40,352 bases of DNA from Cryomorphaceae bacterium ASP10-05a (GTDB lineage Bacteria; Bacteroidota; Bacteroidia; Flavobacteriales_D; Sanyastnellaceae), in the NCBI GenBank assembly GCA_000981645.1, contig LAQC01000003.1:128488-168839 (forward strand). The letters run 5' to 3'. Below the pieces are notes generated by a model. The model made no database searches. It had not been told where the DNA came from and saw only the letters and a program-made list of their open reading frames with translations. The translations under genes and the position numbers were made by a program. Below, in pieces: positions 1-40,352 of the stretch (its first letter is position 1; every line of letters begins with the position of its first letter).

Positions 1-168
1 GCTGATTTAGACAGATATAAGTTTGAAATTCTCCCCGTATTAGAGAAAGAAATAGTGAAACGACTGTTCTTTGAAAAAGGAGAAATCCAATACAGCCTGC
101 TTCATGACCCTTATATCAGTGAAAGCGTAAAAACGTTCAACTCGAATTACAGTTCTATTTTACAATAG
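1..168 (+). CDS. C-terminal fragment, probable S41 (carboxy-terminal processing) peptidase
   Basis: The reading frame is open from base 1 to a TAG stop at 166-168 and gives the last 55 residues of a protein whose start lies outside the window. The tail contains EIVKRLFFEKGEIQYSLLHD followed by a short segment ending in SSIL. This resembles, from memory, the end of Bacteroidetes S41/Ctp-type proteases, where an EIV-RYYF-KG pattern is followed by a D-P stretch and a terminal IL. No catalytic residue is inside the window, so the assignment rests on the tail alone. The next gene starts five bases after the stop, so the two are probably co-transcribed. It is too short for the ORF track. Confidence 0.5.
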   Translation, partial: ADLDRYKFEILPVLEKEIVKRLFFEKGEIQYSLLHDPYISESVKTFNSNYSSILQ

Positions 169-173
169 GATAA

Positions 174-1724
174 ATGGCCGGATTAATTCCATTTCTTACC
201 TCTAAGCATTTAAATGTACTGTTTCTTACCGGAGCATTATTTATAGCCATAGGAATACCTTTTTCTCTAGTTATGATGAGTATGGGAACTATCGGAGTTT
301 CTGTAGTGTATATTTTAGAAGGAGGGTTTAAAGAGAAATTCAGAAAACTGAATCACCCAGTTCTAAAGCCTATCATAGCCTTAATCCTATTACTTTTAGT
401 CTCCCTCCTTTGGTCTTCCGATATCAAAACGGGAGTTAGAGTAATAAGAAAGGTAATACCTCTCTTGGTGATCCCCTTAGTTTTCTCTGGAATTTCATCT
501 GTAAGTAAACGACAAATCAATCTATTGATCTGGGCCTTTGTGGCGGCCACAGCGTTATCCGTATTAATAAATATAGCCGTGGCTTTCAGCAGTGGCACGC
601 TCACTCTAGGTAACCCTAGAAAAATCTCATTATTCGTTTCGCACATCAGGCTTTCTTTATACATAGTGTTGAGTATTGTTTGGGTTTGCTACTCCAATGT
701 CCATTGGATTTTGAAGGTTTTAATCGTTTCTGTATTGAGTATGTTCGTTTTCCTCGCTCAAACATTCACGGGAATGATTTTGCTTTTTGTCATTTCTATG
801 GCTGTTCTACTTGGAGTGTTGACCATAAATGGAAGTCAGGCTTTTAAGTATTTCAGATTAGTTTTCTCTACTCTTATCTTAATGGCTTTTGCGTTTTTAG
901 CTTACACTACCTATGATTTTTATAATCCGAACTTTCCAGAAGCTACTCCGGAGTTTACCGAAAATGGTAAAAGATATAACCCTGAATTAGAAAACGGATT
1001 TATTGAAAACGGAAATTTCTTATGGAGTTATGTCAGTTTTTCTGAGTTAGATGAAGGGTTTAAGGCAGCTACAGGCCAGTCCGTTTGGGCTAAAAATAAG
1101 GATGGAAATGAGAGCTACGGAGTACTGATCCGCTATTTAAATAATAAAGGGCTTAAAAAAAATGCTACAGGCATAAGTCAGTTAGATTCTGCAGATTTTC
1201 AGCGCATTCTGCTCGGTAGCCCTTACCCCGATTTGTGGAAGTACAGAGGTTTCTCTAAGAGAGTAAGGGGGCTTCTTTTTCATTTAGAAAAGAGCAGGTT
1301 TAGCAAAGACTTCAGGGGGAATTCTATAGCAGAGAAGATCGTTTTTCAAACAGCAGGATGGAGAGCCTACCTGAACTCTCCGATCATAGGAGCCGGTACT
1401 GGAGACATGAAAGAAGCTTTAGCAGGTTATTATGATGAGGTCTACCCTAACTTGCCAGATGAGAGAAGGAGAAAACCGCATAACCAATATATTTCATACT
1501 TAGTTCTAGCCGGACCATTGGCACTCTTTTTATTAATCATGATTTTTGTACAACAGTGGAGAAATGTCCCGCCTGAGTTTGTAAACTTCGGTAAAGCATT
1601 TGTAATTATAGTGCTAGTCTCTTTTCTAGGAGAGGACACTATAGGGTCTCAAGCCGGAGTGACCTTTGTAGCTTTTTTTTCAGGGCTCTTGTTCTTGCTC
1701 AAGCCTAGAGATGAAAGTGAGTAA
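174..1724 (+). CDS. O-antigen ligase / polymerase family membrane protein
   Basis: A polytopic inner-membrane protein of 516 residues. Hydrophobic segments cluster in residues 10-50, 62-80, 90-240 and again near 440-512, with a long hydrophilic loop at about 250-430. Just before the last membrane segments the loop carries RKPHNQYISYLVLAGP, the HN-containing motif typical of the Wzy_C / WaaL O-antigen ligase superfamily. Such proteins polymerise lipid-linked glycans or transfer them to lipid A or protein on the periplasmic side. The large loop before the motif is also typical. The ATG at 174 directly follows the upstream stop. The downstream glycosyltransferase is convergent. Whether it is a ligase or a polymerase cannot be told from sequence. 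Confidence 0.8.
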   Translation: MAGLIPFLTSKHLNVLFLTGALFIAIGIPFSLVMMSMGTIGVSVVYILEGGFKEKFRKLNHPVLKPIIALILLLLVSLLWSSDIKTGVRVIRKVIPLLVIPLVFSGISSVSKRQINLLIWAFVAATALSVLINIAVAFSSGTLTLGNPRKISLFVSHIRLSLYIVLSIVWVCYSNVHWILKVLIVSVLSMFVFLAQTFTGMILLFVISMAVLLGVLTINGSQAFKYFRLVFSTLILMAFAFLAYTTYDFYNPNFPEATPEFTENGKRYNPELENGFIENGNFLWSYVSFSELDEGFKAATGQSVWAKNKDGNESYGVLIRYLNNKGLKKNATGISQLDSADFQRILLGSPYPDLWKYRGFSKRVRGLLFHLEKSRFSKDFRGNSIAEKIVFQTAGWRAYLNSPIIGAGTGDMKEALAGYYDEVYPNLPDERRRKPHNQYISYLVLAGPLALFLLIMIFVQQWRNVPPEFVNFGKAFVIIVLVSFLGEDTIGSQAGVTFVAFFSGLLFLLKPRDESE

Positions 1725-1728
1725 TGAG

Positions 1729-1737
1729 GCGTTGCAA
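1729..1737 (+). repeat. GCGTTGCAA motif copy 1 (intergenic)
   Basis: A 9-base copy of the dispersed motif, sitting in the 16-base gap between two convergent genes. It is the only copy outside a coding region. Confidence 0.75.
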
Positions 1738-1740
1738 TAC

Positions 1741-2502
1741 TTAATTCTTTTGTGCCCTTATTTCTGCAAGAGTTTTGTATTTCGAATGTACTCCCCGAGC
1801 TGATATCTTAGCTATTTGAAGCCCCAGGCTGCCATCGAGGAAACCTCGTTTTAGCACATACATTTTAATGAATTTAGCAGTTCCGCTTATGATAGGTTTT
1901 AAGGGTCCAAAAGCTTTTTTCGCATGAAACATTTTTTCGGCCGATAAATCTGCGTATTTCTTAGTGCGTGCTATGTGGTCTGCTTTGGAGTTGTAAGAAT
2001 AGTGGAGTAAGTCGCCCGGAAGATGCTTAATCTTTAGTTCATCAGGAAGGTGAAGTGTTTCGTGCACGAAATCCCCAGTCCAATGAACATCACGCTTATT
2101 GAAAATTCTGACTTTTACATCTGGATACCACCCTGAGTGCCTTATCCATTTTCCGCAGTAGTTAGTTAGCCTGTTAAAACTATAGGTGCCTTCTAGACCT
2201 GATACTTTTTGAAGTAAGATCGATTTTTTAAGAGCGGGGCTAATTACTTCATCTGCATCTATACTCAAGATGAAGTCGTTTTTTGAAGCAGTATTTCCTA
2301 AGTTTTTCGTCTTAGCGTACCCCAGCCATTGAGATTCTAAAATTGAGGCTCCTAGTTCTCTGGAAATAGCTAAAGTCTTATCAGTGCTCCCAGAGTCTAC
2401 CACCAAAACTTCGTCCACGACTTCTGCTAAAGACAAGATGCACCTTTCGATGTTCTTTTCTTCGTTTTTAGTGATTATTACGGCAGTAATTGAGGTATAC
2501 AT
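1741..2502 (-). CDS. Family 2 glycosyltransferase (WaaE/KdtX-like)
   Basis: A cytosolic or membrane-associated glycosyltransferase of 253 residues. The GT-A nucleotide-binding start SITAVIITKNEE is followed by LVVDSGSTDKT and the metal-binding DxD-type motif in SIDADE near residue 90. The region GYAKTKNLGN between them, and the short length, match the WaaE/KdtX group of lipopolysaccharide-core glycosyltransferases (KDTX-like GT2). The track starts at TTG 2511; the ATG at 2502 (MYTSITAV) is a better start. It faces the O-antigen ligase-type gene, consistent with a role in surface glycan assembly. The sugar donor and acceptor are unknown. Confidence 0.85.
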   Translation of the reverse strand: MYTSITAVIITKNEEKNIERCILSLAEVVDEVLVVDSGSTDKTLAISRELGASILESQWLGYAKTKNLGNTASKNDFILSIDADEVISPALKKSILLQKVSGLEGTYSFNRLTNYCGKWIRHSGWYPDVKVRIFNKRDVHWTGDFVHETLHLPDELKIKHLPGDLLHYSYNSKADHIARTKKYADLSAEKMFHAKKAFGPLKPIISGTAKFIKMYVLKRGFLDGSLGLQIAKISARGVHSKYKTLAEIRAQKN

Positions 2503-2622
2503 TAAGGGCAATAGTATAAAACTTATGCCAAATAATAAGGAGTCTGAATTATTTATTGAGGTAATCCTTTATGATTTTATAAAAACTTCTGTAAAAATGG
2601 ACATTCTTGTTAATAAGAAATG

Positions 2623-2653
2623 TTTGAACAGCCCCGTGAGATGAGTAATTTTG
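2623..2653 (+). promoter_or_regulatory. purD promoter, Bacteroidetes type (TTTG-N19-TAATTTTG)
   Basis: TTTG at 2623-2626 and TAATTTTG at 2646-2653 are separated by 19 bases, an exact match to the Bacteroidetes consensus TTTG / TAnnTTTG. The predicted transcription start near 2660 lies after the TTG start proposed by the ORF track and supports the ATG at 2672. Confidence 0.7.
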
Positions 2654-2671
2654 TCTGTAAATAAATTGGTT

Positions 2672-3955
2672 ATGAACGTACTTGTTTTAGGTTCTGGAGG
2701 TAGAGAACACGCCCTTAGTTGGAAATTGGCTCAGTCTTCTCAAATGGAGAAGTTATATATAGCGCCTGGAAATGCGGGAACAGCCACTGTCGGTGAGAAT
2801 GTAGAGTTAGATCCTATGGATTTTGCGGGAATTGCCGAGTTCGTTGAAGCCAATAATGTCGGTATTATACTTGTAGGACCTGAACAGCCTTTAGTGGCAG
2901 GGATTAAGGATTATTTTCAAGCTCGACCAGAAATAAAGACTTCAGTTATAGGTCCTAGCGCATCAGCCGCCAGACTTGAAGGGAGTAAAAGTTTTGCCAA
3001 ACAATTCATGGTGAAGCATAATATACCTTGTGCTAAGTCAGAAACATTTACGAAATCTACTAAATCCAAAGCTTCTGGTTTTCTAGCTACGCTAAAGCCC
3101 CCTTATGTAATAAAGGCAGATGGTTTAGCTGGAGGAAAAGGAGTGGTGATTTGTGAAACACTAAAAGAAGCTAAGACAGTAGTGAAAGACATGCTCATAA
3201 ATGGAAATTATGGAGATGCAGGTAAGAAAATAGTTATAGAAGAATTTTTACCCGGAATAGAGGTTTCTATGTTTGTGGTTACAGATGGTTCTGGATATAA
3301 AATACTGCCTTCTGCTAAAGATTATAAGCAAGTAGGAGAGGGAAATACAGGGCCGAATACAGGTGGGATGGGAGCTATTTCTCCAGTGGCTATTGTAAGC
3401 AGGGAGTTTATGGAGAAAGCAAAAAATCAAGTAATTATCCCTACGCTAAAAGGCTTAAGAGCAGACGGGATTGACTTTGAAGGGTTTGTTTTCTTTGGTC
3501 TTATGAAAGTTGGGGGTGATCCTTATGTTATCGAGTATAATGTGAGACTCGGGGACCCTGAAACCGAAGTCATTATTCCTAGAATAAAATCAGACTTACT
3601 TCATATTTTGGATGGTGTAGCCACTAAGACTTTATCGGAGTGTGATGTGGAAATAGATGAACGAACAGTAACTACAGTAATGTTAACCGCTCAAGGGTAT
3701 CCTGATAAGTATAAGAAAGGAGAGAGTATTACTGGGCTAGAGAATGTTAAAGACTCTATCGTATTTCATGGAGGCACGAAATTAGATTCTGGTAAAATAG
3801 TTTCTAATGGAGGCAGGGTTATGGCTGTGACTTCTTACGGTGTAGATATACCGGGCGCGCTGAAAAAATCATATAAATCAATCGATTTAATAGATTTTAA
3901 AGGAAAGTCTTACAGAAAAGATATTGGTTTTGACTTAGTAAAGGAAAAAGCATAG
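2672..3955 (+). CDS. purD: Phosphoribosylamine--glycine ligase
   Basis: Catalyses the ATP-dependent joining of phosphoribosylamine and glycine to give GAR, step two of de novo purine synthesis, in the cytoplasm. The N-terminus has the PurD signature GSGGREHA at residues 7-14. The ATP-grasp region shows VIKADGLAGGKGVV near 146, and the late motif RLGDPETE near 291 supplies metal-binding residues. The 427-residue length is normal for the family. The ORF track begins at TTG 2651, which overlaps the predicted -7 element; ATG 2672 leaves a leader of about 12 bases. It is transcribed alone and faces a convergent small gene. purQ lies 4.2 kb downstream and is not in the same operon. Confidence 0.96.
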   Translation: MNVLVLGSGGREHALSWKLAQSSQMEKLYIAPGNAGTATVGENVELDPMDFAGIAEFVEANNVGIILVGPEQPLVAGIKDYFQARPEIKTSVIGPSASAARLEGSKSFAKQFMVKHNIPCAKSETFTKSTKSKASGFLATLKPPYVIKADGLAGGKGVVICETLKEAKTVVKDMLINGNYGDAGKKIVIEEFLPGIEVSMFVVTDGSGYKILPSAKDYKQVGEGNTGPNTGGMGAISPVAIVSREFMEKAKNQVIIPTLKGLRADGIDFEGFVFFGLMKVGGDPYVIEYNVRLGDPETEVIIPRIKSDLLHILDGVATKTLSECDVEIDERTVTTVMLTAQGYPDKYKKGESITGLENVKDSIVFHGGTKLDSGKIVSNGGRVMAVTSYGVDIPGALKKSYKSIDLIDFKGKSYRKDIGFDLVKEKA

Positions 3956-3987
3956 CTTAGAGGTAAACAATGCTAGAATAGAGCCGC

Positions 3988-4176
3988 TTACTTAAGCGTT
4001 CCGTTGCTTTTAGCTTTCTTGTTATATTTCTGTTGCATAGATAACCAAAGAAATAAACCAAGAACCCCTACCCCTATAAATGCGTAGTTTGGTAACTGAC
4101 CTAAAGGAACTAAGACCGTATCGAAAGTCCATGTAAGTAATTCACCTATTTCTCTTAAAATGCTGTTCAAATTCAT
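3988..4176 (-). CDS. Small single-pass membrane protein (DUF6341-like)
   Basis: A 62-residue protein with one hydrophobic segment (YAFIGVGVLGLFLWLSM) and a basic C-terminus (QQKYNKKAKSNGTLK). The N-terminal helix carries LLTWTFDTVLVPLGQL. Size, topology and the position beside a DUF6427-like gene recall the DUF6341 family of Flavobacteriia, but that is recognition from memory and not proven. The track extends to 4260, where it would overlap the start of the divergent gene. A -7-like element at 4194-4201 puts the transcription start near 4187, so ATG 4176 is preferred over ATG 4191. Function is unknown. Confidence 0.6.
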   Translation of the reverse strand: MNLNSILREIGELLTWTFDTVLVPLGQLPNYAFIGVGVLGLFLWLSMQQKYNKKAKSNGTLK

Positions 4177-4193
4177 GACTAAAAATTTCATCG

Positions 4194-4201
4194 CGAAAGT
4201 A
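4194..4201 (-). promoter_or_regulatory. -7 element (one mismatch) for the small membrane protein
   Basis: On the minus strand this reads TACTTTCG, one base from TAnnTTTG, and is followed by GCG and the start region. The spacing gives a leader of about 11 bases to ATG 4176, similar to the other promoters here. No clear -33 element is seen. Confidence 0.4.
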
Positions 4202-4232
4202 CAAAAGTTTGTAATAATTTCAGCACTCGAAA

Positions 4233-5222
4233 ATGACACGAAATAGATTAGTTTTTTCACAGCCTTATTTAGAGTACCTCTTGCCTTTATTGAGTGCCCT
4301 CATTTTTATTCCTGTCTTGTTTAATACGGATGTTATCTCTGTAGGGAATACACTAAAGATTTTTGGTGAAGATTTCGAAGGGAATTATTTTAATTCAGGA
4401 GGAGTCATTTATGCTGTTTGTACTTTATCTACTTTACTTTTAAGTTGGGCATTGAATAATTTGATTAATAATCATGACTTACTCTATAAGTCTAATTATT
4501 TACCATCTCTTTTAGCGGTCATTTATACTGCAGCACTAGTCTATACTGAGGGGTTGAGCACGGCCTTGATTAGTATGCCATTTATTTTATTTTCTTTAAC
4601 TAGCCTTCTGAGTAGTTTAGGTGAATTGGGGCGGCTGAGTTCTGTTTTTAATTCGGGTTTTTTCTTAGGTTTAGCCATTCTCCTGGATTCATACGCTATG
4701 GCAGCGATACCTATTTATTTAGGTACTATAATTCTATTTAGGCCGATTGAATTTAGAGGTGTTTTCGTCTTTCTCTTTGGAGTGACGAATGTTCTCTTCG
4801 TCCTAGTGTTGATGGAGGTCATTTTTAGAAGTGACCTGCCTGAAGTTAAAGATTGGATTGGTTTCTATCCAAGTGTTCAAATTCAAAGCATACCATTTGT
4901 TTCATGGCTATTGATAGCAAATTATTCATTGTTCTCAATGTTGGGATTGATTTGTTTGCCTTCTTATATTGGAGGGATGAGTAATAAAGCAAAGGAAAAG
5001 GGAAGGGTGTTACTGATTGGCTTTTTTATTCTTCAACTTTTTGTAAGTTTTGCAGGGTATGGATACAGTCAAGATTGGTCATTCTTTTATTTTGTGCCCA
5101 ATATTGTTTATTTCTCTGTTTTAGCATACTTGTCCATCTCGAATAGGTACTTGAGTGGAGTGCTTAATGCTTGTCATTTGATCTTAATCGGAATTATTGC
5201 TTACCATTTAGCCGCAAATTAA
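4233..5222 (+). CDS. Polytopic membrane protein of unknown function (DUF6427-like)
   Basis: A protein of 329 residues composed almost entirely of hydrophobic helices, about nine or ten of them. The segment IILFRPIEFRGVFVFLFGV near residue 165-185 resembles the RPFNWRDW-type loop that I remember from the flavobacterial DUF6427 family. The gene is divergent from the small DUF6341-like gene, with only 56 bases between the starts, which supports a functional pair. No catalytic motif is visible. It ends 66 bases before the next gene and could be transcribed alone. The function of the family is unknown. Confidence 0.65.
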   Translation: MTRNRLVFSQPYLEYLLPLLSALIFIPVLFNTDVISVGNTLKIFGEDFEGNYFNSGGVIYAVCTLSTLLLSWALNNLINNHDLLYKSNYLPSLLAVIYTAALVYTEGLSTALISMPFILFSLTSLLSSLGELGRLSSVFNSGFFLGLAILLDSYAMAAIPIYLGTIILFRPIEFRGVFVFLFGVTNVLFVLVLMEVIFRSDLPEVKDWIGFYPSVQIQSIPFVSWLLIANYSLFSMLGLICLPSYIGGMSNKAKEKGRVLLIGFFILQLFVSFAGYGYSQDWSFFYFVPNIVYFSVLAYLSISNRYLSGVLNACHLILIGIIAYHLAAN

Positions 5223-5288
5223 AGAACCAATTTTTTTTTCTCTCGTATAAAAGATTGCAGATGTTACTGTCTGTTAAATTACGTTCAA

Positions 5289-7979
5289 ATGAAAAAACAA
5301 TTAATCTTTGCCAGTTTTCTTCTAGTATTAGCTTTTCAAGGCATTTCTCAGCACTCTCTGTTCCCTAGTATACAAGGTGTTGGAGATTTTGATTTTGAAA
5401 TTAATACTGGTGTAGAGTTCTTGATAGAAGCGGATCCTTCCATTCTTCCCGGACAGAATGATTTGTTTCCTGAGGTAACATCAGTAATATCCGGTGAATG
5501 GGGGTCTTCTGATACATGGGATTGTAGTTGTATTCCTGACAATCAAAATTCTGTAACTATTTCTGCAGACCATAGTGTTAGCTTTAATTCAGATATTGAG
5601 GTGTTTACTCTTCATGTTACAGAAGACGCTGAGCTGGTTGGCGAAGCAGAAAACACTATTACCATTAATGGAGATATAGCATTTTATGGTTCTACTGTGC
5701 TAACTGATGTTGATATCAGTTTTGGGGGAGTGACAGACCAAACGTTATTTGGTAATTGCTATATGGAAAAACTATTTTTCACTGGGACTAACGATATAAA
5801 TTTGGAAGGTAATTTATTTATTACGAAAGAAATTTGGGTTGGTGGAGCTACTCTAAATACAAACGGAGCTCTAAACTTATCTTTTAATGGAGAAGGAATA
5901 GGTGAAATCGCTCCTATTTTTAATGGAACTATAAACGGGAATATTTCCGTGTCTATAGAAATAGAGACTACCGCTTCGGGTTGGATAAGCCTTGCTTCGC
6001 CTGTCGCTGATGCCAACCTTAGTGAAATTGTAGATGATTTTGTAACTACCGGTTTTATAGGGGCGGACTATCCTTCTTATCCCTTTACGAGCATAAGGTA
6101 TTACGCAGAGGAGTCTAATGATGTTAGCACTGATTATGTAGGGGTGGAGTCCGCTAACGATTTGATGGAAACAGGCAAGGGTTATTACGTCTATACTTCT
6201 ACTGGAGACTATATTTTCGATACTAATGGCGCACCTAACCTTGGTGAGGTTGATATTCCAGTAAGTTTCACTAATAATGGTAATCCAACTGCTGATGGCT
6301 TAAATTTAGTTGGAAATCCTTACGCGGCCACTCTTAACTGGGATAGCCAAACAGGATGGGATAGAAATAATTTAGTAGGGGCGCTTTATGTTTGGGATGT
6401 TTCTCAAAAGCAATTTAGAACATATTTAAACGGATTAGGGGTGAATGGAGGTTCTGCTTTTATTGAGCCATTAGAATCGTTTTGGGTAATGGCAGTAGGA
6501 GAAAGTCCTTCGTTAAGCTGCAATGAATCTTCTAAATCTTTGCATAGTTCAGATACTCAAGAGTCATTACAGAGTATTTCTGTAACTATAAGCAACGGGA
6601 ATTGGTCTGATGATTTAGCAATTACCACAAAACCAGAGGCCACTATGATGTTCGAACCAGCATTAGATGCATTAAAGTTTTACGGAGATAACTCTGTGCC
6701 TAATATCAGTACCTTATCCTCAGATAATGTGAAATTAGCTATAAATAGTATTCCAGAATTTTCTGAAGCACAGGATATTCAAATGATGGTGAACATTCCT
6801 ACCGAAGGAAATTATACACTCTCATTCGAAGGTGTAAATGAATATATAACTAATCAGTGTATAGGATTTGAAGATTTAATTACGGGTGAACTATATGATT
6901 TAGCGGTGACCACAGAAATAGCATTTTCAAGTCTCGTAGTTGAAGATGAAATAAGATTTCTCTTTCACATTGGGTCTCCGGTTAGAGCAGAGCCCACTAG
7001 TGTTTCGTGTAACGGAGGCGATGATGGTGTTATCGTTGCCGAAGGTGCTGGAGCTGGACCTTGGGCGTATAGATGGTTTGATCAAGAGATGAATTTTCTA
7101 GGAGAAGCTATAGATGAATTTTCAGAGTTTGCTATAACAGGTTTGCCGGCAGGTGATTATACATTAGAGGTCGGGAATAACGACTATTGTGGAGCTTTGG
7201 TTTTACAGGTTAATGTTTTCGAGCCAGAGGAACCACTAGAGGTTTCCGAGGGAGTTTACGATATCGCCTGTGAAGAAGATGGTACTGGAGAAATTGTTTT
7301 GAACATAACAGGCGGAGTTCAGCCTATAGACGTCCAGTGGGATAATGAGCTAACAGGAGCGAATATTGAACAGTTAAACGCTGGAGATTATACCTATACC
7401 TTAACAGATGCGGCTGGCTGTGTAAGAACAGAAACTTTAATTGTTCTAGAGGCGGGAGATGTCTCTGTTGATTTTACTGTGGAACAATTAATTACTTTGG
7501 ATGAGTTCAATCAGGCGGAAGTTCCATTTTTGAATCTATCAGAAGGAACAACTCTTTATGAGTGGAATTTTGGTGATGGCTCTCCACTAAACTCTGAAGA
7601 GTCTCCAATACATGTTTTCACGCAGCCTGGGTTTTTCACAGTGTCGATGTATGCCAGCAATGGAGAGTGTGATGATTACCATCAAGCAGTAGTAACCGTT
7701 CAACAATATAGCGCAATTGAAGAGTTAGATTTTTCAGAGTCTATAAGCATAGCAACAAATGGCAATAATATCACCATAAATAGTAATGCCAGCCTCTCAC
7801 AGTCCGCACAAGTTTTTGTTTATGACCTTTTAGGCAAGGTGATTAATTCAGAAAAAGGAGTTTTAGGAAACGGAAATGCGATTCAATTGGATTTGAAAAA
7901 GGCAACAGCACTTTATATGGTGTCTGTGGTCAATCTAACTACGAATGAAAAAACAGTAAAAAAGATTTCAAGATTTTAG
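5289..7979 (+). CDS. Secreted T9SS type A protein with SprB-like repeats and a PKD domain
   Basis: Has a signal peptide (MKKQLIFASFLLVLAFQGISQ) followed by a beta-rich region of about 550 residues without a recognised enzyme motif. Residues about 575-720 hold two SprB-type repeats, the second with a Cys pair and the pattern ITGGVQPIDVQW ... LTDAAGC. A PKD domain follows at about 730-800 (YEWNFGDGSPLNSEESPIHV). The last 75 residues form a T9SS type A sorting domain (VFVYDLLGKVIN ... LYMVSVVN). The protein is exported across the outer membrane by T9SS and then anchored or released. Role is probably adhesion or gliding-related, by analogy only. It is followed by a strong terminator. Confidence 0.9.
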   Translation: MKKQLIFASFLLVLAFQGISQHSLFPSIQGVGDFDFEINTGVEFLIEADPSILPGQNDLFPEVTSVISGEWGSSDTWDCSCIPDNQNSVTISADHSVSFNSDIEVFTLHVTEDAELVGEAENTITINGDIAFYGSTVLTDVDISFGGVTDQTLFGNCYMEKLFFTGTNDINLEGNLFITKEIWVGGATLNTNGALNLSFNGEGIGEIAPIFNGTINGNISVSIEIETTASGWISLASPVADANLSEIVDDFVTTGFIGADYPSYPFTSIRYYAEESNDVSTDYVGVESANDLMETGKGYYVYTSTGDYIFDTNGAPNLGEVDIPVSFTNNGNPTADGLNLVGNPYAATLNWDSQTGWDRNNLVGALYVWDVSQKQFRTYLNGLGVNGGSAFIEPLESFWVMAVGESPSLSCNESSKSLHSSDTQESLQSISVTISNGNWSDDLAITTKPEATMMFEPALDALKFYGDNSVPNISTLSSDNVKLAINSIPEFSEAQDIQMMVNIPTEGNYTLSFEGVNEYITNQCIGFEDLITGELYDLAVTTEIAFSSLVVEDEIRFLFHIGSPVRAEPTSVSCNGGDDGVIVAEGAGAGPWAYRWFDQEMNFLGEAIDEFSEFAITGLPAGDYTLEVGNNDYCGALVLQVNVFEPEEPLEVSEGVYDIACEEDGTGEIVLNITGGVQPIDVQWDNELTGANIEQLNAGDYTYTLTDAAGCVRTETLIVLEAGDVSVDFTVEQLITLDEFNQAEVPFLNLSEGTTLYEWNFGDGSPLNSEESPIHVFTQPGFFTVSMYASNGECDDYHQAVVTVQQYSAIEELDFSESISIATNGNNITINSNASLSQSAQVFVYDLLGKVINSEKGVLGNGNAIQLDLKKATALYMVSVVNLTTNEKTVKKISRF

Positions 7980-8016
7980 CTTAACAAGGCAATATATGCC
8001 AGGAATATGGTTCTAT

Positions 8017-8047
8017 TAAAACCTCACTGATTCAGTGAGGTTTTTTT
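8017..8047 (+). terminator. Rho-independent terminator after the T9SS/PKD gene
   Basis: Inverted repeat ACCTCACT - GATTC - AGTGAGGT flanked by AAAA on the left and a run of seven T on the right. It lies 40 bases after the stop. Confidence 0.9.
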
Positions 8048-8147
8048 GTTTCAAGCAATTGTACTGTTTTATGTCAGTTGGTTTCTCATCACAAGAACTG
8101 TTGAAATGTGATAGGGTTTAGTTCTTTAAAATCTGAACATATAGCAG

Positions 8148-8155
8148 TACTTTTG
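8148..8155 (+). promoter_or_regulatory. purQ -7 element TACTTTTG
   Basis: Exact TAnnTTTG. Predicted start of transcription is near 8161, so the GTG at 8155 used by the ORF track falls inside the promoter and ATG 8173 is the start. No good -33 TTG is present. Confidence 0.65.
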
Positions 8156-8172
8156 TGAGCAAAATCAGACAA

Positions 8173-8865
8173 ATGAAATTTGGTGTAATTACTTTTCCTG
8201 GATCTAACTGTGATCAAGATATTATTTACGTTTTAAGAGATGTTTTAATGCAGCCTGTAGAGGAGCTTTGGCATAAAGACACTGATTTGAAAGGGTGTGA
8301 TTTTATTATTCTTCCTGGAGGATTTTCTTATGGTGATTACCTTAGAAGTGGAGCTATAGCTAGATTCTCTCCAATAATGAGTGAGGTAGTAAAGCATGCT
8401 AATTCAGGAGGATATGTGATGGGTATTTGTAATGGATTCCAAATATTATGTGAGTCTGGTCTGCTTCCTGGAGTGTTAAGGCACAATGAAAACCAAAAGT
8501 TTATTTGTAAAAACGTACATCTAAAACCAGCTTCTAGTTCTACGATTATCACTGAAAATCTAGATGAATATAAAGCGTATAAAATTCCTATTGCTCATGC
8601 AGAAGGAAATTATTTTGCTACGCCAGAGCAGATGAAAGAAATTGAGGATAACGACCAAGTTCTTTTTAGATACTGTAATGAAGAAGCACAAGTCACGAGC
8701 GGTTCTAATCCTAATGGTAGCTTAGATAATATCGCTGGAATTTGTAATAAGTCTAAAAACGTTTTCGGTATGATGCCGCATCCAGAAAGAGCTGCGGATT
8801 TCGAACTGACAAGCACAGATGGTCGTGAGATTTTCGATGGAATGCTAAAAGCGGCTTTAGTATAA
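8173..8865 (+). CDS. purQ: Phosphoribosylformylglycinamidine synthase, glutaminase subunit PurQ
   Basis: Glutaminase subunit that releases ammonia from glutamine for FGAM synthase, step four of purine synthesis, in the cytoplasm. It is a class I glutamine amidotransferase. The N-terminus KFGVITFPGSNCDQD is diagnostic of PurQ. The nucleophile is Cys86 in GICNGFQIL, and the His203 and Glu205 partners lie in MMPHPERA. The 230-residue length is that of a free-standing PurQ, not of the glutaminase end of a fused PurL. A separate small PurL and PurS should therefore be encoded elsewhere. The ATG at 8173 is preferred over the track start GTG 8155. It has its own promoter and sits between a terminator and dxs. 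Confidence 0.95.
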   Translation: MKFGVITFPGSNCDQDIIYVLRDVLMQPVEELWHKDTDLKGCDFIILPGGFSYGDYLRSGAIARFSPIMSEVVKHANSGGYVMGICNGFQILCESGLLPGVLRHNENQKFICKNVHLKPASSSTIITENLDEYKAYKIPIAHAEGNYFATPEQMKEIEDNDQVLFRYCNEEAQVTSGSNPNGSLDNIAGICNKSKNVFGMMPHPERAADFELTSTDGREIFDGMLKAALV

Positions 8866-8924
8866 CGAAAATTAAATAACGAGTTCACCCACAATTCTGG
8901 GATAAATACATAGTTATTAGAACT

Positions 8925-8932
8925 TACCTTTG
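8925..8932 (+). promoter_or_regulatory. dxs -7 element TACCTTTG
   Basis: Exact TAnnTTTG, 22 bases before the dxs ATG, giving a leader of about 17 bases. The -33 region has no clear TTG. Confidence 0.6.
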
Positions 8933-8954
8933 TTTAAGTATCTTTATTATCAAT

Positions 8955-10883
8955 ATGAGCGAATACATAGCCGGCCCACTTTTATCCAAAATAAATCTTC
9001 CTGAAGATTTAAGGAAAAATATTTCAAATGAAGAACTAGTTCAAGTTTCCAACGAACTAAGACAATATATTATAGATATAGTTTCCGAAAGAGGTGGTCA
9101 CTTCAGCGCTAGTCTCGGAGTTGTAGAACTGACCGTAGCGTTGCATTATGTGTATAACACACCTTATGATCAGTTGGTTTGGGATGTAGGTCATCAAGCT
9201 TATGGACATAAAATTCTAACAGGAAGAAAGGATATTTTTCATACAAATAGAGTTTATAACGGATTAAGCGGATTCCCTAAAAGATCTGAAAGCGAATACG
9301 ACACTTTTGGAGTAGGTCATTCATCTACTAGTATATCTGGAGCATTAGGCATGGCGGTTGCCAGTAAAATTAAGGGAGAAGACAGGAAGTGTATAGCTAT
9401 AATAGGTGACGGAGCGATGACCGCTGGTCTTGCTTTCGAAGGATTAAACCATGCTGGGTCATTAAGTAACGATTTACTGGTAGTGCTCAATGATAACTGC
9501 ATGAGCATAGACCCTAACGTAGGGGCTCTTAAAGAATACCTCACAGACATTACCACATCTCATACCTATAACAAAGTAAAAGATGAGGTTTGGAACTTAC
9601 TGGGTAAAGTCAGTAAATTCGGTCCTAATGCTCAGAGCATAGCCCAGAAAATACAGGATGGAGTAAAGTCAGCTCTGCTGCAGCAGAGTAATTTATTCGA
9701 ATCATTAAATTTTAGGTATTTCGGTCCAATAGATGGCCACGATGTGGAATATTTGGCTAAGGTATTAAAGGATTTAAAAGACATTCCTGGACCCAAAATT
9801 TTACACTGTGTAACTAAAAAAGGAAAAGGTTTTCAGCCTGCAGAAGATGGTTCACCTACTCAGTGGCATGCTCCAGGGATTTTCAATAAAGACACGGGAG
9901 AAATAGTTAAAGTAGTTCCCAAAAGCCCAGAGCCTCCTAAGTATCAGGATGTGTTTGGCCATTCTATTATAGAGTTAGCAGAGAAAAACGAGAAGATAGT
10001 AGGAGTTACTCCTGCTATGCCTACAGGTTGTTCACTGAAATTTATGATGGAGGCTATGCCCGATAGAGCTTTTGATGTGGGAATAGCAGAGCAGCATGCA
10101 GTAACTTTCTCAGCAGGAATGGCTACTCAAGGATTAATCCCATTCTGTAATATCTACTCTTCATTTATGCAGAGAGCTTATGATCAGGTTATACATGATG
10201 TAGCTATTCAAAACTTAGATGTAGTATTCTGTTTAGATAGAGGAGGATTAGTAGGAGCAGATGGTCCTACTCATCATGGAGCTTATGATTTAGCTTTCAT
10301 GAGGTGCATTCCTAATATGATCGTTTCTTCTCCTATGAATGAAGAAGAATTAAGAAACCTGATGTTTACTGCTCAGGAAGGTCACGGTCCATTCTCTATA
10401 AGGTACCCGAGAGGAAAAGGGGTGATGACAGAATGGAAGACCCCGTTTAAAAAAGTGAAAATCGGTACGGGTAGAAAAGTAAAATCTGGAGAAGACATAG
10501 CCGTATTGACTATTGGGCCCATAGGAAACAATGCACTTACCGCATGTACAAGCATGGAAGATAAAGGGATAAGCGCTGCACTTTACGATATGCGCTTTGC
10601 AAAGCCAATAGATGAAGTATTACTTCATGAAGTATTCTCTAAATTCAAAAAAGTAATCACTGTAGAAGATGGATGTATCCAAGGGGGTATGGGGTCTGCC
10701 GTGATTGAATTTATGGCAGAGAATAATTACTCCGCCCACGTAACTAGGTTAGGAGTTCCAGATAAGTACATTGAGCACGGAACACAGTCAGAATTATATA
10801 CCGAGTGTGGTTATAACACCGCTGACATAGAAAAAGCCATATCCGATATGGTAGCTGTTGGATCCAAGCAAATGGCTATCTGA
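8955..10883 (+). CDS. dxs: 1-deoxy-D-xylulose-5-phosphate synthase
   Basis: Condenses pyruvate and glyceraldehyde-3-phosphate to DXP using thiamine diphosphate and Mg, the first step of the MEP isoprenoid pathway. The 642 residues follow the family order. The N-terminal domain has HFSASLGVVELTVALH and DVGHQAYGHKILTGR. The ThDP/metal-binding GDGAMTAG lies near residue 149, with its partner NDNCMSID near 178. The pyrimidine-binding domain has the catalytic Glu in VGIAEQHAV near 378. A transketolase C-terminal domain begins around 500 (KVKIGTGRKVKSGEDIAVL). The MEP pathway supplies the farnesyl group used by the heme O synthase encoded 27 kb downstream. Length and start agree with the family. 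Confidence 0.97.
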   Translation: MSEYIAGPLLSKINLPEDLRKNISNEELVQVSNELRQYIIDIVSERGGHFSASLGVVELTVALHYVYNTPYDQLVWDVGHQAYGHKILTGRKDIFHTNRVYNGLSGFPKRSESEYDTFGVGHSSTSISGALGMAVASKIKGEDRKCIAIIGDGAMTAGLAFEGLNHAGSLSNDLLVVLNDNCMSIDPNVGALKEYLTDITTSHTYNKVKDEVWNLLGKVSKFGPNAQSIAQKIQDGVKSALLQQSNLFESLNFRYFGPIDGHDVEYLAKVLKDLKDIPGPKILHCVTKKGKGFQPAEDGSPTQWHAPGIFNKDTGEIVKVVPKSPEPPKYQDVFGHSIIELAEKNEKIVGVTPAMPTGCSLKFMMEAMPDRAFDVGIAEQHAVTFSAGMATQGLIPFCNIYSSFMQRAYDQVIHDVAIQNLDVVFCLDRGGLVGADGPTHHGAYDLAFMRCIPNMIVSSPMNEEELRNLMFTAQEGHGPFSIRYPRGKGVMTEWKTPFKKVKIGTGRKVKSGEDIAVLTIGPIGNNALTACTSMEDKGISAALYDMRFAKPIDEVLLHEVFSKFKKVITVEDGCIQGGMGSAVIEFMAENNYSAHVTRLGVPDKYIEHGTQSELYTECGYNTADIEKAISDMVAVGSKQMAI

Positions 10884-11017
10884 TTTTTTTAAGAGAAAGA
10901 CTTTGGTGAGAATGCCCATTTCTTTTGTTTTTTTTAAATACCTTCCAACGCCAAGTGCTGATTGATTTTTTTTCAGCAAAAATTTCTAGTAGTCAGTCTA
11001 ATCTCATAAATCAAAAG

Positions 11018-11521
11018 ATGGAAGAAATCATAAATAAAGTAGCACTAGCAGGATTGGTTTCTTTAGACATAAAAGATTTCTACCCTAAGGGAGTGAGGGC
11101 CACCATAGATTTAAAAGCCCAGTTATGGCAGGAGTTAGTCCTTAAGGAAAAAGACTTTAGGGTTTGGGTAAAAGAGACTGACTGGACTGAGTATGAAGGA
11201 AAGCACGTAGGGGTGTGGTGCTCTGCAGATGCTATAGTTCCTACTTGGGCATTCATGTTAGTAGCTTCTAGTCTAGAGGGTATAGCTAGCTCGATTACAT
11301 TCGGAGATAGAGAATCCTTAGAAGCAGCGGTGGTACAGAACCACATTCAAAACCTCGATTTATCGGAGTATAAGGACCAGAGAGTTATCGTGAAAGGCTG
11401 TTCTGATATCTCGGCAGCAGAAGTAGCATTTTTAGAGCTAACCAAAGCATTAAAGCCAGTGGTAAAGTCACTCATGTTTGGAGAAGCTTGCAGCTCAGTG
11501 CCGGTTTATAAAAGGCGTTAA
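11018..11521 (+). CDS. DUF2480 family protein
   Basis: A cytosolic protein of 167 residues, without signal peptide or membrane segment. MEEIINKVALAGLVSLDIKD, SADAIVPTWAFMLVAS, VIVKGCSD and VKSLMFGEACSSVPVYKR are landmarks of the DUF2480 family, which I recognise from many Bacteroidetes genomes, often near Fe-S cluster assembly genes. Biochemical role is unknown. The conserved Cys residues in KGCSD and GEACS could bind metal, which is inference. The ORF track starts at a TTG at 10925, but ATG 11018 begins exactly where the family begins, so the first 31 track residues are untranslated leader. It lies between dxs and polA on the same strand. Confidence 0.9.
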   Translation: MEEIINKVALAGLVSLDIKDFYPKGVRATIDLKAQLWQELVLKEKDFRVWVKETDWTEYEGKHVGVWCSADAIVPTWAFMLVASSLEGIASSITFGDRESLEAAVVQNHIQNLDLSEYKDQRVIVKGCSDISAAEVAFLELTKALKPVVKSLMFGEACSSVPVYKRR

Positions 11522-11591
11522 TAAAAACACTTGAAAAAGCAAGGCATTTGGCGGTTGGTTCTGTAATTTCAGAGCTTTAATTTACCTACAC

Positions 11592-14402
11592 ATGCTATCT
11601 CAAGACAAAGAAAAGAAACTCTTCTTATTAGATGCTTTTGCACTCATTTTCAGAGCGTATTATGCGTTTATAAAAAACCCACGAATAAATTCTAAAGGGC
11701 TGAATACCTCAGCCATGTTCGGTTTTACCAATACGCTCTTAGAGATTATCAATAACGAGAAACCTACTCATATAGCAGTAGTGTTTGACCCTCCAGGTGG
11801 TTCCAAGCAGAGAAAAGAAGATTTTCCGGCTTATAAAGCCAATAGAGAAGAAACCCCTAATGATATCATACTCTCGATTCCGTATATAAAAAGAATCATA
11901 GAAGGATTTAATATTCCATGTTTAGTAGCTCCAGGATTTGAGGCAGATGATCTTATAGGAACCTTAGCCAAGCAGGCAGAAAAAGAAGGCTATACCACCT
12001 ATATGATGACTCCCGATAAAGATTATGCTCAGCTAGTATCGAGCAATATCTTTATGTACAGACCAGGTAGATTTGGAAACCCGGCTCAGGTTTGGGGAAT
12101 AGAAGAGATTCGAGAAAAATTTAATGTGGAAGACCCCATTAAGATTATAGACTTACTTGGCCTTATGGGCGATAAGGTAGATAACATACCTGGAATACCT
12201 GGGATTGGTCCTAAGACAGCATCCAAATTGCTGAAAGAATTCGGAAGTGTAGAAGGTATTATAGAGAATGCAGACAAGCTTAAAGGAAAGCAAAGAGAAA
12301 ATGTAGAGAATTTTGCAGAGCAGGGAATTGTGTCAAAACAATTGGCTACCATAATCTTAGATGTGCCTAATGAAGTAAACTTCGATGTATTAAACTTAGA
12401 GGAGCTTGATAAAGATTTACTTAGAGAGGTCTTCACTGATTTGGAGTTCAGAACCCTTAGCAAAAGAATTTTAAACGAAGAGATTCAGTCTGTTCAAAAC
12501 GAACAACCCTCATCCCCACAGATATCCATGTTTGGCAATGCTCCGGCTATGCCGGCAGCAGCTGAGGTTGAATTAGAGGATGTGCCAGTAGAAATGAAAA
12601 CAATTCTTACCACTGAGCATGATTATAGATTATTAGATGATGACGTTTTAAGAGCTGAGTTCATAAAAAGACTGCAGAAGGAAAAGTCCTTCTGTTTAGA
12701 TACAGAAACCACAGGCTTAGACCCGATAGAAGCTGAGCTTGTAGGGATTTCCATTGCAGTAAAAGAAGGAGAAGCATTTTATATTCCAGTGACGAGTGAA
12801 AACGCGTTGCAACGCCTAGAAGAGCTCAAACCCATACTACAAGACCCCAAAAAGGAAATAATAGCGCAGAACTTCAAGTACGATTATAAAGTGCTAAGGA
12901 AGTATGGAGTAGATATAAAAAACAAGGTGCTGGATACCATGCTCGTTCATTACTTAATGAATCCCGATATGAAGCATGGAATGGATTTATTGGCAGAAAC
13001 TTATCTGAATTATCGTCCTGTTTCTATTACAGAATTAATAGGGAAAAAGGGAAAAAATCAGAAGAGTATGAAAGATTTAGAACCTGCAGAGGTGCTAGAT
13101 TATGCCGCTGAGGATGCTGATATTACGCTTCAGTTAAGGAATAAATTCTCTTCGGAATTAGAGAAACCACACCTAAAAGATCTTTACGAAAAAGTAGAAG
13201 CACCATTGATTCATGTGCTAGCAGATATAGAATTAGAAGGAGTAAATATAGATGAGGCTCATCTGAGAAATTACTCTAAGGAATTGGAAGTTATACTTGT
13301 AGAGCTAGAAAAAAGCATAAAACTCACGGCCGGAACTGAATTTAACTTGGATTCACCTAAGCAGTTAGGTCAGATACTTTTCGAGGTGTTGAAGATTTCA
13401 GATAAGCCGAAGAAAACTCCTTCTGGGCAGTATAAAACATCAGAGGATGTGCTAGCCACATATAAAGAGGACCATCCTATTATTTCTGAAATTCTAGATT
13501 ATAGACAGCTTAGAAAATTAAAATCTACGTATGTGGATCCATTGCCAGAGATGGTGAGTAAAACCACAGGCAGACTGCACACTAATTACATGCAAACCGT
13601 AGCTGCTACGGGAAGGCTAAGCTCTAATAACCCTAACCTACAGAACATTCCTATCCGATCAGAAAAGGGGCGTGAAATCAGGAAAGCGTTTATTCCTAGA
13701 GATGAAAATCACACGCTGGTAGCGGCAGATTACTCTCAAGTAGAATTAAGAATTATAGCCGCGTTAAGCAATGAATCCGCTATGATAGAAGATTTCGTTT
13801 CTGGAGCAGATATTCATGCGGCGACAGCGAGTAAAGTGTTCGGAGTTTCTATAGATGATGTAGACAGAGAGATGCGTAGCAAAGCGAAAGCTGTAAACTT
13901 CGGTATTATCTATGGACAAGGCGCTTTCGGTCTGGCTCAAAACCTCGGAATTAAGAGGGGTGAAGCCAAGGAAATCATAGAGAATTACTTCCAGAAATAT
14001 TCTAGACTTAAAGAATATATGGCGGAGAATGTAGAATTTGCCAGAACGAATGGGTATGTAGAGACTATACTGGGAAGAAGGAGATATCTTAAAGACATTA
14101 ATTCAGGAAATGCCATAGTAAGGGGTTTCGCTGAAAGGAATGCGGTAAATGCACCTATCCAAGGTTCAGCGGCAGATGTAATCAAGCTAGCCATGATTAA
14201 TATTCACAAAAGATTTAAGGAAGAGAATTTTAAGTCAAAGATGATTATGCAGGTACATGATGAACTGGTCTTCGATGCGCATAATTCAGAGCTTGAAATC
14301 ATTAAGCCGCTGATTAAATCAGAGATGGAAAATGCGTATAAAATGTCTGTTCCTTTATTGGTAGAAGTAGATATGGGCGCTAATTGGCTAGAGGCACATT
14401 AA
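11592..14402 (+). CDS. polA: DNA polymerase I
   Basis: Repair and replication polymerase that removes RNA primers and fills gaps. All three domains are present in 936 residues. Residues 1-290 form the 5'-3' exonuclease (FLLDAFALIFRAYYAF, GFEADDLIGTLA, GDKVDNIPGIPGIGPKTA). About 340-530 form the 3'-5' exonuclease, with intact catalytic residues Asp370 and Glu372 in DTETTGLD, NFKYDYKVL, and YAAEDADIT. The polymerase domain has motif A DYSQVELRI at Asp713, the O-helix RSKAKAVNFGIIYG, and motif C QVHDEL at Asp890. Proofreading should be active. It starts with ATG 11592, 70 bases after the DUF2480 stop, and no perfect -7 element is seen between them. Confidence 0.97.
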   Translation: MLSQDKEKKLFLLDAFALIFRAYYAFIKNPRINSKGLNTSAMFGFTNTLLEIINNEKPTHIAVVFDPPGGSKQRKEDFPAYKANREETPNDIILSIPYIKRIIEGFNIPCLVAPGFEADDLIGTLAKQAEKEGYTTYMMTPDKDYAQLVSSNIFMYRPGRFGNPAQVWGIEEIREKFNVEDPIKIIDLLGLMGDKVDNIPGIPGIGPKTASKLLKEFGSVEGIIENADKLKGKQRENVENFAEQGIVSKQLATIILDVPNEVNFDVLNLEELDKDLLREVFTDLEFRTLSKRILNEEIQSVQNEQPSSPQISMFGNAPAMPAAAEVELEDVPVEMKTILTTEHDYRLLDDDVLRAEFIKRLQKEKSFCLDTETTGLDPIEAELVGISIAVKEGEAFYIPVTSENALQRLEELKPILQDPKKEIIAQNFKYDYKVLRKYGVDIKNKVLDTMLVHYLMNPDMKHGMDLLAETYLNYRPVSITELIGKKGKNQKSMKDLEPAEVLDYAAEDADITLQLRNKFSSELEKPHLKDLYEKVEAPLIHVLADIELEGVNIDEAHLRNYSKELEVILVELEKSIKLTAGTEFNLDSPKQLGQILFEVLKISDKPKKTPSGQYKTSEDVLATYKEDHPIISEILDYRQLRKLKSTYVDPLPEMVSKTTGRLHTNYMQTVAATGRLSSNNPNLQNIPIRSEKGREIRKAFIPRDENHTLVAADYSQVELRIIAALSNESAMIEDFVSGADIHAATASKVFGVSIDDVDREMRSKAKAVNFGIIYGQGAFGLAQNLGIKRGEAKEIIENYFQKYSRLKEYMAENVEFARTNGYVETILGRRRYLKDINSGNAIVRGFAERNAVNAPIQGSAADVIKLAMINIHKRFKEENFKSKMIMQVHDELVFDAHNSELEIIKPLIKSEMENAYKMSVPLLVEVDMGANWLEAH
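12804..12815. repeat. GCGTTGCAACGC perfect palindrome, copy 2
   Basis: Full 12-base palindrome inside polA, read there as Ala-Leu-Gln-Arg, in the stretch between the first and second exonuclease motifs. Confidence 0.8.
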
Positions 14403-14754
14403 CATATTGGCTGAGTAGATGTTTTGAAGCCTTTATGGACATGGTGAGCGTATTTAACAGATTTTCAGTAGGCTTAGGTCAGGGACCCTCAAGAGGCTAG
14501 ATTCCCGCTCGGAAGGAATAATTCAATAAATAGCGATTGATTATTTGTTGAAATTGTTCGTTAAAAATAATCTAGAAAGAGTTGAAATTAAACTTATACT
14601 AGACTAAAATACAGCTGCCTAACTTAGTCCTTAGAATTAACAGATATTTAGTTAAAACTTTTAGCTCTGTTCTGCGTAAGATGAGGTGTAAAGAATAACT
14701 TAGAATAGAAATTATCTAACAATCAACGAAATAAATAACACTAACAAACAACTT
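14403..14754. other. Gene-free interval of 352 bases upstream of the lipoprotein gene
   Basis: No ORF of convincing length on either strand. The longest ATG-led frame near the left end gives only about 21 residues (14434 onward). The interval contains an 8-base inverted repeat GATTATTT (14539-14546) / AAATAATC (14575-14582) with an 18-base loop, and a near-match to the -7 box, TAGCTCTG, at 14662-14669. The last 40 bases are an A-rich, G-poor leader (AACACTAACAAACAACTT before the ATG) as is common in front of highly translated Bacteroidetes genes. The promoter of the lipoprotein operon is probably here. Confidence 0.5.
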
Positions 14755-15666
14755 ATGAGAAAACTTATTTTACACCCTCTTACTATTTTCTCGATAGTGG
14801 TTTTATTTTCTGCCTGCTCTGGTTCTCCAGAGTCCGGAGACTCAGAGAAGAAATCAGCTAAAGAAGAGATTGCATTCACTCCTAAAGAAGGTGTTTATGA
14901 ATCTACTAGAAAAGAAAACATTAAGAAGATTTTTCATGCCCTACCGTCACCAGTAGAGATGGCAGACTTAATTAAAAAGACGGGATCGTCATTTGATAAG
15001 ACTTACCTAAACGATCCTGCTAATGTGAGCAAGTATATAACTTCTGCTCAGCAAGCCATGAACTTAGGAATCTATGGGGCGGATTTAAGTTATACTAGTA
15101 TTTTCGAGCAAGACAGACAATCGCTCAATTACCTAGATGCTGTGCAGGAAATAGCTAACGCACTAGATGTGGGAGCAGCTATAGATAAAAAAGTATTCGA
15201 TCGACTCAAAGGTAATCAGGGGAATCAAGATTCCCTTATGTCCATCATCACAGAAACATATTGGACTATTAATGCTTACCTAAAAGAAAATGAAAGTAGA
15301 GAAGAAACTTCCGCATTGGTAGTCGCTGGAGGATGGTTAGAGGGGCTTCATTTAGCGGGTAAACATTATGTTCCTGGGAATCTAGAACTCCATGAAAGAA
15401 TAGCAGAACAGAAGTACGCATTAGAGAACTTGGTTAACCTAATGAATACGTATGACAGTGCATCGTTAGATGGGATTAAAGTTGACTTAAAAGAAATTCA
15501 AGCACTCTATGCTGATGTGGAAATCATTAAAGGAAAAACCACCAAGGAGAAAGATGCTGGAGGTATGGTAGTTATCGGAGGAACCAAAGAAGTTTCTATG
15601 GATGATGTAACCTTACAGAAAGTTTTGAGTAAAATTAAGGACATTAGAAATAAATATATTAACTAG
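14755..15666 (+). CDS. Lipoprotein of unknown function
   Basis: A 303-residue lipoprotein. The hydrophobic N-terminus ends in the lipobox FSAC, with the lipidated Cys near residue 21, followed by a Ser/Glu-rich linker (SGSPESGDSEKK). The mature part is predicted mostly helical, with recognisable stretches LGIYGADLSYTSIFEQ and VVAGGWLEGLHLAGKHYV. I believe similar proteins are widespread in Bacteroidetes but I know no function or family name. The gene is followed after 24 bases by a small secreted protein gene, and both end at a terminator, so they form a two-gene operon. A role in the periplasm or at the outer membrane is all that can be inferred. Confidence 0.8.
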   Translation: MRKLILHPLTIFSIVVLFSACSGSPESGDSEKKSAKEEIAFTPKEGVYESTRKENIKKIFHALPSPVEMADLIKKTGSSFDKTYLNDPANVSKYITSAQQAMNLGIYGADLSYTSIFEQDRQSLNYLDAVQEIANALDVGAAIDKKVFDRLKGNQGNQDSLMSIITETYWTINAYLKENESREETSALVVAGGWLEGLHLAGKHYVPGNLELHERIAEQKYALENLVNLMNTYDSASLDGIKVDLKEIQALYADVEIIKGKTTKEKDAGGMVVIGGTKEVSMDDVTLQKVLSKIKDIRNKYIN

Positions 15667-15690
15667 ACCACCATCCTAAAGAGAAAGAAA

Positions 15691-16125
15691 ATGAAATTGA
15701 TCAAGTATATATTACCCATTCTAATATTAGCTCCACTGCTTTCGAATGCCCAGTGTCGAAGCTTTACTAAGAAAAAGTGTTTACCTCAGTTAGATGGTTA
15801 CGTACAGAACGATAACTTTAACAGTGCTCAGCTTATCCCTGGTGATGAAGCAGAGCTACTAATTACATTCTACGCAGGAAAAGAATATAGATTATTAATC
15901 TGTGGACACCCTGTCTTAGGAGAGTTAGAATTCGAAGTTCTAGATACAGATGAAGAATTAATTTACTCTAATTTAGATAACGAAGACAAATCTAGTTTTG
16001 ATTTTAAAGTAGCCACCACCCAACAATTAATTGTCAGGGTAAGAGTTCCCGAAAATGATTTGGCTAGCCAACTCATTCATGAAGGATGTGTCTCTATCAT
16101 GATTGGCTTTAAAGAAAATAGCTAA
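15691..16125 (+). CDS. Small secreted protein of unknown function
   Basis: A protein of 144 residues with a signal peptide (MKLIKYILPILILAPLLSNAQ) and no lipobox. The mature domain is beta-rich with four Cys residues (CRSFTKKKC near the new N-terminus, one in LLICGH, one in HEGCVSIMIGF), suggesting two disulfides in the periplasm. No enzyme motif is visible. It is the second gene of an operon with the preceding lipoprotein, with which it may act. The start ATG is 24 bases after that gene's stop and no other start fits the signal peptide. Function unknown. Confidence 0.8.
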   Translation: MKLIKYILPILILAPLLSNAQCRSFTKKKCLPQLDGYVQNDNFNSAQLIPGDEAELLITFYAGKEYRLLICGHPVLGELEFEVLDTDEELIYSNLDNEDKSSFDFKVATTQQLIVRVRVPENDLASQLIHEGCVSIMIGFKENS

Positions 16126-16141
16126 AGCGTAATGATGTTTT

Positions 16142-16174
16142 AAAAAAAAAGGCCGCTTTAAGCGGCCTTTTTTT
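16142..16174. terminator. Bidirectional terminator between convergent genes
   Basis: GGCCGC-TTTAA-GCGGCC hairpin with nine A on the left and seven T on the right, so it can stop transcription from both sides. Its T run overlaps the stop codon of the M43 protease gene. Confidence 0.93.
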
Positions 16175-18263
16175 ATTTCGATATAATCCATTTTTTCAGT
16201 ATCCCTTGTTGCCCATCTTCTATCCGTATAAAATAGAGGCCTTCACTTAAATCTCCATGGTCTAGTTGGAATTGTCTATTTCCCTGAGATAAACTTCCAG
16301 AGTAAATGTTCTTTATCATTTTCCCTTGAGAATCCCACAAACTTATCCTCCCTGACTCTATAGTCTGGATAAGACTTAATGCTAAAGTTGCGCTGCCATT
16401 ACTTGGATTTGGGAATATAGAAGAACTAGAGAAAGCACTTAACTCAGCAGTAGAAAGATCGTTAGCTGAGCTTATGTTGATATCATCTAAGTAAAGATTA
16501 TTACCACCATAGTTAGTGAAATTAAAACGAACCTTGAATGATGGGCCGAAAAACTCTTCGTTATCTATAATTAGAGCGTATTCACTCCACTCGTCTTGTG
16601 AATCAGGTACGAATTGAAAATTGCTTGCTTCAGCTGTCGGTAAATCGGTAAAACCTCGATGGATTTTCTTTTGCTGCCAAGTATTTCCGCAATCATTAGA
16701 AATATAAATTCTTAATCTGTCATCAGTCGCCTCGTTCTTAGTAACAAAAGCCCACTTGTAAGAAATGACAATTTCATTAGCACCAGTAAAATCCATAGAT
16801 GAACTAATTAGGTCATCCTCATCATCTATGAGATTGGCATTATTCCTAATTCTAACACACTGTTCACCCGAGTAACCCGTATTGTCATATAGCTTCCAGT
16901 TTTCCGTTCCCTCATCACCTTGTGCCACCCATTTTAATTCTTCGTTAACCTCGTTTTCAAGGTTTTCAAAACTCTCTTCAAAAGGTGTCGCGATAAAATC
17001 AGAGGCAGAAATGCTTACAAAGCCATCTTTTTCTACTGTAATAGTTTCTTCGCCATCAGTAACTGTTAGAGTGACGGTGTAGTTCCCAGCTTCACTATAA
17101 GAATGAATAGGGTTAGATAAGTCTTGACCTATTAGAACAGTACCATCACCGAAATCCCACGTCCACTCACTAGGCTCGTTGAAAGATAGGTCTTCAAATG
17201 CTATTTCTGAACCTGTACAAGTGCTTTGCTTGTCGCTCGTGAAGTCTGCGAAGCACAAAATGGACTCTTCTAAAATCCCTGTAGCAGCTAAATTGTCTTC
17301 TTGCCATAGCTCGAACCTATCGGCAATGTTAGAATTTAGAGATGCCCTCATTCTCACTTTCTGTCCTTGTGTGAACATTTTAGAACAGTAGGAATACTCC
17401 ATGTAGTTTTGGACATTATCTAAACTTCCACAGGATTCACCTGATAGAGCACATGACGTCCACCCCACTGAGTTAGGAGTGTCGGCCACACCATCGTCAA
17501 CGTCACAGTTTTCTGCTAATGCAGGCTGATTCGTTCCTCCCCATAGGTGCCTCAGATTTATCCAGTGCCCTACCTCATGTGTTAACGTTCGGGATCTATT
17601 TTCACTACTTGTTCCTATCGAACCAGTGTAAGTATGTAACAGAACTATTCCATCATTTGAAAGACCGAAATTTCCATTTACCGAAGACGGCACATAGGTA
17701 TATCCCGCTGCGCCTCCTGCATCTGCGCAGACCCAAACGTTTAAATAAGAGTCTCTCGGCCAAATGCTAAGACTTTTCATGTCAGAACCTCCTTCATTGG
17801 TTAATTCACTTTCGATTCGCACTATGCCATTCGTGCAATTTCCGTTGGGGTCTCGTTGGGCAAGTTTAAATTCTATTTTAATATCTGCAGGTAAATCCGA
17901 GAATTCCTCCACAACGTCAGCTAAATCCTCATTTTCTAATCTGAAATCTCTATTTAAGATTCTCATAGCGTCATAAACTTGGTCATCTGAAATATTTTCA
18001 ACGCCTCCTTCATGAATAACATGAAATACTACTGGGATTAAATAAATCTCATCATCTCCACCAGCTCTATTAGCAGCGTAATCAGCAGTGAATTCATCTA
18101 ATTCTGTCTCATTATGCTCCATTTGTTCTCTGAGGTGGGGATATTGAAGTAAGAGCATATCTATAGCATCGTAGGTCCTGCACTTAGGCACATCTTGTGC
18201 ATTAATAGACACAAAGGATGAACTTAGAGATATAAGAATAGATAAAATTAAGAGTCGAATCAT
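16173..18263 (-). CDS. M43 family zinc metalloprotease with PKD and T9SS sorting domains
   Basis: Secreted metallopeptidase of 696 residues. A signal peptide (MIRLLILSILISLSSSFVSINAQ) precedes a catalytic domain of the M43 (pappalysin/cytophagalysin) family. Zinc ligands are His229, His233 and His239 with catalytic Glu230 in HEVGHWINLRH. The Met-turn is NYMEYS near residue 288. A PKD domain follows at about 365-430 (WTWDFGDGTVLIGQDLSNPI). A jelly-roll, adhesion-type domain at about 435-605 ends in NLYLDDINIS, and a T9SS type A sorting domain closes the protein (IFPNPSNGSATLAL to the end). It probably digests extracellular protein at the cell surface. It is transcribed alone from a divergent promoter region. 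Confidence 0.93.
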   Translation of the reverse strand: MIRLLILSILISLSSSFVSINAQDVPKCRTYDAIDMLLLQYPHLREQMEHNETELDEFTADYAANRAGGDDEIYLIPVVFHVIHEGGVENISDDQVYDAMRILNRDFRLENEDLADVVEEFSDLPADIKIEFKLAQRDPNGNCTNGIVRIESELTNEGGSDMKSLSIWPRDSYLNVWVCADAGGAAGYTYVPSSVNGNFGLSNDGIVLLHTYTGSIGTSSENRSRTLTHEVGHWINLRHLWGGTNQPALAENCDVDDGVADTPNSVGWTSCALSGESCGSLDNVQNYMEYSYCSKMFTQGQKVRMRASLNSNIADRFELWQEDNLAATGILEESILCFADFTSDKQSTCTGSEIAFEDLSFNEPSEWTWDFGDGTVLIGQDLSNPIHSYSEAGNYTVTLTVTDGEETITVEKDGFVSISASDFIATPFEESFENLENEVNEELKWVAQGDEGTENWKLYDNTGYSGEQCVRIRNNANLIDDEDDLISSSMDFTGANEIVISYKWAFVTKNEATDDRLRIYISNDCGNTWQQKKIHRGFTDLPTAEASNFQFVPDSQDEWSEYALIIDNEEFFGPSFKVRFNFTNYGGNNLYLDDINISSANDLSTAELSAFSSSSIFPNPSNGSATLALSLIQTIESGRISLWDSQGKMIKNIYSGSLSQGNRQFQLDHGDLSEGLYFIRIEDGQQGILKKWIISK

Positions 18264-18277
18264 AAATAGGTTTTTGA

Positions 18278-18285
18278 CAAAAGTA
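18278..18285 (-). promoter_or_regulatory. -7 element TACTTTTG for the M43 protease gene
   Basis: Exact TAnnTTTG on the minus strand, 15 bases before the ATG. The leader would be only about eight bases. No TTG is seen at the -33 position. Confidence 0.55.
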
Positions 18286-18308
18286 AGTACTTGGTTCTGT
18301 TCATATGT

Positions 18309-18316
18309 TACATTTG
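18309..18316 (+). promoter_or_regulatory. -7 element TACATTTG for the choice-of-anchor B gene
   Basis: Exact TAnnTTTG on the plus strand, 20 bases before the ATG at 18336. It and the opposed element at 18278-18285 form a compact divergent promoter pair. The nearest upstream TTG (18291) is at a short 15-base spacing. Confidence 0.55.
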
Positions 18317-18335
18317 AATGTAATCTAACCCTAAC

Positions 18336-19676
18336 ATGAAGTTATCTATTGGTTTTTTATTTTTTAGCGTTGCAATAAGTACCTCTTTAATTTCGCAAAA
18401 CGGTGATAATATAGCACTGCTAGCGAATTGGGATGGAACGGATGTTCCTTTTAATGGCTCTGCTAAATACAATGATGTATGGGGTTTTGAAATAGATGGA
18501 CAAGAGTTTGGATGTATGGGATCTACATTAGGGACACATATATTTTCGCTACCAGAGAATAATCATATAGAAGAAGTAGCTTATGTGCCTGGAAGATTCC
18601 AAGGGCCAGTTGTTCATCGTGATTTTGCTTTTTTTGAAGGTTATCTGTATGCTGTTTGTGATCAAGGAAGCAGCTCTCTCCAGGTGATTAATGTTTCTGA
18701 CCTACCCAATGAGTTTTCAGTGGTTCTAGATGATACAACTAATTTTACCACTGCTCATAATATAACAGTAGATGAGTCGGGTATGAAGTTATACGTTTCT
18801 GGACCTTCTGGAAGTGCATTGAAAGTATTTGATATATCAGCCACACCTGAAAACCCGCAACTTGTCAGTGAATTTAACCTTGTAGAATATGTGCATGATG
18901 TGTTTGCTAAAGATAATGTGGCCTATCTAAGTGCGGGCTCTCAAGGGTTGTTTATTTATGATTTTTCTGACCCGGCTAATCCTGCCATTATTTCTTCTTT
19001 AGATGGCTATCCTGATGAGGGTTATAACCATTCAGGTTGGCTTTCGCCAGATGGTAATTATTTTGCCTTTGCCGATGAAACACCTGGAAAAAGAATGAAA
19101 ATCATAGATGTCAGAGATCCATCAGACTTGGAGGTCATTTCTTTATTTAATAGTGGTTTAAATAGTAACACAATGCCTCATAATTTGGAGTGGATAGGAG
19201 ATAAAATTTATGTTTCGCACTACTATGATGGGCTTCAGGTTTTCGATGTGAGTGATGTAGAAAATCCAGTAGTTTATGCGCACTATGATACATATCCTCA
19301 AGAAGATATTGATGGTAGAGGGGCTTGGGGTGTTCATGTGATGCCCTCAGGTAGAATCTTGATTTCTGATCGTCAATCAGGTTTTTATCTTTTCAGTAAC
19401 CAAGAAAATAATGCCGATGAATTGGAAATATGGTTGTATCCAAATCCGGCAGAAGATCAGATGTGCGTTAACCTAGTAAAAGAAAGTTATTTTAAGGTTA
19501 GATTTCAAATTCACGATAATAAAGGCCTTCTAGTCAAGGATGAGACTTATTATAATGGTGAACAGCCTATTAATGAGTACCTCTTCAATACGAAGAGTTT
19601 TAGTGCTGGAATCTATAACTTAACTATGGTCATTGATGATAATCTAGTAAGCAAGGCTAAGTTTCTAATTAGGTAA
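18336..19676 (+). CDS. Secreted choice-of-anchor B / LVIVD-type beta-propeller protein, T9SS
   Basis: A 446-residue secreted protein. Signal peptide (MKLSIGFLFFSVAISTSLISQ) then NIALLANWDG and YNDVWGFEIDGQEFGCMGST, the opening seen in choice-of-anchor B proteins. Repeated segments of the form LQVINVSDLPN, LKVFDISATPENP, LFIYDFSDPANP, MKIIDVRDPSD and LQVFDVSDVENP are LVIVD-type blades of a beta-propeller. The C-terminal 75 residues form a T9SS type A sorting domain beginning at WLYPNPAEDQ. Known members are surface-associated and of undefined activity. It ends five bases from the convergent giant adhesin gene, with no terminator between. Confidence 0.88.
   Translation: MKLSIGFLFFSVAISTSLISQNGDNIALLANWDGTDVPFNGSAKYNDVWGFEIDGQEFGCMGSTLGTHIFSLPENNHIEEVAYVPGRFQGPVVHRDFAFFEGYLYAVCDQGSSSLQVINVSDLPNEFSVVLDDTTNFTTAHNITVDESGMKLYVSGPSGSALKVFDISATPENPQLVSEFNLVEYVHDVFAKDNVAYLSAGSQGLFIYDFSDPANPAIISSLDGYPDEGYNHSGWLSPDGNYFAFADETPGKRMKIIDVRDPSDLEVISLFNSGLNSNTMPHNLEWIGDKIYVSHYYDGLQVFDVSDVENPVVYAHYDTYPQEDIDGRGAWGVHVMPSGRILISDRQSGFYLFSNQENNADELEIWLYPNPAEDQMCVNLVKESYFKVRFQIHDNKGLLVKDETYYNGEQPINEYLFNTKSFSAGIYNLTMVIDDNLVSKAKFLIR
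18367..18375 (+). repeat. GCGTTGCAA motif copy 3
   Basis: 9-base copy inside the signal-peptide region of the choice-of-anchor B gene, read as Ser-Val-Ala-Ile, a different frame from the polA copy. Confidence 0.75.
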
Positions 19677-19681
19677 TTGGC

Positions 19682-22600
19682 CTATCTTAATAGACTTACT
19701 TGTCCTCTGTAAGTGACTTTGTTGGCGGTCATCGCGTCTTGGACTTCAAGAGTCCAAGTGTAAACATCGTTTCGAGAATAATAGTCTCCTGAGTCTACAG
19801 AGCCATCCCAAGGCATGCCGGGTTGAGTCGTTTCGAAAATAAGTTGACCTTCTCTTGTCCATATTTGGAATAGATAATTGTCACTTGAGATACCCAAGGC
19901 TATAGGTCTAAATACTTCGTTTAGATTGTCTCCGTCTGGAGAGAAGGCATTTGGCACATTAACTAGTACCACTCCTTCTATTACTAAAAGTTTGCATATG
20001 GTGTCTGCACACCCAAACTGATTCTCTGCTTGTAAACAGATGTTGTAAGAGTCTAAGCTTATTGGGTCAAATTCGAAATAAGGATTTGCGCCAGTGGCGG
20101 AGAAGGCTCCTTCAGCTTCCCAAGCATAATTTGTCGCTCCATTACTCAAGTTTATGAACTGCACTTCAGATTCTAAAATGTTGACAGGATTAGGCGACCA
20201 TTCAAAATCTGCTGTTGGGTAACCATATACTATTATTGTTGGATTGTTCAGAGATACACCTGTGCAGCCATCTTCAGATGTTACACTAAGAAAAGGACTG
20301 AAGTTACCTGGAGTGGTATAAGTGTATGTAACGTCAGTACAAATGGGTAAGGAGGCATTTCCATTTCCGAAATTCCATTCGCAGTTTCCTAATAAGTCGA
20401 TATCAGTAGTATTTGAAAACTCTACAGTTACAGGATAGCATCCATTTATGGCGTCTGTAGTAAAAGTGGGAACAGGCGTAACATTAACTGTAGCTATAAA
20501 GGATGCTACTACGGGTAATGAGCAGCCGTCTGTGACAGTTACTTCATAAGTAGTGTTTATCAGTGGTTCTACAGTGGTGATACAATTGTTTATGATGCCA
20601 ATTTCTGGGATGTCCCAGAAACAGCTAAGATTACCATTCCCACCGGAAACGATTGACTCTAATACGATTTGTTCTCCTTGGCATATAGTTATATCATCAT
20701 TAACCTGAACTTCTATAACGGAGGGAAAAGTAGCCAGCATAGCTAATGTATCTGTAAAACATTGACCATTATCATCTGTAGCATACACCTGAACAGACAC
20801 ATCACTCGTAGGCACGAATGAGACTATATTGTTATTCGTGTCAAACTCATCTGTGCTTGGAATCCAATAATAAATGTAATCACCTATTCCGCCACTAGCG
20901 GTGGCTTCAAAAGAAATGTTATCCCCATCACAGATGTCGGTGGTTTCAAAATTTGTAGTTAAGAAAATCTCCGGATTAGAAGTTAAAGTGACCACTGTGT
21001 CAGCTTGACATCCTATATCACTTAGTACCGAAACGCTATAACCGTTAACGGAAAGCTCTGTGAAGTTTGGGTCAAGTAATTGCAACGCACCATTAACCGT
21101 ATAGGAGTTTCCGTTTACCGCTAGAACTTCTATACTGCCTGTTTCATCTCCAAAACAAACTGGATTAGTAATTAGGATGTCAGAGATGAAGTATTCAGGC
21201 AATTCACTAATAGTGATTATGCTGTCTATGCTACAACCAATGTCGTCACTAAGTGTAACCGTATAATTATCTGCACACAAGTTTGTAAGGTTGGGTACAG
21301 GGTCTCCATTCGAATCTGCCCATGTTTCTACCAAAGGTGCAAGCCCTCCACTTGAGGATGAGGTGATTTCTCCATCACAGGTTTCTGAACAAACTTCAAG
21401 AGAAAAATCTAAATCTAAAATTAGGGCAGGATTAACATTAACTATAACCGTATCTAGATGAAAGCAACCAAGATTAACAAGGTCTTCTATCCGCAGTATA
21501 AAAGTGTCTGTGATTTGGGTGTTAAGCACATTAGGTGTGGCTGTGTTATAATCATCAAGATTTCCATTGTCTAGCCAAGTTATAGTTCCTGACCCCGCGC
21601 CATTAAGTGATGCAGGTTCATCGAAGCACACTGTAAAATCAGATCCAGCGTCAGATATAGGTTGAGGAGTAACAGTTATGAGTAGTGTGTCATAATTGAA
21701 ACACATTCCGTTTGTTACTTCTAAATAAACTTCAAGTTGAATGTCGGACATTCCAGTATTAGCAGTAGTGATTGCCGGAGGGAAAGCTCCTGTAAGAATG
21801 TCCAATACATCCGAGTCATTAGATGTCCATTGATAATCTAATAATAAGTCGTCAGAGGTTCCTAGGGTTACTTCGCTATTTGGGCATGAGCTAAAATCTG
21901 CGCCTGCATCTACTAGTGGAAGAGGTTCATCAGTAATAATAAGGTTGGCCGTTAGTGTTCCAGAACAATTGTTACTGTCCGTGAAATTAATTAAGGTGTA
22001 TTCTCCTGAAATTAGTACAAATGTTGAATCTGAAGAAGTAGTGTTTATGAACGGGTTGAGACTTCCTGAATTGACTTCTTCTAATTCGTAATTAAACGGA
22101 GCGGCTCCATCGGTAATGTTGATGAAGATTTGGGTAGAATCATCTGTGCAGATAAAACTATTACCTGTTAAAGTAGCGTTAGGGGTTGTGTCTTCTATCA
22201 CGGTATGAAAAGAAGTGATTGTATCATTGATACACCCATCTGAGTTTGTTACAGTTTGGATCGTATATATTCCTGGGATACTTGCAGTAAAAGTACTATC
22301 TCCAATGAAAAACCCTACACTGTCTTCTATAATCGTGTTATTTGGGTCTAAAATTTCAAAGTAAAGGGGAGAAGTACTAGTTATGTTTAGAGGGACTTCT
22401 GTGCTTTCCCCTGAACAGATGTTTGATTCACCGTCTAAATTGGCGAGAGGTAAATCCAAGAGAGTGAGTTCTACCTCTCCTATTATAGTTCCTGCACATT
22501 CGTAATTATCTTCAACAGATGTAATAATATAAGAGCCTTCATCTAGGATGTAATAATCAACGGGTGAAGTACTTATTTCTAGTTCTTCTATAGAGTTGGG

Positions 22601-24775
22601 TGTGTCTATAGAAACACTCCATGGTCCATCTCCAGTAACCGAGATTGTGGTTAACAGTGAATCTCCAGAACAAATAATACCGTTATCCAAAAAAGTAAGT
22701 TCTACCTCAGGGGCTAGAAGCACAGTGGCAGGTGTATTATCAATAACAACACATTCATTACCATCATCAATAATTTCTGTGATTTCAAATGTTGTGTCAT
22801 CTGTTATTCCTCCAGGAATACCCAAGAACGAATAAAGACTGTCAGGCGTTAAGTCACTTAAAGGTATATCTAGTATTGTAGATGCTAAAGGCGCTCCAAC
22901 TCCGGTTTGAGTGGTATAAGTCACATCGAAATTAGGGCCTAAGAAATTTTCGAATAAAAAGTTAACTGGAACTAACTCTCCTAGACAGGCGATTGAATTT
23001 GTAGTAACAGAAATAGAGGTGAACTCATTAACAGTAACAGTAATCTCGTCAGGAGCGAGTAAAACACATGGATAAAGCGGAGCACCGTCAGTGATAGATG
23101 TAATAGAATACACGCTAGAGGAGATAGGACTTAATGTCCAAGTTTCTCCTAGGGCAAGCACTTCGGTTTGTTCTGCAGAAGTGACACCGGTTTCTAAATT
23201 AGTGACTGTGTAATCCACGTTAAATGGCGCTGTTCCTTCTAGGCCAAGGTCCACGATAATCTCTTCACCAATACAAAGAGTGGTATCATTGCCAAATCCA
23301 GTAACACTCAGCTCTGGATTTATGGTTACTGTAAAGCAACTAGAGGCTAAGTCAATAGTGGCTAGGCAACCTTCAGAGTCAGTTAAGCTGACTATGCAAT
23401 ACTCAGTGTTATCTAATGGGGTTAAAGTTATAGGAGCGAGTCCTAAAGGATCTATAGTTAAGGTATCTATGACTCCAGAGCCTATCTGCTCTGTGCTGTA
23501 TTCAAATATGAAATCTGGAGTTCCAGAGGCTATTATGTCTAGATCTACAGGGGTGCCTTCGCAGAGTGTAGAATCCGTATTTAGTAATGTCAGAAAAGTT
23601 CCAGTTGTAAGAACAAGTTGAATATCAACTGTGTCCACTGCTGGGAGGTCACAATCGTTGTCTATAACATAAACCGAGAATTCAATGTTCGCTGTAGGCT
23701 GAGCTAGCCAGCATACTTCGGAGCAAATAGCATTCACTCCAGGAACAATGGAGGGACAGGCAATAGAATCTATAGAGGCACTAGGGAAAAGCGTGGTAAT
23801 GTTAGAAGTTATCTCCATGATCGAGAAAGGATCTGGATGAATGGCTTCAAAAGTGATGCAGATACTGTCGCCCTCGCAAACTTCATAAGAGGTGGGAGAA
23901 ATAAATGTTCCGCCATCATTTTCTATGCCTCCTCCATCGGTGAATTCTGGTTCCCCTGGGATGGAAATACGACTTACAAACGTCATGGTTTCTGTCATGG
24001 TATATAACAGATTCCCCATCGAGTCATATTCTTCTATGATTACATTGGTCACATAAATCCCTGCGGTAGGAGGCGTGAACTCTACAAGTCCAGTTGGGGA
24101 AACAGTAATAGTTGAAGGGTCGAATCCAGGAATGTCAAAATTCAATTGATTATTCTCTACCTGAGGAACTCCCATGGAGAAGTTTACCGTATTTCCAGTA
24201 GTACTCGTATATACTAGTTGGTGCGAAAACAATTCTCCAACTATACCATAGGGCACTTGCTGCGTGCCATCTATGACGATTGTTGAATTACATCCAGTCA
24301 ATGGATCAATAGTAGCTGAAAAATAGGCGTCATCAAAAACAGGGAAATCGGCATTAATAAAGAAATTATAATCATCAGATGCCCAACTGGCAGTCCAAGT
24401 ACAGCTGGGGTCAAGTGTCTGGGTAACGGTATAGGTAGTCAGTATTGTTCCGGGAGAAAATCCTCCAGGAAGACAAGAGCTATCTATAAGTTCCTCATCA
24501 CAGAGCTCCGAAATTTCTTGGGTTGAGGATAATAAAGCTAAGTTCGCTATAGTTGTCAATCCTGTACAAGAGCCGTCAGGAGTAAAGAAAATTAAATTAC
24601 CTGGAACAGGATTCGTTTGCTGGCCGAAACAATCTGAATACACGCTAAGTGTGAATACATACTCGTCCCCTCCCAGGCATTCATAGCTAATGTGTCCACC
24701 TAAAATGTGGGTAGATTTAGCTTCCCGTGAAAAGCACAATAATATTAACAGCATAATGAAATTATACCACTTCAT
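19682..24775 (-). CDS. Giant secreted adhesin-like protein with T9SS type B (CHU_C) domain
   Basis: A protein of 1697 residues with signal peptide ending near SREAKS and a mature start THILGGHISYECLGGDEYVF, the THIVGGE-type N-terminal domain found in many large Bacteroidetes surface proteins. The middle is a chain of roughly ten to twelve Ig-like or SprB-like modules of 80-100 residues, each with a Cys-containing start such as TTLCIGEEI, GIICSGDSLL, SNICSGEST, SFICTDDSTQ and ITICQGEQIV. Two PKD-like modules (CEWNFGNGNAS, ADFEWSPNPVNI) precede the end. The last 95 residues are the gliding-motility-associated type B sorting domain (VPNAFSPDGDNLNEVFRPI). Role as an adhesin is inferred from architecture. 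It is very acidic and has no enzyme motif. Confidence 0.92.
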   Translation of the reverse strand: MKWYNFIMLLILLCFSREAKSTHILGGHISYECLGGDEYVFTLSVYSDCFGQQTNPVPGNLIFFTPDGSCTGLTTIANLALLSSTQEISELCDEELIDSSCLPGGFSPGTILTTYTVTQTLDPSCTWTASWASDDYNFFINADFPVFDDAYFSATIDPLTGCNSTIVIDGTQQVPYGIVGELFSHQLVYTSTTGNTVNFSMGVPQVENNQLNFDIPGFDPSTITVSPTGLVEFTPPTAGIYVTNVIIEEYDSMGNLLYTMTETMTFVSRISIPGEPEFTDGGGIENDGGTFISPTSYEVCEGDSICITFEAIHPDPFSIMEITSNITTLFPSASIDSIACPSIVPGVNAICSEVCWLAQPTANIEFSVYVIDNDCDLPAVDTVDIQLVLTTGTFLTLLNTDSTLCEGTPVDLDIIASGTPDFIFEYSTEQIGSGVIDTLTIDPLGLAPITLTPLDNTEYCIVSLTDSEGCLATIDLASSCFTVTINPELSVTGFGNDTTLCIGEEIIVDLGLEGTAPFNVDYTVTNLETGVTSAEQTEVLALGETWTLSPISSSVYSITSITDGAPLYPCVLLAPDEITVTVNEFTSISVTTNSIACLGELVPVNFLFENFLGPNFDVTYTTQTGVGAPLASTILDIPLSDLTPDSLYSFLGIPGGITDDTTFEITEIIDDGNECVVIDNTPATVLLAPEVELTFLDNGIICSGDSLLTTISVTGDGPWSVSIDTPNSIEELEISTSPVDYYILDEGSYIITSVEDNYECAGTIIGEVELTLLDLPLANLDGESNICSGESTEVPLNITSTSPLYFEILDPNNTIIEDSVGFFIGDSTFTASIPGIYTIQTVTNSDGCINDTITSFHTVIEDTTPNATLTGNSFICTDDSTQIFINITDGAAPFNYELEEVNSGSLNPFINTTSSDSTFVLISGEYTLINFTDSNNCSGTLTANLIITDEPLPLVDAGADFSSCPNSEVTLGTSDDLLLDYQWTSNDSDVLDILTGAFPPAITTANTGMSDIQLEVYLEVTNGMCFNYDTLLITVTPQPISDAGSDFTVCFDEPASLNGAGSGTITWLDNGNLDDYNTATPNVLNTQITDTFILRIEDLVNLGCFHLDTVIVNVNPALILDLDFSLEVCSETCDGEITSSSSGGLAPLVETWADSNGDPVPNLTNLCADNYTVTLSDDIGCSIDSIITISELPEYFISDILITNPVCFGDETGSIEVLAVNGNSYTVNGALQLLDPNFTELSVNGYSVSVLSDIGCQADTVVTLTSNPEIFLTTNFETTDICDGDNISFEATASGGIGDYIYYWIPSTDEFDTNNNIVSFVPTSDVSVQVYATDDNGQCFTDTLAMLATFPSVIEVQVNDDITICQGEQIVLESIVSGGNGNLSCFWDIPEIGIINNCITTVEPLINTTYEVTVTDGCSLPVVASFIATVNVTPVPTFTTDAINGCYPVTVEFSNTTDIDLLGNCEWNFGNGNASLPICTDVTYTYTTPGNFSPFLSVTSEDGCTGVSLNNPTIIVYGYPTADFEWSPNPVNILESEVQFINLSNGATNYAWEAEGAFSATGANPYFEFDPISLDSYNICLQAENQFGCADTICKLLVIEGVVLVNVPNAFSPDGDNLNEVFRPIALGISSDNYLFQIWTREGQLIFETTQPGMPWDGSVDSGDYYSRNDVYTWTLEVQDAMTANKVTYRGQVSLLR
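21080..21088 (-). repeat. GCGTTGCAA motif copy 4
   Basis: On the plus strand it reads TTGCAACGC. It lies inside the giant adhesin gene and is read in its sense strand as Ala-Leu-Gln. Confidence 0.75.
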
Positions 24776-24907
24776 AGATAAGTTGGTTCAATAGGTTATT
24801 CTTCTTCATAAACGCTTGTAACTTAGTTAAAGGTTGCATTGGCTATGAGACATTTAATTACCGTAGGTTTGTGGGTACAAGATAATAAATGCAGGTTAGT
24901 ATTAACA

Positions 24908-24939
24908 TTGAATTTGAAAAAGTACAAATTTTACATTTG
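24908..24939 (+). promoter_or_regulatory. Upstream promoter-like element (TTG-N21-TACATTTG)
   Basis: TTG at 24908-24910 and an exact TAnnTTTG (TACATTTG) at 24932-24939, spacing 21. It points right and lies 115 bases before the lamin-tail gene. It could be a second promoter for the operon, giving a long leader, or could start a small RNA. Confidence 0.5.
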
Positions 24940-24992
24940 CAGGCTTCGTTGTTAGCTTTATGTTAATTCTGCTGTCGGGTTTAATTATCGCG

Positions 24993-25021
24993 TTGAATGC
25001 ATTAAAGTTTGATTAATTTTG
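24993..25021 (+). promoter_or_regulatory. Promoter of the lamin-tail/TonB receptor/PLD operon (TTG-N18-TAATTTTG)
   Basis: TTG at 24993-24995 and TAATTTTG at 25014-25021 with an 18-base spacer, an exact fit to the Bacteroidetes consensus. The leader to the ATG at 25054 would be about 27 bases. Confidence 0.7.
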
Positions 25022-25053
25022 CGCCATAATTTATCTACACAAACTTACAGAGC

Positions 25054-25989
25054 ATGAAATCAAATTTTACTTTTTTTACTTTACTAATTCTTACTGTTTT
25101 TTCTTCTTTCCAGTCAAATGGACAGGAGTGTTCTGACTTAATTATCTCTGAAGTAGTGGAGGGATGGTCTAATAATAAAGCAATAGAAATATACAACCCT
25201 ACAGCTGCAGCTATTGATGCTTCAGAATATGGTTTAGTGAGATTCCAAAATGGAAGTACCACTCCAGGGAATATTACATATTTAACTGGAGTTTCCATAG
25301 CTCCCTATGATGTGTATGTCGTCGTGTTGGACAAAAGAGATCCTGATGGAGTTGATTTTGAAGCACCAATTTGGGATGAATTACAATTACAAGCAGACAT
25401 TTTCGTAAACCCATCATATAATGATGGTCAAGAAGTGATGTATTTCAACGGTAATGATGCCTTAGCTCTCCTCAAGGATGACGGTCAAACGTTAGTAGAT
25501 GTGTTTGCTAAAATAGGGGATTCACTAAACCCTGATGGATGGGGTGGGTATTTAGATGCTGAAGGTGAGCAGGCTTATATCTCTAAAGACCACACTCTAG
25601 TTAGAAAAGCTTCTTTTACAGAAGGTTATACAGTCAACCCTGAGTCTTTTGACATCTTAAATGAATATGACTCTTTGTCTGCCAATACGTTCGATCAATT
25701 AGGATTTCATATTTGTGAATGCGATGTGAATAGTGTTGAGAAATTTGAATCTTCAAAAGGAATTAAAGTTTTCCCTAACCCTTTAGCCAACGGTTTTGTT
25801 ACTGTTACAGCTTCAGAGAGAATCGAGGCGATACTTATTTTTGATACTACAGGAAAACTTCTTTTAGAGGAAAAAGTCGATGCGTTGCAAAGCACTTATT
25901 TAGATTTAACTGCAATTCCATCAGGAACGTTTTTCTTAAAAGCAAGACTAGAATCTGGGGCAGAGATTTCTCAGTTACTAATAAAGTAA
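25054..25989 (+). CDS. Secreted lamin-tail-domain protein with T9SS sorting domain
   Basis: A 311-residue protein. After a signal peptide (ending SNGQ) the mature part starts ECSDLIISEVVEGWSNNKAIEIYNPTAAAID, the beginning of a lamin-tail (LTD) domain as found beside extracellular nuclease domains in ExeM/NucH-type proteins. It spans about residues 25-225 and no catalytic domain is attached. The last 75 residues are a T9SS type A sorting domain (IKVFPNPLANGFVTV). It is the first gene of a three-gene operon, 21 bases before a TonB-dependent receptor. A binding role at the surface is likely. Ligand is unknown; nucleic acid is one possibility. Confidence 0.85.
   Translation: MKSNFTFFTLLILTVFSSFQSNGQECSDLIISEVVEGWSNNKAIEIYNPTAAAIDASEYGLVRFQNGSTTPGNITYLTGVSIAPYDVYVVVLDKRDPDGVDFEAPIWDELQLQADIFVNPSYNDGQEVMYFNGNDALALLKDDGQTLVDVFAKIGDSLNPDGWGGYLDAEGEQAYISKDHTLVRKASFTEGYTVNPESFDILNEYDSLSANTFDQLGFHICECDVNSVEKFESSKGIKVFPNPLANGFVTVTASERIEAILIFDTTGKLLLEEKVDALQSTYLDLTAIPSGTFFLKARLESGAEISQLLIK
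25882..25890 (+). repeat. GCGTTGCAA motif copy 5
   Basis: Lies inside the sorting-domain region of the lamin-tail gene, read as Ala-Leu-Gln. It is followed by AGC, so the palindrome is only partly completed. Confidence 0.75.
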
Positions 25990-26010
25990 TTCATAATAAA
26001 AACCATATAA

Positions 26011-28881
26011 ATGCAAGCGTTTCTTAAAGCTTTTGTTGGGGTTTTTGTCCTTCTGTGCCATTTTTCAGTCTTTTCTCAGAATTGCGATTTTTCTGGAAAG
26101 ATTTATGATGAAAGTACGGATGAAGGATTAGCCGTAGCTAATGTATTCTATAACTCTAACCAGTCTATTACCGCTGATTTAGAGGGTAATTTTGCAGTCT
26201 CTCTTCCTTGCGGTACATACAGTTTTGAGTTCAGTTATGTGGGATACAAGAGCCAAGTGCTTACCGTGAATTTAAATAAGGCATCTAAGAAATTAGATGT
26301 CGGTTTACGAAGCGTAGAATTAAATGAGGCTTTAGTAACAGCTGATATAGCTATAGATAGAGAAACTCCAGTTGCTTTCTCCAACATAGACGCTAAAACG
26401 ATTAATGAAGAACTAGCTTCACAGGATATTCCTATGATTCTAAACACAACCCCTGGAGTGTATGCGACTCAGCAGGGAGGGGGTGATGGAGATGCTCGAA
26501 TTACTATTAGAGGATTCGACCAAAGAAACATAGCTGTTATGTTGGACGGTGTACCTGTAAATGACATGGAAAATGGTTGGGTTTATTGGTCTAACTGGTT
26601 TGGATTAGACGCTATTCTTCAAACTACTCAAGTACAAAGAGGATTAGGAATAAGTAAGTTAGCAGTGCCTTCTGTAGGTGGAACGATCAATATTATAACG
26701 AAAGGGATAGATCAAAAGAAGGACACTAAGATTAAACAAGAGGTTTCTAATAATGGATTCCTCAGGACTACTTTTGGACACACTTCTGGAAGGCTTAAAG
26801 GAGGGTGGGGATTCACTGTAGCTGGTTCCTATAAACAAGGGAACGGATGGGTAGATGGTAACTTCACTAAAGGATTCTTTTACTACGGAAAGGTTCAGAA
26901 AGCCATGGGAAACCATGTGTTTACTCTAAGCGGATTTGGTGCGCCACAGAGTCACGGACAGCGAGTAGTAAGAGGCGGGATAGGCGTGTATGATGCAGCA
27001 GTAGCTTCTAACCTAGGCGCTGAATTGAATAGCCAAGATGTAAATGAATTCGGTATAGGACACAACTTTCAGACAGCGGATTTAATGCGGTATGATTTAG
27101 ATGCTAATGGCAACAGGATTAACCAAAAGACTGAGAGGTTAAACTCTAACGTAAACTATTACCACAAGCCTCAGTTCTCCTTTAGACATTCTTGGAATAT
27201 GTCAGATAAGCTTTCTTTAAACAGTACAGCATACCTTTCCATTGGAAATGGGGGAGGAACTAGATTAGATAAGTCCTTCAGTAAAGATGAATTATTAGAA
27301 AATGGGGGGCCTGATTATCAAAGTGTCTATGATATTCAAACAGGAGATTCATTTGAACCTACACCATTTGTGTCCCAAGACCCAACCATTATATCGGGTA
27401 TCTCGGCTACGGAGCATGCTGCTACTGAAAACTATCTTCAGTCAGGAATTAATAATCACTTTTGGTACGGGTTACTGTCAAGCATGTCTTACAAAATGTC
27501 TGAGAAGATCACCTTATCGGGAGGCTTAGACGTAAGGAGTTATAAAGGAGGTCATTACAGAGAGGTTTATGACTTGCTGGGTGCTGACTATCTTTTTGAT
27601 ACCAGTAATCCTAATAGCGCTACAGGAGTGAAACGTGTAGGAGATATTATAGATTACCACAATGACGCCTTCGTACAGTGGGGAGGATTATTCGGTCAAG
27701 TGGAGTATAAGAATGATTTGTGGTCAGGATTCCTTAGTGGGTCTTCTGCCATGACTCGGTATAAGAGAATAGATTATATGCTTCCAAGGTCGGTGACCGC
27801 GGGCGGAGTGGACATAGCGCCAGTTTATTTCTGGGAGACCAATGCTACATCTCCTACGCTAATCGAAGAAACAGCTCCTAATGGACAGGTATATACAGCA
27901 GAAAGTCCAGAACTCAGCTACCAAGAAACAGACTGGTACTATAAAGGAGGTTTTACGGTGAAAGCAGGATTTAACCGTAAAATAAATGAAAAGCATAACT
28001 TCTTTGTAAACCTTGGTTATTTGGATAGAGCTCCTAGGTTCCAAAATGTTTTCGATTTTGGAAATAAGCTGTTTTCAAATATCGAGAACGAGCTTATTCA
28101 GGCTGTTGAGTTTGGTTATGGATTTAAAACAAGACCATTTAGCCTTAACCTAAACAGTTACTACACCACTTGGCAGAATAGGCCAGTAAACAGAGGTGTT
28201 AAAATCTCTGACCCTCAAGATCCAGAAGAGTTTATAAGTGCTAATGTGAATGGCATGAACGCGAGACACATGGGAGCAGAGCTTGAGGCCGCTTATGCGG
28301 TAAATAAAAAATTAACCTTGGAGGGAATAGTTTCTTTAGGGGATTGGATTTGGGATACTAAAGATACCGTGCTTTTTTACTATGATGATGGAACCCCTGT
28401 AATAGAAAATGGTGTTCAGCGTTCTGTATCCTATGACGCGAGAGGAGTTCATGTAGGTGATGCTGCTCAAACCCAGTTAGGTGGTTTGATTCGTTATGAA
28501 TTTAAAAGAGGAGCCTACGTGAAATTGAGATATACATTCTTTGATAGACATTATGCCAATTTTAACCCAAATGACTTAAATGGGGATGATGCTGGAAGAG
28601 ATTCCTGGCAGGTGCCTAGTTATGGTCTTCTTGATTTTCACGCTGGATACCGCATTAAGTTGCGAGATAAATATAATTTGAACCTAAGAGGTTCATTGTT
28701 TAATATATTAGATAAGCGAGCTATATCAGATGCTTCTGTAAATGACAATAGAGCTGTCGGTAGTGATTCGCCTACAGGAGCAGCTCAGAGTGAAGACGGA
28801 GATTTATTCGATGCTAATTCTGCAGGAGTATTCTTTCTTCAAGGAACTAGACTCAACATTTCAGCCACACTTAATTTTTAG
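26011..28881 (+). CDS. TonB-dependent outer-membrane receptor with carboxypeptidase-regulatory-like N-terminal domain
   Basis: A 956-residue outer-membrane importer. Signal peptide (ending VFSQ), then a CarboxypepD_reg-like domain at about 25-105 (GKIYDESTDEGLAVANVFY ... FSYVGYKSQVL). A plug domain follows at about 115-230, with MILNTTPGVYATQQGGGDGD, RITIRGFDQRNIAVMLDGV and VGGTINIITKG. The rest is a 22-strand-type barrel ending in the aromatic-terminal LNISATLNF. It takes up a substrate using energy from TonB-ExbBD. It lacks the SusC-specific features and no SusD follows. The neighbours suggest the substrate is released by the secreted PLD-like protein. The gaps of 21 and 12 bases to its neighbours indicate an operon. 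Confidence 0.93.
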   Translation: MQAFLKAFVGVFVLLCHFSVFSQNCDFSGKIYDESTDEGLAVANVFYNSNQSITADLEGNFAVSLPCGTYSFEFSYVGYKSQVLTVNLNKASKKLDVGLRSVELNEALVTADIAIDRETPVAFSNIDAKTINEELASQDIPMILNTTPGVYATQQGGGDGDARITIRGFDQRNIAVMLDGVPVNDMENGWVYWSNWFGLDAILQTTQVQRGLGISKLAVPSVGGTINIITKGIDQKKDTKIKQEVSNNGFLRTTFGHTSGRLKGGWGFTVAGSYKQGNGWVDGNFTKGFFYYGKVQKAMGNHVFTLSGFGAPQSHGQRVVRGGIGVYDAAVASNLGAELNSQDVNEFGIGHNFQTADLMRYDLDANGNRINQKTERLNSNVNYYHKPQFSFRHSWNMSDKLSLNSTAYLSIGNGGGTRLDKSFSKDELLENGGPDYQSVYDIQTGDSFEPTPFVSQDPTIISGISATEHAATENYLQSGINNHFWYGLLSSMSYKMSEKITLSGGLDVRSYKGGHYREVYDLLGADYLFDTSNPNSATGVKRVGDIIDYHNDAFVQWGGLFGQVEYKNDLWSGFLSGSSAMTRYKRIDYMLPRSVTAGGVDIAPVYFWETNATSPTLIEETAPNGQVYTAESPELSYQETDWYYKGGFTVKAGFNRKINEKHNFFVNLGYLDRAPRFQNVFDFGNKLFSNIENELIQAVEFGYGFKTRPFSLNLNSYYTTWQNRPVNRGVKISDPQDPEEFISANVNGMNARHMGAELEAAYAVNKKLTLEGIVSLGDWIWDTKDTVLFYYDDGTPVIENGVQRSVSYDARGVHVGDAAQTQLGGLIRYEFKRGAYVKLRYTFFDRHYANFNPNDLNGDDAGRDSWQVPSYGLLDFHAGYRIKLRDKYNLNLRGSLFNILDKRAISDASVNDNRAVGSDSPTGAAQSEDGDLFDANSAGVFFLQGTRLNISATLNF

Positions 28882-28893
28882 AAAACACACGTT

Positions 28894-31089
28894 ATGAAAT
28901 CATATTTATTAGCATTATTAGCGCTTTGCAACGCACTACTTTTATCAGCTCAGACTGACATACAGGATCTTAGAGATAACTATGCTGTAGGTCAAGTAGT
29001 GACTATTACAGGAATAGTTACTCATGGAGAAGAAATGGGTTCTTCTGTTAGGTATATGCAAGATGAATCTGCAGGGATAGCTATATATTCTGGAGCTTGG
29101 GAAGGTTTTACTACTCCTTCTAGAGGAGACGAAATCACTGTGACAGGAGAAATCACTGAGTTTAACGGGTTATTAGAAGTAGGGCCCAATTTAAGTGCTG
29201 TTACTATTAATAGCACAGGGAATGAACTTCCAGATTTTGAATACATAGATCTATCTGATTTTAATGAAGGTGTAGAAGGAGAACTTGTAAATTTTGATGG
29301 AGCTCAATTCCAGGATGGAGGAAGTACCTTTGCCGGAAATAACACTTATACTTTCATTCATGAGGGTGAGCAGTCTATAATATACCTTAGAACAGGCAGC
29401 GCTTTGGAAGGACAGATTATCCCAGCTGGACAGATTACGCTGAGAGGGATAGTGTCTCAGTTTACTTTTGATGGTTTTGGTGGATATCAACTGTTGCCTA
29501 GAGATATGGAAGACTTAATTTCCAATTCAACTATTAATCTAGCCTCTCAGTTGACTCAGTCATCTCACGATGAAAGTTCTATTACCTTAAATTGGTTAAC
29601 GGATACTCCAGGTACTACAGTGCTTTATTATGGAACAGATGCTGACAACCTAACTGAGACGGCTTCGGATATGGCAGCAGTAACGAGTCATGAGGTGACT
29701 ATGACTGGTTTAGAGCCAGGAACAGTGTACTTCGTTTATGCTGAGTCGGCTAATGATGATTCTGCAGTTCAGTCAAGCGTATCTTCATTCGTCACAGTAA
29801 GTGAGTCAAGCGGAGATATTCATGTTTATTTTACTGGGTCTGTAGATACGAGCGTTGCAACGCTAGATGAGGCTATCTCTCTAGGAGCAGCTACCAATGA
29901 TACTATAGCAGCATATATAGACAGAGCACTATCTACGATTGATTTAGCGGTTTATAATAATAACGACCAAACGATTATGAACGCGGTGGATGATGCTTAT
30001 GATAGAGGGGTTCAAATTAGGTACATTACTCAAGGTTCTAATGCTAACATAGGGTTAGGTCAAATAAATTCTGAAATTCCAGTTTTAGAAAGGCAAGACG
30101 AAAATGGTTCTGGAATGCATAATAAGTTTGTAATCATTGACGCTGATGATACCGATAACTGTGCTCTAATTACAGGCTCTACAAACTTCACTACGAACGG
30201 ATTAGTTGAGGATTATAACAATGTAGTATTCTTTCAAGATCAATCGATTTGTAGAGGGTATAGAGTTGAGTTTGAGGAAATGTGGGGTGGAAGCGGTTCA
30301 CAGCCAATAGTAGGGAACAGTAAGTTTAGTTCGCTTAAACTAAATAACACGCCCAAGCAATATACTATAGGTGGTGTGCCTGTTGAAGCCTATTTTTCAC
30401 CAACTGATGGTGTAACTGATGCTATTAAGTCGGCTATCCAGACAACTGACTCTGATTTAGATTTTGCCCTTTTAGTGCTCACTAGAGATGATTTAACAGA
30501 GGCTATCATAGAAGAAGACAACCTCTTTTTAGTAGTAGCTAGAGGCATGATAGAACAAGTAAGTGGGAATGGATCAGATTTTCAAACGTTATTAGATGGC
30601 GGTGTAGATACAGAGAGTCATGAGGGTATTTTTCCTCAGCTTCACCATAAATACTGTATCATAGATCACAGCAGTCCAGATTCAGATCCGCTAGTAATTA
30701 CTGGTTCTCATAACTGGAGCTCTTCAGCAGAAACTGTAAATGATGAAAATACAGTGATCATTCATGACGCGAGTATAGCCAATCAGTTTTACCAAGAATG
30801 GTATCAAAGATGGTCTGAGTTAACTGTAGGAGTGGAGGAAGTAGAAAATCAGTGGGATGTGAGGTTTTATCCTAACCCTGCATCAGATGTAGTTAACTTG
30901 TACGTGAATAACACTGGAAGCTCTAAACTATCTGTCAGCTTGCTAGACATTACTGGAAAAGAGGTTTATCAGTCAAGTTTACAAGGTAAAAAGCATCTAT
31001 TAGATGTATCCTCTATGAGCCATGGGGTTTATACGCTAATGATTCATGATGGACAGTATTCTTATGCTCAGAAGTTAGTTATTCGCTAA
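28894..31089 (+). CDS. Secreted OB-fold / FN3 / phospholipase D-like protein with T9SS sorting domain
   Basis: A 731-residue secreted protein. A signal peptide (ending LLLSAQ) is followed by an OB-type nucleic-acid-binding-like domain at about 20-210 (GQVVTITGIVTHGEEMGSSV). A fibronectin type III domain lies at about 215-300. The PLD domain is at about 310-640, with two intact HKD motifs: HNKFVIID starting at His409 with GSTNF after it, and HHKYCIID starting at His584 with GSHNWSS after it. Both halves needed for catalysis are therefore present. A T9SS type A domain (VRFYPNPASDVVNL) ends the protein. PLD-superfamily members cleave phosphodiesters in phospholipids or DNA. The OB domain favours a nuclease, which is inference. 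Confidence 0.9.
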   Translation: MKSYLLALLALCNALLLSAQTDIQDLRDNYAVGQVVTITGIVTHGEEMGSSVRYMQDESAGIAIYSGAWEGFTTPSRGDEITVTGEITEFNGLLEVGPNLSAVTINSTGNELPDFEYIDLSDFNEGVEGELVNFDGAQFQDGGSTFAGNNTYTFIHEGEQSIIYLRTGSALEGQIIPAGQITLRGIVSQFTFDGFGGYQLLPRDMEDLISNSTINLASQLTQSSHDESSITLNWLTDTPGTTVLYYGTDADNLTETASDMAAVTSHEVTMTGLEPGTVYFVYAESANDDSAVQSSVSSFVTVSESSGDIHVYFTGSVDTSVATLDEAISLGAATNDTIAAYIDRALSTIDLAVYNNNDQTIMNAVDDAYDRGVQIRYITQGSNANIGLGQINSEIPVLERQDENGSGMHNKFVIIDADDTDNCALITGSTNFTTNGLVEDYNNVVFFQDQSICRGYRVEFEEMWGGSGSQPIVGNSKFSSLKLNNTPKQYTIGGVPVEAYFSPTDGVTDAIKSAIQTTDSDLDFALLVLTRDDLTEAIIEEDNLFLVVARGMIEQVSGNGSDFQTLLDGGVDTESHEGIFPQLHHKYCIIDHSSPDSDPLVITGSHNWSSSAETVNDENTVIIHDASIANQFYQEWYQRWSELTVGVEEVENQWDVRFYPNPASDVVNLYVNNTGSSKLSVSLLDITGKEVYQSSLQGKKHLLDVSSMSHGVYTLMIHDGQYSYAQKLVIR
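28926..28934 (-). repeat. GCGTTGCAA motif copy 6
   Basis: Plus strand reads TTGCAACGC, within the signal-peptide region of the PLD gene. It is antisense to that gene, where it encodes part of Leu-Cys-Asn-Ala. Confidence 0.75.
29852..29863. repeat. GCGTTGCAACGC perfect palindrome, copy 7
   Basis: Inside the PLD gene. The symmetry extends one base on each side to AGCGTTGCAACGCT, and it is read as Ser-Val-Ala-Thr. Confidence 0.8.
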
Positions 31090-31090
31090 G

Positions 31091-31111
31091 TTTGCTCTAA
31101 TTTAGAGCAAA
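31091..31111. repeat. Perfect inverted repeat ending at the fcl start codon
   Basis: TTTGCTCTAA and TTAGAGCAAA are arranged around a central T and form a 10-base stem on paper, or 8 bases with a five-base loop. The right arm ends at the A of the fcl ATG, and the left arm begins two bases after the PLD stop codon. It has no T run, so it is not a standard terminator. A hairpin here could affect fcl translation or mark an mRNA processing site. Confidence 0.6.
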
Positions 31112-32055
31112 TGGAATTCTCGAATACATCCGGAAAAATATATATAGCAGGCCATAATGGTATGGTCGGCTCAGCTATTCATAGAGGCTTACTCAAGAAA
31201 GGCTATACTAATATAGTAACTCGTTCTTCTAAAGAGCTAGACCTAAGAAATCAGAATGACGTAAATGATTTCTTTAAGTCTGAAAAACCAGATTTCGTTT
31301 TTTTAGCTGCAGCTAAGGTTGGAGGGATTCTGGCCAATAGCACATACAGAGCAGAATTTCTCTATGACAATCTGATGATTCAGACAAACATCATTCATGC
31401 AAGCTATACCCATAAAGTTTCTAAGCTATTATTCTTAGGCTCGTCATGTATTTATCCTAAAATGGCTAAGCAGCCACTTAGAGAAGAGGCGCTTTTAACT
31501 GGAGAGTTAGAGCCGACTAATGAGCCGTATGCTATAGCTAAGATTGCTGGAATTAAAATGTGCGAGGCATACAGAGACCAATACGGTGTTAACTTCATTT
31601 CTGCCATGCCTACAAATCTTTATGGCCCTAATGATAATTATGATTTAAAAAGTAGTCATGTCCTTCCTGCCTTACTTAGGAAATTCCATGAAGCTAAAGT
31701 TTCAGGAGATTCGGAAGTTCAGTGCTGGGGAACTGGCTCCCCTATGCGTGAGTTCTTGCATGTAGATGATTTAGCAGCGGGCTGTCTTCATTTAATGCTA
31801 ACTTATGATCAAAAAGAATTCGTGAACATTGGGACAGGAACCGATGTGACGATAAAGGAGTTGGCAGAGACCATAGCTTCTATTGTTGGGTATAATGGAG
31901 AGCTCGTTTGGGATTCTACCAAGCCAGACGGAACACCTAGAAAACTTATGGATGTAAGTCGAATTCACGCCTCAGGATGGAAGCATGAAATAGACCTCAA
32001 AGAAGGCATTGAACAAGTATATAAAGAATTTACGAGTAATGAATTGGCGCTTTAA
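31111..32055 (+). CDS. fcl: GDP-L-fucose synthase
   Basis: Epimerase/reductase that converts GDP-4-keto-6-deoxymannose to GDP-L-fucose using NADPH, in the cytoplasm, for surface polysaccharide. It is an extended short-chain dehydrogenase of 314 residues. The Rossmann motif [10 protein letters not shown] lies at about 14-23. The catalytic triad is visible as Ser in LGSSCIYP near 110 and the YxxxK motif in NEPYAIAK at Tyr140. [10 protein letters not shown] and [11 protein letters not shown] are family-typical. The GDP-mannose dehydratase partner is not in the window. The gene overlaps the next by 17 bases. A perfect inverted repeat directly precedes its ATG. Confidence 0.95.
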
Positions 32056-33514
32056 TATATATAAAGCGTTAGTTTGGTTTGGGGTTTTACTTATAGCCAT
32101 AAACGTATCCGGCCAGTTGGATTTGTTTCCACTGCAGCAGGATTATATTGAAGAGTCTAGATATTCTTATGGAGATTTAGACTCAGCTACTCATACTTCT
32201 ATACTGCCATTTTCTGTAAAAGACTCAGAGCTATCTGAGTCTTATTTTTACAATGACACCTCGCTATATTACAGTCTTTTAGCAGCCAAGGTTTTTAAGG
32301 ATGACTTGTTTTCCATAAACGAAGAAGATTTTGTGCTCAGAATAAACCCACTATTCGATTTTAGAGGAGCCAAGGATTTGATAGATACCAGTACTTATGC
32401 GGATACTACTCTATTTATACAGAATTCTAGAGGATTTAAAATGGATGGTAAAATAGGAAAGCGGCTCTTTTTCCAAACAGGATTTTTAGAAAGTCAGTCT
32501 TACTTACCGAGTTGGCAGAAAACCTATGCAGATACTAATCTGGTCATCCCTGGAATGGGCAGACATAAGGCGTATAAAGACAATGGGTTTGATTATGCCC
32601 AATCTTATGGATGGGTAAACTACTTTCCTGCTAAAAACATCAATCTCTTCTTTGGCCATGGAAAAATGTTCTCAGGACATGGCTATAGGTCACATTTATT
32701 AAGTCACCAAAGTTTTAATTTCCCCCATTTAAAAGCCTCAGCTACTCTTCTAAAGGGGAAATTAAAAGCTATGTGGAGTCTAGCAGCGTTGCAATCTCTA
32801 ACCAGGCAACCTTTGGGGGAAGTTCCAGAATCACTATTCAAGAAAAAATCAGCTACATTTTCTTCGATAAGTTATTTGGTAGGAAAAAGAGTAGAACTGT
32901 CAGTTTTTGAAACCAATATATGGAAGAGGTACAGTGAGTTTTCTGGGACTGTTCCTCTAAATGGACTAGCGTATGCTCCTGTGCCATTATTAGGATATTT
33001 AACACAGCGAGTAGATTCTCTTCAGTCAGCTAGAATTGGATTTAATGGACTCTTAAAAATCTCAAATAGAATTCAGTTTTATTCTCAATATCTAATAGAG
33101 ACTGAAGGCCTTCAATTGGGAATTCGAATAAACGAATTGGGGATAAAAGGATTAAGAGTCCAGGCAGAATATAATCAAGCTAACAAGGTGACTGAAATGG
33201 ACCCACTAGTCAGTTTTAGTCATTTAAATGAAGGGCTAGGACATCCAGTTCAAGATACTTTTGATGAGGTGTTTATTTCTGTAAACTACATCAAAAACCG
33301 CTGGGTAGGTAAAGTGTCTTACTCCCAATTAAATAGCTTAACAGACAGAAAAACCCTAGATGTGAATGCAGCTTACCGAGTAAACGCTAAAACTAATTTA
33401 AAAATAGCCTTGGGTTACCTATATAGACATCAAGGACAAGGAAGTAGCTCTCAATCTGGGCTTTTCTACTTTGGTGTGAAAACTTCTGTATTTGATTCCT
33501 TCTATAATTTTTAA
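32039..33514 (+). CDS. RemB/Wzi-like outer-membrane beta-barrel protein (first copy)
   Basis: A secreted or outer-membrane protein of 491 residues. The track begins at a TTG, but ATG 32039 ([20 protein letters not shown]) gives a clean signal peptide ending NVSG and overlaps fcl by 17 bases. The core [19 protein letters not shown] with a later FPHLKA aligns by eye with IGNHTNFWGNGYRSMVLG and YPYLKL in the gene two positions downstream. The C-terminal part [17 protein letters not shown] likewise matches HRNQSLAHPLGTNFYE there. These are marks of the RemB (gliding) and Wzi (capsule) barrel group. The exact role is unknown; surface polysaccharide handling is likely from the neighbours. Confidence 0.75.
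32786..32794 (+). repeat. GCGTTGCAA motif copy 8
   Basis: Within the first RemB/Wzi-like gene, read as Ala-Leu-Gln. Confidence 0.75.
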
Positions 33515-33540
33515 TAACTTGCCACTAAAATCAATCAATC

Positions 33541-34626
33541 TTGACCGAACTTTTTTTAGCATTTCTGACCGCTTTCGGAGTCGTGCTAGTGGCTATGCCC
33601 TCCTTAATTAAAGTAGCTAAGATTAAGAATTTAGTAGACGAGCCAGGCGACGACCGTAAAGTCCATAGAAAAAGCGTACCTACTATTGGAGGTATTATGA
33701 TTTTCGCGGGAACTATACTCGCATTCTGTCTTTTCTTTCCCACTGATGATATAGGCTTTGCATTTGATGTAAAGGAGGCTGTTCATGATTTCCAGTACAT
33801 TATAGCTTGTCTCTTTATTCTCTTTTTCGTAGGAACTAAAGACGATATTATTGGGTTTAGCCCAACTAAAAAGCTCATCGCCCATTTGTTAGTAGGAAGT
33901 ATTCTAGTATTTATGGCCGATTTTCGTATTACTAGTCTTTACGGGCTGTTTAGACTTGATGGAGATTTGCCTTATTGGTTTAGTGCTCCATTTTCTGTTT
34001 TTGTCTATATAGTCATCGTAAATGCGGTAAACCTCATAGATGGGGTAGACGGTTTAGCCGCTGGAGTTGGTTTTATTTCAAGTGTGGCCTTTGCCTGTTG
34101 GTTTTTTATTATCGGTCATTTCCCATTTGCTGTGTTAGCTACTTCGCTGGCAGGAGCTTTGTTAGGGTTTCTGATCTTCAACTTCAATCCCGCTAAAATA
34201 TTTATGGGAGATTCAGGCTCTTTGACTATTGGTTTAATAATGTATGTTTTGGCCATTGGAATGATTGAGCAGCAAGGCTTGCACCAGGACTTAATCATTA
34301 CCTCAATATCCCGTCCTGTGCTTGCTATGGCTATTCTGGCTTATCCACTTTTAGACACTATCAGAGTATTCACCTTGAGAGCTTTAAAAGGAACCTCTCC
34401 TTTCAGTGCAGATAGAAACCACTTACATCATCATCTGCTAGACTTAGGCTTGAGCCATAAACAAACGGTATTAGTGGTCTATGCGTTCAGTTTAATTATT
34501 ATAGCCTTAGTGTTTCTAACTTCTGTTCACTCTCCCAATGTTAGCTTTTTGATAGTAGGAGTCACTGCATTTGTACTTACTCAATGTATTTTCATTTTTA
34601 AGAATTTCAGAAAAGTTAATTCATGA
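33541..34626 (+). CDS. Undecaprenyl-phosphate sugar-1-phosphate transferase, WecA/TagO/MraY family
   Basis: Inner-membrane enzyme that loads a sugar-1-phosphate, usually GlcNAc-1-P, onto undecaprenyl phosphate to start glycan synthesis. The 361 residues contain about ten to eleven helices. Family motifs are VDEPGDDRKVHRKSVPTIGG near 32-50, the metal-binding NLIDGVDGLAAG near 163-175, FMGDSGSLTIG near 220, and the His loop RNHLHHHLLDLGLSHKQT near 294. The start is a TTG at 33541: an in-frame TAA lies upstream and the next ATG would remove the first helix. The stop overlaps the next gene by the sequence ATGA. It lies between two RemB/Wzi-like genes, so the product is likely exopolysaccharide or capsule. 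Confidence 0.92.
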   Translation: MTELFLAFLTAFGVVLVAMPSLIKVAKIKNLVDEPGDDRKVHRKSVPTIGGIMIFAGTILAFCLFFPTDDIGFAFDVKEAVHDFQYIIACLFILFFVGTKDDIIGFSPTKKLIAHLLVGSILVFMADFRITSLYGLFRLDGDLPYWFSAPFSVFVYIVIVNAVNLIDGVDGLAAGVGFISSVAFACWFFIIGHFPFAVLATSLAGALLGFLIFNFNPAKIFMGDSGSLTIGLIMYVLAIGMIEQQGLHQDLIITSISRPVLAMAILAYPLLDTIRVFTLRALKGTSPFSADRNHLHHHLLDLGLSHKQTVLVVYAFSLIIIALVFLTSVHSPNVSFLIVGVTAFVLTQCIFIFKNFRKVNS

Positions 34627-36116
34627 TTAGGAAGTTATCGGTAGTAACTTTACTGCTGTATAGCCATTTTTTATTGGGACAAGAGAGAAGCCAGGACTCT
34701 TTGGCGCTAAACTCTCCTGTACTTATTCAGGAGTTTTATACGCCAGCTTCTTTTTCCGAATATCAAGGAAATGAGATTAAATTTCCTCTTAAAGTAAAAG
34801 CTAATTTAGATTTCCTCCTTAACACAGGAGGCTCTTTTTTCAACGAAGTATCTCCTGTTTACGCTGGTTATTTTAATGCGGGAGTAGTAATGAAAAACCG
34901 AAATAAAATCTTAAGCTTAGATTACTCTTTGGCTAGCTCAGGTTTAGGTGATTACATGTCTGAATTTGTAGACAGCACGGGAGTCCTGTCAGGGTTTGGC
35001 GTTGCAACGCAAGAAAAATTCGGCTATTTGGCCAATAGAATACGAGGAAGGTTTAATTGGCAAATGTCCAAGCATTTTAATGCAGAGATAGGAAATCACA
35101 CGAATTTTTGGGGGAATGGATACAGATCTATGGTTCTAGGAGAGAATACGACTCCATATCCATATTTAAAACTTACCACAAAAGTTTGGAAAATTAAGTA
35201 CACTAATTTATTTATGCAGCTCCGAGACCTGCAACCAGACGTGCCATGGAAAGACTCCAGGCAGAAATATGTAGCACTACACGCTATAGATTTTAAAGTT
35301 AATGAACGCTTTTCGTTTACCGTATTTGAATCCGTGGTTTGGCAATCCTCGGACACCTTATCCAACAGGAGTTTTGATATCAATTACTTAAACCCTGTAA
35401 TATTCTACAGACCAGTAGAGTTTAGTCAAGGGTCTGCCGATAATGTTCTGCTAGGAATCGCGGCTCGATTAAGTTTGGATAAAAACTTCATGTGGTATGG
35501 TCAGCTTTTTCTAGATGAGTTTTTACTATCAGAAGTGAAAAAGCGCGAAGGTTGGTGGGCAAATAAAGTAGGCATGCAAATAGGCGTTCAAGCGGCTAAT
35601 TTATTGCCAGGATTTTGGGCTTATTCAGAATTTAATAGTGCTCGACCCTTTACCTATACACACGGGAGTGTGCTTCAGAATTATGGCCATAGAAATCAGT
35701 CTTTAGCTCACCCATTAGGAACTAATTTTTATGAGTGGTCTACTGGGGCTCAGCTAGAAAAAAAGGAGTGGACCTTCACGGGAAGGTTTAATTGGGCGCT
35801 TTATGGGCGAGACTTAAATGGAGATAATTATGGAGGAGATATTTATAGGTCTTATAAGCAGCCTTATAGGACTTTCGATAACCAAATAGGTCAAGGAAAC
35901 ACCCACCATTCCTATATCACGCAGTTAACCGCTTCTAGAAAGATATTGAAAAACAGGGATGTGTTCTTTTTCGGAAGTTACACTTGGCGTCATGTACAAA
36001 ATCAGTTTGAATTAAATGATGAGCATGTTTTTTCCTTCGGAATAAGCTCCTCAGTCTATAAGATAAGCTCTAAAAATTCTAATGGAGCTTTGCCCAATTT
36101 ATCGAATGATTTTTGA
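34623..36116 (+). CDS. remB: Gliding motility protein RemB-like outer-membrane protein (second copy)
   Basis: An outer-membrane beta-barrel type protein of 497 residues with a short signal peptide (MIRKLSVVTLLLYSHFLLGQ). Landmarks are FYTPASFSEYQG, IGNHTNFWGNGYRSMVLG, PYLKLTTKVWKIKYTN, LNPVIFYRPVEFSQGSADN, SLAHPLGTNFYEW and a late RSYKQPYRTFDNQIGQGN. These fit the RemB family of Flavobacteriia, in which F. johnsoniae RemB is needed for wild-type spreading. It is translationally coupled to the WecA-like gene by a four-base overlap. A related copy lies upstream of that gene. RemB rather than Wzi is my judgement from these motifs. Confidence 0.75.
   Translation: MIRKLSVVTLLLYSHFLLGQERSQDSLALNSPVLIQEFYTPASFSEYQGNEIKFPLKVKANLDFLLNTGGSFFNEVSPVYAGYFNAGVVMKNRNKILSLDYSLASSGLGDYMSEFVDSTGVLSGFGVATQEKFGYLANRIRGRFNWQMSKHFNAEIGNHTNFWGNGYRSMVLGENTTPYPYLKLTTKVWKIKYTNLFMQLRDLQPDVPWKDSRQKYVALHAIDFKVNERFSFTVFESVVWQSSDTLSNRSFDINYLNPVIFYRPVEFSQGSADNVLLGIAARLSLDKNFMWYGQLFLDEFLLSEVKKREGWWANKVGMQIGVQAANLLPGFWAYSEFNSARPFTYTHGSVLQNYGHRNQSLAHPLGTNFYEWSTGAQLEKKEWTFTGRFNWALYGRDLNGDNYGGDIYRSYKQPYRTFDNQIGQGNTHHSYITQLTASRKILKNRDVFFFGSYTWRHVQNQFELNDEHVFSFGISSSVYKISSKNSNGALPNLSNDF
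34999..35010. repeat. GCGTTGCAACGC perfect palindrome, copy 9
   Basis: Inside the RemB-like gene, read as Gly-Val-Ala-Thr. Confidence 0.8.
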
Positions 36117-36149
36117 TAATTTCTATACATTTAGTCTTAAGAATTCGAC

Positions 36150-36157
36150 TACTTTTG
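36150..36157 (+). promoter_or_regulatory. -7 element TACTTTTG for the cytochrome oxidase assembly operon
   Basis: Exact TAnnTTTG. The transcription start would be near 36163, about 13 bases before the TTG start of ctaB at 36176, which supports that start. The -33 region (TTTAG at 36130) is weak. Confidence 0.6.
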
Positions 36158-36175
36158 TACGCTCAATAGTTCATT

Positions 36176-37078
36176 TTGACAGCAGCGATATTAAATCAAA
36201 TAAGTTATATTAAGTCTATTAAAATAAAAGACTTAGCCGAGTTGATGAAGCTTAAATTGTCGGCCTTGGTCGTATTGTCGGCTGTGTTGGGTTATTTCAT
36301 GGGGACATCTTCTCCTGAAATTTTGCAAATTGTTTACGTAATGCTCGGAGGGATGCTCCTTACAGGAGGTTCTAATGGTTTTAATCAGGTTTGGGAAAGA
36401 AACCAGGACGCTTTGATGAAGCGCACCATGAATAGACCTCTTCCGACAGGAAGTCTCTCCGTGGAAGCCGCTATAGTTTGGAGTACGATTGTTTCTACAG
36501 CTGGTATTTCTATTCTTTGGTTTTTGTTAAACCCTTTCTGCGGAATTTTAGGTGTGCTAGCGTTGTATAGTTATGTTTTTCTTTATACCCCATTAAAAAG
36601 AGTAAATAGTGTGGGCGTTACTGTTGGAGCTTTTCCGGGAGCCATACCTCCGATGTTAGGCTATGTGGCTGCAAGTGGATCTTTTGGGTTAGAGCCAGGG
36701 TTGTTGTTTGCGTTGCAATTTATGTGGCAGTTTCCTCATTTTTGGGCTATCGCGTGGGTAGCTAAAAAAGATTATGATAATGGGGGGTTCAAAATGCTCC
36801 CATTTAATAAGGGTAAAACCACATTTACGGCATTTTATATTGCCTTGTCTGCTTTCGTGCTAATCCCTGTAAGTATTTTGCCATGGTTCATAGGGAGTGA
36901 GGGTCCTATGATAGGAAATGTCGCAGGAGTCTCAACTTTAATTATCGGGATACTTTATTTCATGGTAGCTCTTAGGTTTGCATTAACAAAGGATGATAAA
37001 TACGCTAAGCAAGTAATGTTTGGCTCTTTTATCTATCTCCCTGTAGTACAGTTATTATTCGTTCTAGATAAAATTTAA
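36176..37078 (+). CDS. ctaB: Protoheme IX farnesyltransferase (heme O synthase)
   Basis: Inner-membrane UbiA-family prenyltransferase that adds a farnesyl group to heme B to give heme O for the terminal oxidase. It has 300 residues and about eight to nine helices. The prenyl-diphosphate site is seen in FNQVWERNQDALMKRTMNRP. The first Asp of the usual ERD..DA pattern is Asn here. The second loop has FLYTPLKRVNSVGVTVGAFPGAIPPMLGY and WQFPHFWAIAW. The start is TTG 36176; the first ATG (36245) would cut the conserved KDLAELMKLKLSALV region. It leads an operon with cytochrome oxidase subunits III, III and IV and SCO genes. Confidence 0.95.
   Translation: MTAAILNQISYIKSIKIKDLAELMKLKLSALVVLSAVLGYFMGTSSPEILQIVYVMLGGMLLTGGSNGFNQVWERNQDALMKRTMNRPLPTGSLSVEAAIVWSTIVSTAGISILWFLLNPFCGILGVLALYSYVFLYTPLKRVNSVGVTVGAFPGAIPPMLGYVAASGSFGLEPGLLFALQFMWQFPHFWAIAWVAKKDYDNGGFKMLPFNKGKTTFTAFYIALSAFVLIPVSILPWFIGSEGPMIGNVAGVSTLIIGILYFMVALRFALTKDDKYAKQVMFGSFIYLPVVQLLFVLDKI
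36710..36718 (+). repeat. GCGTTGCAA motif copy 10
   Basis: Inside ctaB, read as Ala-Leu-Gln. Confidence 0.75.
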
Positions 37079-37090
37079 ATACCATTTATA

Positions 37091-37858
37091 ATGTCAGAAT
37101 CTACACTTTCTTTAGTCACAGAAACAAAAAAAAAGAAGGTGGATGTGTTCGAAGGTCATCCACTTGAAGTAAAAGAGAGAACAAAGAAGATGCTTATGTA
37201 TCTTATTCTTTTTGCTGTTCTTATGATGTTTGGTGGATTTACTTCCGCGTTTATAGTAATGGCGCCCCAGGCATACTGGGTACATCCAGAGCCAGTTTCA
37301 GGATTGCTTGCAAGTAATATAATTATTGTTATATCCAGTTTGTTTTTAATAGGCGCAGGATATACAGCTAGTAAAGGGAAAAGGCAGGCTACTACCATAC
37401 TACTAGTTCTTACTTTTCTATCCGGAATCGGTTTTACGCTCAGCCAGTGGAATGGATGGCTACAATTAAATGATAAAGGATTGTTTGTTTCGCATAATGA
37501 AATCGGTGATGTTACAGGAGAATATGGGGTTGATTATATGATAACCTATAATTCGCTACCTGTAATTTTTGAAAATGGACAGTTCTATAAAGGAACAGAC
37601 AAGGAAAGGCTTGAACCAGTCACTCAGGTGATGCAAAAGCAAAAAGATAATTCTACCAGTTTACTTTTCCTGTTTATTGCCATACACGCATTCCATTTAG
37701 TGTTAGGATTAATTTACTTGATAATTAACATAGTAAGGAGTGTAAGAGGGACTTTTTCAAATGGAAACATAATAAGTTTAAGGACTCAAGGCATTTACTG
37801 GCACTTTATGGGAATATTGTGGCTGTATTTGTACGCTTTTTTGTTCATTATTTACTAA
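37091..37858 (+). CDS. Cytochrome c oxidase subunit III (first copy)
   Basis: Inner-membrane heme-copper oxidase subunit III family, 255 residues, about five helices. Family signs are an N-terminal amphipathic stretch ERTKKMLMYLILFAVLMMFG, SQWNGWLQL before a loop, AIHAFHLVLGLIYLI, and the ending YWHFMGILWLYLYAFLF. Between SQWNGW and AIHAFH there is a hydrophilic insertion of about 50 residues (roughly 125-180) that typical subunit III proteins lack. The gene follows ctaB after 12 bases and precedes a second subunit III gene after 24, so co-transcription is clear. Subunits I and II are not in the window. Confidence 0.9.
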   Translation: MSESTLSLVTETKKKKVDVFEGHPLEVKERTKKMLMYLILFAVLMMFGGFTSAFIVMAPQAYWVHPEPVSGLLASNIIIVISSLFLIGAGYTASKGKRQATTILLVLTFLSGIGFTLSQWNGWLQLNDKGLFVSHNEIGDVTGEYGVDYMITYNSLPVIFENGQFYKGTDKERLEPVTQVMQKQKDNSTSLLFLFIAIHAFHLVLGLIYLIINIVRSVRGTFSNGNIISLRTQGIYWHFMGILWLYLYAFLFIIY

Positions 37859-37882
37859 AATTGCAAGAAATTACAACGACTG

Positions 37883-38926
37883 ATGTCAGGAGAAGCTTCA
37901 AAACTAATTGAAAACGACGATTTATGGGGGGGAGGAAGATCTCCTTTCAGCGTTACTTACGGTAAAATGATGATGTGGTTCTTCCTGGTATCGGATGCGC
38001 TGACTTTTAGTGGACTCTTGATTTCTCTGGGATTTTTCAGAACTGGTGTCTTCGGTGACCTTGAAGGCTTTTGGCCGGTGGGGGAGAAAGTATTTGAGGC
38101 ATTACCAGGTTTGGGAACAGGTTTTCCCTTGATCTATGTGGCGCTCATGACATTCCTTTTGATTGTAAGTTCTGTTACTATGGTTCTCGCTGTGGAAGCA
38201 GGACATAGGAATGATAAGAAAAGTGTCACTAAATGGTTAGTTTGGACTGTAATAGGAGGATTCTTCTTCTTGGGCTCTCAGGCGTGGGAGTGGTATCACT
38301 TTATCCATGGTTCTGGTGGTTATTATATTAGCGCGAATGAACTTGTTGTTGATGGCGTAGATCAAGCGGGTGAAACAATAAGCTATACAGTAGCAGCTGG
38401 AGAAAAAGTCTATTATGGTGCGGAGCACGGACATTCTCATGAAGATCATGAAGAAGAAGGACATGATGAGCACCACGGACATGAGCATGCATCTAATAAG
38501 AAAATCTCAGGAATGGGAGGTGATGGACATAATGACCATGCCGAGGAAGATGTTCATGAAGAGCATTCTCCAAAAGTGTTGTACTTAAATAAGTATCAAA
38601 CCTCTATAGTCACTGTAGAAGATGCCGGAACGATTACGAAGCTTTTGGCAGCTAAAAATGAAAACCTTCCAGAAACCAGCGGAGCTGATTTAAGTTCTAA
38701 TGAATATGGGCCTCAGCAGTACGCTAATTTCTTTTTCTTCGTCACAGGATTTCATGGTTTTCACGTGTTTTCAGGTGTGATTCTTAACTTGATCATATTA
38801 ATTATGGTAATCAAGGGGGTGATGCACAAGAGAGGACATTATGAAATGGTTGAGAAAACGGGATTATACTGGCACTTTATAGACTTGGTATGGGTGTTTG
38901 TATTTACCTTCTTTTACTTAGTATAA
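37883..38926 (+). CDS. Cytochrome c oxidase subunit III (second copy) with His-rich insertion
   Basis: Subunit III family protein of 347 residues. Helices begin after KMMMWFFLVSDALTFSGLL, and the family core SQAWEWYHFI near residue 133, FFFFVTGFHGFHVFSGVI near 290 and YWHFIDLVWVFVFTFFY at the end are clear. Between them, residues about 181-229 form a loop with about 13 His and many Glu/Asp (EHGHSHEDHEEEGHDEHHGH and a second cluster), resembling a metal-chelating segment. The loop probably faces the periplasm, from where copper is delivered; that orientation is inference. Two consecutive subunit III genes are usual in Flavobacteriia. Confidence 0.92.
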   Translation: MSGEASKLIENDDLWGGGRSPFSVTYGKMMMWFFLVSDALTFSGLLISLGFFRTGVFGDLEGFWPVGEKVFEALPGLGTGFPLIYVALMTFLLIVSSVTMVLAVEAGHRNDKKSVTKWLVWTVIGGFFFLGSQAWEWYHFIHGSGGYYISANELVVDGVDQAGETISYTVAAGEKVYYGAEHGHSHEDHEEEGHDEHHGHEHASNKKISGMGGDGHNDHAEEDVHEEHSPKVLYLNKYQTSIVTVEDAGTITKLLAAKNENLPETSGADLSSNEYGPQQYANFFFFVTGFHGFHVFSGVILNLIILIMVIKGVMHKRGHYEMVEKTGLYWHFIDLVWVFVFTFFYLV

Positions 38927-38937
38927 TTTAGAATAAA

Positions 38938-39318
38938 ATGGAAAGAGACGATTTAATTGTAAATGACAGTTATGCCCTGAATGCTCATCATACTGAGGAA
39001 GCAGGTGCAGCTAAAAGAAAGAAGATTTGGTTTGTCGCTGGCCTTCTAACTTTAATTACGTTCATAGAGGTTGTTTTAGGTATTGGATTTAAGCAGAATA
39101 GTGATTGGTGGGCATTCATTAAATGGTCGTTCATCATTTTGACAGTATTCAAAGCTGCATATATTGTCTTATCATTTATGCACTTAGGAGATGAAAGCAA
39201 AAATCTTAAATGGACAATTCTAACCCCTTACTTAATGTTTGTGGCTTACTTACTCTTTATAGCTGCTAGAGAAGGAACAGATATGTCTGCGCTATTATTA
39301 AATTACTTAGGAAGTTAA
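38938..39318 (+). CDS. Cytochrome c oxidase subunit IV family protein
   Basis: A small inner-membrane protein of 126 residues with three helices. IWFVAGLLTLITFIEVVLGI, FIILTVFKAAYIVLSFMHLG and PYLMFVAYLLFIAA fit the prokaryotic cytochrome c oxidase subunit IV family. The KAAYIVLSFMHLGDE core is typical of Bacteroidetes members. It has no catalytic residues and stabilises the oxidase complex. It lies 11 bases after the second subunit III gene and 10 bases before the SCO-like gene. Confidence 0.9.
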   Translation: MERDDLIVNDSYALNAHHTEEAGAAKRKKIWFVAGLLTLITFIEVVLGIGFKQNSDWWAFIKWSFIILTVFKAAYIVLSFMHLGDESKNLKWTILTPYLMFVAYLLFIAAREGTDMSALLLNYLGS

Positions 39319-39328
39319 TTACTTACAA

Positions 39329-40003
39329 ATGCTGAAGAAAGTTGGTTTGATTTTTATAGTACTCATTTTTCCGTTAAGTTTTCTTCTTTTCTTTGGGTTA
39401 GCGTTAGATCATAAATTCAAAACACTACCTTATTATCATCCTTCTGAAATTCTTTTGGACTCTACCAATAATGACTTAGGTAAAACTTATTTCTTGCCTA
39501 ATAAGGAGTTCGTAAACCATAACGGGGACAAAGTTTCGATAGAGTCTTTGAAAGATAACGTTTATCTTCTTGCGCCTTACTCGTTAGGTTCTGAGTATAT
39601 ATCGGTTATAACTAAGAGACTTCTAACCGCTAATTTTAAGTATACGGATGAGGATAACATTAAAATCATTGGTCTGAATACAGATGGAGTAATACAGGAT
39701 GAAGAGAAGTTAAAGGATTACATGATTAATCTTAACCGAAATGTAGATGAGACAGATAATTTTCTCTACCTAAGCACTACATCAAAGGAAGCTATGGAAG
39801 ATTTTATCACGAAGGAGCTAGGGATTGTTAATCTGAACAATAGTGCGATTACACTCTTAATTGACTCTAGGTCTCAAATTAGAGGAAGGTACAATCTAAA
39901 TGCTGAGAGACAAATTAATGATGCGATAGAAGATATTGCACTTTTAAGGAAGGAAATAGATATAGAGAGGTATGAAGCTAATAAGGTTAATTCTAATAAT
40001 TAG
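39329..40003 (+). CDS. SCO-like membrane-anchored thioredoxin-fold protein without cysteines
   Basis: A protein of 224 residues with one N-terminal membrane anchor (VGLIFIVLIFPLSFLLFFGLAL) and a periplasmic domain that follows SCO/SenC order. FVNHNGDKVSIESLKDNVYLL corresponds to the start of the thioredoxin fold, IKIIGLNTDGVIQDEEKLKDY to the middle, and AITLLIDSRSQIRGRYN to the late strand. There is no Cys anywhere. By eye, the CxxxC of the neighbour (TCSTIC) is replaced by SLGSEY, so the protein cannot bind copper or do thiol chemistry as SCO does. It overlaps the true SCO gene by 32 bases. A structural or partner role in oxidase assembly is inferred. Confidence 0.8.
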   Translation: MLKKVGLIFIVLIFPLSFLLFFGLALDHKFKTLPYYHPSEILLDSTNNDLGKTYFLPNKEFVNHNGDKVSIESLKDNVYLLAPYSLGSEYISVITKRLLTANFKYTDEDNIKIIGLNTDGVIQDEEKLKDYMINLNRNVDETDNFLYLSTTSKEAMEDFITKELGIVNLNNSAITLLIDSRSQIRGRYNLNAERQINDAIEDIALLRKEIDIERYEANKVNSNN

Positions 40004-40352
40004 TGTATTAAGTCAATTTGGCTGTGGATTTTTCGAGGACCATAATCCGCTTGATGAAAATAAAGTTTCAGTAACGGATAATAATGGTTACTTAAAAGAA
40101 GGAGAGCAACTTCCTTTCTATGGGCCTATCACCAAGGATGGAGAAGACACTCTGTTCTATCAAGTCCCTAAATTCTCCTTACTTGATCAAGACTCTTTAG
40201 ATTTAGGATATGCTCGGTTTAACGGAAAAATTTTTATTGTTGATTTTTTCTTCACTACGTGCTCTACAATTTGCCCGATTATGACGGGTGAATTAGTCAA
40301 ATTGCAAAATGCCCTTTATGAAAAAGGATTAGGTGAAGAGGTACAATTCTTG
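39972..40352 (+). CDS. SCO1/SenC family copper chaperone lipoprotein, cut by window end
   Basis: The frame opens with ATG 39972, inside the end of the previous gene, and runs off the window with 127 residues seen. It is absent from the ORF track. The N-terminus MKLIRLILIISVLSQFGCGF has a lipobox with the lipidated Cys near residue 18. The thioredoxin-like domain shows KIFIVDFFFTTCSTICPIMT, with copper-binding Cys97 and Cys101 in CSTIC. SCO proteins deliver copper to the CuA site of cytochrome oxidase, which fits the operon. The distal His ligand lies beyond the window. Confidence 0.9.
   Translation, partial: MKLIRLILIISVLSQFGCGFFEDHNPLDENKVSVTDNNGYLKEGEQLPFYGPITKDGEDTLFYQVPKFSLLDQDSLDLGYARFNGKIFIVDFFFTTCSTICPIMTGELVKLQNALYEKGLGEEVQFL

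Follow-up and report, generated by a model that had tools for sequence, protein, structure and literature searches.

The window analysed here, a 40,352-nucleotide stretch of Cryomorphaceae bacterium ASP10-05a, carries repeated copies of the 9-mer GCGTTGCAA in a series of unrelated genes, some of them extended into the palindrome GCGTTGCAACGC. A preliminary description had listed ten places for the 9-mer, with the palindrome completed at 12804, 29852 and 34999, and all ten 9-mers (10/10) and all three palindromes (3/3, the two strands overlapping) are present there. The window belongs to genome G000, a 2.89-Mb draft of 44 contigs that is 85.5% complete, of which 1.18 Mb (41%) was read base by base; the four genomes of the genus that we compared (G000–G003) are all drafts.

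Close to the beginning of the window, the 9-mer followed by T (GCGTTGCAA-T; 1729..1737, plus strand) is intergenic and flanked by two convergent genes. The first full palindrome, GCGTTGCAACGC (12804..12815, both strands), lies in polA and is read as Ala-Leu-Gln-Arg; the same gene contains a tolerated variant of the word, GCGTAGCAA-A (13874..13882, plus strand). GCGTAGCAA also occurs at 8615..8623 on the minus strand and is enriched 23-fold in the 1.18 Mb of G000, and a palindromic variant, GCTTTGCAAAGC, occupies 10594..10605, with GCTTTGCAA enriched 13-fold in the same sequence. Further along, GCGTTGCAA-T (18367..18375, plus strand) is read as Ser-Val-Ala-Ile near the start of the gene for a T9SS-sorted protein, a minus-strand copy of GCGTTGCAA (21080..21088) lies in a large CHU_C/PKD adhesin-like gene, and GCGTTGCAAAGC (25882..25893), in the gene for a lamin-tail-domain T9SS protein, consists of a plus-strand site overlapping a reverse-strand GCTTTGCAA variant. 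The reverse arrangement, a minus-strand site overlapping a plus-strand variant, is found in GCTTTGCAACGC (28923..28934) at the start of a PLD/DUF5689 gene, and its 9-mer is kept at locus L208 of the sister species, G001. The full palindrome in a PLD-domain gene (29852..29863) is absent from G001, while the GCGTTGCAA-T site at 32786..32794 (plus strand, ORF 32009-33514) is kept there. A last full palindrome (34999..35010) lies in an ORF without Pfam match (34623-36116), and a last GCGTTGCAA-T site (36710..36718, plus strand) in a UbiA-family (ctaB-like) gene. The earlier statement that one copy is antisense and one intergenic holds in part: the copy at 1729 is intergenic and antisense copies occur, but at four places (12807, 28926, 29855 and 35002, all within plus-strand genes) rather than one. 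The site at 21080 is not antisense, since it encodes Ala-Leu-Gln in a minus-strand gene.

The abundance of the word had been judged far above chance, and this observation is right and understated. The window holds 13 strand hits of GCGTTGCAA compared to 0.11 expected from dinucleotide shuffles, and three palindromes compared to 0.00. Across G000 there are 317 + 327 = 644 strand hits, against 0 + 1 for the reversed word, and these correspond to 540 places, approximately one per 5.4 kb, because each of the 104 palindromes takes two strand hits; the palindrome thus accounts for about 20% of places, and its reversed control is found 0 times. The genome count proposed in the preliminary description, set against a third-order Markov model, gave 274 hits in 1.18 Mb of G000, where 1.3 were expected. 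Codon bias, which had already been discounted, was rejected as the cause: 878 ORFs contain 208 copies, compared to a mean of 6.6 and a maximum of 11 over 20 rounds of synonymous codon shuffling within genes. A protein repeat is contradicted by the several reading frames in which the motif falls, and a repeat or interspersed element by flanks that, apart from short T/A tracts, are almost flat. Taken with the shuffles, this leaves practically no room for an origin of the motif in chance, codon usage, a protein repeat or an interspersed element.

The motif array is restricted to one genus of Bacteroidota. All four genus genomes are rich in the motif, with GCGTTGCAACGC palindromes numbering 106 in G001, 44 in G002 and 33 in G003, whereas the roughly 450 other Bacteroidota genomes reach at most five (two at most in 56 genomes of the family and order, five in 395 drawn from the phylum). 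In other family members, counts of the 9-mer differ by no more than a few-fold from those of the reversed word in the same genome, and GCGTTGCAA is a top k-mer in none of seven family members (0/7). Some of those seven have top k-mers of their own. The nearest relatives by polA, at 59-65% identity, are Flavobacteriales/Crocinitomicaceae MAGs, and none of 27 genomes of such relatives is rich in GCGTTGCAA, one of them (L029) having a palindrome. Judged by polA, the family to which the genus belongs is most likely Crocinitomicaceae. A literature search for the 9-mer returned unrelated matches only.

The word follows a defined grammar. Positions 1-2 and 7-9 are almost invariant and position 6 varies little, with one-off words at positions 1, 2 and 6-9 at background in G000 (61 vs 60.2 expected), while T or A at position 3, G (weakly C) at position 4 and A (weakly G) at position 5 are tolerated, such variants being enriched 4-23 fold and the main ones 9-23 fold. 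After the 9-mer, 178 hits continue with A or T, 90 with the full CGC and only six with another C or G, so that 178 of the 184 non-palindromic hits have A/T at position 10. Palindromes are flanked symmetrically by a T-run at -3 to -8 and an A-run at +14 to +19; half-forms have the T-run on the GCG side. A grammar that is non-additive and symmetric in this way resembles what a dimeric DNA-binding protein would prefer.

Comparison with G001, which is 80% identical to G000 in DNA, indicates that the sites are held in place. The two genomes have 28 sites in common and 17 in one genome alone, a retention of 77% compared to 10% for composition-matched words (n=400) and 15% for random 9-mers; these conservation figures draw on approximately 35 to 55 sites for each pairing with G000, and on fewer in other pairs. 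Synonymous-site conservation, another check proposed at the outset, is pronounced: of 62 codons within sites that encode the same amino acid in both genomes, 56 are identical, whereas the behaviour of these codons outside sites predicts 25.3, including TTG in 15/16 (31% elsewhere), GCG in 6/8 (16%) and CGC in 8/9 (31%). In G001, as in G000, the fixed positions show only background numbers of one-off words (15 vs 14.6), and half-decayed sites therefore do not accumulate in either genome. Selection on the DNA itself keeps the sites at fixed positions, and in all genus genomes examined the motif is kept by selection at levels far in excess of those attributable to chance, codon usage or kinship.

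G003 shows a natural case of lost maintenance. This smaller, near-complete genome (2.3 Mb) is 91.5% identical to G000, and only 59% of G000 sites are kept in it, compared to 51% of random 9-mers, while 88% of its own sites are present in G000. One-off words at fixed positions are in excess (39 vs 19.9), which fits the expectation if maintenance had stopped, and the whole-genome motif density is lower. Taken over the whole set of sites rather than site by site, both observations favour loss in G003 over gains in G000 alone, and the decay is neutral-like. Retention in G002 is similar, with 63% of G000 sites kept and 92% of its sites found in G000; as there is little one-off excess, loss of the motif in G002 is only suggestive.

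On the chromosome, site density is uniform over the contigs (41% of G000; contigs unordered), and spacing is more even than random (gap CV 0.79, P = 0.001; variance 8.1 for a mean of 9.9 sites per 50-kb bin). No regional clustering of the macrodomain/ori-ter kind, as with matS or Noc, was seen over these contigs and 50-kb bins, which speaks against the macrodomain signal suggested in the preliminary description. Strand polarity is likewise absent, both relative to local GC skew (P = 0.33) and relative to gene strand (P 0.81), and on these grounds we rejected a directional repair or segregation signal of the Chi or KOPS type. The density of about one site per 5 kb is similar to that of Chi in E. 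coli; Chi, by comparison, is directional and not palindromic, and the palindromic copies here would act in both directions, making such a signal very improbable.

Coding DNA contains 83% of the sites. The density is nevertheless higher ahead of gene starts: divergent promoter DNA has 16 sites compared to 4.9 expected at coding density, convergent DNA shows no enrichment (2 vs 2.7 expected; 2/37 of non-coding or gene-edge sites), and the last 200 bp before gene starts carry 0.4-0.7 sites per kb, compared to roughly 0.12-0.19 deeper in genes, a 5' bias that is approximate inside ORFs because the start-codon calls are mechanical. Intergenic sites precede genes that are, as we take it from reading their protein sequences without a database call, mostly housekeeping genes (secA, metG, glnS, gltA, folA, glyA, purA, purL, pgk and uvrA), and no obvious candidate for an autoregulated regulator adjoins these sites. 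The excess of sites ahead of genes and in divergent promoters could be explained if the motif bound a global transcription factor, with the coding copies as by-products, but a promoter function cannot act at the 83% of sites that lie within genes, and those sites are conserved at synonymous positions; we consider this explanation improbable.

The resemblance to HIP1 of cyanobacteria that had been pointed out is borne out in style, since the motif is genus-specific, highly iterated, palindromic and spread across unrelated genes without a codon-bias origin. HIP1 (GCGATCGC) and alternate HIPs are likewise lineage-restricted, highly iterated palindromes in unrelated genes (PMC4390886). HIP1 has also been reported lost in some symbionts, and the motif here decays in the smaller genome G003. 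A leading model for HIP1 ties the word to DNA methylation, and HIPs are generally accompanied by a methyltransferase for the word (PMC4390886); in Elhai's model, methylation of the word combined with methylation-directed mismatch repair drives its accumulation as an epiphenomenon. A search of G000–G003 with PF00145, PF01555, PF02086, PF02384 and PF07669 (the C5, N6_N4, D12, N6_Mtase and Eco57I DNA-methyltransferase families) yielded no DNA-methyltransferase, although one of the four genomes is 99% complete and several family members outside the genus do carry such enzymes. The genus matches are weak only: those to PF02086 are, judging from their sequences, RsmD, adjoining coaD, and the PF07669 match that we read, a 234-aa ORF, looks like a TrmN6-like tRNA methyltransferase rather than a DNA enzyme. 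The absence of these five families means that the methylation site proposed in the preliminary description and the HIP1 model do not fit, and we give an origin of the HIP1 type very little credence. The motif further differs from HIP1 in being unrelated in sequence, longer (9-12 bp) and several-fold rarer than the approximately one per kb given for HIP1, and in having an accepted half-form and A/T-tract flanks.

A DNA uptake sequence, another of the roles suggested in the preliminary description, deserves closer consideration, as most of the features described above, apart from the palindrome and the promoter bias, would also be expected of one. Under this explanation, a surface receptor for natural transformation prefers DNA bearing the motif, and uptake with recombination spreads and preserves it, as with DUS in Neisseria and USS in Haemophilus. 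Like DUS of Neisseriaceae and USS of Pasteurellaceae, the motif is an exact, over-represented word of 9-12 bp in hundreds of copies that are evenly spaced and kept at orthologous positions; the conservation, even spacing and uniform spread parallel those of DUS, for which 71% of aligned copies are exactly conserved in all genomes, spacing matches conversion fragments and copies are over-represented in the core genome (Treangen 2008, PMC2397512). ComEC is present in three of the four genomes of the genus and in every other family member searched. In Riemerella, a member of the same order, transformation favours the organism's own DNA, and no DUS has been established there (PMC7965970). The position of intergenic sites ahead of the apparent housekeeping genes secA, metG, glnS, purA and purL would also suit uptake. 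On the other hand, DUS and USS are asymmetric words, and the motif here is a perfect palindrome at about a fifth of its places; its intergenic copies are enriched before gene starts and not in convergent (terminator) DNA, where the inverted pairs of DUS/USS lie; and G003, the species with the decaying motif, has an intact comEC that is under purifying selection (dN/dS 0.19). We place an uptake sequence second, as the main rival reading, and consider it less likely than not.

Given the palindrome, its symmetric flanking tracts and the excess of sites on the promoter side, we place first, as a tentative reading held at slightly less than even confidence, a chromosome-wide array of sites for a putative symmetric DNA-binding protein with a role at the level of the chromosome. 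GCGTTGCAA(CGC) would then be the recognition site of one sequence-specific, probably homodimeric protein of the genus, with TTT-NN-GCGTTGCAACGC-NN-AAA as the full site and GCGTTGCAA followed by A or T as an accepted, half-complete form. This protein would most likely organise the nucleoid or maintain the chromosome, preferring promoter-proximal DNA; methylation and the control of a classical regulon are less likely jobs. Palindromic sites of a dimeric protein in both coding and non-coding DNA are known from matS/MatP, NBS/Noc, SBS/SlmA and RBM/RacA. Against the array, these known organising sites, including those of matS, Noc and SlmA, are regionally biased and number in the tens, whereas the motif here is uniform and present in hundreds of copies.

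The four genomes provide a natural experiment, in which the motif is maintained in G000 and G001 and decays in G003, so that gene-content subtraction offers a way to look for the responsible gene. As an independent iterated palindrome, the motif bears on HIP1: a strongly selected word of this kind in a genus lacking the major DNA-methyltransferase families indicates that such words cannot in general be due to methylation. Should the motif prove to be an uptake sequence, it would be, as far as we know, the first described in Bacteroidota. With somewhat less confidence than we attach to the array itself, we suggest that one genus of Bacteroidota may organise or maintain its whole chromosome through a uniform, methylation-independent array of palindromes and a dedicated putative protein, with a species in which this maintenance has been lost.

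All four close pairs of the genus word in the source genome G000 (<110 bp apart; contig positions C9:45733-45766, C9:59945-59970, C7:35146-35254 and C8:37586-37649) were found in facing orientation, GCGTTGCAA...TTGCAACGC, a sample too small for a test; this relative orientation is that of the two halves in the genus-word palindrome. DNA methyltransferases of the main families (PF00145, PF01555, PF02086, PF02384 and PF07669) are apparently missing genus-wide (G000-G003); they are present in several other genera of the same family. Within the window, positions 18336-31089 hold a series of T9SS-sorted surface proteins, comprising a Por_Secre_tail protein, a CHU_C/PKD giant protein, a lamin-tail-domain protein, a TonB-dependent receptor and a PLD/DUF5689 protein.

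Repeated words were also observed in other members of the family. In G018, we observed an interspersed word of ~20 bp, TCGGCCTAAACGGCCGGATG, whose core, ACGGCCGGAT, has 11 copies in 60 kb (L232, L233, L234). G015 carries six copies of CGCTAGCG in 40 kb (L244, L245), mostly inside the longer TTCCGCGCTAGCGAA. Distinct from this word, the 7-bp unit ACCGTCA is repeated in tandem near L245 18443-18515. Among the polA relatives, a Crocinitomicaceae MAG shows a short tandem-like repeat around GGTGACTGAGTGAATC immediately 3' of polA (L029 13315-13516).

A 16-bp palindrome, CGCTTTCGCGAAAGCG, occurs in Nonlabens with 6 copies per 22 kb in L049 (2321, 3521, 8046, 9828, 13946, 16580) and 5 in L050 (2327, 3528, 8052, 13914, 16554), at positions that correspond between these two species and with partly symmetric flanks. 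It is perhaps a hairpin or terminator element, and is a further iterated palindrome within Flavobacteriales.
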